From Bryum argenteum (Eukaryota; Streptophyta; Bryopsida; Bryales; Bryaceae): DNA of 64,000 bases. This document shows positions 1 through 64,000 of the stretch, one piece after another. Both the position numbers and the translations under genes were made by a program. Location of the stretch: NCBI GenBank assembly GCA_037043015.1, contig CM073325.1:3350501-3414500 (forward strand), given 5' to 3'. Under the pieces are notes generated by a model. The model was not told the DNA's origin, ran no database searches, and worked only from the letters and a program-made list of their open reading frames with translations. Within the stretch, counting starts at the first letter, position 1. The number at the start of each line of letters is the position of its first letter.

Positions 1-213
1 GAGATTCTTTTCTTTTTGAGCATTACCATATGGGTTCGTTTTGTTTTGAATGTTCTTTTTGTTCTCTCATGTATGGATGTTATACGATTTGATCTTTCTA
101 AGAGATAATATATTAAATTGTTGTTCAAGAATGCCTTGTCGAATATTTGCAAAGCCAGAATAATGTTGGTAATTTTCTTATAGTACAGAAATATCATAAA
201 ATTGGTAAGTTAA

Positions 214-1403
214 CCCCTAAATTTCCTTGTTGTTTATGGAACCTTGAAACCTCAAAACTGCCATTTTCTAGCACTATGTACTCCTTGCGCTACGAGTCAG
301 ATTTTTTTACTTTATTTTGACTTCTAACCGTAAGATCTTGTACAAAAACCTAATTGGAAAAACTAATCTAAATTTCAACCGTTGGATGTTTGGCATTTGT
401 GAGATCATAACGTTCAAATTTACGACAAATGTTTTTTTGGGTATTGCCCGAGAGACAAAATGCAAAGGGCGAATTGTCCATGGTGCAAAGGGCGAATTGA
501 TGATGATTACCTCAAACATTTTGGTCACATTTTTTTTCATGTAGGTTTATGAGTTCTTCATGCTCATGCAAAAATTTGGAAACAGATTCCACTTTTAGAA
601 CCTTCACTAAAAATGTTTTCCAACTTAGGGTCTAAATTCTCTCATTAGAGTTGAAATATGAAAAAACTTGGTGGTATCTATAGAGTTTTGAATTTTGAAA
701 AAGTGAACGGTGAGAGGGTGCACTCATAGAATTGTGAATTTTGGGCACAACTTTTATTCAAAAATTTTAAAATCTCAATTTCTTATGAATTGTTTAAGGT
801 TTACAGTAAGAAAATTAGAAAAATAAGAAAGGGGCAGCCTTACAAAGTTGGACCCCTTATTAGCCCCACTACACCCTTTACATGCATTCATAAAAATATC
901 AAAGTAGATCTTGTTGTTACAACTGCAATGGCCTAAATTGGTCAAAATTGACTTACATTTATGGCATGTGTAAGTAAAATTCAGTCGTGGATAGTCCTAT
1001 GCGGAATACATTGAAATTACATTGAGATTGGTGCTAATCGATGGAGCATTTAGCAAGGCAGGTGAGCAGCCCCCATTTGCAGATCATAAGTTAGCCATAA
1101 CCCCCTTCTAAACCCCCTGCCCATGTCATATTTCTTCTCTCAAACCGCACGACTGCCCTATTTCTGACAGCAACCCCCATTGGCTTAGAGCCCCGCCCGT
1201 CTTGCCCCTTCTCGACTCCAAAACGAAATAATGCCATAGAAGTCATGAAAATGAGAATTTTACACCAAGATTTTTACCACATCTTCATCATGGAAATGCC
1301 CACCTCCGGTAAAAAAATTAGCAAAAAATATCAATTTTTACTACTTCACTTACGTTGCCCAAAACAACTAAAACCCGTTTTGGTTTTTAAGGAAACTTAG
1401 GGG
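214..1403. mobile_element. TTAA-flanked piggyBac-like non-autonomous element (long class)
   Basis: The left end is TTAA (210-213) followed by CCCCTAAATTTCCTTG. The right end reads as the complement of CCCCTAAGTTTCCTTA and is followed by TTGA (1404-1407), a one-base decay of the TTAA duplication. The interior carries a core shared with other copies in the window: an AACCGTAAGATCTTG motif, then CCGTTGGATG, then TGTGAGATCATAACGTTCAA near 400-420. No transposase is encoded. The short ORFs here on both strands lie inside the repeat core and are not genes. Confidence 0.72.
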
Positions 1404-2478
1404 TTGAGAATTTTTGTAAAATAGAGCTTCTAGCTTTCGTTTGAAAATATTTTATAGAAGATGAAAAGGTTAAGGAAGAGTGATTCATTTTTTCTTGATT
1501 TAAGCCCTGAACAACCGGAGTGTCGAAAAACAACATTTTGGATGAAGAGCAGAAATTCTGAAGAGGCATACTTCTTCATCTAGATTTCCTTACTGGTAAA
1601 ATCACTTAGATTGGGTAACAAATCAAGTCTAGTTTGTGAGGTACAAATTTTAAACCCAGAAAATAAAGTATGAATAAATGGCATGCACTTTAGTGGAGGC
1701 AGCTTTCACTTTTGGGTTTTTGAATAAAATGCATGTTTTACCATTCCAAGGCAATTATGTGAAATCAAAAAATATAATATAGTAAAAAAAATTAAAAATT
1801 GATTAGTTTAAGTAATTGTGATCTTTAAGTGCATCCAACAACGTTGTAGTAGGAAGATTTTTGATCAGGATAACTTTGGATTTGCAATGATGTTTCTAAA
1901 ATGAAAAAACGTGAAAAATATGAATGATATTTGAGGAGCTAGATCACTTTTATCCACCATTAGATTTTGACTTTACTTTTTTCGATATATTATAATTTAA
2001 GTCTAATATTAGTGGTAGAAACCTTACGCCAATCAAAGGAATATTGAAGATAAGACATGAAATTGAGTGCAAGGGGTCTAAATTTGGACTACTTCTTCTT
2101 TGTGAACTTATTGGTAGTTTCACCGTTGCAAAGCTTTAAGTTAAGCCAAGATATTTTTCTTATCAATTTTTTTGGTATTATAGTATGTTTGAGATGGAGA
2201 TGAACGACTTTCTACTTGGTGATCTTTTCATTGCAAATTTATTGTTGGTAGTATCTTCACTTCAAAGTGAAAATGATAGGTGAACCCACATATTGGTTAA
2301 GTATACTAGTAACTTTCTGGCTTTCAGAATTCATTGTAATTCATATATTGGAGTAAACATAAAAAATGAAGTTATACATTAACGTTTAAAACTCTATGAA
2401 GGAAATTCACCCTCCAGTAATACACCTTCCCTTTTGAATATTCTCTTTAATAACCGACTTCAGTTGCCTCCACCTTAA
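1404..2478. repeat. Degenerate copy of the 'GTCGAAAAACGACATT' repeat family
   Basis: From about 1515 to 2290 the sequence can be followed, with many changes, against better copies at 5481-6088 and 56804-57772. It shares the GTCGAAAAAC-ACATTTTGG block, the 'aaatcaagtctagttt' block, the 'gtatgaataaatggc' block and the 'cttcaaagtgaaaatgat' block. No clean TTAA ends are visible. There is no gene in this interval. Confidence 0.55.
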
Positions 2479-2703
2479 CCCTTAAAAGTCCCTTGGGGAT
2501 AGTATGTACGCTGTCGTATAATTAGGATTTGCTACCAACAAGAAACTCTAAAGTGAAATTGTAATAGCTCACTAGAACCACATTAATTCAAATGTCAACT
2601 TCTTCTTTGAGCTCAAACCCATTAAAGGTGTGCATTCACTCCAAATACAACAAAAATACACCGTATTCTACTGGTCGCCACGGCACGCTCAGACCTTTAG
2701 GGG
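2479..2703. mobile_element. Short TTAA-flanked piggyBac-like element (225 bp)
   Basis: TTAA at 2475-2478 is followed by CCCTTAAAAGTCCC. The other end is GACCTTTAGGGG followed by TTAA at 2704-2707. Ends and target duplication fit the TTAA family found across the window. The interior is not obviously related to the 361-bp or 260-bp classes. Confidence 0.65.
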
Positions 2704-2707
2704 TTAA

Positions 2708-5230
2708 GTTAGATTGTGTTTAGGGTATAGATAGTGTATTTCTTAGAGAAGAGAAAGTAATAGTACAGTATGATACTTCCCACATGCCTTGAAGTTATAG
2801 GTGTGGTGACGGATTCTCAAACACTTTATGCACCTTCACATACTAAAGTTCTCTCTAGATACCTTGAGATGAAAGGGCACTCAGTAACCCTACACTTCTC
2901 TTCAAGTAAGTTTTGCTACACAAAAGTTGTTACTAAGTGTTACACTAGTTAAGTCCGAACTGTAACACTTATGTCACAAGTCACCATAGTGTTACAACAC
3001 TAATCATCAAACCATGACACCAAATGTGAGAGCATGCAAACTTTCTTGCAAGTGGAAGATCTATTGAAAGTGGTGACTTGAAGAAAAGACAAGACACATT
3101 GATTGCAATGGCAGCCCAAATGTGAACACTAATCTCAAGAGAGCTAAGAATTTTTTTGGTCTTTACCAAACGTTACCTTAGCTTTTAGGTTGTTGTGACA
3201 CAGCAGAAATCTAATCTCAATCAGGAAACCCTTCCCAAAAGTGAAAGATACAATATTTGGTGTGAGAAGATACTTTCAGGTTTTAAGAAAATACTTCCAG
3301 AAAACAAGTCAAATTTAATGTCCAAATTGATTGCACGGATTGGTCCATGAGCCCCCAACGAGGAGTGCAGACTGATGCTATTCCCAAGGAAAGTGCTCTG
3401 GCGGTCTGGCCACCAGTCAGATCTATAAATTCCATTGAATTCAATGCCCTTAAGGAATGAAGTAACTTAAATACTCAACCCTTAATTGACAATTTGACAT
3501 CCTTGTTTTCCACAAATTGGAGAGAAATGCAACCTCATTGTCTTCTGGCCTTATTTCTGCACTGAAGGTAAAACAATTTTGAGAATCGGAAACGGTGGTT
3601 ATCAAGGTAACTTGGTGATGTGACCAATGCAAAAAAGATTGATCACATCGGATAAAATCTCAGAAAATGGCACCGTTGAGAAAAAAATGTTTTGGTTGCT
3701 GATCATGAGTGAGAAATATCCTATTTTTTCTGAAAATTGGCATCATAGAGCATGGTATAGGGATAAAGATCAAGATTTTTTATTATTTTGAAAAAAAACC
3801 GTCAAAAAAATAAAAAGAAAGGCCAAGTCAAAGAGCATTGACCATGGGATCACATGGCCCCTACAATTTCGCGCGGATCACACAAACCTCAAGAAGGCGA
3901 TTGGGAAGGAGCATTGGATTTGGAAAAACAAAAGAATAGGGGTGCCTTTGGACAAGATTTGCACCCTACCACTATGTTGGACCCCAAAAGCAAAAACAAT
4001 GACCTTGATGACCAGTTTGGTCACCGGTGACAATTAAGGGTTAAGGCCGGACATGAAAGCCATAGAGAGAGGGAACTGTCTAGATAATGGGTATCAACTC
4101 AAAAGGCGATATGTAAATTCCATAGCCGAGTGGCCTAAGTAGAAGAAAAACACCGTACCCTATGTGTTGGCGTAAATATAGTGTCCGTTTGGCCTACCCT
4201 ATATGATATAGGGTAGGCCAAACGGTTTGAGACTACTAAGTGGATATTCATGTACCCAACCTCTACGGTTGTGAGCAGAGTTGGGAGTTTGAGACTGAAT
4301 TTCCAATGTAAACAAGAGACTGGAGCAATTTGTAAAGGAACAAGAACTCCAACCCTATTTGAGACTGATGTAAATGGAGTGTCCGTTCAACATATCTTTG
4401 TATGCATGCCTAGAGGTCATGACACCAATAATGAGACTACTATCTCCTCTTGTCCAGAGTTGACATTGTGCTAGTTCATGTCTAGCACTTGTATCCGTGT
4501 CCCCGGACAAGACCGGTCTCTTTAATGTCATGACTCCCATCTTTATAATTTCACATCCGAACTCTTGTTTAGTAACTGTGAGACAATGTCACTAAAAATC
4601 ACCTTCATCAACCTACCCCCTAGTCCAACCGTCGTATATTTTTACCCTATCACTGTGTTGTCATAAGTGTCCCATCACCATAGAGCTTGACCACTATAGA
4701 CCCCGATCACCATGTAGGAGATCGAATTCTACCATTAATTCTACTAGATCTTGCACGTTTGAAGTCCACCCATTCGGAGCTTAACGATTTTTATGCTATG
4801 AATTAGTAAGCGTCTAGCTGCAAATTGGGCGGAGGTTTCATTAGTACGAAATTGCGTAATCTTTGCCAAACTAAAGTGACTTACTCCATTAGGACTTAGT
4901 GGAATTAAACACACTCGGTGAAGATCGTGGTATAAACCCTTCATGTTTCCACTACACAAGGGTTGTTGACTAGTGTTGGATTTGGAAATGCTATAATTTT
5001 TTACTTGTGACATAAATATTTACCAAAATCATTGACTCCAATAATATAGAAAGATCGGCATCTCAAACATTATTGTGTGAAAAAGTCGATGAACAGTAAA
5101 AACTCATGTGAATTACAGCTTCCAACACTAATCAACAACTCTTGTGTAGTATTTGCACACTCTTTTTCTTTAGTTTTTTAAATATAGTTTTGAACCAAAC
5201 ACATATTGAATTAATCATTTTGGCAATACA
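2708..5230. other. Intergenic, no gene recognised
   Basis: About 2.5 kb of AT-rich sequence with only short ORFs lacking any recognisable domain. It contains the perfect 41-bp palindrome described separately. A stretch near 4380-4450 (AGAGGTCATGACACCAATAA) has a diverged relative near 7325-7345, suggesting old dispersed repeats. Confidence 0.5.
4185..4225. repeat. Perfect 20-bp inverted repeat with 1-nt loop
   Basis: The left arm CCGTTTGGCCTACCCTATAT (4185-4204) is followed by a single G and then its exact reverse complement (4206-4225). Transcribed from either strand it would form a perfect 20-bp stem. No T-run follows, and no coding context explains it. Confidence 0.9.
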
Positions 5231-5234
5231 TTAA

Positions 5235-6105
5235 CCCCTAACTCTCCTTGTTGCAAAACGGTCTAAGTCACAAAATGTGACCTTCCTTTGGATTAAGCTC
5301 GAACAATCTCAATCCAAGCATTCTTTAAAAGATTCAACCGTAAGATCTCAAAGTTCACTTGACATTCTTCTCACATACCAAATTTGAACCGTTCATTCTT
5401 CCTCATTTGTAAAATTATAATGGTCAAAGTTGGCTGATTTTTTCTCCTACGGGAACCTCCAAACCCGATTCGGGTTTTAACCCTTAAGCGGGCCGAATGT
5501 CGAAAAACGACATTTTGGATGACACCAACTTTGGAGAGCCATAACTTCTTCATCCGGACTCCGTTTTGGACGAAATCACTTGGGTTGGGTCCCAAATCAA
5601 GTCTAGTTCATGTAATGAAAATCTCAGACCCATACAATGAAGTATGAATTAATGGCATGCATTTCAGTGACAGCAGCCTAGTTTTAGACATTTTTTCCTT
5701 TGTAAAATTTAGGGCAGTTTTCACCATTGCAGGGCCATAATTTGCACAAAGAAATTTTTCTCATGGTTTTTTTTTTGTTCAAGGATGCTACTGAGATGAA
5801 GGTGAACAACATTCTAATTGGTGACTTTTTCATTGCAATAAGTCTAATGGTAGCATTTTCACTTTAAAGTGAAAATGATGAAATTATGTGATCATTTTTG
5901 AGTATTAATACATTATGATCTCGCAATCTATGAAGCCTCATGACTCAAAATTTGACCCACATGATGTTCAATATGTCTACGACAAGATTGTACGGTTGAG
6001 ATTTGGATAACACACTTTTACCTCCACCTATGACAATGCTTTTGAGGATGTGTTCATTTTGCTACAAATGAGTCAAACCATTTAGGGGTTAAGGAGAGTT
6101 AGGGG
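5235..6105. mobile_element. TTAA element of the 259-bp class, interrupted by a nested element
   Basis: The left end is TTAA (5231-5234) then CCCCTAACTCTCCTTG. The right end is GGAGAGTTAGGGG then TTAA (6106-6109). Subtracting the nested element at 5481-6088 and one TTAA leaves 259 bp, the same size as the reverse-oriented uninterrupted copy at 45457-45715, which it matches along its length. This is a good internal control for the insertion. Confidence 0.85.
5481..6088. mobile_element. TTAA element ('GTCGAAAAACGACATT' class) nested in another TTAA element
   Basis: It starts CCCTTAAGCGGG after TTAA at 5477-5480 and ends CATTTAGGGG before TTAA at 6089-6092. The flanking bases on both sides belong to the host element, so both TTAA copies are the target duplication. 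The interior (GTCGAAAAACGACATTTTGG, then the 'caaatcaagtctagttc' block) matches 56804-57772 and several decayed copies. Confidence 0.85.
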
Positions 6106-6494
6106 TTAAGAACAAGACTAATCTCTCACTCCGCAAGTGAAGTGTTTACAGACTTTGAAGTGACATTCTTCATCCTCTTCGAGGTTACCGAATGGTCATC
6201 AAGCCCGTCGTCAACATCAGACCATAGGTAGTTGGCTCAAGGGTTCATGAAGTTTTCTGACTTTTATGAGCTAATAACCAACATTTCTCACACCCAATCG
6301 GTTTTTCACAGATCTCTTCCAAAAATTGCCTTATTTTACACTCAGAATATAGAAATTTATTTGTAATTTCAATCGGTTTCATAAATGGACCGACCACTGT
6401 GCTAAATCCATCGACTGATAATGAACTAGCCATCGGTTTTTCTCGATCATTGGTTGGCTCTACAGTTATGTGCATGTCTCATTTGCCGTTCTAA

Positions 6495-7007
6495 GAGCAT
6501 TCCCACCCATCGCAATCTGAACTGAATACTAGATGAATAATAGTTCAGTTCAGGGCGGAAATGCCTCACCAACTGGCAAAACCCCTGAACTGAACTACTA
6601 TTCATTCATTTTTCCTCAGTGTGACCTGCAAAACCAAGCCCTTTTGCAGGGAAGTGCATTGACCTGAACTCACAATAAAACTCACAAGAAGACAAAGGGT
6701 GATCTATTTGCGGAGGACCAGGCAGCTGCGTGCCAACTTTGATTCCGCATTGTGCCCCTGATTCTGCTGCGAAACATGCGCCTCTGCTCTCGTCCCACGC
6801 CGCTCGCTCACTCATCACCACGGAATGGCCTCACATGGAGGATCAGGCCGTCACGATTTTAATTCAACCTCCTTTTTCACTTGAGGTCATTCAGGTGATT
6901 GAGGTCATGGGTGGGGCTCCTCCTCCGCCCTCACTATTCAGGGTGATGGGTTTAATGAATTCAGTTGCTGGATTCAGTTCAGGGCGCCCCTATGGGTGGG
7001 CATGCCC
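6495..7007. mobile_element. PIF/Harbinger-like MITE with TAA duplication
   Basis: The left end is TAA (6492-6494) then GAGCATTCCCACCCAT. The right end is ATGGGTGGGCATGCCC then TAA (7008-7010). Subterminal 'gttcagttcaggg' motifs occur in both orientations. A second copy of the same family is at 30468-32174. A 3-bp TAA duplication suits PIF/Harbinger, but no matching transposase is present. The 121-codon plus-strand ORF at 6730-7095 overlaps the repeat and is unlikely to be a gene. Confidence 0.7.
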
Positions 7008-7010
7008 TAA

Positions 7011-8482
7011 CACCGGCTATGGCTCCGGAGTTTTAAAAGCTCAAATGCTGAAGATTCAGTACAAGAGTACAAAGCAATCTGCTTCCATCATTTAAAGGAG
7101 GGGTAGGGATGCTCCGCAAGCAACTGTGCAGAAAAAGCTTCAACAAGGACGATAGAACTTCCTACCGGAAAAGGTAACCTAAAATCATCTGGAGTTTTTT
7201 ATAATACAAAATATATTTTTTCTAACTTTTCCTATTTCCTATGTTCATAGTAGTTTTCAGAGAAGTATTTTTGTGGCCTGCAGGAATAGGGTGTTCATTT
7301 GACCTATCCTTGGATGTATATGCTCAGAGGTTATAACACCAATGGTATTGTACGGCTTGCACTAGTACAAAAACTATGCTTTATGAATGATTCATATAGG
7401 CTGAAATCAATCATAAAGTATTGTAGTCAGTTGATTAATTGTAAATTAGTCATAGAAGACAATCTTTTTAGTGGTGTATGACATGAGGCGAGCCAACCTA
7501 AAACCGAGTGGTCTCCAATCTCTGGACCTATATTTAAGTAATAGAGTAGGCAATGCATTTAAAAAACTAAGCAAGTGATAGCATGCTCATAAATTGGCCA
7601 GGCTTTTGTGTAGAATTATAAACTCACATAGTAGTTTAACAAAAATGAATAAGGGAGTGCACTAACTTAATCCACGTGATATACAACAAGTATGTTAAAA
7701 GATTAGATGTTTGAGATCCAAATTACTTACCTTTACATACACTAGCTTTTGAAGTTACTCTTATTGTGATATGAAGTTCATATGAAAGATACAAAACAAA
7801 GTTGAAATGAAGTTACTTGAAAGCTAAACTTAAAGTTAGCATATCAAAAGTTAAAAAGCTTAACTCTTGAAAAAGGGTAAGGGGTAAATTTGTAGACTCT
7901 CCAGACTTTGTATGCTATGGACCTAATGCATTGTATTTCAATCAATACTGCATTGAATGATTCAACTTGAAAACGCAAGGGGTGGACAATGATGTATTGT
8001 TTTTCAATCAATAATACATTGAACGATTCAACCTGAAAATGCAAGGGGTGGACACTGATGTATTGTTTTTCAATCAATATTACATTGAATGATTCAACCT
8101 GAGAAAGCAAGGGGTGGACAGAGAAATTTGTGAAACATGTTATCTCATATTCTACACGTATAAATGAATAAATTCAAAACCCTTATCTAAGAGACACCAT
8201 AGCTTGAGTTTTGGATTATTTACACCAATGAGATTTCATCTTATTGTCACTAGTTGTTCTCACAACCAATCAATGTCCTTGGGACATGAATGATGATAAT
8301 TGCACTTTTACCTCAAATGTGTGTTGGGTGAAAAAAGGTAGGGGTCAAGTCATGATAGTGAAAAGCGTGAGAGTTCTCACCAAGAAATAGAGGATCATAA
8401 AGGCATAAAATATTAGATTTGAAATTTTGTTTTACCTGATATTATTTAAATTGGATTCCCCTTCCAGTCAAAAGGAAAAATC
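7011..8482. other. Intergenic, no gene recognised
   Basis: AT-rich sequence with only short ORFs. The single structured feature is the 66-bp tandem repeat listed separately. Confidence 0.5.
7924..8120. repeat. 66-bp tandem repeat, three units
   Basis: The landmark GCAAGGGGTGGACA recurs at 7975, 8041 and 8107, an exact 66-bp period. Within each unit, blocks resembling TATTG-TTTTTCAATCAATA and ACATTGAA form a small internal inverted repeat. Because 66 is a multiple of 3, an ORF with three repeated peptides runs through on the minus strand (8110-7844). It has no start, domain or context to support it as a gene. Confidence 0.9.
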
Positions 8483-8485
8483 TTA

Positions 8486-8985
8486 GGGCGAGTTTATACA
8501 CGAACAGGGGCCGGCCCGAAGGCGGTCCTGATTTGGGGCCGGCCCGAAGGCGGTCCCGATTTGTGAGAGAACGGTGGGATCCGCCGGTTTAGGGATTGGG
8601 GTCGACAATCTCGCAGCCGCCACATTCTTCGGACCCTGCTTGCATGCTTCTCCAGTTCGGATTCCAGTTCGTTAATTGCGATTCTTTGTCCTTTTGCTAG
8701 CTTTTGATGGACGGTGGGGATTGAAAGAATCCAACGGAGGTGGACATTCGGGCCCAAGTTTCATCTTCGAGTCAAGGAAAACCTTGTCCCGATTACACCA
8801 CATAGGCCCAAAGATTTGGCGCCAAATTATTGCCACATAAGCTGCCATGTAGGATATGTTCATGCTTGGGACCGGCCCTAGTATAAAACCCTTGGGCCCG
8901 ATTTGAGAGAATCGAGCAATCCTATTGGTTGAAAATTGGAGAGTTTGGGCCGGCCCTCAATCGGGCCCCAAGTATAAACTGGGCC
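8486..8985. mobile_element. 500-bp MITE with GGGCCGG-type ends and TTA duplication
   Basis: TTA (8483-8485) precedes GGGCGAGTTTATAC and TTA (8986-8988) follows GTATAAACTGGGCC, so the ends are inverted repeats with a 3-bp duplication. The GGGCCGGCCC motif recurs inside. It belongs with 30592-31919 and 47982-48546, whose ends also read GGGCCG-TT-ACACT. It lies about 150 bp upstream of the putative F-box gene promoter. No coding capacity is supported. Confidence 0.72.
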
Positions 8986-9130
8986 TTAGTCACATTAATT
9001 TGACTTACAGGGACAGAGGCCAAGGCAAGCCCAATGAAGGAGCTCGTCCAATCAGAAGCCAGAGCTCACGCCAGGACACATAAAAAAGCGCATCGCCACA
9101 GTTATAATAGGCGTACTTTTACTACACTCA

Positions 9131-9154
9131 CCGTATATTCGTATAAATATACGG
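9131..9154 (+). promoter_or_regulatory. Candidate TATA region of the F-box gene, in a palindrome
   Basis: TATAAATAT at 9142-9150 lies within the imperfect palindrome CCGTATATT...AATATACGG (9131-9154), about 520 bp before the F-box start codon. The region between is GC-rich and pyrimidine-rich, as expected for a long 5' leader. Position and motif are the only evidence, and the transcription start is not known. Confidence 0.35.
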
Positions 9155-9665
9155 TTAGCAATATTAATACGGTCTCACTAAAGGATACGGATGGTCCAAG
9201 AGGAAAAGTACATACGGTTGGGCGTCGTCCTCGTCCGCGTCTCACCTTCTTCCTGTCTGGCTCCTACACCCTTTGCTTGGCTTTGGCTTCGCCTTTGCAG
9301 GCTGACATTGCTTTTTGCATGCATCAATCAAGCGCACGCAATCCCTTGACAAATCCCTTGCCTCGTCGCTTCCACTCATGTTGCTGACCCCGCTCGCTCC
9401 TTCTCCTTGTCCCGGTCAGCCCCACTTTCTTTTGCGCCATCCAATTCCGTAATTCGTTGTTGCCGTTTTGCTCGGATTGGCGCTTGGGAATGTAGGGTTA
9501 GTTGTGGATTCTGACCTTTGTTTGGATGCAGTCTATGGTGGTGGTCGCAATTGTGGATAGAAGATTGGGAAGATTGGGATTGAGCGTGGCGACCACATGA
9601 GTGGCAGGGTCTTTTGGAGGGCGCGGGCATTGGGGTGAGGTTGTAGCGCTCTGTGGCGTGCAGCT

Positions 9666-11114
9666 ATGGCGGCGCCGACGTCGTCGTGCGGCTCGGTGTT
9701 CAAGCAACCCCACCCTGTAAACCCCAACACTCTGCCCTTCTTCAGTCGCATCTCCGAGGACATCCTCGTGAACGTCTTCGTCCGCCTGGAGCAGGACCCA
9801 CGTGACCTAGCGCGCCTCTCCTGCGTCTGCCGCCGCTTCAAGAACGCCATCCGCACCACTTGCTGGCGCCACCAATGTATGCGCGTAGTGCCCACCGTCG
9901 TCTCGGAGCTTATGTCACAGCAGCAATATCAAAACAATTTCCGCGACCTCATCGGGGAGCCTCCAGGCGGCTGGGGTTCTTTGCAGAAGCTTCTTGTATG
10001 CTGCCCGGGGCTGCGTCATGCCGGTGTGCTCCTCGAGAGCTGGGACTTCGGCCTCGAACGCGAGCTCGGCAAATCGGAAGAGTACTATGTCGTGAAGCCT
10101 GAACCGGAGCCCGTCGTCCAAGGAGTCGATATCGTAATGGTTGAGAAGGATCACGGTTCCAAGAGGAAGAAGGTGAAAGACGAAGTGGTCTCCGAAAAAA
10201 TTGAAGGCCCGATCCGATACATGAAGAAAGGAGGGTTGCATTATCACAACAAGGTAATGCAAGATCAACGAATTGTTTCCTCCTATCGTCGTACCGAACC
10301 CGCAGGCGATGATAGCATCCTACGAGTGACGGATATCCAAAGGGAACAACCTCCGGAGGAAATCGTCGGTGACGCTTGCAATGATAGCAGAGCTCATCTT
10401 GCCAAAGGCTCCTGGAGTTTGACGCGCGAGCAGGGCAACAAGCTGTTAGCCAGCAGGTTGTCACCAAATCCCACATTCTTGCATTCCTCCTTATATTCAA
10501 AGAAAGAATAAGACTGCATCCAATTTGATGCTTGCCTGGTTCCTCGCCAGTTATGGATCGGCGCTGTGAGGGAGTCTTCGACCATGCTGGTGTCTGTTCC
10601 GTACTCGCTTGAGACTAGCGAGTCAGTCCTAATTGGAAGTGCTCCGAAACCAGGTGGCCACATGGTCCTACTGAATGTGACTCTCAATTTTATAGAGGTC
10701 TTATGAGTGAGTGATCGGAGTAGAGATTGCCCATAAAGTAGAGTTTCACTGGTCATGCGTCTGAGCATGGTGTTTTTGTTGTTGGGCAGGTTTCGGGACG
10801 ATTCCCTCTACATCTCCGATTGGCCAGGGTGTTGTCACCAAGGGGAGAAGCGAATGTACAAACTATTCCGGGGAGTCTTCAAGAACTTTAAGCAATCCCA
10901 TGTATGGAGGAATCTCAAGGACCAGGGATGTAAAGACACAGATCTCTCCTGCAGCTACTGCAGCTCACGAAAGACATACGACATGGTGACGAGTTTCTGT
11001 CTACGACGCTCGTTAGAGTATCACGAGGACGGTGAGCCTGTGGTGCGAGCGTATGTGTGCGAGAATGGTCACGTTGCGGGTGCGTGGACCGATCGCCCTT
11101 TGTACAACATGTGA
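9666..11114 (+). CDS. EID1-like F-box protein (two exons)
   Basis: This is predicted to be the substrate-recruiting F-box subunit of a nuclear SCF ubiquitin ligase. In flowering plants EID1 and its EDL relatives act in phytochrome A light signalling and, for EDL3, abscisic acid responses. Exon 1 is 9666-10456 and exon 2 is 10790-11114, with a 333-bp intron (CAGCAG^GTTGTC ... GGGCAG^GTTTCG) splitting the codon of LLASR/FRDD. The spliced protein is 371 residues. The F-box lies at about residues 28-70 (ISEDILVNVFVRL, then LSCVCRRF and CWRHQC). LLVCCPGLRHAGVLLE follows, then a variable charged linker. The conserved C-terminal region has REQGNKLLASR, LYISDWPGC, KLFRGVFKNF, a CSYC pair, FCLRR and GEPVVRAYVCENGHV. 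The order and the ending GAWTDRPLYNM match the family. The start context (CTATGGCG) is good. The locus is a GC-rich island in AT-rich DNA. The stop codon abuts a GAT repeat. The family call is strong, but the pathway in this organism is inferred. Confidence 0.92.
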
Positions 11115-12286
11115 TGATGCTGATGATGATGATGACGATGATTCTTCCATGTCCGATGTATCATCGACGATAAGTTCAATGTGGTGCGCTCGAGGACATT
11201 CTTCATCTGTCTATTCTGATTATGCACACAGCTTGAGCACTTGACCTATTTTTCTCCCCCCGCATGAAATACCGAGTTACTAGTCTACCGATTTTTTGCA
11301 TGCCGCTCTTTTTTGATTCGGCTAGACCCTAGACGCTTACTTCGGTGGTTACCTAGTCGGGCTTTTTCCAGGCCTCCATATTATGACAAAAAAAATCTTC
11401 ACGCACGCAGCGTATTGCTGCTGTCATATTCATTTCTATGTGTCATTGACATCATTGTATGCGGTCATAGTTCTGATTTTTGAAGCTACAAACCTTAAAT
11501 CATAGTGTGCAGAATGTCGGCTGGGAAACACTGTTGATGACAGTGCTCACTGAATATCGTGACGATGAAAAGAAGCTGCAATTTGTGAGTATCTTGCCGT
11601 TTGTGACATCAAATGAACTGAACTTTTGTAGACTCTGGCTCATCAGGGCCTTTGAAACTCAACTCTTGTATTCTTCAGATTCCAATTCATACAGACTCTG
11701 GTTTACCAGGGCGTTTCGAACTTATCTCGCGTATCCTTCCGAGTTGTACTCAACTTGACTGAGCACTGTTTTGCGCACTTGCTCGACACAACTGGTGTCG
11801 GAAAACAGCAGTGTACGTTGTACGTTTCTCTTTTGAAAACAATGATGTTTTGTGGCAGTGACTGTGAAAAGTGTTCAGGAAGTACAGTCTTTCCTTTTCC
11901 AGCGAGGGACATAAAAGGTAAGTGGTGTACTTGGTGCCAGTGCTAAAGTGTGTTGGAGAGAAATCGTGGCCACTACTAGGTTATGTTTCAACTGCACATG
12001 GTGCAGGCCGGTTGGTATGCACCTGTTTCCAGTACGGTAGACTTGTGGTCAGTATTATCGTGTTGATTGCAATGATCTGTTTGAAAACTCAAATGGACGG
12101 TGGTGCTATAGACGTGTTGTAAGCGGCAATTCCAGTACGAGGGAGGTGGGATTCAAATGGAGCGATTGTTTCTGGTATGCATTATTTTTGTACGTGTGAT
12201 TGTGAGTTTAATCATGATTCTCTTGTACACAGTTGCACGTATGCAATCACATATTTGAACTGTAACCGGACTCATAGATAGAAACT
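11115..12286 (+). other. 3' flank and probable 3' UTR of the F-box gene
   Basis: No second gene is recognisable here. A (GAT)n run begins at the stop codon (11112-11146). The rest keeps the mixed composition of the gene island, with short ORFs on both strands that have no domain. Part is probably transcribed 3' UTR, but no convincing polyadenylation signal could be fixed. Confidence 0.4.
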
Positions 12287-12309
12287 CCGGCCCCTTTCTA
12301 AGGGGCCGG
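12287..12309. repeat. GC-rich perfect hairpin
   Basis: CCGGCCCCTT (12287-12296), loop TCT, then AAGGGGCCGG (12300-12309). It lies about 1.2 kb downstream of the F-box stop codon, with no T-run after it. It could be a palindromic remnant of a GGGCCGG-ended element or an RNA structure in a long 3' UTR. Confidence 0.7.
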
Positions 12310-12389
12310 CGTGAATGAAGTGTCTGTTCGTAATGCTAATATCCCGATGGCCACCGGACAAGGGGAAATTGGAACAATACTACTTCCCC

Positions 12390-12640
12390 CTCTCGAGGGT
12401 GAACACTATAACTACGCTAGTTTTTAGTCTAGTTACTAATGCCTTGAAGATACTTGACATAGTATTCCCCCAAAGGACTTTGAGGTACCCATACAACAAG
12501 GTCCAAGGACCCCCCACAATAGTTGGGTGGATTATTGTGGTGAGCACCACGCCGGCATGGGGAATAGAACCCACGACCTCCTCATTGGAGGCCATGAGCC
12601 CTAACCACCAAGCCAAGGCTTGTGGTGCCTCCGGACTCAT
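12390..12640 (-). mobile_element. tRNA-derived SINE
   Basis: On the minus strand TGGCTTGGTGGTTAGGGC (complement of 12598-12615) fits an RNA polymerase III A box. GGTTCTATTCC (complement of 12561-12571) fits a B box, GGTTCGANTCC, with one change. The spacing is about 30 bp, as in tRNA genes and plant SINEs. The downstream tail (GTGGTGCTCACCACAATAAT and onward) is not tRNA-like, so this is a SINE rather than a tRNA gene. The 3' end and target duplication are not clear. Confidence 0.7.
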
Positions 12641-13332
12641 ACATTCACATCTAATTTACGAACTCTATCAAATATATGACTTTGAAATCTCAGCCTAGTT
12701 CTAGCCAAAAAACCTACTTCCATGAAAAGTTAAGGTAAGTTGTTTAAAATCATAACCATAAAATCTTGTAGTAAGCCGGTTGTATCTCATGTGAGCCAAA
12801 AATGTGAGTCATGAGGCCTCATAGATTGTGAGTATGTCATGTGACCCAAAAACTTGAGTCATGAGGCCTCATAGATCGCGCAATCATTAGTACTCAAAAC
12901 AAATCAAAATTCCTTTTTAAAATTTTCAGTTTAAAATGGAAATGCTACTAGAGAGAATTTGCATTCAAAAAAGTTACCAATTGGAAAGGTGCTCAGCTTC
13001 ACCTCAATGACACCCTTGTATCAGGAACATTCTTGGCTTCAATAGAAGCCTTGCAATGGTGAAAACTACCCTAAACTTCACAAAATTATTATTATTATAA
13101 TTATAATTGTTTTCAGAAGTAGACCCTATGCACTAAGTTCCTTGCCATATCTTCCTCACATCTTGGATGGAATTATGGGTTCTACCATGAGAACTAGATC
13201 TTAAGTGTAATTCAACCTAACAAACAAAGTTGGAGGTAATTACCAATGGTAAATGAGGAGAAACAACTCCATAAATCCATGTAATTTTTCAATTGTTTCA
13301 GTGTAGAAACCTCATAGCAAATCCAACACTGT

Positions 13333-13337
<5 letters not shown>
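12641..13337 (-). repeat. Decayed 'GTCGAAAAACGACATT' family element, reverse orientation, first part
   Basis: This matches the distal half of 56804-57772 in reverse, including 'gaggcctcatagat', the 'atcattagta' block and the block with 'cacctcaatgacacc'. A stretch of about 50 bp with 'gagtcatgaggcctcataga' is duplicated (12787-12888). The element resumes after the insertion at 13338-14222, continuing near 14230-14400. No gene is present. Confidence 0.6.

Positions 13338-13378
<41 letters not shown>
13338..13378. repeat. (TA)n microsatellite
   Basis: An uninterrupted TA dinucleotide run of about 41 bp directly bordering the minisatellite-bearing repeat that follows. Confidence 0.95.

Positions 13379-15372
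<1,994 letters not shown>

Positions 15373-15461
<89 letters not shown>
15373..15461. repeat. (TA)n microsatellite, about 89 bp
   Basis: Uninterrupted TA dinucleotide run flanked by A-rich sequence. Confidence 0.95.
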
Positions 15462-15466
<5 letters not shown>

Positions 15467-15782
15467 AAATCTCTAAGTTTTTTTAACAAGATGACCTAAT
15501 TTGAAAGGGGTTGTGTATTTTTGTATTTTAAAGAGTTGTAAGAAGGAGATTCTTGGGAAGTTTAATAAGAGCATATAAAAGCCTTTTGTAGAGTGTGAAA
15601 AAATATCTTAATTTTTATTTTTTTATTGTATGTAAGCACAAACCATAAGAGATAGTAGGAATGAGTACTTGTTTATTATAGGATGCTTGGTAAGTTTTTA
15701 ATTTGAACATATGAATCATTTTGCAACCACAAGATAAAAAGACCAAGTTATATTGTTTTCTTGCTTTATTGTTTTTTATATC

Positions 15783-16390
15783 TCTATGTATAAAAGAATA
15801 CAAATTGGAATTTGTTTGTGTGTCTATCCTTGGCAATGGATGGTCATGGTCATGGCCATCACCATTTGGTCATGAATACACGTTGTGAAGAGTTGTAAAG
15901 ATTTTGAAGGGTTTCTATAAGTGGTATTTGATGTTATTAAGGGTTTATTAGATCTTAAGAATATAACAAGGAGGCAAAGGGACTAAGGAACATTAAAACA
16001 TGAAAATGGGAGCAAAGAAGGATGTGAAGGGGAGATGAAGGGAACATAGGAGAGGATCTAGGATTGGGAAACAAAGGATAAGAACTTAGAACGAAGGATG
16101 GAAACTAGGAACAAGTAATCAGAATTAGGAATGATTGATGGGAACTAGGAATGAATGATGGGAAACGGGGACGAATGAGGGAAACCAATAAGGGAAGTTG
16201 GGGGATGGGGAACAAGAAACAAAAGATGGGAACCATGAATGAGAGTTTGGAGGTAGGGAACAAGTAAGAAAAATGGACAATGAGAAACCATAATAGAGGA
16301 CGGGGAACTGGGATCAATGGAACTGAGGGCCGGAGGACATGCTATAAACCTTAAACAGCATGGAGAACTTAGAAGCAAGGAACTTGCCTA
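15783..16390 (+). repeat. Purine-rich minisatellite-bearing dispersed repeat, copy 2
   Basis: It opens AAGAATACAAATTGG with a 'tatccttggcaatgg' block like copy 1, passes through 'gaagagttgtaaagattttgaag', then the 'gggaacaaNgatgggaac' tract, and ends near 'ctataaaccttaaacagca'. It is diverged from copy 1 but collinear. Confidence 0.7.
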
Positions 16391-18508
16391 TTGATTGCAT
16401 ATCTCATTATTTCAACATCAACAAAAACCTCCAACTTCGTATTTTTTCTATACCTAGGTCTGGATTTTTAATACATTTTATAAATTTCAATCTGACCTTT
16501 TTGATGTCCGTATCCGGAGGACACATGTAAGAACTTGTTGTATTATAAATGGAAATCCTAATTGGTAGACATTTACTAGTTATATACTTTAAGAGGTTCA
16601 ATCGTCAAAGTATGTCGAACAATAGTTGGCTAGGTACATGAAAAGGTTGGTTGGCTAAATAGATTATAGAAACTCACATACAAGGTTGTTGAAATCTCCT
16701 TAGTACCAATTGTGTCCCTTGACCCATGTCTCTTCCCCTTCCTCGTTACATCTTTTTGATAGGTTACTAATGGGATTTTAAGTCACCGAGGATTTTTCTC
16801 TCGTGTAAAGGACATCTTATATTCACTAACATCATTTACATCCAATCTAGGTTTTCTTGTGGAACATGATGTTTGTAGCAAATGAGATGGCTCTTCTTAT
16901 ATGATAACATTCATCGATATAATTTCTTAAGTATACTTCTACAACCTATATATATGAAGAGGGAATCTTGAATCTATTAAGTATAAACTTTACATAATGC
17001 GTAACTGTGTAATAAGTACAGAATAGAAAACTTAATCCTGAACATCTTCCTCAACTAGTGATGCTATCTATAAGGATAAATTTTTTGAGGATTTTTTATC
17101 ATTGATGATTTTTAACTCGTTTAAATATTGAAAACAATGTGACTCAATGATGTAAGATGTTATGCACTTTAGCATTAACATATTATTTTGGCGAAGCTAG
17201 TATTTCAAGTACATCACTTCTCCAAATTTCAAACTTACATACAATCAACTAAAATAGTACAGATAATGAAGATCTATATTGGCCTACACAATTTAATGAT
17301 GCATCTATGGTTGTCAAAACAAGGTAGGCAAACTAATGATCCATTTTTAAATCAATTTCTTTGAAGAATTTTGTATGCCTTCATGATTTATTATCGAAGG
17401 TGGTGAATTTTTGACTCATTAGATATTTCTTACTATATTCAAAAAATCATAGTCTAATCTATATTGAATCATATTTGTAAATATGAGCTGATACTCAAGC
17501 TCATTATGACTTCATAAGCCCACCACATGATTTCATTATGATTGACTACAATACACATCATGGTTGTTGATGTATAGCGTTTGAGAAGTTAAAAGAATGA
17601 AGTAATTAACAATTTTTTAGTTACTTGATTTGACCTCTTTGTATAGATTTCCCTAAAGGGCCTATTCTTTGAAATGAGTTTTACATGCACCACATAAGGA
17701 GAACATATGGATCTCTTGTAACTGTTAAAATGATTACAAATTTCACCAAATAGAATAATATTTTGTATTATTACAATCCACAAGGATTAAAAGAATCAAA
17801 ACCAAAGCTTCATTCAACTCAAAACTTTCACTTTTGACTTGAAGAACAAGCCTTCTTCAAAATTTGCAGTTCAAGAATTTGAACCTAATGACAACACTAA
17901 TTTTTAGAAGAAGATATAATCAAAATTAAAAGAGAATAGCAAGAAATCCACAATGTTGATTAATCACATTGCCAATTCACGTTCTTTATGCATTTTGGTA
18001 GAAAAAGCATCAACTAGAATGGAACTTTGAATACACTCTCAAGTTTGTTCATTTGGAAAGGAACAAAGATGTTAAAATATAAGAATTTCAATGGAAATAT
18101 CAATTAGCTGCGTTCTTTTGGATAAAGATTCCTCAACATGCCAAAAGTATAACTTTTAAAAAAAAAAATGCCCTTGATGGCTTAGAGACACTAAAATTTA
18201 CTCCAATATTGTTCAAGAATTCATAAAAATAAATAAGATATTGCTTGACCAACTGAACTCACCACCCAATACTTCAACCTATGGTGAAAGTTTTTTAGGG
18301 ATTGAATTCTTGATTGATTAGAGATTTAAAAAGAAAATGACTACATAAGTGGAAATTTAGATTAATATGAAAATTATTTCATAATGTAAAAATTGACCTT
18401 AGATGAATATCTTATTTAATTCATTTGGGTCTATATGGCAATGTTGGGCCCCAATAGTTATCAACAAAGGTTGACTATAAAGTTTGTCGAATTCTATATA
18501 CATAAGAC
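16391..18508. other. AT-rich intergenic, upstream of the Cys-rich gene
   Basis: About 2.1 kb with no recognisable gene, repeat family or RNA gene. The last 40 bp contain TATAAAG (about 18476-18482) and TATATA (about 18495). Both are very close to the start codon of the next gene, so a TATA role would require a very short leader. Confidence 0.45.
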
Positions 18509-21139
18509 ATGTGGAAATTTCCTCAACATGTGAAAGCTGGAGTTGGATCGAATGATAGTAAGTTTTATGATAAACCAACTCAAAGACGAAGATGGGATTC
18601 TATATCCGATCCAAAGTTATTGCCATCTCATTTTGAATATTCACCACCACGGTCAATACGTTGGGATGCTAGTACACAAGTTCCATCTGAGCATAAGTTG
18701 CAACAACGTTCTATAGCACATTCTGAATACAATATGTCGTCGTCAAGACCTACTTGTTGGAATGTTGGTACCCAAGTTCCTTCACAATCTAAGCTACAAA
18801 CATCTCATATTATGAAATACATTCCATCACGAATTGCTGGTGGCAATGGTTGTAATTGTTGCCCATGTCCTCCTCCTTGTGAAAGACCAGTAGAATCTTG
18901 TCTACCAGGCTTACACCAAAAATATGTAGACATATATGACTCAAAAAAATGTATAGAAGGCCATCTTCCAGCTGGATATCGAAGTTTTGTAGAGCATGAT
19001 GATCTCTACTTGCCCCCATCTCGGCCGCTTAGTCCTGCTTCAACCGACCATGATGATTTGTATCTCCCACTTAGAACATGTGATGAATACTCACCACGAT
19101 GCCCATGTCCTAATGATTTGCGAATGTGTGATTCGGACCCAACCTATGGAGATATCTATTTACCACCTTCCCGACCTTGTACCCCCGCCTTTCCCAAAGA
19201 TCCATGTGGATATCCGCCTCCTTGCAATCCTTGTTGCCCACCACCTCCTTGCAACCCATGTTGCCCGCCACCACCTTGCAAACCTTGCCCTCCTCCACCT
19301 TGCCCACCTCCTTCAAATACATGTGGAAAGAAAATACAATGCCATTGTTCACCGTATATTAAAAAACTTGCTCCATGTCCTGCACCATCACCTCCTTCAA
19401 ATGATTGCAGTTGCCCACCTTACGTCAAGAAACAACCTGGTTGTTCTACTTCTCCATCACCTTCTCCTCCTTGCTCTCCTAGTCGTTCTCGTATTGTTAA
19501 ACAATGTAGTTCAGTTTACATTGACGAGGTTCCTTCTCCTCCTCTTGGCAACCGCTACGTTGCTTGCCAAGAATGTCTATGTCATAAGGATATTAGTACA
19601 CAAAGCCTTTGTCCTCCACCGAGAAAAATTAGTCCATGTCGTGATTGTGTTTGTCATTTAGGTTCTAGGAGTCCGTCCCAAGGAGGTATTATATGTCCAT
19701 CTAAAAATCATACTCAGTGTCAAGCAGGATTCCAAACTCCTGGAAAGACTCGTTTGAAACTTCATCTAAATCAAAGTCAATGTTTAGAATGTAAGTCGCC
19801 ATATAGTTGTAAAGGACCGTCCAATTGTAATCCACAATATATAGTAGAATCACCATTATCTCCTAGTTTAGCAAGGTCTAGATCACCTTCACCATGTGTA
19901 AGGTCTAAATCTCCTAAGCGCGGTGGTAATTATTCAACACAATCACCTGCAATGAGTTCAAGATGTCAAGCTTGTGATTGTCATAAAAGCCAAGGAAGTT
20001 GTTCTGGACCACCTAAAGTAAATCCAAAGCTTTTTGCAGATCCATGTTGCTCCCCATGTAAACCGGTACCACCTTGTCGGCCCTTATTAGCCGCAGAGAT
20101 GCTGAGTGGAATAGAAGCTTGTGCAAGTCAAGCAAAAGCTTGTGGAGTGAGCGCCTCTTCTTGTACAACATGTGATCCACGTTGTTCAACATGTGAATGC
20201 CACAAATCAAAGTGTCCTCCATCCCCACCACCTTGTAGACCTCCTTCACCTCCTCCATGTAATCCTTGTAATAATAGACCACCATCAAATTCTTCTTGTA
20301 GATCACCACCCCCTTGTTCACCATGTCGGCCAGCTTGTGGTGATGATGATGTTCACAACCCAACCTTTAAGACTTTTCAATCAACTAGCCCAAGATGTAA
20401 AGATTGTAATTGTCACAAGCCAAAGAACTGCAAGCTTTCTTCACAAATTTGCAAGTTTTGTCGAAGGGCAGGTTGGTGTTATTGTGAATATCATACAACA
20501 CAACAACTTTTATTAAGCTCAGAGCAATCTTCAGCTCAACGGGACAATTACATGGAAGTAGAAGAAACTATGGTTTCTCATATTCCTAAAGTACAACTTG
20601 ATAACAAAAATCAAGGTGATTCTGAAATTTTAACTCAAAGTTCAAAGGTTGAACTTCATTCACCATGTGATGATGATATTGAATCAACATCCAGGATTTT
20701 AGATAAAGATATGGCGATGCAATCAGACATTACACAACTTTGTTGTTGTGGAAAGTGTGAATATACGAAGCCTCGTTTCCCTATAAGGACGGAGTGTCCT
20801 TTTTGCAAGCATACACATTCGTGTTGTTGCGGAATGTGCACTTGTCCAATCCCGAGTTGTTCAAGTAAAACACCACTTGCAGCTGATGGTCTAACGCCAC
20901 GTTTGTCTCTGAATAGTAGTGGAGCCTCTACAGGACGCAATAATTTTCTGTTGCCTTATAGGCCAAATTCCATATCACAAGCTCCAAGAAAGAAATTGGG
21001 ATTCACTTCACCAGAAAAATCTTCTTCCAAATCATTTTCAACATCTAACTTGCAACTTTCAAGTGCAAGGTTATGCAACTCTAGTCCTAAATCCCGGGAA
21101 AAGTTTAGCACGCAAAAATCTCCTACACGTAGGTACTAG
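18509..21139 (+). CDS. Cysteine/proline-rich protein of unknown family (876 aa)
   Basis: An uninterrupted 876-codon frame with about 91 cysteines (roughly 10%). I do not recognise the family. The N-terminal 100 residues hold imperfect repeats built on RWDxSTQVPS-KLQ. Around residues 165-230 DDLYLPPSRPLSPA-type segments recur three times. Residues about 233-270 are PPPCNPCC-type repeats. Five copies of C-x2-C-x-C-H-K/L follow at about residues 352 (CQECLCHK), 377 (CRDCVCHL), 486 (CQACDCHK), 559 (CSTCECHK) and 630 (CKDCNCHK), with ICKFC...WCYCEYH just after. A second cluster near 750-790 has LCCCGKC, CPFC and CCCGMCTC. The tail is Ser/Lys/Arg-rich with SP and TP sites. No signal peptide or membrane segment is evident. 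The repeated motif suggests metal binding or disulphide cross-linking in a structural protein. Codon use is AT-rich like the surroundings. No intron is needed. Frame length and non-random motif reuse argue for a real gene. Confidence 0.8.
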   Translation: MWKFPQHVKAGVGSNDSKFYDKPTQRRRWDSISDPKLLPSHFEYSPPRSIRWDASTQVPSEHKLQQRSIAHSEYNMSSSRPTCWNVGTQVPSQSKLQTSHIMKYIPSRIAGGNGCNCCPCPPPCERPVESCLPGLHQKYVDIYDSKKCIEGHLPAGYRSFVEHDDLYLPPSRPLSPASTDHDDLYLPLRTCDEYSPRCPCPNDLRMCDSDPTYGDIYLPPSRPCTPAFPKDPCGYPPPCNPCCPPPPCNPCCPPPPCKPCPPPPCPPPSNTCGKKIQCHCSPYIKKLAPCPAPSPPSNDCSCPPYVKKQPGCSTSPSPSPPCSPSRSRIVKQCSSVYIDEVPSPPLGNRYVACQECLCHKDISTQSLCPPPRKISPCRDCVCHLGSRSPSQGGIICPSKNHTQCQAGFQTPGKTRLKLHLNQSQCLECKSPYSCKGPSNCNPQYIVESPLSPSLARSRSPSPCVRSKSPKRGGNYSTQSPAMSSRCQACDCHKSQGSCSGPPKVNPKLFADPCCSPCKPVPPCRPLLAAEMLSGIEACASQAKACGVSASSCTTCDPRCSTCECHKSKCPPSPPPCRPPSPPPCNPCNNRPPSNSSCRSPPPCSPCRPACGDDDVHNPTFKTFQSTSPRCKDCNCHKPKNCKLSSQICKFCRRAGWCYCEYHTTQQLLLSSEQSSAQRDNYMEVEETMVSHIPKVQLDNKNQGDSEILTQSSKVELHSPCDDDIESTSRILDKDMAMQSDITQLCCCGKCEYTKPRFPIRTECPFCKHTHSCCCGMCTCPIPSCSSKTPLAADGLTPRLSLNSSGASTGRNNFLLPYRPNSISQAPRKKLGFTSPEKSSSKSFSTSNLQLSSARLCNSSPKSREKFSTQKSPTRRY

Positions 21140-21983
21140 GTAGCAATCAATGTTTCAACATTCAGATTATAGGTTTTAGTATCTTAGCCATTAAGTTTAC
21201 CTACATTTATTTTTGGCTTGATGGCAATCTAAAACTAGGTAAAGAAGTTAAATTTATCAATTTTGTTTACTATTGATACAATTCTCCATAAATTTGAAAT
21301 TTTTTGCAAGTCTTGGATTCATTGTATATATCCATAGATAACACAACAAGGGTTTGTTGTTGAATTTACAAATGCATATAAAACAACTCTGTTATTTTTT
21401 GTTTGTTTTATATTTTATTTTCTTCTTTTACTCGAAAATATAAAAAAATTCATGTTTCTGTCTTTGAATTTTATTCTAATGGTCATTTAATTTAAATGAT
21501 AGTATCATTCATGATACCAAATATGATATATAAAAGCATTTGAAAATTTCTAATATGGTTTCTGTGCTTGAAATTCTATGATAAAATACAACATTTATGC
21601 ATTATTGTTGAGTAAATAATTGAAATCTGAATTTTTTTGTAATTCATAATTGGTATCAACATAAGTACAAAATCTTAAAATACACTATCTAGGAGCTAAT
21701 TATGGTGTGTATCTATAAATGAAACACTATTTTTAACATCGTTGTTTTTAGTAAAACCAATTTCTTTTGAGTCCCTTAGAAGTTATCAAGTTAAAATGCA
21801 AAGATATGACAATTTAAGCTTTTTAGACTTAGCATTGACTTGGCTCAACTTTTGTACATGAATAATATACAAGCATAGATCATCTTGAGAAATTTCTACC
21901 AACCTTACATGTCAAAATAAGGATTACCATTACCTTGATGTATTCATGAAGTTCCTACACCATATCTACGTAACTTATGAATG
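21140..21983. other. Intergenic downstream of the Cys-rich gene
   Basis: Very AT-rich, with no ORF, repeat family or RNA gene that I can support. It probably includes the 3' UTR of the gene ending at 21139. Confidence 0.45.
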
Positions 21984-21987
21984 TTAA

Positions 21988-22572
21988 CCCCTAAAGATCC
22001 AAGAGGACCAGATCGGCATTTTGCTATTTTGGGCAGCTTAGAGCCTTAGACGAATAGGTTAAAAGTAATATTTTTGCCTAAATTTTGTAATGGGTGCTCC
22101 CTATACTGCAAAGTGTATGTGGGAAAATTTGCAAAGCCAAATTCCAATTTTTGAGTCTTTTACGACAATTCTTGGTTTGTGAGCCAAACTGGGGCAGTTT
22201 AAATTTAGTATTTTTTTGAGATTTTTTTTTGGAAATATGTTCATGATCAAATCACTACTTAGGTTCCAAACAGCCACAAGTCACAAAAAGTACCAATTTT
22301 ACAAGGGCAGCCTCCAAAAGTGTCAAAAATAATCTCAACAATGCCCAAAAAACTTCGTAGACAAACTTTGGATGTTATGATCTCTCAAATGGTAAACATC
22401 CAACGGTCAATTTTTGAATCAAATACTGAAGATTGGCTTAGGTACAAGATCTTACCGTTGGAAATTTAAAAAAGAATTAAAAATTTGTTTCGCACCCCTT
22501 GAAGTGCATAGAGGTAGAGAATTGGAGTTTTGAGGTTTCAAGCTCCCAAAAACACCCAAGGATCTTTAGGGG
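21988..22572. mobile_element. TTAA-flanked piggyBac-like element (585 bp)
   Basis: TTAA at 21984-21987 is followed by CCCCTAAAGATCCAAG. The right end AAGGATCTTTAGGGG is followed by TTAA at 22573-22576, giving inverted ends of about 15 bp. The reverse strand carries the shared core CCGTTGGATGTTTACCATTT. The 'gggcagcctccaaaa' and 'cactttgcagtata' blocks seen in 54949-55833 are also present. Confidence 0.85.
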
Positions 22573-22576
22573 TTAA

Positions 22577-24705
22577 CTTATTGTACATGGTTTGAATATT
22601 TTATCACGCTATAATAAATAAAATTTTAAAAAAACATTCTTTAAAGCTGTGAAAGACATGACAATTAGTACTTATTGATATAGCATTATTTTATAACTCG
22701 CAAAATAAGAAATTGCTTCAAAATAGCACATCACTAAACATTACATAGCATAATCTTTGTTAGTAATTATAGCAAAACAAAAAGGCTTAATCTAAACTAG
22801 TGGTCCTTGTCATTTGGTTGGTTGATTATAAAGAAAAAAGCAATTGATATAGTGAAAATTAGGCTCAATTAGGCTCTCTATTAACAACTCTTTGTAATCT
22901 CCTAAGGATAGTTTAGAGCTTGAGATAAATCAACTTGATCTTTTGATATTTCCGTGGCTAAAATCCATTAAATACTTGTTTCTATTTCTTCTTGCTAACT
23001 TCTACTAGTCTAGTTGTTACACTAGAGTTATATAAATTGACGATTAATACTTATCCTTCAATCCAAACCCGTCAAATATCAACATTCAATACTCTATTCA
23101 TGATGACAAGTGGAAACTTTGAGGATCCATCTGATGTTTATTTTTGACAAAACAATTTGGCTTGGATTTCAAAATTAGTCTATTTTTGTAGAAAGAATAT
23201 CTAATTTTTCCAACACTTGATTATAAATTCACGGCAAGAATTTCGCGAGCAACTTTTGTCTCAAAATTTAACTTTTACATGTTCTTGTCAAAATTCAACA
23301 TTTCAATGATACGTTCAAACTTTGCAAAGCTAATAACTCTTCATCCAAAGTCTATTTTTGGATTTTTGTTGAATAGGATCTCAAATAGGGATCCACATAA
23401 GATAGTATTATTTTATGACATGCATTTTACTTAAGGCAACTTTTGTTCTAAGGAATTCAAAAATGGGCATGTTTTACTATTGGAAGTCATTATATATAGA
23501 ATCAAATTCAATTTTTCATGAACTCTTTTTAACTAAGCATGAGTTTAAGATGATATATAAAAACTCTTTAATTTGAAAACTTTTGGTCCAATTATTTTGG
23601 TATAAGGTTTGCATTGATGCTTCTATACCAAAAAGTTGAAAAAATATGGTGTGAACTCATTCAAGAGTTGTATCTCCTTCACCTATTGTTGGATTTTGAC
23701 CTTATTTTTAACCTGAATTCAAATAGAATCTAGTTTTGATGGTAAGAGTTTGTTCTTTATCCAAGACATGAGGAAAATATGACATCAAATAAATTGGAAG
23801 GAAAACAATCAAAATATGGTTCAAACAATTCAATATAATTTTCTTGTATGACTAGATTTTATCAAAATTTGTGACTACGTTTAATCACATATGACTAATT
23901 ATAGTCAAGATCAATTCACTATGACCTGATTTCAATAAGTCTATGTAAGGGTTCCCATCTTGACCAATGTCACCAGTAAATATAATGATGAGTATTAAAA
24001 GCTTACAATATGTTTATATAAATTAGTGTATCTCACACTGGTACACCTATTTACTGTGCCGATATGTGATTGTTTCTGTGCAATGTTGGTCACCTTTTAT
24101 TTCAGATTTCTGTTTTTTGAATTTGTTAATCGAGTAAAAGATTGAAGGATCTGTCACCTCTTCTAACATGCTTTGCAGTCTGATAGCGATCAAATAAGAT
24201 GCTGGAAAAATGTTTAGATTAGTGCATATGGAGAGTGACAATTGCATATATATACAATCTCTCTCAAGCATGACTTCTACTTAACATGCATCGGACTTTG
24301 ATCTGCGACTGAATCAAAGGTCAGCGGCTGAATACATGATGCGTTCTGAGTCAAGATGTTGCGATAAAAGAGTCTGTTTTACAAAGAATGCCAACATTGC
24401 AATCTCACGTACTTTCTCATCAGAATCTAAATTAAAAGTGCAAAAGACTCTACATCATCAATTTCAGTGTCATACCCTCTACAAAAACTCGACTTGTTTC
24501 ATGATTTTCCATCGTTGCGGACGAGGAGGTCGAGTTCTGCTTGGGTCAGAATGATTCCTTCGGAATGGGGTGTCTGTATCGTGCACCCCAGGCTCTAGAT
24601 ATCTTGAAAGGGTGAATCTTACTCTACACTCAGATTGTCTCAGGGTGAAAGTACAGGGTGACACAATTGCATGCGAATGTGCAAGGCTACTGATAGATAG
24701 GTCAA
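22577..24705. other. Intergenic with a decayed repeat copy
   Basis: From about 23310 to 23790 there is a diverged plus-orientation copy of the 56804-57772 family ('taactcttcatccaaa', 'gcatgttttac-attg', 'ggattttgaccttattttt' blocks). The remainder is AT-rich without a supported gene. Composition becomes more GC-rich after about 24500, entering the 3' end of the hydrolase gene. Confidence 0.5.
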
Positions 24706-26035
24706 TCAGAGGCTGGAGATGCAGAGAAGGTTCTTGAAAAGCTCCATGGGGGCCGAGAAGAAAGTAGCGTGGTCGCCATTCGGCATGCACGCCACCTTTT
24801 CGGGGGGATTAGCGGCGATCATGGCGTCCTGCTCGGCTGGCTTTACCCCTTTGTCCTTCCCCGTTCGGATGTAGAACCTTCTCACAGTGCCGTAGTTCGC
24901 TGGCGTCAACGGCAACACTTGGGTGCCGGGCGCGTACGGCGTGTCCGTCACTAAAACTTTGGCGAGGTTTACGTACTGTATACATGCATGCACACTTGTT
25001 AATACACACTCCTGTATCGCAACACACTCTAATCGAATTGACAGAATCCGATGTATTTACCCGAGTTGGTGTCTCATTCATGAGAAACTGAGCAAGAGTG
25101 TTCTTGTTAAGCGTAGCAGACGTGGGAGTTTGAGAACCGTGCGCGAAGTTCAATGTTAAGTGACCCGCATTCAGTAAGGCGGGGAACGTCTGCACAGGAT
25201 GATCGATTCAACTACTGTCAAATCAAAAGTACTGGGATAAGCTAAGAAGAACGATTCAGTTACTGGCAGATCAAAAGTACTGTGATAAAAAGATTCCTCA
25301 TATGAGCCTTACAGTGTTGGGAAACCCTCCGAACATGCTCTGGTTGTAGGTAGGCATGACTGCTGAGAGGTAGATGGCTTTCGAAACTTTGTTGGGGAAA
25401 AGCTCGGATGCATATGCGATGGATCCGCCTCCCAGACTGTGCCCCACTAGAATCACCTGTTGTAAAATTCGCACGATCAGTCTTATGAGCAAGAAACTCA
25501 ATCGATGGAAGGTCCAGTTGGTCGATGTTCTTACATTTCCAACAGTGTTGTTAATGGCATCGATCAGTGGCTGAGTGTACTGCTCAACGGTGGTGACATC
25601 ATCAGCTACGGCTTTGTTGATACCGTGAGATGTCAGGTCCACTGCAGTTGCGTTCATACCGAAATGCTCCATCAACGTTTGCACTTCGTACCAGAACCAG
25701 GCACCCCCGCCCATTCCGTGCACGAATATGAACTGCTTAGATGCATAGCTTGAAATCTGCAAGTTCAATACATGTTGCCACTCGTAAGACGTTCGGAACA
25801 ATTCGAGCAAAGTTGACAGTGCATCGGCATCTCGAACGCCGTGAAATAACTCAACAATGACCCTCTACTTCCATCTCGATGTTATGAAAGTACAGATTCT
25901 CGATCGGGTTAACGATAATCCACTTACATCTCGACTACAGTTCAAGATGTCGCATTGGCCAGTAACCGTCACTGAAGCTTGGAGGCATATCATCAAGGCT
26001 AACATTGCAGAACACCATTGAGTGAATCGAGCCAT
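24706..26035 (-). CDS. Methylesterase-type alpha/beta hydrolase, probably secreted (five exons)
   Basis: Five exons join in phase 0 with GT-AG introns: 26035-25928, 25756-25535, 25456-25313, 25189-25061 and 24975-24706, giving 290 residues. Exon 1 encodes a signal peptide (MARFTQWCSAMLALMICLQA, cut near residue 27). Exon 2 carries the oxyanion motif FVHGMGGGAWFWYEV and AVDLTSHG. Exon 3 carries the nucleophile elbow VGHSLGGG and YLSAVMP. Exon 5 carries the probable acid Asp in YIRTGKDKGVKPAEQ and the catalytic His in MPNGDHATFFSAP. This is the plant methylesterase / hydroxynitrile-lyase-like fold, whose members cleave methyl esters of hormones such as salicylate, jasmonate or auxin. The substrate here cannot be read from sequence. 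Typical cytosolic members have about 260 residues and no signal peptide, so the secretory exon is notable. The locus is a GC-rich island. Splice sites are inferred by eye. Confidence 0.88.
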
Positions 26036-27106
26036 TTTCGGTTACGCAAGCTCGGGCCCCAATCCCTGTGAAGATTAATAAAATCAAGATCAGTGACACC
26101 AATTTCATTATCGTGTCGCACTAGTGTGCGGTCCATGACCTACTTTCTAACACGCACAAGTACTCAAAACGGCCGGAACCCGAAACAACACCAGCAGTCT
26201 GAGGAGCCCTACCTGAATGAAGCACCCTAAGATCTACAGATGAATACGTCGGACGCACAACACAAAAGTCCACTTCTTCGAGTTTTGCGGAGTGGGTACG
26301 CAGCAAACGTATGAGAAGATGTAGGCAGAAGTGGTCATCGAGATCGAGTCGGGAGATGTATGTAGTGATCGATGTCAAGCACCGCCACAGTGGCGATAAA
26401 ATTAGAGCAGACATCCGATAATCTCTCTAGAGATCAATCCACTGATAGATCAGATACTACAACCGTGAGGCAGCTTGCCGGTCAACTGTCAGGATCGCAC
26501 CATTGTTGGAATTGGTGATGGCAGTACCGGTACAGGTCCACCCGCTAGGCTGGGCAGGGCAGGGCAGGGCAGGGCAGGGCAGGGCAGGGCAGGGCAGGTG
26601 ATGATGCCCTTTGGTAGCGATGAAAAGGTTGCCGATGCTAGCTTTGCTTAAAATGAATGTTGCGGGCCCCGATTAGCAAATCAGCTAAAGCTAATGAAAA
26701 GGGCTGATGGAAGCGGGCGTTGCGGTGGGAGCCCTGCACGAGGGCAGGCGGATATTAAGAATTACAGATCCCTCTTCATTGACACGGACGAGATGATTGG
26801 CCGCACTTCGGCACTCAATTTGGTTACTGCAGTAACAGCATCTCCAGCAGTGCACGAGCAGTCGATACATTTTGTGTCCCATTCTAGGCTGCTGCACTCG
26901 ATGGCTCCATCGCTGACAGACGCTTCGTCGGTCGATCAAGCGTGCTTACACGATGTCGAGGTTCACTAATCACCTACCGTCGTACACGAATGAATCACGA
27001 ACGATGGCCTGCATTCTTTCCGGGGTGATTCACTAGCATGGGACCCAGCCTGAGGTGGGTGAAAACAGAAGCAGTTGACGATAGACTGCATCCTTTCGTT
27101 CTGTTC
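26036..27106. other. Upstream region of the hydrolase gene
   Basis: GC-richer flank of the minus-strand hydrolase gene, probably containing its promoter and 5' leader. No separate gene is supported, since the short ORFs on both strands overlap one another and carry no domain. It contains the GGGCA tandem repeat described separately. Confidence 0.4.
26551..26598 (+). repeat. (GGGCA)n minisatellite, potential G-quadruplex
   Basis: About nine perfect GGGCA units in tandem. Consecutive GGG runs separated by two bases meet the usual G-quadruplex rule on the plus strand. It lies about 520 bp upstream of the start codon of the minus-strand hydrolase gene, so G-runs are on the template strand if transcription begins beyond it. 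Confidence 0.9.
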
Positions 27107-27110
27107 TTAA

Positions 27111-27831
27111 CCCTTAAATGCCCAAGCAAGCCCGAGGGGCATAACAGAATCTTCCCTGTAGCTCTCATTGTACTCAACATTTCACTTATATTTTGATGTC
27201 AAATTGGTCAACTTCTTTTGATGCATTCGAAAAGTGAAATTTCACAATTTGAATCACAATTTGTATGAATGATTTTGTGCTTTGAATGGATTGTGGTAGG
27301 TAGGTTGGGGTTGTACATAACCTTGTAGGAGGTTGCAAGCTCATCATCGATTGGTCCATTCATGATGCCCAAGTTCAAAAAGTGCACTAATCATGATGCC
27401 CAAGTCCAAGAGTTGTTGTGATCCATTTTTGGGCTGCCCGTTTTAGACCCCATGGGCGTTTAACCCTTAAAGGCGCCTGTGAGCCCCTCGGGTTGTTTTC
27501 CATCAAAATCTTGCATGTAGCGCTTTTGATTCTCAATTTTTCACTTATTTTTTTATATCATTCTGGTCACCTTTTTGTGATGCATCTACAAAGTGAAATC
27601 CTACAATTCCAATCGCAATTTGTATGAGTGATTTGTGCTTTGAAAGGATTGTGGTAGGTAGGTTGGGATTGCACAAAACCTTGTAGGAGTTTGCAAACTC
27701 ATTATTGATTGGTTCATTCATGTTGCCTAAGTTCAAAAAGTGCACTATTCATGTTGCCCAAGTCCAAAAGATGTTGAGATCCAATTTCGGGCTGCCCATT
27801 GAGGAGTGGAAGGACCTTTAAGGGTTAAGGG
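27111..27831. mobile_element. 361-class TTAA element, interrupted by a nested copy
   Basis: TTAA at 27107-27110 precedes CCCTTAAATGCCC. The left part ends CCCCATGGGCGT and meets a new TTAA (27460-27463). After the nested element the last three bases GGG (27829-27831) and the outer TTAA (27832-27835) remain. The uninterrupted end CCCCATGGGCGTTTAAGGG is present in the copy at 37700-38061, proving where the cut occurred. The restored length would be 356 bp. Confidence 0.9.
27464..27824. mobile_element. 361-bp TTAA element nested in the terminus of another
   Basis: It begins CCCTTAAAGGCGCC after TTAA (27460-27463) and ends GGACCTTTAAGGG before TTAA (27825-27828). It lies exactly at the internal TTAA of the host's inverted repeat. 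It carries paired subterminal copies of 'gcccaagttcaaaa' and 'gcccaagtccaaaa' like every 361-class copy. Confidence 0.92.
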
Positions 27832-27835
27832 TTAA

Positions 27836-28174
27836 GCCTTGAACACCCTTGGGTCTGAGTCGGACAGCCCAAAATTGGATCATAGCATCTTTTGGACTTG
27901 GGCATCATAAATGAACCAATCACTGATGAGCTTGCAACCTCCTACAAGGTTATGTTCAATCCCAACCCAATCTACCTGCCACAATCCTCTCAAAGCACAA
28001 AATCACTTATACAAATTGTGATTTGAATTGTGAAATTTCACTTTTTGAATTCCTCATGAGAAGATGACGATGTTTGACATCAAAATATAAGTGAAAAATT
28101 GAGTTCAGTGAGAGCTATGGAGCAGATTCTCTTGAAAAAATGCCCCTCGGGCTTGCTTGAGCGTTTTAAAAGGA
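27836..28174. mobile_element. Decayed 361-class TTAA element, reverse orientation
   Basis: It abuts the preceding element, sharing TTAA 27832-27835. The body is the reverse complement of the 361-bp class ('gacttgggcatcat', 'cctcctacaaggtt', 'acaaattgtgatttgaa'). Its far end GCGTTTTAAAAGGATAAAA is a mutated GCGTTTAAGGGTTAA. Confidence 0.7.
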
Positions 28175-30464
28175 TAAAAAATTTGACACTAACAATGATT
28201 TTCTTGGCCGTGTTTCTTAGTCTAGTGTCTTAGACCCTAAACCTACCCAAATGTGCAAGTTGATGATAGATTTATTGGTTTATTAGAAGATGATCTAGAG
28301 ACTTCGAGTTGTATTATCTTGTAAGGTTCTAGTATGAGAAACTCCACAAGATTTTTATTTTTTTTCTTATTGTTTTCAATGTGTATTGGAAGACCTAAGC
28401 AATTGGTTAAAACTAGGCAATCAACACTTTTTGGGGAGCTGACTTTTAGCAAACAATATGACTTTGTAGAATGCCAAAAAATGCACCCTCTCTTGTAAAA
28501 TTATTGCTTTGAAGGGTGTACTTACCAATTTCAATCTCTTGGGATTATTTTGAAGGTTTACCAAAAAAATGATTAACCTTGGAATGGGCAAAGGTACTCA
28601 AAAACTCAACACTTTGTAATAAGTATAAAAATTACAATAATAGAGCTATCTTCAAAGAAACTCACATTCTCATTCCCTCTTTGATAATTTCTCTTGTATT
28701 TTTGAATTATACAAAAATCCAACTACTAAACTTAAATAAGCAAAAAAAAGATGATAAAAGGAATAATGACAAATAATTAAATGGCCATTTTAATAAAAAA
28801 GCATTTCACATACGATTGATTCTTGCCTAAAATCAATTGCTACTTCTTCAAAAAACACACCCCCAAAGTGAGGTGATCCTCACTTTTTGTGGTAATTTGA
28901 TCTCAAGCCTATAATTCTTCAATTTTGACTGCCATGCCCGCTTTTGATACAAGAGTGGCTACTCACCCACCTTCATCCCTAAACATTTCAACCTATTTTG
29001 AATCAAAAACATATTTTCACAAAAAATGTTATAGATGAAAAAGAGGTAAGCTATTTAGATCTTAACCGTACAAACTTGTAATAGACTTGTTGTAGGTCAT
29101 GTGGACCGATATTTGAGTCATAAGGTGCCATAAATTGTCAGATCGTTACGTAATAGCATGCAAAACAAGTTAAAAAAATTTAGGGTTGTCAAAATGGGCG
29201 AACTATTTCTCTACACAAGCAAATCTACCAAGTTAGCATTGACTAAAAATGAGTTGATTAAATCATCCAGTTTCTCACATTTTTCATTCTAGAAACATCA
29301 TTGCAAACCAAAAGTATTTGGATCAAAAATCTCTTCACCTAAAAAGTTGTTAAATGTTGTCTTATAATAATGATCATGTAAAAAGAAATTCATCAAAAAA
29401 TATCTTTGGCATCACATAATTGGCTTGCAATGTTATAACATATGTAATGTTTGAAAATTCAAAATCAAAAGCTGGCTTCACCAACTACACAAAATCACTT
29501 GCGTTGGGTCCTAAAGTTTTGACTGGTTCCTCAATTCTCAAAAGTTCTCTTCCAAATAATATTCTCCCTTTTTCTAGTGTGCATTGCATGAGATTGCTTG
29601 ATTATTAGGTCCTTGAACACCTATTTCGTTATAATGGGAATATTCAAATTATCAAATCGATGACAATTGAGCTTGAGTTGAGCAAAATGTACTCTGTGGG
29701 TACACTTAGCTCGACTCGAGCTAAACTCTAATTTCCCAAAATCAGTGAATGTTACCATTATAACGAAATACGTGTTCTTGGGAAGCTTATCTTGAGATTG
29801 TCACCTCGGAAAATGGGTAGATCACGCCAAAGTAGAGTTTTTGGGGGTGTGGCTCCTCATTGATATTTGACTTTTCCTCCGAATATCTCACTCAATAAAC
29901 CACTAGATGGTCCCATAGGAGGAACTAGGATGTCGATGCTCTAAGGGTACTTCAAGAATAACTCTATTGTACATATTTATCTCCATTATTCATCTCCTTT
30001 TATTACATGAATGCAAAGTCAATATGATCAATATGATCAATATGCAACACACTTGGGTAAGGGATTTACAAGGATCACAATGCATTAACAATTTCAGAAT
30101 AAGATATCTTCCCAGTTTCAACATTAATGACGAATGATTACAAAGTCCAAAAAGTAGGTGTCTATGTGAATTGTGACTTTCAAAGAAAGCAAATCTCGGA
30201 GAGGGCCTTCAATGAAAGAAAGCAAATTAAAAAAAGTTCACAGCGATAATATTGCTAAATTAGACTGTAAAGGAGCAGAATAGGGCATCTCTTGCTCAAA
30301 TTGAGGACAAAAATGGTTTGTTCGGAAGAGACGGCGATCAATATTCACCTCCTCAACGGTAGCAAGAATGCATTTGTTGAGTTATTTTTGAAAGCAACCG
30401 CCTGGATATGCACGCGCGGTCACTGGTGTATCTTGAAATAGTCAATGTATTATTGGAAGAGATG
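28175..30464. other. Intergenic with repeat remnants
   Basis: 28175-28950 is AT-rich with nothing recognised. 28960-29570 is a decayed reverse copy of the 56804-57772 family ('atcttaaccgtacaaacttg', 'cataaggtgccataaattg', 'cactagtgacttgcgttggg'-like blocks). A palindromic MITE lies at 29615-29777. 29780-30464 holds no supported gene. Confidence 0.5.
29615..29777. mobile_element. Palindromic 163-bp MITE
   Basis: The left end GAACACCTATTTCGTTATAA and the reverse complement of the right end (GAACACGTATTTCGTTATAA) match over about 30 bp with few differences. The centre contains the smaller palindrome AGCTCGACTCGAGCT. Target duplication is unclear (perhaps TT). The superfamily is not assigned. 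Confidence 0.6.
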
Positions 30465-30591
30465 TAAGAGCATCACCACCCAATCACCCATAGGCGCCCT
30501 GAACTGAAAAACCTGTAACATGCAAACCTGAATGTCATCAACATGAATAGTCAGTTTGCAATTGCAGCCCCACCCATGAACTCGTGATTGA

Positions 30592-31919
30592 GGGCCGGTT
30601 TACACTACGGTGGAGAAGTCCACCGGTCATGAAAAAAAGGGCGTTTCTCAATTGTGATTGGTTGGAAATGCCACCCTTGGCCGGTGGGTGTTTACACTTG
30701 GTGAAGAAAGCAATGGTGGTCAACTTTTGTCATGGATGATAAAATGACATGGCGGCTTACGTGGCGGTACTTTTTGAACAAGAGCTTCTCTGGAGCACAT
30801 ATATCTTGTCCGGCCTCAAGAGGCCGGACAAGAAATATGTGCTCCAGAGAAGCCCAATTCAATTAAATAATGATATATATTTATACAATATATGGCACCA
30901 AGTCCTTCTTTTTCTGCTTCAACATGCACATTAAATGTCCAAAATAGCAAACCCTTGTGTTGGCTTCCTCATTTCTAGTTTCACTTTTTATGGAGGTGCA
31001 GTGCAAGTGAAGTTAACCCCAGTAGGTTTTTCTTTGTCCTACTGTTTTACTCACTTTAATGGCATACATTCGATATTTCAAATACCCCTCAAGGGGGTGT
31101 AAATAGCATTGTAAATCATTTCCAAATTTTTTTTCACCTTCGAAAGTGGTCTACAACTGAAATGGTATCATTAAGCTCAAAAGCGCATTTTTCTGCAGTC
31201 ACTAGTGGTGAACGATACATTTTGAGAGGTAGTACTTCAGAATTATGTGTACAAAAAAATATTGTTATTTCATTGCATGGATTGGTATATAATTAGACTT
31301 GTAGTGTAATGAAATTAAAGTTGTTACTGATATTTATTTTTTAACATTATTAATTTCTAATTTTTGAACATTATATTGGTACAAGCCTCCATTTCCACTA
31401 GACAAGGAAATAATTATTTCATAAATGAGTCAAATTTGACAATACATTTGGAGATCCCCAATTTTTTTGCGTAAGGTTGAACACCATAGAATGTTCATTT
31501 TAGTTTTAAAGTGAAAATCTACAAAGGAAGCTATCATTCTATAGCACAATGTGATACATAGGCATATTGATTCGAGGTTTAATGAAATTGCCATATATAT
31601 AGATTATTATTCTTCATGAAAAAAAATTTGTTGAATTTTTTTGATACAATGTCCATGTAGGGAATATGGTTTCATTTATCATAATAGTGTCACCATTTGG
31701 TGACAGAACTTCTCTTCACTGGTGGACTTCTCCGGTCGACTTCTCCGGTTAAACTTCTCCTCTAGGTGTTTAGACTACAACCGGTCAAGACTCCTTTAGA
31801 AATTTTTGATTGCCATTAATTCTTCTCCGGCACATCCACCATTTGCCGCATATAACCATGTTATGGCCAAGCATCCTTGACCGACCAGAGGCCTTCTCCA
31901 CCGTAGTGTAAGCCGGCCC
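30592..31919. mobile_element. GGGCCGG-ended MITE nested in a PIF-like MITE
   Basis: TGA (30589-30591) precedes GGGCCGGTTTACACTACGGT and TGA (31920-31922) follows its near-perfect complement (ACCGTAGTGTAAGCCGGCCC). These are about 30-bp inverted ends ('ggtggagaag' continues) with a 3-bp duplication. The 1.33-kb interior has no supported gene but contains a 34-bp-arm hairpin at 30784-30853. Confidence 0.78.
30784..30853. repeat. Near-perfect hairpin with 34-bp arms
   Basis: The left arm 30784-30817 starts GCTTCTCTGGAGCACATATA and ends TTGTCCGGCCTC. The right arm 30820-30853 is its complement with one A/T mismatch, and the loop is AA. Such a stem is small-RNA-precursor-like in length but has almost no loop, so it may simply be a palindromic insertion. 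Confidence 0.88.
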
Positions 31920-32177
31920 TGAGTTTCCGTGAGTGACTTCTAGTGGGTGACAAAGCCCCACATTTTGCTCCGCAAATAGATCAGCCTTGTCTTACTGTGA
32001 GTTTAGGTCAGTGCACTTCCCCGCGAAAGGGCTTGGTTTTGCAGGTCAAACTGATTAAAATAGATGAATAGTAGTTCAGTGCAAGGGTTTTGTCGGTTGG
32101 TGGGGCATTTTTGCCCTGAACTGAACTACTGTACATCAAGTATTCAGTTCAGTTTGCGATGGGTGGGAATGCTCTAA

Positions 32178-32563
32178 GAGCATGCTCAACCCTTTGTTCC
32201 AGGCGGGGCCACTTGGCTGCGTCGAGAGAGCGCAGGCGTCGCTCGAGCGGCCTTCGATGACCCACCCCACGCCAGAAGGCAGGGCACTCCAAAAAGCCTC
32301 TTACCAAGCACACTTTATGACGATTGATAATAATAGAAAGTATTTTTTGCCAGTAAAATTTATGCCACGTGTCACTCCCTCATTGGTTAATGGGGACACT
32401 AAAATGTGAGTGAAGGCACGGGATAACTTCGAAGTGTGGTGTGTTGATATTTAAGAGACCTCAACCCTCTTGACCGGGTTAGAGGGATAGTGTGTGGGCT
32501 GGGGTCCCTCATACGCCAAACTAGGCTCCGCTCCCCGGCCCACTATGCTGTTTGGGCATGCTC
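32178..32563. mobile_element. GAGCATGC-ended MITE abutting the previous one
   Basis: It shares TAA 32175-32177 with the preceding element, begins GAGCATGCTCAACCC and ends GGGCATGCTC before TAA (32564-32566). Relatives are a double copy at about 36960-37686 and fragments near 47748 and 48960. No protein is encoded. Confidence 0.68.
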
Positions 32564-32566
32564 TAA

Positions 32567-32905
32567 GAGCTGGCAGTGGGTACTTAACCAACTTCAATGA
32601 AAGGAATCAAGTATCTTGGGAAAAAATGTATAAATATGACAAATTGTTTATGTACTTATCTTACTTAATATGACACATTATTTACTTATTTTGAGGAAGG
32701 AAAGGTTCTATGTTCCTTATGATTATGCCGCACATTGTTTAGTAGAAAGATCGAAGTGACCCCTCCCTGGGGATTCTAGACTGGCTAAAGGGGGAAGAAG
32801 AGGAAGGTGAAGGAGTAAAGGATGAGGATATAGATTAAAATAATAAACTCATACATGCCCTAGTTAAAATCCACTTTATACTTTAAGAATGAATGATAAG
32901 GAGAC
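32567..32905. other. Intergenic, nothing recognised
   Basis: AT-rich with a purine-rich patch (32780-32830). No gene or repeat family is identified. Confidence 0.4.
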
Positions 32906-32909
32906 TTAA

Positions 32910-33635
32910 CCCTTAAAGGCGCCTGTCAACCCCCCGGGCTGTTTTCCAACAAAATCTTGCATGTAGCTCTTTTGATTCTCAATTTTTCACTTATTTTTTT
33001 ATATCATTCTGGTCACCTTTTTGTAATGCATGTACAAAGTGAAATCCTACAATTCAAATCGCAATTTATATGAGTGATTTGGGCTTTGAAAGGATTGTGG
33101 TAGGTAGGTTGGGATTGCACAAAACCTTGTAGGAGGTTGCAAACTCATTATTGATTGGTTCATTCATGCTGCCCAAGTTCAAAAAGTGCACTATTCATGT
33201 TGCCCAAGTCCAAAAGATGCTGAGATCCAATTTCGGGCTGCTCATTGAGGAGTGGAAGGACCTTTAACCCTTAAACGGCCCTGTCAGCCCCTCGGGCTGT
33301 TTTCCTGCAAAATCTTCTCTGTAGCTCATTTGATTCTTCACTTTTTGCTTATATTTTTATATCATTGTGGTCACCTTCTTATGATGCATCCACATAGTAA
33401 AATTTCACAATCCAAATCACAATTTGTATGAGAGATATGTGATTTGAAAGGATTGTGGTAGGTAGGTTGGGGTTGCACAAAACCTTGTAGGAGGTTGCAA
33501 GCTCATCATTGATTGGTTCATTCATGATGCCCAAGTTCAAAAAGTGCACTATTCATGATGCCCAAGTCCAAAAGATGCTGAGATCCAATTTCGGGCTGCC
33601 CATTGGGGAGTGGAAGGCCATTTAAGGGTTAAGGA
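32910..33635. mobile_element. 361-class TTAA element interrupted by a nested copy
   Basis: TTAA 32906-32909 precedes CCCTTAAAGGCGCC. It is closely similar to 27464-27824. Its right end is split after GGAAGGACC at an internal TTAA (33264-33267). The residual terminal bases GGA (33633-33635) and outer TTAA (33636-33639) follow the insert. Removing the insert and one TTAA gives 361 bp. Confidence 0.88.
33268..33628. mobile_element. 361-bp TTAA element nested in another
   Basis: It runs from CCCTTAAACGGCCC to GGCCATTTAAGGG with TTAA on both sides (33264-33267, 33629-33632). It is nearly identical, in inverse orientation, to 34738-35098: the only difference I noted is in a CTGTCAG/CTCTCAG segment. 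Confidence 0.9.
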
Positions 33636-33640
33636 TTAAG

Positions 33641-33916
33641 GGTGCTTTACACTATGGACCAAGAGCCATGACCATGTAAGTCAAAAATTTGTGATTGGCC
33701 AACAAATTAAATAAAGTGCTCTTGATCCCATTTGGCTTCACACTACCTTGCAATAGGAAGAAAACCCACTAGCTTTCAGGGTCTTCGAAGTATGCTAAAT
33801 TGGATAATATTTCATGGTATCTCAAATTATAGTTGAGTAAAAGCAAATGCCTTCATTCAACTAGATCCTAGGACACTATGAGACTCAAAATCATCGATTG
33901 GTCCACAGTGTAATGC
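33641..33916. mobile_element. Small MITE with TTACACT-type ends
   Basis: The left end GTGCTTTACACTATGGACCA and right end TTGGTCCACAGTGTAATGCC are imperfect inverted repeats related to the GGGCCGGTTTACACT family. Target duplication is not clear because the left flank is the end of a TTAA element. Confidence 0.45.
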
Positions 33917-34203
33917 CAACTCATTTGGGACATCGAATCTCTAAAAAAAGGTAATATGATATTTTTAAACATTGTTCCAAATTTAAACTAAACTTGGAAT
34001 ATGTGCAATGTTAAGCTGTTGGTAGACGCTCCAGGCAGGTGTTGCCATGGACCAGATCTATGGTTCCTCAACCAATAATACACTGAATGTTAAAAAAGAA
34101 AGAAAGATATGTGCAATGTTGGAACTGACGTCTTTTAATACAACGATCGATTCAAGGAATACAGGTACACATGTACTTTTAGCTCTCTGAACGGTATCGC
34201 GAT

Positions 34204-34431
34204 CACTGTTCGGGAAGTTTCTGACACAATCCAGTTATTATCCCCTTTCTCATAAAAGCATTCGGTAATTTTGTATGATACCTACATGATACTTGGGTGA
34301 TACCCATGTGATACTTAGGTAATATTTAAATCACGAGTCGGAAAAAATCCTAACTCTTTCAAATTGAATCGGTAATTTGACAACTTCATTCGGCTGATTT
34401 ACAATTGACTGCCGGATCTCCCCGATCATTG
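34204..34431 (+). repeat. 228-bp arm of a long-range inverted repeat (left)
   Basis: CACTGTTCGGGAAGTTTCTG through to ATCTCCCCGATCATTG has its reverse complement at 47505-47732, also 228 bp, with very few differences. It contains short direct repeats of the type TGATACyyANGTGATAC. The identity is high for arms 13 kb apart. Confidence 0.88.
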
Positions 34432-34737
34432 ATCGCGATTGATGAAGGTGGGTCTCCACCGTTTTGTTTTTTGTTGAAAAATGGACGAGACAAGCAGGCT
34501 TTAAAACACTGGAACAGCGGGGGAGTCACTCGGCACAATGCCGATGGCGATGGCTTCGGACTCACTATGAGGTTCTACAGTAAAGTACAGTCCTGCACGA
34601 AGGGGTAGTGAGATAAATAGTACACAATCTGAATTTGACACAATCTGTATTTGGAATCTTAGGTGAAACACGCCTTTACTCGATCAAAGCGGTAACGGGT
34701 ATGGATTCTCCCCTTCCTACCCCGGATTGGGCTTTAA

Positions 34738-35098
34738 CCCTTAAATGGCCTTCCACTCCCCAATGGGCAGCCCGAAATTGGATCTCAGCATCTTTTGGAC
34801 TTGGGCATCATGAATAGTGCACTTTTTGAACTTGGGCATCATGAATGAACCAATCAATGATGAGCTTGCAACCTCCTACAAGGTTTTGTGCAACCCCAAC
34901 CTACCTACCACAATCCTTTCAAATCACATATCTCTCATACAAATTGTGATTTGGATTGTGAAATTTTACTATGTGGATGCATCATAAGAAGGTGACCACA
35001 ATGATATAAAAATATAAGCAAAAAGTGAAGAATCAAATGAGCTACAGAGAAGATTCTGCAGGAAAACAGCCCGAGGGGCTGAGAGGGCCGTTTAAGGG
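34738..35098 (-). mobile_element. 361-bp TTAA element, reverse orientation
   Basis: TTAA 34734-34737, CCCTTAAATGGCC to GGCCGTTTAAGGG, TTAA 35099-35102. It is the near-identical inverse of 33268-33628. Confidence 0.9.
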
Positions 35099-35102
35099 TT
35101 AA

Positions 35103-35463
35103 CCCTTAAACACCTAGCTATACGGATTTGGGCAGCCCAGTATTGGATCACAGCATCTTTTGCACTTGGGCATCATGAATAGTGCACTTTTTGAACTTGG
35201 GCATCATGGATGATCCAATCAATGATGTGCTTGCAACCTCCTACAAGTATTGTACAACCCCAACCTACCTACCACAATCCTTTCAAAGCACAAAATCACT
35301 CATACAAATTGTGATTTGAATTCTAAAATTTCACTTTTTGAATGCATCGCAGGAAGGTGACCAATTTGACATAAAAATATTAGTGAAAAGTTGAGTACAT
35401 TGAGAGCTACAGAGGAGATTCTGTTGGAACATGACCCCTCGGGTCACCTTCGGCGTTTAAGGG
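35103..35463 (-). mobile_element. 361-bp TTAA element directly abutting the previous
   Basis: It shares TTAA 35099-35102 with its neighbour, runs CCCTTAAACACC to GGCGTTTAAGGG, then TTAA 35464-35467. It is closest to the element at 51673-52033 in reverse (both have 'ctagctatacggatttggg'). The pair is flanked by an 18-bp direct repeat ATGGATTCTCCCCTTCCT (34701-34718 and 35468-35485). Confidence 0.9.
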
Positions 35464-35467
35464 TTAA

Positions 35468-36959
35468 ATGGATTCTCCCCTTCCTCGGAGCATGCATCCA
35501 TTGCTGCCTCGAACTATATATTACCATGGTACATTCAATCAACACCCAAAGAGGCAAGTTTGTTCCACAGAACTGTATTATCAAGTTGATGCAGTGATTT
35601 GATCCGATGAATATCATCAAATTGCCGTTGATACGTATCAGCAATCACAAGTTCAACCACATTCTGTGCCCACTTGCAGAAGGAAATAGTCTGTGTGTAT
35701 CAGTGTGCTGGTGGCGCGGTTTCATCAACAAGTGGATCCTGCCAGCTTGTTTTCAAGCCATGTGTATTGGGGCCCTACCAATTCTGGATTCTATTGCTCA
35801 CACACCATCATTAAGCAAGCACATGCAAGCAACTTTTTCATGATTTTTAGATTTGCGTTGTCTGGAGTTGATTCTCAATCGTCTTGGAAGGTAACCAGAT
35901 TCAGGTAGAGGCAAGTTCCAAGTGCTCAATTAGAATTGAAGGGTACCCGCAAGTATCTCGGTCCTCCCCGAATCCCTGGCCAAAAGACGAGCGGTCGACA
36001 ACAGATGGCTCCGAGAGCGGACTTGGATACATCTTGATGCAGAAGCAGCGTAGGACAGACTGTTGCACAGCAAATGCGGCTGGAAAAATCGAGTGCACGA
36101 ATGGCATGCGAACAGACATGTATGCTTCTACCCGTCATCATCTAAAGATGTTACAAAACAGTAAGTGGCTGATTCACACGAGTACTGGATAATGTTAAAA
36201 AATGCGGTGGATATACAGTTAAGCGATAGTACCTTTCCCTGAAAATCTTAGTGTCCCATCCAAGTATCATGGAGAATCCATTGATGCAAGGTGCATGTCC
36301 AGTTCGAGAGAATCTTCACAAGTGACCGAATATTCTTGCGAGTTGATCACGAAATTTACTGTGGCCAATCAAACCGTATATTGGTCTGGAGGACCACGTG
36401 GGCAAGTACAAAATATTGATTCTTTGATGAAAAAGAAACTTGTCCGTTGAAGCGAGCTGAAAGTCAACTGTAATGAAGAGAGCATAAACAAATGTAGGAT
36501 CATACAGTGATACACTGAAATTGAATTCTGCAGAGGCATCCCTTGAAGAAATCCGAGTTCCTTCTTCAGTTTGACAAACATTGGTTACCCACACAGGTCG
36601 TATGTGGGCGACAAGAATTGAGATTGCTCTGGAAACCAGGCCCCACAAGGATGGGAGTGTTTACTTGAATATCTTTCACAAGGAGTTCATAGCGAAGCAG
36701 CCACGAAGTGTACACACGTAGAGAGGCAAATTGAGTAGATAATTAGAAGTTCGAGCATTCTTATCTCGTTGGCAATTACTTCATTAGAGCGCAAGGCTGC
36801 TCTTGTCGAGTTGTGGTAGGTAGTCTCCTAGAAGGTCAAGGGAGACCTAGTAGGTGGCAAATGTGACATGGCTATGTACTAGTTACACTAGCGGGAGAGG
36901 ACTCTAATTTATGTCAAGAGTTTTGGTGACTCACCAACTTCTTTCAACAACATGTGAGA
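35468..36959. other. Intergenic, no gene supported
   Basis: Mixed composition, with competing short ORFs on both strands (for example 35884-36192 plus and 36648-36316 minus), none with a recognisable domain. It may be a decayed gene or retroelement remnant, but I cannot identify it. Confidence 0.35.
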
Positions 36960-37686
36960 ACAGGCCTAGCCCTATGCTCCAAGCTGGGCCGATGGGCTCC
37001 GTCAAAAGCTCGCATGTTGGCGGGTGTAGAAACCCCACCTGAAGCCGGAAGGCAGGGTAAATGAAAAGGCCGAGCTCACCAATCACAATTTGTGACAAGC
37101 CGGTTATAATAAAAATGATTTCCTACCAATAAAATCTCTACTAGGTGTCACTTTCCCATTTGTGAACATGGATGCTAAAATGTGAGTGAAGGCATGCCAG
37201 GATAGCTTTGAGTTATGGTGTGCTAAAATTCAGGAGCCTTCAACCCTTTTGGCTGCATTAGAGGGATATTGCGTGGGCTGCTGGGCTCGAGTTCCTCGTG
37301 CACTCTTCAGCCCAGAGTGCTTGAGGCGGGGCCGCTCAGCTACATAAAAAGCTTGTAGGCGCGCCTCAGCAGGGCGTCACAACCCCACCCCAGGCTAGGA
37401 GACATGGCAGAGGAAAAGGCAGCTTTCTAGTCACATTTGCTCACATGTCGGTTATATAAAAAATTATTTTCTGCCAGTAAAGTTTTTACCACGTGGCACT
37501 CTTCCATTGCTTAATGGAGACACTAAAATGTCAATGAAGGCACGAGATAGCTCAAGGGAGTTATGGTGTAATAGAATTTAGAAGACCTCAACCTACTTGA
37601 CCGGGTTATAGGGATAGTGTGTGGGCTGGGGTTCCTCCCAATGCTCCACTCTCTGGCCCACAGTGCGGGCTGGGCATACTCTCAGC
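36960..37686. repeat. Tandem double copy of the GAGCATGC-ended MITE family
   Basis: Two diverged copies (boundary near 37314) each carry 'gcggggccgctcagct'-like, 'aatgaaggcacg' and 'gggatagtgtgtgggctggg' blocks of 32178-32563. Ends are eroded (CCTAGCCCTATGCTCC at left, GGGCTGGGCATACTC at right). Confidence 0.6.
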
Positions 37687-37699
37687 TGATATAGCTTAA

Positions 37700-38061
37700 C
37701 CCTTAAACGCCCAAGAGAGCCCGAGGGGCTCTTTTCCAACAGACTCTCCTCTATAGCTCTCACTATAATGAATTTTTCACTTATATTTTGATGTCAAACT
37801 CGTCACCTCCTTGTGATGTATTCAAAAAGTGAAATTTTACAGTTTAAATCACAATTTGTATGAGTGATTTTGTGTTTTGAAAGGATTGTGGTAGGTAGGT
37901 TGGGGTTGTACCTAACCTTGTAGGAGGTTGCAAGCTCATTATTGATTGATTCACTCATGATGCCCAAGTTCAAAAAGTGCACTAATCATGATGCCCAAGT
38001 CCAAAAGATGTTGTGATTCAATTTTGGTCTGCCCGTTTCAAACCCCATGGGCGTTTAAGGG
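37700..38061 (+). mobile_element. 361-class TTAA element, intact reference copy (362 bp)
   Basis: TTAA 37696-37699, CCCTTAAACGCCC to GGGCGTTTAAGGG, TTAA 38062-38065. Inverted ends are perfect over the terminal 13 bases. This copy shows the uninterrupted terminus that is split in 27111-27831. Confidence 0.92.
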
Positions 38062-38114
38062 TTAATATGCTTTGTAAGAGTCGAACTGTGGAAGCGATTT
38101 GACGCTCGTACGGC

Positions 38115-38190
38115 CACCTATGTACAGTTCGTGGAATGCTCACCTATGTACAGTTCATCGAATGCTCACCTGTGTGCAGTTCGTCATTCT
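38115..38190. repeat. 26-bp tandem repeat, three units
   Basis: CACCTATGTACAGTTCGTGG is repeated with slight changes at 26-bp intervals, the third unit being diverged. No coding frame makes sense of it. Confidence 0.8.
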
Positions 38191-40726
38191 GATCGAGGAA
38201 GTACACCTAACGTTGAAGATTGTATGGGCTCATCTTGCACTACTTTCAATCCTTTACCTGAAGTTTGATGTCTATCCTAACCGGGTCGGATGGGTTCAAT
38301 ACCTGATGCTACCTGATGCTCCGAGGCCTTAAAATTGCCAAAAAGCCTCGAAACTGCCCCTTTTTATTGCAAGGTGGAAATTTTTAGTTTTTGAGAGATT
38401 TGTGTATTTAATCGTAGGATCTAGTACTTAACTTGTACATGTATGTTTTCAGATTCAAATTCCCCACCAATTGTAAGATCATAACGTTCAAAGTTGAAAA
38501 AAAAAGTTTTTTTCACTAGTTGCAAAATGGGTTCAAAACCTATAGAAATGCTTATTTCTCACATCTAGAGGTACGATGAAATTCAAATACAACGGCTAAT
38601 CTTTGACAATAGATAATTCTGAGTCAATTCAATGTCCTATGTCTTGTGCGACCTCTTCGCACTCTTAAATTACTTGTTCCTCGAAATTCTAGACACTCCA
38701 TGACAAAGTGAATGATGTGGAAATGCTTTATCCTCTACACAACTTGTCCCATAAGTCGTTGAACCAAAAAGACATATGCCAAACTCAAATGTATCTCTTA
38801 TAGCACAAAGAGCTACATTTATTCAATGGGTGACAGAGAAGAGAAACCAGTACAGACATGAACGGCCAACATCCGCTAAGTTCCTCAGATACTCACTAAG
38901 TAAATTGGGGCCTTCTATCATGTCATTCCAAAGTTTAGACAATTCCCAAAACCTTATATATACACAGATTCAAGTTTTAAATTCTTCAACTCTATCCTAG
39001 ATGGCCATTTTGTGTAAACGAGTTTCGCTTTCTACATTCCACATCAATTTTTCAGAATATCTTTTGCCCACATATACTACATGCTCCCCTTGAAGGCAGT
39101 GTAAAGTGGATTGGGAGCCATGTTTTTATGGTCCAGCGCCCCAACCTCTGTTCTCTACTTGGTTGAGCTCGATGACACATTCTCATGCCTGCTCTGTTTC
39201 TGCAAAAACACCATGGACTTGTTAATTAATATTGAGTCTCTAATATCGAGTCTCGGATTCTTTGTGAGAGTGTCGAAACCAAATATTGGTGTTTCCAGAG
39301 GCAGAGGGAGTGAACACTCCTTTTGCACAATGAGTGAACACTAATATGATCTCGTCTCGTCATGACATGACAAAAAAACATAGTACAAGAAAGTAGCTGA
39401 GAGTGGAAGCTCTCAAGTACAAGTCGATCACCAAGGTGATGGAAGCGTTGAGGCAAAATTTTAGTACTGCAGATCCCTCCAAGAAGCAATGGCGGAGCAT
39501 TTGCTGAGTGGTTTGAGCGGATGGCCCTGGCAATTCCCACACGTAGAAGTTGGGATTCGAATCAATTAAAATAGAAAATCATGAGAAGCTTGTCAAGAAA
39601 TTGTTGAATAAATTTAGAGATCAAGCCTCAAACTGTAAAAAGAAATCAGAAATTATTGGAGTAACGTAAGGAACAAAATATGCCGTAGACCTTCATATTC
39701 TAACTATGTTATAAGTTTAGCGTGTTGAAACAAGTGATTACACACAGTGGATGTCAAACAAATTGTACAAACGAATGAGCAATGCCCGATCGAGCAAGAG
39801 ATGCAATCACATACACCAATGGAACATTAATACTTCCATTTGTCTTATAAAAGCTGCTGTGAACCAGATCAAACTGATACATCCCACAAGCCTGATTGAC
39901 TTCAGGGGGGGGGGGGGTCAGATTATGGCATATCTATTCCAGGTGCCGTTTTTACGATTTCGAAGGTTTCTTATGCATCATGAAGATCCTTGATTATTTT
40001 TGTCATGTGAAATGAACCTTGAAGTTTGTTGCAGAGAATTATGTTAGATACGATATTTATAAGGTAAGCAGAGAGTATCTAAGATTATGGAGGAGAATTC
40101 TCCACTGCTAACCAATTTTATACTCAAATCATGTTACTGAGGATGAAACGCATTGCATCGCAGTACTCGATGGTAATGTTCTTGAAACTAAGTTTGAATT
40201 GAGACTACACTTACGAAGCTTGGTTCTGCACATTTCATAAAAGTTTCACCAGATGCATATCTAGATTCAAACAGCAGACACATAATTTTGATCGATCACT
40301 TCAGGTCCAAGCATTCTCCTGTTAGTACACAAAAATCATGAATTTAGCACAATATACCAAAAACATATGCCAGCAGCTCTTCAAGAGAAAATGTAACCAA
40401 TTAAGTTGAATCAGTATGTCATAAACTGCCGCTTTGAGGGAGAATTGATCCTTTGACAATAGCTTCATTCTCACTTTATTTTAGATTTTATACAAAGTCG
40501 GTTTTAAATTTCTCATATTGGAGGTTTGCTTGAAAGCAATATCCCATATGCAAGGACGGTGGATAGTTGAGAGTCAGGTACCATATGCTAACGAATTCCT
40601 CCTCAGAGTGAGTTTTTTCAAAAGTTTGAAAATTCATTGTGAACTCAAAAGTGATCTGATTCAAGAATCAAGAGTGTTCTATATTTAGAATAATTGATTT
40701 CTTTTTGTAATAATATTTCACAGCTT

Positions 40727-41310
40727 ACAAGTACTCTATACACCATCTACCAATGACTACTCTTTCTTCTTGCTTCAATTATGAAGTACATTTTCGTTTG
40801 CAAGTTTCAAATGAGTTTTTCTTAGGATACTTAAGTGCATACTTGATTGATTCTCCTCTTTTTAAATCCCTTGATTTGAAGTGGTTTCCAATCAACATTC
40901 AAGGTGGAAAAATTGATTTCTTTTGTTTGAACTTAGCAAGAATACTAGAAGAATTTAAGTTTGACAATGGTCATAAGTGTTATCCTTTTCATAGTCTTTG
41001 ACCACCCTTCAAGTCTTCAGAGGACATTTGCAGTAGTGTGGAAAGCCTTGACATGATTTAAGAAAAGTTTATCAATTATTATGACTTACTATCAATTATT
41101 ATGACTTACTATGAAAATTCCACCAAGCCAGATAAAAATCAAGAAATCAATGCTTGAACAAGTAGGTGCTCAAGTATCCTAAGAACAACTTCCAAAGCTC
41201 ATCTCAAATTCGCAAATATAAATGTACTTTATAATTGAAGCAAGAAGTAAAAGTAGTCAATGGTAAATGGTGAATGAAGTATTTGTAACTTGTTGAATAC
41301 TGTTACAAAA
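40727..41310. repeat. Imperfect foldback with about 140-160 bp arms
   Basis: The left arm (about 40727-40860, with TTCTTGCTTCAATTATGAAG and TCTTAGGATACTTAAGTGC) pairs with the right arm (about 41150-41310, with GCTCAAGTATCCTAAGA and TAATTGAAGCAAGAAG). The loop of about 290 bp includes a local direct duplication 'tatcaattattatgacttac' (near 41070-41110). This may be a decayed MITE. Confidence 0.6.
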
Positions 41311-42107
41311 AAGAGTTAATTGTTTACCATGATATTGTAGAGCACTCCAATGGAATTCCAAAACACTTTACGGTTCTCAAATCGGATCATTTTTTAGCTC
41401 AGGTGCCATGATATTTAGCTCAGGTGCCATGCAAAAAAGAATTCTCTTTAAAGCGAAATTCGTTAACCCGTATAGCTCCTTGAGACCCAAAATGGATTTT
41501 TACAATTTAGGGCAGTCTAGATGAAGGGGTTAAAAGTAATGTTTATGCCTAAGATTTTTACATGGTGCTCCTTATACTGCAAAGTCTATGTGATAAAATT
41601 TGCAAAAAAAGTTAAAATTTGTAAAAAACTGACACGGTGACTAGGGTCCAATCAACCATGTTAGGGCTCATTTTGACATTACGGGTTGATCGAATCATAT
41701 CAGCCGAATAAATGATGTTCATCATAGGAACACCTACCATGAGTAAGCTGTGAAGCTATACGAGCATTTTTCATAGGAATTTTCACTTTATACATTAGCT
41801 TTTACCCCCAAATCACAAAAATACCCCCCCCCCCCACCCAAGAATGTATCATTTCATTAATCGATGATACATTAGTTGTCTTAAAAAAGAAAATAGAAAA
41901 TAGAATAGGGGTTTTCAGATTAAGTTGGAAAATTCTTGGTAAGATAATGCTATATGGAAATTTTCCTTTTGTGACTTGTGTCAACAGGTGCCTCATATAT
42001 TGCCTCATATATTCTTGGTGCAAGAATACTGAAATATAACAAGTGTCAATTTCTCAAAGGAGATGGCACACATGTCCCGACATTGTATATGCAAGATCTA
42101 AAATGTA

Positions 42108-42683
42108 CAGTGGGGTACCAATCAAAATGTCGTTTCTGACTCTGCAGTGAGAAAAAATTCAGCACTGCCAACTTTGAAAGCCTCGTGAGAGCTCAAAAAT
42201 TGGTATTTTAACACGAAATTTTTAACAAAGGTTTATCTTTAAGTTAATTACATGTATGCCAAATTTCAAGGCCAAACGTTTCACTGAAAAAAAGTTATTC
42301 AAAATCTACCAACATTGGTAGCTACGGAATTTTTTTCACTGCTGCCAACTTTGACAGCGTCCCAAAGATTGAATAAATTTTTTATTACCATGAAATTCTT
42401 GGACCAAAAACCTCTTTAGGTTAAGAACATATGAAAAAAAATTCAAGGCCAAAAGATTAATAAAAAAAAAGAAATCCACATTCTACCAACATGTGTAGTT
42501 GTGGGAAACAAATGGGGGAAACCATTTTGTTGCTACCAACTTTGACACCCTCCCCACGGTTGAGAAATTGTCTATTTACCATGAAATTTTTGGCACAATA
42601 TGCTCTTTATGATGCCAACATTCATACCAAATTTCAAGGTCAAAAATTATATATATATAAAAATAAACATTTACAATCTACCA
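42108..42683. repeat. Left terminal inverted repeat, built of three ~185-bp subrepeats
   Basis: Landmarks recur about every 177-190 bp: CCAACTTTGA (42168, 42345, 42536) and AATTTCAAGGCCAAA or close variants (about 42253, 42440, 42630), plus 'ctaccaacattggtag' at unit junctions. The same structure is mirrored in the right arm. Confidence 0.88.
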
Positions 42684-43321
42684 TTGTGTGTAGTTGTAAG
42701 ATACCTTTTATCAAAGATATTGAAATGGTTGAAGTATGTCATACAATCATGCTTCTAGATTGAAATTTTCAAGATGATGCAATCTCTAATCATAGATGCT
42801 TCTCAAAAAAATCAAGGATAGCCAAATTTAGCTGTGTGCACTTGTCACATCTCAAAAAGTGCACTTGTTCAAAAATTGGAGACCATACGTGCATGAAGAA
42901 GATTTTTTCTCTCAACAATATTGCTTGCATTTGCAATGAAGCATTATAGGAGGTGGATTTATGTGGATTGATGAGAGAAATAAGTGATGTTGTATGACAT
43001 GAGTTAATTGAGAGAATGAGGCATGGAATGAATGTATGAGGTATGACTGCTGAGGTATATGAGATGCCTGTGGTGACTAGTGAGGTATGTCCTCTCAACT
43101 TCTGGAACTTCATTCCATTCAGTTACCTAGAAAAGGGACTTAACAACTGATTGGTGAGGTATGTGAGATGAGTGTGGTGACAATTTAGAGGACAAGCCAC
43201 CTTGTAAGTTACTTATTTATTTACGCATTCCAGAATGGGTTTTAAGTTTTAACAGATGACTGTGGTGACCGGTGAGGTATGGTGATTGAGTGAAGGTTGT
43301 GAGGCAGGATGATGGTGAGTG

Positions 43322-44324
43322 ATGGCTGTTTCAGATGAAACTCAAGCTCGTATAGTAGGTTTGAGTGAGGCAAGGAAAACAGGAGTTGACATTGCATCTA
43401 TTGTTAGTGTCCATGTTAGAACAGTTCAGAGGATAGTGAAAAGATTTTGAGAAAATGGAACCTATAAGTGCAAAACCTTGTAGTGGAAGTCATGCTGAAA
43501 AACTTAGTGATAGAGATGTTCGTGCTAGTATACGTGTTTCAAAAACTCATCGACCTCGACACACTCTGAGATCACTAACATATGCTCTACTCAAGTGTCT
43601 AGATCGACTATTCGAAGGGCCTTACATGAGAATAGCATTTTCAGACGACTGTTAAAAAACCATTTCTGACACATTGTCACATGTCTAAACGATTGGCATT
43701 TGCTCAAAAGTATTGTGGGTGGACTATAAAAGAATGGGAGAGAGTTGTTTGGACATATGAGTCTACCTTTGAAGATGGAAAATTTTTTAAATAGATTCAT
43801 TTTGGAGAAATGCATATGAGCGCTATGCATCAAGTTGTATAGTTCCAACTTTTAAGAGTGGAAGAACTTCTTTGATGATTTGGGGTGCATTTGCTGGAGG
43901 GCAAAAGTCACAACTTGTTTTTATGTCCAATGATAGACGTTCTGGTAAGGATTTTGTTGAAATGGTTTACAATGTCGAGTTGCTTCATTTTATGAGTAGA
44001 GTGCCACACGGACTACTCATGGAAGATGGCGCACCCGTTCATCGTAGCAAAGTATGTGATGAATGGAGACAAACACACCTTTTGGAGAAGCTCGATTGAC
44101 CTGCAAATTCTCCCGATCTCAATCCAATTGAAAACCTTTGGAAGATTGTGAAAGATGTTGTGCAACATGGCCCCATATGTCCAAAAAATTTAGGTGACTT
44201 GAAGGTAGTTATTGAAAGAGAGTGGAGGTTAATCAATGATACAAAGCTCCTTCAACTATGTCATTCTATGCCCTCTAGGTTACAAGCAGTGATTGAGGCA
44301 AAAGGAAGACATACACGTTGGTAG
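43322..44324 (+). pseudogene. Tc1-like DD34E transposase, inactivated
   Basis: The span, about 334 codons, is the normal length of a Tc1 transposase. The N-terminal helix-turn-helix region is readable (SDETQARIVGLSEARKTG, then VRTVQRIVKRF), followed by a TGA at 43448, a frame change near 43465 and a return to the first frame by 43595 (VSRSTIRRALHEN). Further stops occur near 43667, in the FK-IHFGE region near 43793 and at 44097. The catalytic triad is traceable. The first Asp (normally in WSDES) reads Tyr in WTYEST, the second Asp is in MEDGAPVH, and the Glu of PDLNPIENLW lies 34 residues later. The C terminus RLQAVIEAKGRHTRW ends inside the right inverted repeat. It cannot encode an active enzyme. 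Confidence 0.9.
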
Positions 44325-44896
44325 ATTGTAAATGTTTATTTTTATATATATATATAATTTTTGACCTTGAAATTTGGTATGAATGTTGGCATCATAAAGA
44401 GCATATTGTGCCAAAAATTTCATGGTAAATAGACAATTTCTCAACCGTGGGGAGGGTGTCAAAGTTGGTAGCAACAAAATGGTTTCCCCCATTTGTTTCC
44501 CACAACTACACATGTTGGTAGAATGTGGATTTCTTTTTTTTTATTAATCTTTTGGCCTTGAATTTTTTTTCATATGTTCTTAACCTAAAGAGGTTTTTGG
44601 TCCAAGAATTTCATGGTAATAAAAAATTTATTCAATCTTTGGGACGCTGTCAAAGTTGGCAGCAGTGAAAAAAATTCCGTAGCTACCAATGTTGGTAGAT
44701 TTTGAATAACTTTTTTTCAGTGAAACGTTTGGCCTTGAAATTTGGCATACATGTAATTAACTTAAAGATAAACCTTTGTTAAAAATTTCGTGTTAAAATA
44801 CCAATTTTTGAGCTCTCACGAGGCTTTCAAAGTTGGCAGTGCTGAATTTTTTCTCACTGCAGAGTCAGAAACGACATTTTGATTGGTACCCCACTG
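44319..44896. repeat. Right terminal inverted repeat (578 bp)
   Basis: Reverse complement of 42108-42683 with almost no substitutions visible and one additional TA in the TATATA tract near 44343. The last codon and stop of the transposase pseudogene fall at its inner edge. Confidence 0.92.
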
Positions 44897-44898
44897 TA

Positions 44899-45452
44899 CT
44901 TATACGAAGTTTGCTCACACTAATGGTGTGAATAATCTATTTAAAAATAGCATAAAATCAAGTCACTTCATGTCAAAATGACTCCACGTCATTTCATGTC
45001 ACTCGATCTTCCTCCACATCACTTCATGACAAAATGGCACATATTAGATTCAACAAGAACTTGCTCCCTACAAAGGAAATTGTAGGGAGACTGGAATCCC
45101 AATTCCTTTGGAAAGAAAGAAACCTACTCTAAATACCTTTGGGTGACTATCCCTATTTCTGAGCTATTGGTTACTTGTTACTCCAAGTTACATGATTACT
45201 CGTGGTTGTCTAGTGTCAATGAATCTAAATAGCCCATAGGCTACATGTCACTTGTTAGTCACTCACTACAAGGTAGCAAGATGCTTGCTTGTATAGGGGC
45301 TTACTACGGTACATACATAAAGTACCCTTTCCCCTTTCCGCTAGGCATTTAGCCCTTTAGCCCTTTACCGCCGGGAAGGCCTTGATACGGTCAAGAAACA
45401 ATCAATACATGAATATTTGTAAGTGCCACTTAAAGCCTCCCATGGGAAAGGG
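44899..45452. other. Intergenic, nothing recognised
   Basis: AT-rich. It has short direct repeats of the type 'cacttcatgtcaaaatg' between about 44960 and 45040. No gene. Confidence 0.4.
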
Positions 45453-45456
45453 TTAA

Positions 45457-45715
45457 CCCCTAACTCTTCTTACAACCCGAAACAGGTTTTGGAGGTTCCC
45501 GCAGGAGAAAAACTCAGCCAACTTTGACCATTATAATCTCACAAATGAGGAAGAATGAATGGTTCAAATTTGGTATGTGAGAAGAATGTCAAGTGAACTT
45601 TGAGATCTTACGGTTGAATCTTTCAAATAATGCTTGGATTGAGATATTTTGAGCTTAATCTAAGGGAAGGTGAAATTTGTGACTTCGACCGTTTTGCAAC
45701 AAGGAGAGTTAGGGG
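45457..45715 (-). mobile_element. 259-bp TTAA element, intact reference copy
   Basis: TTAA 45453-45456, CCCCTAACTCTTCTTACAAC to CAACAAGGAGAGTTAGGGG, TTAA 45716-45719. It is the uninterrupted counterpart of the element split at 5235-6105. Confidence 0.88.
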
Positions 45716-45869
45716 TTAATTACCTTCATTCTTGATACATTTCTCTAACATTTGATATATTGTTTGATTAAAAACAAAATGGCATATGTCATATTGAGGT
45801 TAGGGCTATGACTGAAAGAACGTTAAGTTAGGAACCTCTCTAAAAAGAAGCTACAAACAGGGATCAAGG

Positions 45870-46060
45870 CTTTTGCCCCTCCGCGCCCCCTACCCTTGTC
45901 CCGAGCTTAGTTTGTTCCGCGGGCCGCCCGGTGGTAGTTAGGGCTTTGCCTTTGCGCCTCCTTGACACACTCCCCCCTCCACTCATACGCTACCGTCTGC
46001 CCCTCCTCGGTGCTGCAGCCTCCACCCCGACTACCGCATCTCCGACATGCTTACTGTTCA
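45870..46060 (+). repeat. GC-rich arm of an imperfect inverted repeat
   Basis: GGGCCGCC, GTTAGGGCTTTGCC and CGCCTCCTTGACACACTCCC pair with the reverse complement of about 47405-47500. The arms enclose the minisatellite-bearing repeat (46530-47058), suggesting one larger composite structure. No protein is supported. Confidence 0.55.
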
Positions 46061-46529
46061 AGCTTTGAGCTCCTCCGCAATATTGAAGCTTTCATCACTC
46101 TAACACATTGAAAACAATTTGGAAGTCGAAGCTACTACCGCATTGTTTGTGGACTTTGCAAGTAAGAATCTAGCTATCCTTTTCTTGATGATGACGAGCT
46201 ATTCTAGTAACGAGTCCCCTCCTTCCCAAGACATCATTGATTAGGGTGAACCAAGTGCCATCAAAGTGAACCAAGTGCCTTCAAATCTGGTTGTGAAACA
46301 AATAATCGCACGTTGAAAGTCTTACAAAATGAAATTGCTGCTTAGGGAGGAAAATTTAGTGTCCTTATTTAGCAATACCAGTATATACTTGTGTACTCCT
46401 GACACAGAAAAAAACAATTAGTATTTGATAAATTCCTTAGTGAGGTCCTCTTGTTTCGATGTGACAGCTCTTTATTTGGTGCTCTTCAAAATTACCCCTA
46501 TCATTGGTTCCCTCATTGATGGCACCCCT

Positions 46530-47058
46530 ACTTTTAAAGATTTATAGCATCTCCTCTGTTCCCTTCCTCTCAGTTCCCTTCCTCTCAGGTCCTTATGCTT
46601 TTCAAGATTTATAGCAGGTCCTCCGTTCCCTCGTTTCCTTGTTCTAGTTCCCCATTCTCCATTTTTTTGTTACCAGTCCCCTACCTCCAGACTCTCATCC
46701 CCGATTTCATCATTCATTCCTAGTTCCCATTATTCTTTCATGGTTCTCATGATTTGTTCCTAGTTTCCATCCTTCGTTCCCAGTTCCTATCCTTTATTCC
46801 CGGTTCCTAGTTCCCCTCCAATGTTCCCTTCATCTCCCACTCACTCCTTCTTTCACATTTCATATTCCTTGTCTCTTTGACTCCTTGTTATATTATTGGA
46901 ATTTAATAAACTCTTCATAACATTCAAACACCACTTACGGAAACTCTTCAAAACTCTTCATGCCGTGTATACATGACCAGATGATGATGGCCATGACCAC
47001 GATCATGCATGTATGAATTGCCAAGGAAGTACAGACGAAACGTATTCTTTATATATTG
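46530..47058 (-). repeat. Purine-rich minisatellite-bearing dispersed repeat, copy 3 (reverse)
   Basis: Read on the minus strand it begins AAGAATACGTTTCGTCTGTA with a CCTTGGCAATTC block, passes 'gaagagttttgaagagtttcc', then the 'gggaacNaaNgatgggaac' tract, and ends 'ctataaatctttaaaagtag'. It is collinear with copies 1 and 2. Confidence 0.7.
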
Positions 47059-47504
47059 AGATGAGTTGCTTCTACTGCAGAAAGACAGCATTTTAAACTC
47101 CTTCAGCATCGACGACGCTTACATCGAAGAGCCTGAGGGAGCAAGTGGCAGGACGCCTGGGCGTTAAATAAGACTGTGGTTACACCAGTGCCAAAGTTGT
47201 AGGCACAATTCACAAGCAGTTGAACAGCATATGGATTCTTGAAGCTCAACAAAACATTATACGCATGGCGTTACTTTACTGAGAATGGGCACAATTGTTC
47301 AATTAAATCAACCTGTGCCCTGTGGGGCTCAGACATGAGCTGTTTGACGACATAAGAAGCACCTGACGCGTGTGGAGATGCATTCAGGGGTTTAATTTGA
47401 TTTCATCGGGGCCCAGGAGGCCGCAGCGTGCGAGCAGAGGCGGGAGTGTGCCTTGGAGGCGCGGAGGCAAAAGCCCTAACCAGCAGCAGGCGGCCCTTGG
47501 GGAC
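47059..47504. other. Intergenic, no gene supported
   Basis: Mixed composition. Its last 100 bp form the second arm of the GC-rich inverted repeat (see 45870-46060). Confidence 0.4.
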
Positions 47505-47732
47505 CAATGATCGGGGAGATCCGGCAGTCAATTGTAAACCAGCCGAATGAAGTTGTCAAATTACCGATTCAATTTGAAAGAGTTAGGATTTTTTCCGGCT
47601 CGTGATTTAAATATTACCTAAGTATCACATGGGTATCACCCAAGTATCATGTAGGTATCATACAAAATTACCGAATGCTTTTATGAGAAAGGGGATAATA
47701 ACTGGATTGTGTCAGAAACTTCCCGAACAGTG
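47505..47732 (-). repeat. 228-bp arm of a long-range inverted repeat (right)
   Basis: Reverse complement of 34204-34431, same length. Just beyond it, from about 47744, a fragment of the GAGCATGC-ended MITE family begins (GAGCATGTCCAGCCCTCC). Confidence 0.88.
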
Positions 47733-47981
47733 TTGGGGACAGACTGAGAGCATGTCCAGCCCTCCCCTTAGGCTGGAGGCTGGAGTCGCTTTTGCTGTAG
47801 AGAATCCCAGCCCACGCAGCAAACTTGTAACCCGGCCAAGAGGGTCGACGTTTCTTTTATTATAGTTCTTCATTATTCCAAGTTTTACAGTCCCTTCTCT
47901 CATATTCCTCGATTATAGCTGGTCATAATTCTAAGTTTTACACTCCATTCTCTCACATTTGACGTTCCTTTGACGTTCTTA

Positions 47982-48546
47982 GGGCCGCTTCACACTAAGG
48001 CCGAAGGTCAAGAGGCCGTCGATTTCAACCAATGAACTTCTAGGAAACCATAGTTTCGGCCTCTTGAGCCTTCACACTAGAAGCCAAAGTCCACCGGCCG
48101 TCGCTCTCCATATGGCCTATGTGGCAACGCTTTTTGACCAAGGTGACGGCCTCTCGGCATTTGTTCGGGTCTTGCATTTTCAAGACCCAAACTATGGTCG
48201 AGAGGCCGTCACATTTTATTTATAAAAAGTTCACAAACTCACAAGATCTTGGCGGTTAGATCAAAAGGATGCCTTGGAGAAGGGATAAAGTGATATGGGT
48301 TTGGACTTTGGGCTTGGCCTTTGGAGGCTTCACACTACGACCGTACAAGTTGAGAGGCGATGGGAGTTAATGGCCAAAGCTTTCGACTTTGGACTTGGCC
48401 TTTGGAGGCTTCACACTATGCCCGACCAAATGCCAATTACAGTATTTTATTGGCAATTTTCAGTAAATTTCTTTGGGCTCTCAACAAAGTTTGGACTCTC
48501 AATCCCACGGCCTCTCGACTTGGACGGCCGTAGTGTAAAGCGGCCC
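47982..48546. mobile_element. 565-bp GGGCCG-ended MITE with TTA duplication
   Basis: TTA (47979-47981) precedes GGGCCGCTTCACACTAAGGC and TTA (48547-48549) follows GGCCGTAGTGTAAAGCGGCCC. Internal repeats of 'gaggcttcacactatg' type suggest several nested end-like motifs. The 109-codon ORF at 48295-48624 crosses the element end and is not convincing. Confidence 0.75.
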
Positions 48547-48553
48547 TTATTAA

Positions 48554-48813
48554 CCCCTAAAGATCCAAGAAAGCCGAAATGGCTTTTTCGGATTTCCGCA
48601 GGAAAAAAATTCAGCCAAGTTTGACCATTATAATCTCAAAATTGGAGAAACATTAACGGTTCAAAATTGACATTCGAGTAAAGGGTCAAGTTAACTTCAA
48701 GATCCTACGGTTGGATCTTCTTTTGAATGCTTAGATTGAGTTTCTTTAGGTCTGAAGTACAAGGAGGTTCTTTTTGACAATTTAGACAATTTTGTATCAA
48801 GGATTTTTAGGGG
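48554..48813 (-). mobile_element. 260-bp TTAA element
   Basis: TTAA 48550-48553, CCCCTAAAGATCCAAG to CAAGGATTTTTAGGGG, TTAA 48814-48817. It follows the TTA duplication of the previous element by one base. The body carries the 'tgaccattataatctca' block of the 259-bp class. Confidence 0.88.
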
Positions 48814-48817
48814 TTAA

Positions 48818-50699
48818 CCAATGCAAGAGTACCTTGTGACCAATGGAAGAGTGCCTCATGGCGACCCATGGCTTGTAGCGAACTAGCGACCCTTTAAAAG
48901 CCCCGTTGGCTGGGTTGGCTGCCCCTTTAAGCACGCTATACAAACTTTCCTCGGCCTAGCCCGGCTCTGAGCCGGGTTGGGCATGCTCTAAGCTCGGGAC
49001 TTGAGTAGCGGACGAAAACAAGCAGAAGCCGCGATCCCCGTTCGTACACTCTCCTGAGAGAGCTCCTTTTAAGTTAGTTGTGTTGTTTACACTTCAGGCC
49101 AGCAGTTTAGGCAAGCAGGCACCAGGTGCAATTCCGTTCCCACATCCTGCTGACCTGTTGTCCAATGAGATTCAATCCTTGAGGGTCCGTATTGTGTAGG
49201 AGCTGGGAAAATGGTCTTGCCTGCCGTGCCTGCTAGTTGAAGATGGCTGTTCCGGCCTGCTAGGCGATCTGCTGGGCGCGAAATCCGGAACCTTGGGGCT
49301 GCCTGCTGCCGGCAGCAGGATGTGCAAACAACACAAGTGTCAGGAGGTTCCCATCTGTGCGAAAAAGTGATGATGCACGAGTACTTTTTGACAGAATGGA
49401 GGAATTGCGCTTTAGTCACGTGAGTGCGCCGTGATGATTGGTGGACTTGGTTCGCCATCTGACGCTCAAGCCTTGAATCTGAAGTCTGGGAAGCACTCAT
49501 TTGTGACAGTGTTATGGGCCTCCAAAACTTGTGCTGCAGGCCTTGTCTGACTTGGAGCTAGGCCAGATACATTGGAGTTAATAATTGGATGTAACTATTA
49601 TGAGTAAGAAAAATAAACACCAAGCACATAATATTTTAGGTGTAAGTACACATTTAAATCTTGAAAGTACAAAAACATTCTCGTGCTGTGGTAACAGTGC
49701 TTGTACATCACTGTTGAATTGTGAAGATATTCACATTTATGCTACAGCTGATATATGGCTGGCGTGCAGGTAAAAGGTACTGGGGCTTTGAGTTGATAAC
49801 AAGATTCAGTGACAGGTTTGGAAATTATATGTTAACCAGAGGCATGATTGCAGTAACTTATATTTCCTGGGCTGAGCAGATCCAGTCAGGACATTAAGGT
49901 CCTTCTGGAGACCTAGTTTGCGATGCATAGCAATAAAGGAATCAGGTCTGCAAGCATAGTGAACAGAAGATGTATGATCTAACCAACTGTTACTGATTTT
50001 TGTTTCAACAGTTCGATGTACACCACTTTCAATTGCTTTGTTTACAATACTTCTTTTACCAAACGTTAGGATCAACGCTGTTTCATATCCCAGTCTTTCT
50101 TTACAATTTTTTCAGTATATATCAAAGTGATAGACATGGAAAGTAGAACCTTACAAGTCAAGCTCGCAGGTAACCAAATTTCGGAAAAGGTTCCGGAGTT
50201 TTATTTTGATTTTTTCAACATTGTCGTCCTCCATAAAATCAGACGAACTACCCACCCCAAAAGCCTATGAAGAGCTCCCAATTATGGACTCTTGCATGAG
50301 AAAAATGCAAGCAACACAACCACCGTCTACACTTGGGCACTGTACTCACTACTCACCCTCTCAGACTACATATTTTGGGTTATACGTGGGACCACTACAG
50401 ATTTTGAAAACGGATGATGGCACCTACGTAGTTTCGTAATCTACCAATTGTACCAATTGCAGTCATAACGTTGGTAGTCATAATGTTCGAAGCGACTAAG
50501 AGGTAATGACTAAAAATATGACTATTGGTAATCATCTTACAGTCATGTTGTGATAGTTTGCAATCATATGACTGTTTGTAATGACATGTGACAACAAACC
50601 GTCAAAACACGGCTATAAGATGACTAATACTATTTATGCTTAGAGTCGATTAAACTTAGCCGCTCTGAACAATATGACTACGCCCATAATCATAAAATC
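48818..50699. other. Intergenic, mixed composition, no gene supported
   Basis: 48818-49000 ends with a remnant of the GAGCATGC-ended family (GGGTTGGGCATGCTCTAA). 49000-50200 is GC-richer. The longest frame there (49500-49087, minus, 137 codons) has no recognisable domain and no splice context I trust. 50450-50620 has scattered TGACT/AGTCA motifs. Confidence 0.35.
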
Positions 50700-50703
50700 T
50701 TAA

Positions 50704-50775
50704 CCCTTAAATGCCCAAGCATGCCCCTTGGGCATGTTTTTTAGTGTATTTTCAGAGGGGCTGGGTGTTTAAGGG
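50704..50775. mobile_element. 72-bp minimal TTAA element
   Basis: TTAA 50700-50703, CCCTTAAATGCCCAAGCA to GGTGTTTAAGGG, TTAA 50776-50779. Only the two ends and a short GC-rich stem (GCATGCCCC-TTGGGCATG) remain, apparently an internal deletion of the 361-bp class. If it moved in this form it defines a very small mobile unit. Confidence 0.82.
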
Positions 50776-50779
50776 TTAA

Positions 50780-51590
50780 ATATGTTGAGTGTTGAAATGT
50801 AGCACATCTGCATTAGTTCTTTTGGACGCTCGGAAAGTTCCCTCTAAAGTTGCAGTTTACATCAGTCATCAAAGTCTATGAGTGGACCTTGGACCCACAT
50901 TTTGTGCTTGGTTTCTAGCGTAGAATTTTTCATAACATGGGTCTACATTCAATTAGAAAACTTTTGCATTGGTTAGAATAAGGAACACACTAAACCCTCA
51001 CCAATGTAGGTATTGCGTCAGCCTAGGCTCAAACTTATTGAATGCCACCGTCACCTTAAAGGCTTAGAGATGCTTTACATGGGAAGTCAAGGCCAACAAA
51101 TCTCCAAGTCAATTCACTCACATTTTAAGCCCAATTGGCTCCATGAGTCACTTGGAGAATACAATAAACAAGTGATAAAGTTGGGCCAATTCTACCATGT
51201 GTAAAGCCCTTGGGGCCAATTTCTAAAAAAAAAACAAGGCCATGGGGCCAATTCACAAGGCCATGAGGCAATTTCGTATTATGAGTTACATTGCATGCTT
51301 ATGATTTGTTCACATTAAAATATTATAGTGAGATAATGATTTTGCATTGAAATCAAGCAACGGCAACTAGGCCATAAATTGGCCTTCCATTCTTGTATCT
51401 CCCAACTTTTGGAGCGGGGGTTGTGTCATAACTCGTCCCCCACCCATTATAATATAATTTTAGAAAATGAGCCTTGACTCCAAATTTGAAGCCTTTCGGG
51501 CCAATTTCAAGAAATGGACCAATCACAATTGAGGATTTTGTCATGACTTAGCTCCATTAATCGCTTGACCGCTCGCACAAAGCCGCTCTT
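50780..51590. other. Intergenic, nothing recognised
   Basis: AT-rich. The ORFs at 51013-51204 (plus) and 51544-51353 (minus) are short and lack domains. Confidence 0.4.
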
Positions 51591-51672
51591 GGGACGGGTT
51601 TACACTTGGAGTTGAGGCCATTTGTAGGGGTTGGGGTCATGAAATCGATCCCTCATTAGTTGAGAAGGTTAA

Positions 51673-52033
51673 CCCTTAAACGCCTAAGCGGCCCCGAGGG
51701 GGTCGTTTCCAACAGAATCTCCTCTGTAGCTCTCAAACACAATAACTTTTCACTAATATTTTGATGTCAAATTGGTCACCTTCTTCTCATGCATTCAAAA
51801 AGTGAAATTTTAGAATTCAAATCACAATTTGTATGAGTGATTTTGTGCTTTGAAAGGATTGTGGTAGGTAGGTTGGGGTTGTATAATACTTGTAGGAGGT
51901 TGCAAGCTCATCATTGATTGGATCATTCATGATGCCCAAGTTCAAAAAGTGCACTATTCATGATGCCCAAGTGCAAAAGATGTTGTGATCCAATATTGGG
52001 CTGCCCAAATCCGTATAGCTAGGCGTATAAGGG
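51673..52033 (+). mobile_element. 361-bp TTAA element
   Basis: TTAA 51669-51672, CCCTTAAACGCCTAAGC to AGGCGTATAAGGG, TTAA 52034-52037. It is the inverse relative of 35103-35463 (both carry the CCGTATAGCTAG block). Confidence 0.9.
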
Positions 52034-52298
52034 TTAAGGCCAGCCACATTGGTTTACACTAAGAGGTGGGGCCAAGAATATTTTAGTATTGTCTTCTTGC
52101 ATATATTTCTTTTTAGACTAGCATATAGTGGAGTCTAACATGGCTCCAAGCCAAGGAAAATAATTAAAGCACCATGTTGGTGGTTTTCTTTCTTCTTCTA
52201 GGAGGCCATGAGAGGACAATGTACTTGAGGCATTTAACTATTTATGGCCTCAAAGATTCATACACATGCCACATGGGGACCTTACTCACAAATTAATC

Positions 52299-52299
<1 letters not shown>

Positions 52300-52374
<75 letters not shown>
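52300..52374. repeat. (TA)n microsatellite, 75 bp
   Basis: Uninterrupted TA dinucleotide run inside the element at 51591-53384. Confidence 0.95.
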
Positions 52375-52381
<7 letters not shown>

Positions 52382-53621
52382 TATATTTTTTAGTGTTAGG
52401 AGTACATGGGTATATACTAGTTGAAGTAGAATTGTTTATAGCAATATTGCTTGAATGACCTTTACACAATGAGGAAATTTGCCTCTTCAACCATGGTTGC
52501 TAGAGTACGAAAAACCTTTTCTTGCTTATGTCAGGAATCTTCCACATAAACACAATTTTCTTGTACTTTAAATGTTTTTCAATTTTTGTTGGTTTTGGGT
52601 GTTGTAACCATGAAAATAATCTTGTCTCATATAATCTTGGGCATAAATATGTATTGGAAATTGGAAAGTATGAGATTTTTCTTGGACTATGGATAATCAT
52701 GTCTGCAATCGAAATTCGGCAAGACTATCAATGATGGAATTTCTCCATGAAAGGGTAGGGGAAAATGTCTAGGGTTGGTTGTTGCTTCCATTACTCAAAG
52801 AGATAAGGTAGACTGCTCAAAATTGACTCAACACTAACAATAGCTCACTCGTACATTTTGACCACAAGTAAATAATAGATTCAAAGGCTAATTTTTCAAC
52901 CAATTGTGAAGATTTTAGGGTGTAGTATAGGGCACCATATTGGGAACACCTACAAGCTCAACTTCAAAAATGCATCAAACTTTTTATGAGAGTCTAAAAC
53001 TGATAATTTCACTTGATCTAGTCTCCCACTTGGTGTGATTTTAGACTAGGTTGTGATTGGTTTTAGAGTTGGGGCCGTTGAAATTGAGTTGCCTCATTGA
53101 TGTAAAAGTTAGGTCTGCATTAGCCCAATTGAGTAAACATTGAGAATGTGGACCAATATTATTTAATTCAAAGATATCTTATATAATTATTATGGCTATT
53201 ATTTGCACATGGCAACAAGCTTATCAATAAAGAGCTCTCAAGTGGTGAGCCATTTTGATTATCTGAGGACCATGTCAAGACATAAAACCCCTTGCATTAA
53301 TTAAGGGGTGGGGGCCTTGAAAATAAAAAATGGACTTTATTGGCCCTACAGTACTATGGCTCCTACCCGAGTCTAAACAGGCCCTTACTCTCCAATTGCA
53401 CAAAAAAACTCATATAGTAATTTCCATCATAATATCAATTGAAATTTAAGTCAATATTGAGCAATCCACCTTGATATGTTGTGAGAAACTTTTGTTTGAG
53501 TGTTTGCTTTGACAATCTAATAACAACATAAGTTAATCTTCAAGGTTACAAGAGGTTGGTATTGGGCCAATTTGGCTTTAGTCAGCCTTTGATTTTATAG
53601 ATTTACATTGCATGCAGTTAA

Positions 53622-53881
53622 CCCCTAAAGATCCACGATGTTTTGGGAGCTTGAAAACCCAACACTGACCACTATGTACTAATGGGGGTACGTCCAATGT
53701 TTTTGGAAATTTTTGATAATTTCAACCGTAGGATCTTGAAGTAGACTACCTTCAGTAGTAGTGTGAAAATTTTCAACTGTTGGATCATCACTATATGTGA
53801 GATCATAACATTTGAAGTTGATTGTAAATTTCTTTGGCCTTGAAGGTAAAAGCCGAATCGGTGGCCGTGGTCGTTTAGGGG
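53622..53881 (+). mobile_element. 260-bp TTAA element
   Basis: TTAA 53618-53621, CCCCTAAAGATCCACG to CGTGGTCGTTTAGGGG, TTAA 53882-53885. It carries the core 'caaccgtaggatcttgaag' and 'gagatcataacatttgaag'. Confidence 0.88.
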
Positions 53882-53898
53882 TTAAAGCCGTATATTAA

Positions 53899-54405
53899 CC
53901 CCTAAAAATCCAAGCGTTTTTTGGACTTCCAAGCCCAAAAACTGCGATTTTCTACCACCTTGTTCAAATTGAGACATGGTCAAATTTTTTATTGTTTATT
54001 TGTACTTTTAACCGTAAGATCTCAAACCTTCCTACTATCACTACTACCATGTGAAATTTCAATCCTTGGATCCTTATCATTTGTGAGATCGTAACATTCA
54101 AAGTTGGTGCAAAAGTTTTTTCGGGCATTGCTTGTGAGACATTGTTTCCATGGAGCAAAGAGAAAATTGAAGATTGTTACCCCAAACATACTTCCCATAT
54201 TTTTTTTCATATGGGTAATCAAGTTGGGTACGCTCATGCAAAATTTTGGAAACTCGTTCCATTTTTGTGACCTTCATGCAAATTATTTTGTAAAAGAAGG
54301 TCTAAAAACAACGATATAGTAAAACATGAGTTTCATTCGATATATTTGGCTTAATTAAAGATCCCAACGGCGAGTAGGTGCCTTTATGAGTTTGTGAAAT
54401 TTGAG

Positions 54406-54444
<39 letters not shown>

Positions 54445-54852
54445 AAAATTCCAAAACCTTAAATTTTGACAAATTTTGTAAGAGTTTATTCGGAAATTAC
54501 TAGAAATTGTGAAGATTGTTTTTGTAATTTTTGAGGGCTGCCCTTGTGAAATTGACAAACATTTTGACTTGGGTCACTTTGGAACTCAAGTGGTGATTTG
54601 TTCATGAACATATTTCCAAAAAAATAATTCAAAAAAAGACTAAATTTAAACTGCCCTTTTTGGACTTCAAACCTAAAATTTCTAGATGAAGGTTCTAAAA
54701 TTGGAATTTGGATTTGAAAATTTTACCACATGCACTTTGCGGTGTAAGGAGCACCCAGTAAAAATTTTAGGAAAAAATATTACTTTTAACCCCTTCATCT
54801 AGGCTGCCCGAAATAGGAAACCTCCACTTTGGTGGCCGTGGATCTTTAGGGG
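53899..54852 (+). mobile_element. 954-bp TTAA element with internal poly(A)
   Basis: TTAA 53895-53898, CCCCTAAAAATCCAAGCG to CGTGGATCTTTAGGGG, TTAA 54853-54856. It carries the shared core (AACCGTAAGATCTCAAACC, TCCTTGGATCC, TTTGTGAGATCGTAACATTC) and a 37-A run at 54406-54442. It begins 13 bp after the preceding element's TTAA. Confidence 0.86.
54406..54442. repeat. 37-nt homopolymeric A tract
   Basis: Uninterrupted A run inside a DNA element, not associated with a retroposed gene or target duplication. Confidence 0.95.
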
Positions 54853-54948
54853 TTAAGGGTTGTAGAGTTTTTGCATGCCTTTCTAAATAGTCCTTTTGTA
54901 CTTCAAAGTTCCTTATACTTTAGGAGAAATTCATAGTCAAAATTTTAA

Positions 54949-55833
54949 CCCCTAACTTTCCTTGAAGCCCGAAATGGGTTTTTGCAATTCCGGGCAGCCT
55001 AGATGAAGGGGTCAAAAGTAATATTTTTGCCTAAGAATTTTATCGAGTCCTCCTTATACTGCAAAGTGTATGTGGTAAAATTTGCAAAGTCAAACTCCAA
55101 TTTTTGAGTCTTCTAGGACGATCCTTGGGTTGCGAGCCGAGATGGGGCAGCTCAAAAAAGTAACTTTTTTGATTATTTTTTTAAAAAAAACGTGATCATT
55201 ACTAAATTGCTACTCAAATTTCAAAGTGACTCAAGTCAAAAAGTTTACCAATTTTACAAGGGCAGCCTCCAAAAAAATTTAAAACCAATCTTCGCAATAC
55301 CCAAAAAAACTCTACCTCTAAGCACTCGTGGGGGTGTAAACCAATTTCTATTCTTTTTTTAAAACTTCCAACCGTAAGATCTTGTACCTAAGAATATGCT
55401 TGATTACTCTTCAAAAAATTGACCGTTGGATGTTTACCATTTGAGAGATCGTAACATCCAAAGTTTGTCTCCCAAGTTTTTTTGGGTATTGCGAAGATTG
55501 GTTTTAAAATTTTTTGGAGGTTGCCCTTGTAAAATTGGTAAAATTTTTGACTTGAGTCACTTTGAAATTTGAGAAGTGATTTAGTAATGATCATGTTTCA
55601 AAAAAAATAATTTAAAAAGTTACTTTTTTGAGCTCCCCCATCTCGGCTCGCAACCCATGGATCGTCCTAGAAGACTCAAAAATTGGAATTTGACTTTGCA
55701 AATTTTACCACATACACTTTGCAGTATAAGGGGACCCGATAAAATTCTTAGGCAAAAATATTACTTTTAACCCCTTCATCTAGGCTGCCCGGAATTGCAA
55801 AAACCCATTTCGGGCTTCAAGTAAAGTTAGGGG
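54949..55833. mobile_element. 885-bp foldback TTAA element with about 370-bp arms
   Basis: TTAA 54945-54948, CCCCTAACTTTCCTTGAAGC to TTCAAGTAAAGTTAGGGG, TTAA 55834-55837. The left arm runs to about 55315 and the right arm starts at about 55480. They pair over almost their whole length with scattered mismatches ('gggcagcctagatgaagggg', 'cctaggacgatcc'-type, 'cgcaatacccaaaaaaactt' blocks). The loop, about 160 bp, holds the shared core CCGTTGGATGTTTACCATTT. Read-through transcription would give a long double-stranded RNA stem. Confidence 0.88.
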
Positions 55834-55837
55834 TTAA

Positions 55838-56799
55838 AACACTATCAGAGTATGGTGAAATTTGTCCAAATCCGCAGCATATGCTCATTCATTCTCAAAA
55901 TTTGTCAAAAATTAGTTCAATCACAAAATTTTAAAAGTTCACCAAAAACTGAGATTTTACTTTTTCCAGTTTTCCTCAAATAAAAATTAAAAATTAGAAA
56001 ATAATATACATATAAAAGAGATAATGAAGGACACTTTACGTGTTTGAGGAGTTAAGCCAAGCATGCAGCCAAAGAAGGGCAAAAATTCTCTCAATGTCAT
56101 TGGTCCATTACTTGTAGTTCAAAAACGAACCAATCACATTGAGAAAAAAATTCTCCTCATCGGCCCCATGTACGGCTTGACTCCTCATGCAAAGCGTCCC
56201 TAAGGCATAACTTCATTGCTCATATTTTCAATTTATTAATTTTTCATATGTATTATTTTCATTGTCAAATCATGCCTTTGTATTAAACTTCAACTACCTC
56301 CATGTGGAAATCAAGCATTTCTTTAGATTTTATGAGTCCTATGAGGGGTAAGAATTGCAAAGACATATTCCTAACCCATTGAAAAACAAGAATGTAAAGA
56401 TTTACTTTTTAAAATGGTCTTTTTGATTTCAAAATATTGCATTCCTTTTCCATAGTAAGGGAGGAAAACGTTTTTTCCAACTTTGAACATTATGATCTTA
56501 CCAAATGGTAAAAAATTTAAGTTCGAGATTTGGTGTACAGTACCCTCGAAGAAGTTTACATTTAGAGCTGAAACAAGAGAAGACGCTTCAATGTTGAAAC
56601 AATAACCATGCTCACAAAAATAATTTGAATTGCCAACTACAAATTGTATTACAAAGATAACGTAGTATTCTATACTTTCATTTGAAGTAATTCCAATGAA
56701 AATTTGAATTTCTACTTTAGTATATCACTTTAGTAACATATAATATAATATTTATCCTTAGCTCTTAATCCCTCTTATTGGGGGCTAACTATGCCGTTT
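55838..56799. other. Intergenic with one small foldback
   Basis: AT-rich. Apart from the foldback at 56029-56199 and a short TTAA-family core fragment (56465-56560, 'aacattatgatcttacc'), nothing is recognised. Confidence 0.4.
56029..56199. mobile_element. 171-bp foldback MITE
   Basis: The left part (GGACACTTTACGTG, GAGGAGTTAAGCCAAGCATG, 'tctctcaatgtcattggtcc') pairs with the right part ('accaatcacattgagaa', GTACGGCTTGACTCCTC, GCAAAGCGTCC). TAA follows the right end, but no matching left duplication is evident. Confidence 0.55.
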
Positions 56800-56803
56800 T
56801 TAA

Positions 56804-57772
56804 CCCCTAAACGTCCCTAGTGTCGAAAAACGACATTTTGGATGAAGGGCAGAAACTTTGAAGTGCCATAACTTCTTCATCCAAACTCCGTTTTTGACGA
56901 AATCACTTATGTTAGGTCACAAATCAAGTCTAGTTTATGTGGTAAAAATTGCAGACTCATAAAATAAAGTATGAATAAATGGCGTGGATTTTAGTGAAGG
57001 CAGCTTTTGTTTTTGGGTTTTCAAACATTTGGCATGTTTTACCATTGCAAGCCAATTATGTGAAATCTATAATAGTTTTTCACAAAATTTTTTCCTAGGT
57101 TTGATATTTAGATGCATCCCAACAACTTTGTAGTTGGAAGTTTTTTGATCTAGATAACTTTGGTATTGGCTTTGCAATGATGTTTCTACGATGAAAAAAG
57201 TGAAAAAATGGATGATTTTTGAAGAGCTAGATCTCCTTCATCCACAGTTAGATTTTGACTTTATTTTTTGGGATGGATTCCAATTATAGTTTATTTTTAG
57301 TGGTAGAAACCTTGACCCAATCGAGGATATATTGAAGAAAAGGCATGGATTTGAGTGCGAGGGGTCTAGTTTTGGACTATTTTTCCTTTGTAAAATTTTT
57401 GGCAGTTTCCACGACTACAACGCTACTATTTGAGCCAAGATTTTTTTTGATGAATTTTTTGGTACAAGAGTGTCTTTGAGATGAAGATGAACAACTTTCT
57501 AGTTGCTGATTTTTTGATTGCAAATTTCATGTTGGTAGTATTTTCACTTCAAAGTGGAAATGATGGTATTTTGTAGCCTGTTTTGCGCACTAATATGTTA
57601 TGATCTCGCAATCTATGAGGTCCCATGAGTCAAGTTTTGGTCCACATGATCTACTACAAGTCTATTACAAGTTTGTACGGTTGAGATCTGAATAGCTTAT
57701 CTTTATTTTCATATATATCACTTCTTTTGAAAATGAGTTTTTGGCTAAAAATACCCCAAGGACGTATAGGGG
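56804..57772 (+). mobile_element. 969-bp TTAA element, best copy of the 'GTCGAAAAACGACATT' class
   Basis: TTAA 56800-56803, CCCCTAAACGTCCC to GGACGTATAGGGG, TTAA 57773-57776: inverted ends of 13-14 bp. The interior begins GTGTCGAAAAACGACATTTT (itself a small palindrome) and is the reference for copies near 1515, 5481, 12641, 23310, 28960 and 58150. No reading frame of note. Confidence 0.87.
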
Positions 57773-57776
57773 TTAA

Positions 57777-59209
57777 AGAAAAAAACATGTTTATTGTTTT
57801 CTTGTACACTAACTAAAGTATCACAATAAACAAGTGCAGTATTACATGATCATAACTACGACCTTCGTTGACCAGAATGCATGAAACTACCACCAAAGTA
57901 TCCGAAATGTAGTAAATTTTATCAATACTATATCTTACATGCTAATCCATGCCAAATATGTAGAAAAACTACAAGAGCAATTATTGCATTTTAGAATGTG
58001 TGTGTAACTTTCTCAATATGAGACAACGTCAAGGCTTAGGCTTCTTACGCGAACTGAAATCAATATTTGTAAATGTGAGCCACATACATATAAATGGCAT
58101 CAAAAGAGGTTCCTAAAGAGATATTAAGACTTTCTTTCCAACAAACCCTCACCATGTGAAGGTCTTGAGCCTAAAAACATATGTTTTCAAAATATCATAG
58201 ATGAAAATGAGGTGAGCTATCGAAATCTCAACCGTACAATCTTGTAGGTCATGTTAATCAAATTTAGAGTTGTGAGGCTTCATAGATTGTAAAATCATAA
58301 CATAATTATTAGTAATCAAACTACAAACTTTTATCATTTTTACTTCGAGGTAAAAATGCTATTAACAAACCTATTGAAATGATAATTCATGAGCTAGGAA
58401 GTTCTTCAAATTCATCTTCAAAACACTCTTGTACAAAAATAATTCAATAAAAAGATTTCTTTGCTCAAATAATAGCCTTGTAAGGATGAAAACCACCAAA
58501 ATTTGTACAAAGGACAAACAGTGGTCTAAAACTATACTCTTTGCACTCAAATCCATGTCTTATCTTTAAGACATCCTTAATTTTGTTAGGCATTCTACCA
58601 CTAAAAGTAGACTCTAATAGAAATCCATCCCAAAACTAAAGTCAAACTTCAACGGTGAATGTGGGGATATAGCTCCTCACATATCATCCATTTTCTTATT
58701 TTTTTTCTATTTTAGAAACATCATTGCATGTCCATTATCAAAAGTACTTGGACCAAAAATCATCCAACTAAGAAGTTGTTAAATATTATTATTTTTAAGA
58801 TCATACTCATGTTAAACAAATTCATGAAAAACTAAACTTAATTTCACATATTCGATTTGCAATGGTTGAACATGCCTCATGTTGAACCCCCCCCCCAAAA
58901 AAAAAGTGTTGCCTTGACTAAAAGGCATGTCATCAACCCATACTTCATTATATAGATCTGCAATTTTTATCACACAAACTAGACTTGATTTAGGACCCAA
59001 CCCAAGTGATTTTGTCAAAAATTGACTCCGGATGATGGCTTTGAAAATTTCTGCCTTTCATCTAAAATGTTTAAGGGTTCAGTGCTAGATCCTACGATTT
59101 CATACTTCAGAAGAAGTCATAAAATGAAAAATCTCACGTTGCAATTTGCAATACAAGAGGGCCAATTTGAGGGTAAAAGCATGCAAATAGTGCCTTGAAT
59201 CTTTAGGAA
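57777..59209 (-). repeat. Intergenic plus decayed reverse copy of the 969-bp class
   Basis: 57777-58140 has nothing recognised. 58150-59090 is a reverse, decayed copy of 56804-57772 ('atctcaaccgtacaatcttg', 'gaggcttcatagattg', 'gacttgatttaggaccc', 'tttcatctaaaatg' blocks). The segment ending 'gaatctttaggaa' before TTAA (59210-59213) resembles an eroded element terminus. No gene. Confidence 0.55.
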
Positions 59210-59213
59210 TTAA

Positions 59214-59700
59214 CCCCTAAAGGCCCAAGCGTTTTTGCAACCTCCAATCTCAAAATCTGCGATTTTTGACCACATTGTGGAGTTTGGAGTATGGCATAAA
59301 TTTTTATTGTATTCTGGAACATTCAACCGTAAGATCTTGAACCTAACTTCATCCATGATTACCATGTCAAATCTCAACCGTTGGATCTGCACCATTTGTG
59401 AGATCATAACGTTCAAAGTTGATGCAGAAATTTTTTTGTGGCTTGCCCGAAAGACATAGTCTACTTGGTGCAAAGGGAGACTTGGTGATTGTTACCCTAA
59501 ACATTTTGCTAGTATTTTTTCCATGTTAGAAATCAAGTTGGCCACACCCATGCAAAATTTTAGACACTCATTCCACTTTTTGGACCTTCATACAATTTTT
59601 TTCTAGAAGGAGGCAAAAAGTACTCTAAGTGAACAAATTGGGGTTCTAATACAAATCCACCATCAACTTTTTGAATTTTTCAAAAGTGAACGGTGAAAAT
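59214..59700 (+). mobile_element. TTAA-family element, left end and core only
   Basis: TTAA 59210-59213 then CCCCTAAAGGCCCAAGCG, followed by AACCGTAAGATCTTGAACC, CAACCGTTGGATC and TTTGTGAGATCATAACGTTC as in 53899-54852. I cannot find the matching right end inside the window. It could be a truncated MITE or, less likely, the left end of a long element containing the transposase gene. Confidence 0.6.
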
Positions 59701-59915
59701 GTTCCTTTACACAAATCAGAGTCATGGGGGAAAAAAAATTTGAAAAAAAGTAAAATCTCAATTATTGACAATTTTGGAGAACATAAACACACATATGCAA
59801 ATTAGTAAATGGACGGGCAACAAAGAAGAATGGGAACCCATTCTCAATCTTACGGGCCCATTGCTGGCAATATGGCAGAGCTATGAATAGCCTACTGCCA
59901 CCATAAATACTTTGC

Positions 59916-60320
59916 CTAATATTCTATGTAGATAGCTATGACATGTGTCACTTGCAATAAAGGGAGGGCTTTCTTCCCGTTGCTCCCCACCGTTACTAAG
60001 CTCCCTAAGCTCTTTATAAGTTCCCTATAAAAAGATGATCTGACAAAAAGGCCCACGCTTGCAACGACAAAGTGGATTTGACTGGCACCTTGGGGAGCCA
60101 CATGAGGTGGCAGGAATTTCGTGATCTGGAAAGAGCCGAGCTGGAGGAGCTGGCCCGCCTTGCTGCCGTCCCTGGCCACCACTTGTACCGTGCAGTAGGC
60201 GCACTGATTGAAGCCCCCCCTTTGCGAAGTCGTTCTCCAGGGCACAAAATAGAATTCTCCTAACTGGAGAAAGGACTCCAGGGATTGCCGAACACCTACA
60301 AAATCACCAAAATTTATCAA
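59916..60320 (-). other. GC-rich exon-like ORF, unidentified
   Basis: A 134-codon minus-strand frame sits in a GC-rich patch (about 60060-60300) within AT-rich DNA. It is preceded on that strand by an acceptor-like TTTTGTAG^GTGTTCGG. It contains a Cys pair in FNQCAYCTVQVVARDG that faintly recalls the first half of a BED-type zinc finger. No matching His pair is clear. A plus-strand frame (60072-60263) overlaps. It could be a captured gene fragment or an exon of a gene I cannot assemble. Confidence 0.3.
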
Positions 60321-60395
60321 TTTACAAGAATTCTAATGTAACTAATAAAAAATAAATTATCCATAAGCATAGTATTATTCATAGTATTATTACTA

Positions 60396-60700
60396 ACTTT
60401 TGTATGTGGGGTAAGAAACAAAGCAAAGAATTATTCACAAGCAATATTCAAATTATTGTGGTGTCATTTGTTTGTGGGGTAAGAAATAAAGCAAAGTATT
60501 ATTCATAACTCAACTACTATTCATATTTGTTTGTGGGATAAAAAACATAGCAAAGTATTATTCACAAGCAAAGTACTATTCATATTATTATTACTAACGT
60601 TTGTTTGTGGGGTTCAAATAAAGCAAAGTATTATTCACAAGGAAAGTACTATTATTCACAAGCAAAGTACTATATGCGCAAAATGTGGGGTAACAAACTT
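60396..60700. repeat. Irregular direct repeats downstream of the piggyBac gene
   Basis: The motif TTTGTTTGTGGGGTAAGAAA followed by AAAGCAAAGTATTATTCAC recurs about five times at roughly 60-75 bp spacing (near 60396, 60467, 60526, 60600 and a partial at 60680). Extra AGCAAAGTACTATTCA copies occur between. The array ends about 45 bp from the transposase stop codon. Such arrays next to a transposase gene may be subterminal binding sites, which is inference. Confidence 0.75.
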
Positions 60701-60741
60701 GAGCTTCCTCTTTGTATGCAAAAAGAAATACTTACATTCAC

Positions 60742-63384
60742 TCACATATGGCGTTGGCGTCGTATGGCAATATCTGTGTGCCACTTCTCAAAGCAACCTC
60801 GATTGAGACACATCCATTTGTCTCCACACTTCCGGCGATAATAATGTGGTTCAAATTTTTGGCAAACCACACACCGACGTCGTAATTTTGTATATGTGGG
60901 TACACAAATCAATGGCGTGTTCCTTGCTCGAGGAATATCCGCGGGGTGTGAATCTCTCATAGGCCACCCTTGAAGAAGGGCTTCACATAAGCCCTTCTTG
61001 AATTGAAGGTGTGTCATCGGCGTGCGGTTATATCGATAGTGTTTCACACACTCCAAATAATATATATACATGTTGACAATCGAGACATCCAATAAGAAGA
61101 AAAAATACGGTGCCACCACTTGTGGCTCCGTGACTTGGCATGAATAGGATGCTCGGAGTTGATCGGCAACATCTACACCTCGCATGTGAGTTGTATATTC
61201 TTTCAAAATCGGGGATGTTAGAATCATTTCACGACTTGCACCATTTCGCCGAGGGACCGTTACTACCTTCTCACATGGGGGTTGAATTGGCAAATAATGA
61301 GTGGAAATAAGAAGCACGGGCTTCTTATCCTTCCACATAACACATGATATCGTCTGGGTGTCATGCATTTTCCATAAAGTTGTGCCTTGAGGCACATTTT
61401 TGAAAGAATTGGTGTTTTTCAAATCTAAGGGAAGACCAACCCGGTTTGCCCTTATTGTCCCACATGCATACATTTCCCGTGATAAAAGAGTTGTGAAAAG
61501 TCCAAAACTAGTGAAGTAATTATCCATTGTCACGCAATGGCCTAAGTTCCAAAGGCCATCCACTAACCTCATAACTACATTATGGGCCAATCGAGCATCG
61601 CCAAGAACAATATTAGGTTGTTCTATGGGAAGGGGGGCTACAATATTGTCTTTTCCACAATAGATCTCGAAATTCCATACGAACTTTGAAATCGAGCATG
61701 CCAAACACCAAACCTTCAAGCCCCACTTTTGAGGCTTCTTAGGCATATATTGACGTATCGGTGAATATGTCCCCTTATAGCGAATCATCATTTCATCAAT
61801 GGTCAAATATTTTCCAAGAAACCATGCCTTTTTACATTGATCTCTCATAGCATTGACTAACCATCTTGTTTGACCGATTTTGTCATAACCCGGGTCCCCT
61901 CTAGTTTGTCCTTCCATGTTTGTAAGATGGAGACATCTCCTAATGTCTTGAAATCGGGCCCGTGTAAATATATTTGAAATACTTGGGCATCCAAAGAGGT
62001 CATCACGCATCCAATATGTTCTTACATTAGGTTGAACCCTCAACCCCATATATATGGCTAAGGCCATAAATGCTTTGAGGCTCGAAATTGTCATATTCTC
62101 CCAAGTAGGACCACCTTTGGTATTTCCATGCTCATCTAAAGGAGCATTTGCATACCGATTAGTTTCTTGAACAATAGTGGCCAACATGTGTGGAGTCCAA
62201 AAGAGGCCAAATAAATCCATAAAACTTGGCATACCACGATGATGACGAGAAGGACCCATGGGTTTCCCCAAAAATGATATCGGCATTGGATTATACATAA
62301 TACTTGGGTTTCCCCAAGTCTCATTCCTAAATTGCCACCTAATATCCTCTTGTTGATGGGGTAACCCATCGTTACGATTATCTCCATCACTATCAGAGGC
62401 ACTTTCAAAATTGGGTAAGTCCTCACTATCATTCCCACCCAAATCATCCCTCACACCATTGCGTGTCATTCTCCTTCTTATTATATGTTCTTCCTCAACA
62501 TCATCATCCCACTCCATATTATTATTACCGCCCTCAGTATCATTGCCATAGAATTCTCCAGGCCCAATACCAGTACTTCTCTCCCCAATAAAAATATTTG
62601 GCTGCAATGTGAATTGACCAATATTTTCTTCTGAAGTCACAACTACTGGTTGCCCTTGTAGCCCAAGCGTATGGCCTGTAAGGGGAAGGCCAGAAGGCGA
62701 TGCACCCGCCACAGGAAGGCCCTGGTGCCCGGGTAAGCAGGCGTGCCGGCCGTTGCTGCTGTTCGGCTGGAGATGCCCCGCTGCGCTCGGCGCCGGACCC
62801 CAGCTGGCAGCCGACGCGCTTGACTCGCCGACGTGGCCCGACCTCGTGGCCGCGGCGCTGTGCCAGCCCGCAGTCCGCCGGCTTGAGTCCCATACTAGTC
62901 GCAACGCCGTTGCATCACCGCAATCTTGGTCGACGCCTAGCTGCAGCGCTGGTCCGTGCATCTCACCACTCCCGCTTGCTTCTTCGGGATCAGGTCCAGC
63001 ATTGTAGATCTCACCACCTCTCTTCCGTCCTCTTCGGCCAAAGTTTATTGCTGCAAGCAAGACTTCAGGTGGCCAGAGGATATCCTCAAGACTTGCAGCT
63101 CTCTCCATACCACTATCATCTTCTCCTTCTTCATTACACAATTCTTCTGAGCTTGGGTAATACGCATGCACTGGAGATTGCGAATTCAAGTACTCGCCGT
63201 TGAAGCCAACATCTGTATCAGGGAAGGTCATGAGCTCAACTCCAGGTCCTAGATCTGGCAATTCTTGATGTTGAGGAGGTAATATTGCTTCAGGACTAGA
63301 TGGTGGGCTTGGAGGAACCGTAGTTGGTTCCGGTTGTGTCTGTAGACGTGAACTCCTTCTCATTGGAATATTGTCCCACTCCAT
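60742..63384 (-). CDS. piggyBac-family transposase (PGBD-type, DDE_Tnp_1_7)
   Basis: An uninterrupted 880-residue frame encoding the nuclear enzyme that excises and inserts DNA at TTAA sites. Residues 1-375 are a long acidic, low-complexity N-terminal region with an unusually GC-rich middle. The transposase domain begins near residue 375 (FGLFWTPHMLATIVQETNRY). It then shows LKAFMALAIYMGLR, the YWMRDDLFG motif and RFQDIRRCLHLTN. The first catalytic Asp is D530 in LTIDEMMIRYKG, followed by QYMPKKPQKWGLKVW. The second is D621 in VTMDNYFTSFGLF, and the third D738/D741 in RGVDVADQLRASY. A Cys-rich C-terminal finger follows (CVVCQKF ... KCGDKWMCLNRGCFEKWH). All acidic residues expected for the family are present, so the enzyme may be active or recently so. 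Family members are usually 550-650 residues, so the N-terminal extension is long. Start chosen at the ATG after an acceptor-like TACAG. Element ends are not seen. Confidence 0.93.
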   Translation of the reverse strand: MEWDNIPMRRSSRLQTQPEPTTVPPSPPSSPEAILPPQHQELPDLGPGVELMTFPDTDVGFNGEYLNSQSPVHAYYPSSEELCNEEGEDDSGMERAASLEDILWPPEVLLAAINFGRRGRKRGGEIYNAGPDPEEASGSGEMHGPALQLGVDQDCGDATALRLVWDSSRRTAGWHSAAATRSGHVGESSASAASWGPAPSAAGHLQPNSSNGRHACLPGHQGLPVAGASPSGLPLTGHTLGLQGQPVVVTSEENIGQFTLQPNIFIGERSTGIGPGEFYGNDTEGGNNNMEWDDDVEEEHIIRRRMTRNGVRDDLGGNDSEDLPNFESASDSDGDNRNDGLPHQQEDIRWQFRNETWGNPSIMYNPMPISFLGKPMGPSRHHRGMPSFMDLFGLFWTPHMLATIVQETNRYANAPLDEHGNTKGGPTWENMTISSLKAFMALAIYMGLRVQPNVRTYWMRDDLFGCPSISNIFTRARFQDIRRCLHLTNMEGQTRGDPGYDKIGQTRWLVNAMRDQCKKAWFLGKYLTIDEMMIRYKGTYSPIRQYMPKKPQKWGLKVWCLACSISKFVWNFEIYCGKDNIVAPLPIEQPNIVLGDARLAHNVVMRLVDGLWNLGHCVTMDNYFTSFGLFTTLLSREMYACGTIRANRVGLPLDLKNTNSFKNVPQGTTLWKMHDTQTISCVMWKDKKPVLLISTHYLPIQPPCEKVVTVPRRNGASREMILTSPILKEYTTHMRGVDVADQLRASYSCQVTEPQVVAPYFFFLLDVSIVNMYIYYLECVKHYRYNRTPMTHLQFKKGLCEALLQGWPMRDSHPADIPRARNTPLICVPTYTKLRRRCVVCQKFEPHYYRRKCGDKWMCLNRGCFEKWHTDIAIRRQRHM

Positions 63385-63405
63385 CTGTATTCTCCAAGTT
63401 AGACA

Positions 63406-63846
63406 TTACTCATAACTCTCAACTATGAAATTTAGGTACATGTTACACAAGAGATACTCACCTCCTTTGACTTCTTCCATGATCGACGTGGAGGCATTGC
63501 TTGTATCGGGCCAAGTAGATTTGACAATATCAAGAAATTCTTGCTCAAAAGCGTGTTGATCAACCCACCCTAGAATATGTGCGGCTTGCCTGTAGAAATG
63601 GTGTCGGAAATTATTTGCTTGTGGATTTCTTGGCCAAGCTTTGGACTTCTTACGAACGCGTAAACTGCGCAAATGTTTTTGATCAAGCAGTGAAAGGAGG
63701 TCATGAATCTGATGTGCTCGAAGGTGTTTGCGTACAGCCCAGGAACGAAGGCGAGCTTCTGGATCGGCAGATGGAGGCGGCAATGTCGAAATAAGAAGTG
63801 GCTGCAAGTTTCCGACACTCACAACCGCAGTATTGGGTTCCTGCAT
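63406..63846 (-). CDS. Unidentified ORF upstream of the transposase, possible 5' exon or second element protein
   Basis: A 146-codon frame on the same strand, 22 bp upstream of the transposase start. It is basic and helical in character (LRSWAVRKHLRAHQIHDLLS, then LRVRKKSKAWPRNPQ and HAFEQEFLDIVKSTW). I do not recognise a domain. A good donor (AAGGAG^GTGAGT, exon end at 63462) and an acceptor just before the transposase ATG (TACAG at 63385) suggest splicing. Joining those two sites, however, is out of phase with the transposase frame, so either a different acceptor is used or this is a separate cistron. Upstream, an open frame near 63990-63890 (MIAQIEERSHQRVRIHEHEL) may be a further exon. Treat the product as hypothetical. 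Confidence 0.4.
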   Translation of the reverse strand: MQEPNTAVVSVGNLQPLLISTLPPPSADPEARLRSWAVRKHLRAHQIHDLLSLLDQKHLRSLRVRKKSKAWPRNPQANNFRHHFYRQAAHILGWVDQHAFEQEFLDIVKSTWPDTSNASTSIMEEVKGGEYLLCNMYLNFIVESYE

Positions 63847-64000
63847 ATGGTCATATTAGTCAGTTGATGTGATGTCAGTTTACCATGCAAGTTCCACATG
63901 CAAACCAAGTTCATGTTCATGTATTCGAACCCGTTGATGTGATCGCTCCTCGATCTGTGCAATCATCTGATCGCTCACTGGCGCATGGGCTGCCGAAGTT
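63847..64000. other. Window edge, upstream of the transposase region
   Basis: On the minus strand an open frame with a charged helical stretch precedes a donor-like GCAT^GTGGAA, which would join in phase to EPNTAVVSVG after the acceptor TATGCAG at about 63841. The window ends before a start codon or element terminus is reached. Confidence 0.3.

What the first reader, a model, noticed from the sequence alone, without database searches (positions are those of the whole stretch)
214..57772. A swarm of about 20 TTAA-bounded elements with CCCYTAAA termini, in two tightly fixed sizes
At least twenty segments begin TTAA|CCCYTAAA and end TTTARGGG|TTAA. Seven independent copies have an intact or restored length of 361-362 bp and four have 259-260 bp. 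TTAA duplication is the established signature of piggyBac-superfamily transposition. They occupy about 9.8 kb (15%) of the window. piggyBac MITEs at this density in a plant-like genome would be unusual, and the fixed lengths point to recent bursts from few masters.
Basis: partly seen in the sequence, partly recalled or inferred. Interest (0 to 1): 0.9.

Follow-up and report, generated by a model that had tools for sequence, protein, structure and literature searches.

The report
Native moss piggyBac transposon swarm
The short repeated segments are miniature offshoots of native piggyBac jumping genes in what is probably a moss; a full-size piggyBac element with a transposase gene lies beside them, and near-identical copies across the genome suggest that they jumped recently, which is unexpected in a land plant.

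Summary
The window has 29 exact TTAACCCYTAAA ends (shuffles 0.11). I place 24 elements; intact or restored, seven are 361-362 bp and four 259-260 bp. At 59210-64915, beyond the stated coordinates and the window end, lies a 5.7-kb piggyBac element: TTAA sites, 14-bp inverted ends, an 887-aa transposase frame (PF13843, E 4.9e-71) with the three catalytic Asp. A 4-kb piece of it has 37 scored matches printed as 100% identity. Of 63 exact left ends, 62 follow TTAA; the other has TTAT on both sides, so the duplication is 4 bp. A second autonomous family with CCCTTAAACGCCC ends resembles the 361-bp class beyond the inverted repeat; 36 of 42 reported 361-bp matches, the query included, are at least 99% identical. 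The host is probably a moss. New member of a known kind. Surprising: a young, large piggyBac expansion in a land plant, and an excess of insertions into the TTAA inside its own inverted repeats.

The parts
59210..64000 (-). Autonomous-type piggyBac element, 5.7 kb, window part (continues 915 bases past the window end, to window coordinate 64915); TTAA both sides, 14-bp inverted repeats CCCCTAAAGGCCCA
   Evidence: 37 scored matches of its 4-kb piece (itself included), printed as 100% identity
60742..63405 (-). Transposase main open frame, 887 aa; DDE_Tnp_1_7 domain at residues 396-778, catalytic D537/D628/D745, C-terminal Cys-rich tail
63406..63855 (-). Probable upstream exon of the transposase gene, same frame, separated by an intron-like stretch with GTGAGT donor and TACAG acceptor (splicing inferred, no RNA data)
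210..1407 (+). MITE related to the autonomous element (954-bp class); right end degraded
1500..2478 (+). ~970-bp-class MITE, degraded ends; right end inferred from the neighbouring element
2475..2707 (.). 225-bp MITE, one CCCTTAAA and one CCCCTAAA end
5231..6109 (.). 260-bp-class MITE (259 bp when the nested 5477-6092 element is set aside)
5477..6092 (+). 970-bp-class MITE with internal deletion (608 bp), nested in the 260-bp-class MITE; paralogous uninterrupted copy at 45453-45720
21984..22576 (.). 585-bp MITE; both ends match the autonomous element in the right polarity
27107..27835 (.). 361-class MITE (356 bp restored) interrupted in its right inverted repeat
27460..27828 (.). 361-bp MITE nested in the TTAA of that inverted repeat
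27832..28177 (.). degraded 361-class MITE, abutting
32906..33639 (.). 361-bp MITE (restored) interrupted in its right inverted repeat
33264..33632 (.). 361-bp MITE nested in that inverted repeat; 99.5% identical to 34734-35102
34734..35102 (.). 361-bp MITE; as query, 36 of 42 reported genome matches (itself included) are at least 99% identical
35099..35467 (.). 361-bp MITE sharing one TTAA with its neighbour
37696..38065 (.). 362-bp MITE
45453..45719 (.). 259-bp MITE
48550..48817 (.). 260-bp MITE; left end matches the right end of the autonomous element
50700..50779 (.). 72-bp MITE; its first 36 bases are 89% identical to the right end of the CCCTTAAA autonomous element in L035
51669..52037 (.). 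361-bp MITE (right end with one mismatch)
53618..53885 (.). 260-bp MITE
53895..54856 (+). 954-bp MITE; 74.6% identical to the first 404 bases of the autonomous element, right end also matches
54945..55837 (.). 885-bp composite or rearranged MITE of the 585/954 class
56800..57776 (+). 969-bp MITE; 40 scored genome copies (itself included) at 96% identity or more
58189..59081 (-). degraded 970-class MITE

Best explanation
The segments are miniature non-autonomous members (MITEs) of several piggyBac-superfamily families native to this (probably moss) genome. Full-size elements of 4.3-5.7 kb encode DDD transposases; the transposase is inferred to bind the CCC-starting inverted repeat and subterminal motifs, cut the element out at TTAA and reinsert it at another TTAA, which ends up on both sides. 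MITEs carry the ends but no transposase and are moved in trans: the CCCCTAAA class (260, 585 and 954 bp) by the 5.7-kb family of this window or close kin, the CCCTTAAA class (361, 72 bp) by a family like L035. Shown here: element boundaries, 4-bp target duplication, transposase domain and catalytic residues, match of several MITE ends with autonomous ends, near-identity of many dispersed copies. Inferred: present-day activity, mobilisation in trans, splicing of the transposase gene, seamless excision.
For: Complete element with TTAA, 14-bp inverted repeats and PF13843 frame; sequence and fold match to piggyBac 6x67 and piggyBat 9c0f; piggyBac D268/D346/D447 align to D537/D628/D745, D537 and D628 invariant and D745 at least 90% conserved among 26 sequences. 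Five copies read in full are 99.65-99.84% identical; L031-L034 share no match above 150 bases outside the element, and the printed flanks differ. 62 of 63 exact left termini follow TTAA; the 63rd (L033) has TTAT on both sides, which fixes the duplication at 4 bp. Paralogous empty sites: L013 MITE against L027 with one TTAA; nested 5477-6092 against 45453-45720; two 361-bp MITEs inserted in the TTAA of another's inverted repeat, with TTAA on both sides. Ends of the 954- and 585-bp MITEs match the 5.7-kb element left with left and right with right. 775 first-look PF13843 candidates, the best 116 scored, 93 of these without an internal stop by hand count (the window's own copy ranks below the 116).
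Against: No autonomous partner was found for the 970-bp class: four of its ends tested against seven autonomous ends gave nothing below p 0.037. For the 361 class some left-type ends match L036_L better than L035_L (37696R, 27460R), one of six right-type ends (27460L) does not match L035_R, and the p values are from 300 shuffles without correction for many comparisons, so the partner family is likely but not unique. All four empty-site comparisons between loci use paralogues at 71-92% identity, and in three of the four the empty copy has no intact TTAA. Three of five copies read (L032-L034) have the main frame ending at 831 aa, and the window copy differs locally from the other four, so not every copy is intact. 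No expression, population or excision data.
Confidence: 0.95

Rival explanations
1. MITEs of another TTAA-duplicating superfamily (Kolobok), only by chance resembling the piggyBac ends.
For: Kolobok elements are also linked with TTAA sites (recalled; a Kolobok paper with 23 mentions of TTAA was seen only in a search listing, PMC6004289). The 970-bp class has no identified partner here. No Kolobok transposase was searched for.
Against: The 5.7-kb element with the same kind of ends carries PF13843; 585/954-bp ends and one 260-bp end match it, and most 361-bp ends match a second PF13843 element.
Confidence: 0.02
2. TTAA is part of a longer inverted repeat and the real duplication is 2 bp (TA, mariner-like) or 3 bp (TTA, Harbinger-like).
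For: TTAA is palindromic and present on both sides of almost every copy, so boundaries are ambiguous from most copies alone.
Against: L033 carries TTAT on both sides: the fourth base changes together on both flanks, so it belongs to the target. The L027 empty site keeps a single TTAA. The transposase is piggyBac-type. Only one such TTAT copy was seen.
Confidence: 0.02
3. The swarm grew mainly by segmental or tandem duplication rather than transposition.
For: Abutting and nested copies are common (273 abutting pairs, 351 nested junctions genome-wide), and tandem arrays of piggyBac MITEs ascribed to replication slippage are reported in corals (PMC2872659, passages).
Against: Near-identical 361-bp copies lie on nine of the eleven large contigs, 38 of 42 rows with both ends complete; flanks of the full-size copies differ; of 20 nested junctions sampled (of 351), the 19 with readable outer flanks are all different (largest pairwise identity 0.47) and the inserted ends belong to several families.
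Confidence: 0.03
4. The sequences are contamination (for example an animal or fungus) in a plant assembly.
Against: The window lies in a 22.2-Mb contig and holds an EID1-like F-box gene whose best named hits are the mosses Ceratodon and Sphagnum; transposase hits and exact termini occur on all eleven large contigs.
Confidence: 0.02

Closest known systems
piggyBac superfamily (Trichoplusia ni piggyBac, PDB 6x67; piggyBat, PDB 9c0f)
   Same: DDE_Tnp_1_7 domain, DDD triad, C-terminal Cys-rich tail, TTAA duplication, short inverted repeats starting CCC
   Different: Probable moss host; 22% identity in the Foldseek match; long N-terminal region of low predicted confidence (residues 1-350), probable intron, 4.3-5.7-kb elements; one class begins CCCC rather than the CC[C/T]T motif quoted in PMC2872659
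Coral CMITEs with AmiPB1 (PMC2872659; passages)
   Same: piggyBac MITEs with TTAA, an autonomous relative sharing the ends and only weak internal similarity, adjacent and composite copies, one element made by a MITE insertion
   Different: Here the nested copies sampled have different flanks, as from independent insertion; insertion into the TTAA inside the inverted repeat itself; whole-genome count of about 23,000 exact ends
Pokey and mPok MITEs of Daphnia (PMC3849761, PMC4912750; search listing with abstract starts only)
   Same: piggyBac element with MITE partners
   Different: Pokey has a specific rDNA site; exact termini here lie on all eleven large contigs
Kolobok / T2-MITE (PMC6004289; search listing only)
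   Same: TTAA site
   Different: Different transposase (recalled); not searched for here

Membership tests
piggyBac superfamily | DDE_Tnp_1_7 (PF13843) transposase in an element with these ends | tested here: met
   E 4.9e-71, residues 396-778; the loci L035, L036 and L037 were chosen from PF13843 hits
piggyBac superfamily | DDD catalytic triad | tested here: met
   D537, D628, D745 aligned to piggyBac D268, D346, D447 (that these are the triad is recalled) and present in all four families
piggyBac superfamily | 4-bp TTAA target duplication | tested here: met
   62 of 63 termini follow TTAA; TTAT on both sides at L033; single TTAA at the L027 empty site; three other empty copies have a single, altered site
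piggyBac superfamily | 12-19-bp inverted repeats with CC[C/T]T motif (definition from PMC2872659) | tested here: inconclusive
   13-14-bp inverted repeats in three elements; CCCT in two of them, but CCCC in the 5.7-kb family, so length fits, CCC is kept and the fourth base differs
piggyBac superfamily | piggyBac transposase fold | tested here: met
   Foldseek top hits 6x67 E 7.3e-26 and 9c0f E 3.4e-24; model confident only from about residue 350 on, mean pLDDT 65.8
piggyBac superfamily | Seamless excision and active transposition | not testable with these tools
   needs alleles or an assay
MITE | Short, homogeneous length, high copy number, inverted repeats and duplicated site | tested here: met
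   seven of 361-362 bp and four of 259-260 bp in the window; 2,187 / 2,295 / 7,310 first-look candidates for the 361 / 260 / 970 queries, of which 40 each were scored
MITE | No coding capacity of its own | not tested
   MITE sequences were not themselves scanned against protein families; their length excludes a full transposase
Kolobok | Kolobok transposase in a partner element | not tested
   no Kolobok model was searched

The most novel reading that the evidence does not exclude
A land plant carries a currently mobile, native piggyBac system with at least four transposase families and over 20,000 exact ends, and its elements preferentially land in the TTAA embedded in the CCCTTAAA inverted repeats of their own kind, building nested composite units at several times the rate expected from random use of TTAA sites.
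Probability: 0.5. Interest if true: 0.72.

Novelty: new member of a known kind. Interest (0 to 1): 0.6.

Why it matters
piggyBac is used in plants as an insect-derived tool; [quoted passage not shown] A native plant piggyBac with near-identical copies would make it directly testable whether a plant has a seamless transposon of its own, would widen the known host range of young piggyBac expansions, and offers a natural system for MITE amplification with autonomous partner, MITE and empty site in one genome. I saw no description of a native moss piggyBac family in the listings of eight searches of the held library with a piggyBac term or of one on Hypnales genomes that returned nothing; I saw only the best 1 to 20 papers of each, so this is weak evidence. 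A fern genome table has a PiggyBac row with 1,230 entries (PMC6890710, one passage), so piggyBac annotations in plants are not wholly new.

Tried and rejected
Rejected: chance (shuffles); TA or TTA duplication (TTAT case); segmental duplication as the main route; contamination. A telomere link was considered because CCCCTAAA contains the plant telomere unit CCCTAAA (recalled); the 14 contig starts looked at showed no such array, but three of them begin with N, so this is no strong test. An autonomous partner of the 970-bp class was sought among seven ends of four families and not found. Rfam (gathering threshold) and tRNA scans of the window found nothing. Genome-wide counts of exact 361-bp and 260-bp pairs by a gapped pattern were never obtained.
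Full report
WHAT WAS CLAIMED AND WHAT IS THERE. The window has 17 left and 12 right exact TTAACCCYTAAA ends; shuffled sequence gives 0.11. Genome-wide the motif occurs 23,184 times against 401 for the reversed control: 8,992 with CCCTTAAA (control 229) and so 14,192 with CCCCTAAA. I place 24 elements in the window, the large one included and older fragments without clear ends left out. On another contig the same sizes recur: of 20 consecutive left/right CCCTTAAA pairs within 6.5 kb among the 100 listed ends on C1, five are 360-362 bp, five 234-235 bp and two 72 bp. Fourteen left/right pairs that I picked by eye from the C1 list include 260 bp once, 225 bp twice and 970-974 bp four times.

THE AUTONOMOUS ELEMENT. 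At 59210, running 915 bases past the window end, lies a 5.7-kb element: TTAA, CCCCTAAAGGCCCA, the body, the inverse end, TTAA. On its minus strand is an 887-aa open frame with DDE_Tnp_1_7 (E 4.9e-71). phmmer against PDB sequences finds piggyBat 9c0f (4.7e-23) and piggyBac 6x67 (6.8e-22) and no third sequence at 0.001 or below. The piggyBac residues D268, D346 and D447 (the triad as recalled) fall on D537, D628 and D745; a Cys-rich tail follows. An AlphaFold2 model is confident from about residue 350 on (mean pLDDT of the whole 65.8, residues 1-350 below 50), and its best PDB matches are 6x67 and 9c0f. A same-frame 149-aa stretch upstream runs into a GTGAGT donor, and the main frame begins around a TACAG acceptor, so the gene probably has an intron (inference).

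COPIES AND AGE. A 4-kb piece of it has 37 scored matches, itself included (244 first-look candidates), all printed as 100% identity and all but one covering 1-4001. Four further copies read in full are 99.65-99.84% identical to it and to each other; three have TTAA on both sides and L033 has TTAT. Their main frames differ: one of the four is open through the Cys-rich tail, three end at 831 aa, and the window copy differs locally from all four; these differences could be real or assembly errors. For the 361-bp MITE there were 2,187 first-look candidates, 40 scored, 42 rows: 38 cover all 369 bases including both TTAAs, and 36 are at least 99% identical, the query included (hand count). The 260-bp query gives more diverged copies (40 rows at 91-100%, 2 partial) and the 970-bp class lies between (40 rows at 96% or more, 9 partial; 7,310 candidates). 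The scored rows are the best candidates only. The window's own eight 361-class copies are 78-99.5% identical: the fixed length outlived several rounds.

TARGET SITE. Of 63 exact 25-base left termini of the 5.7-kb family, 62 follow TTAA. The exception, L033, has TTAT on the left and TTAT on the right; since the last base changes on both sides together, the duplication is the full 4 bp. Paralogous empty sites: a 974-bp MITE in L013 sits in a repeat whose other copy in L027 reads straight through with one TTAA. The 608-bp element at 5477-6092 sits in a 260-bp-class MITE whose copy at 45453-45720 is uninterrupted at 92% identity, but there the site reads TGTAA. The L035 element against window 57846-58166 (78%) and L036 against L023 (71%) are likewise uninterrupted, with the TTAA lost in the empty copy.

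FAMILIES AND PARTNERS. L035 holds a 5.2-kb element with CCCTTAAACGCCC ends and an 897-aa open frame; L036 a 4.3-kb element with CCCTTTATCGTCA ends and 994 aa; L037 a 1,077-aa frame with one CCCCTAAACGTCC end (the other not found). Transposases of the four families are 35-49% identical over the aligned parts. With the first 17 bases left out, the 954- and 585-bp MITE ends match the 5.7-kb element left with left and right with right (none of 300 shuffles reached the score); the 260-bp MITE at 48550 matches by its left end only, and the one at 53618 has no end match better than p 0.05, though BLAST finds inner similarity to the same element for both. Of the 361-bp class I tested 11 of 12 ends of six copies: five of six right-type ends match L035_R (p 0.013 or less) and one (27460L) does not; the five left-type ends match L035_L at p 0.000-0.067 but also L036_L at p 0.007-0.20. 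No correction for many comparisons was made. Four ends of the 970-bp class matched no tested end convincingly (lowest p 0.037).

NESTING. The CCCTTAAA repeat contains a TTAA. Two 361-bp MITEs in the window are inserted exactly there in another 361-class element. Genome-wide the junction of such an insertion occurs 351 times (control 0), and abutting elements sharing one TTAA occur at 273 places (control 0; the pattern is its own complement, so both strands count the same places). I read 20 junctions from C2 and C3 (of 351): in 18 the inner side matches an element end held in my loci and in 2 it matches nothing there; 19 have a readable outer flank, all different (largest pairwise identity 0.47), and one was read for only two bases. 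With TTAA density from three samples, random use of today's TTAA sites would give about 71-106 insertions in the inverted-repeat TTAA and 184-274 abutting pairs. So abutting pairs fit chance, while insertions inside the inverted repeat are at least threefold in excess. The estimate is rough: density comes from about 220 kb, 11,592 elements (half the exact ends) are assumed, and neither local hot spots nor TTAA context was controlled.

HOST. The F-box frame at 9639-10511 has as best named hits Ceratodon purpureus (63% identity) and Sphagnum, then other land plants, many named phytochrome A-associated F-box protein; unnamed database proteins reach 73%. The genome has 258.8 Mb with eleven contigs above 6.9 Mb. 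A moss is likely; the species is not known.

KNOWN OR NEW. In the way it works and in membership this is piggyBac: the features that could be tested were met, except that the fourth terminal base of the CCCC class departs from the quoted CC[C/T]T motif (PMC2872659, passages). MITEs with TTAA, and composite copies, are known from corals (same paper). A native, young and abundant piggyBac system in a moss is what I did not see described in the listings of my searches; a paper on expressed transposons of Physcomitrium has no occurrence of piggyBac (PMC7466625, count in the listing; passages). Absence from these listings is weak evidence.

Noticed in passing
G000 contig C1 (44.1 Mb, 17% of the genome): Poor in these elements: 0 of 42 rows for the 361-bp query, 0 of 37 for the 5.7-kb element, 0 of 49 for the 970-bp query, 3 of 42 for the 260-bp query, 1 of 63 exact termini, 5 of 116 PF13843 hits. 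Perhaps a sex chromosome, heterochromatin, or a difference in masking.
   Followed up: partly
42105-42663 and 44341-44899: Perfect 559-base inverted repeat, 1,677 bases apart, with ends GTACAGTGGGGTACC; similar GTACAATACCC ends flank a 375-base inverted repeat in L009 (8154-9160), and a 33-base TGTACAGTACCC pair surrounds the L035 piggyBac element: perhaps another transposon group with long inverted repeats.
   Followed up: partly
34197-34434 and 47502-47739: 97% identical inverted pair of 238 bases; not matched by the TTAA-element references.
   Followed up: no
7923-8120: Three tandem 66-base units; the other two are 86% and 88% identical to the first.
   Followed up: no
18506-21139: 877-aa open frame rich in Cys and Pro, no Pfam match at E 0.001.
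   Followed up: no
25298-25864: Open frame with an alpha/beta-hydrolase domain, probably one exon of a gene.
   Followed up: no
2475-2707: 225-bp element with one CCCTTAAA and one CCCCTAAA end; two 225-bp pairs with one end of each class also stand in the C1 list, which suggests a family that bridges the two classes.
   Followed up: partly
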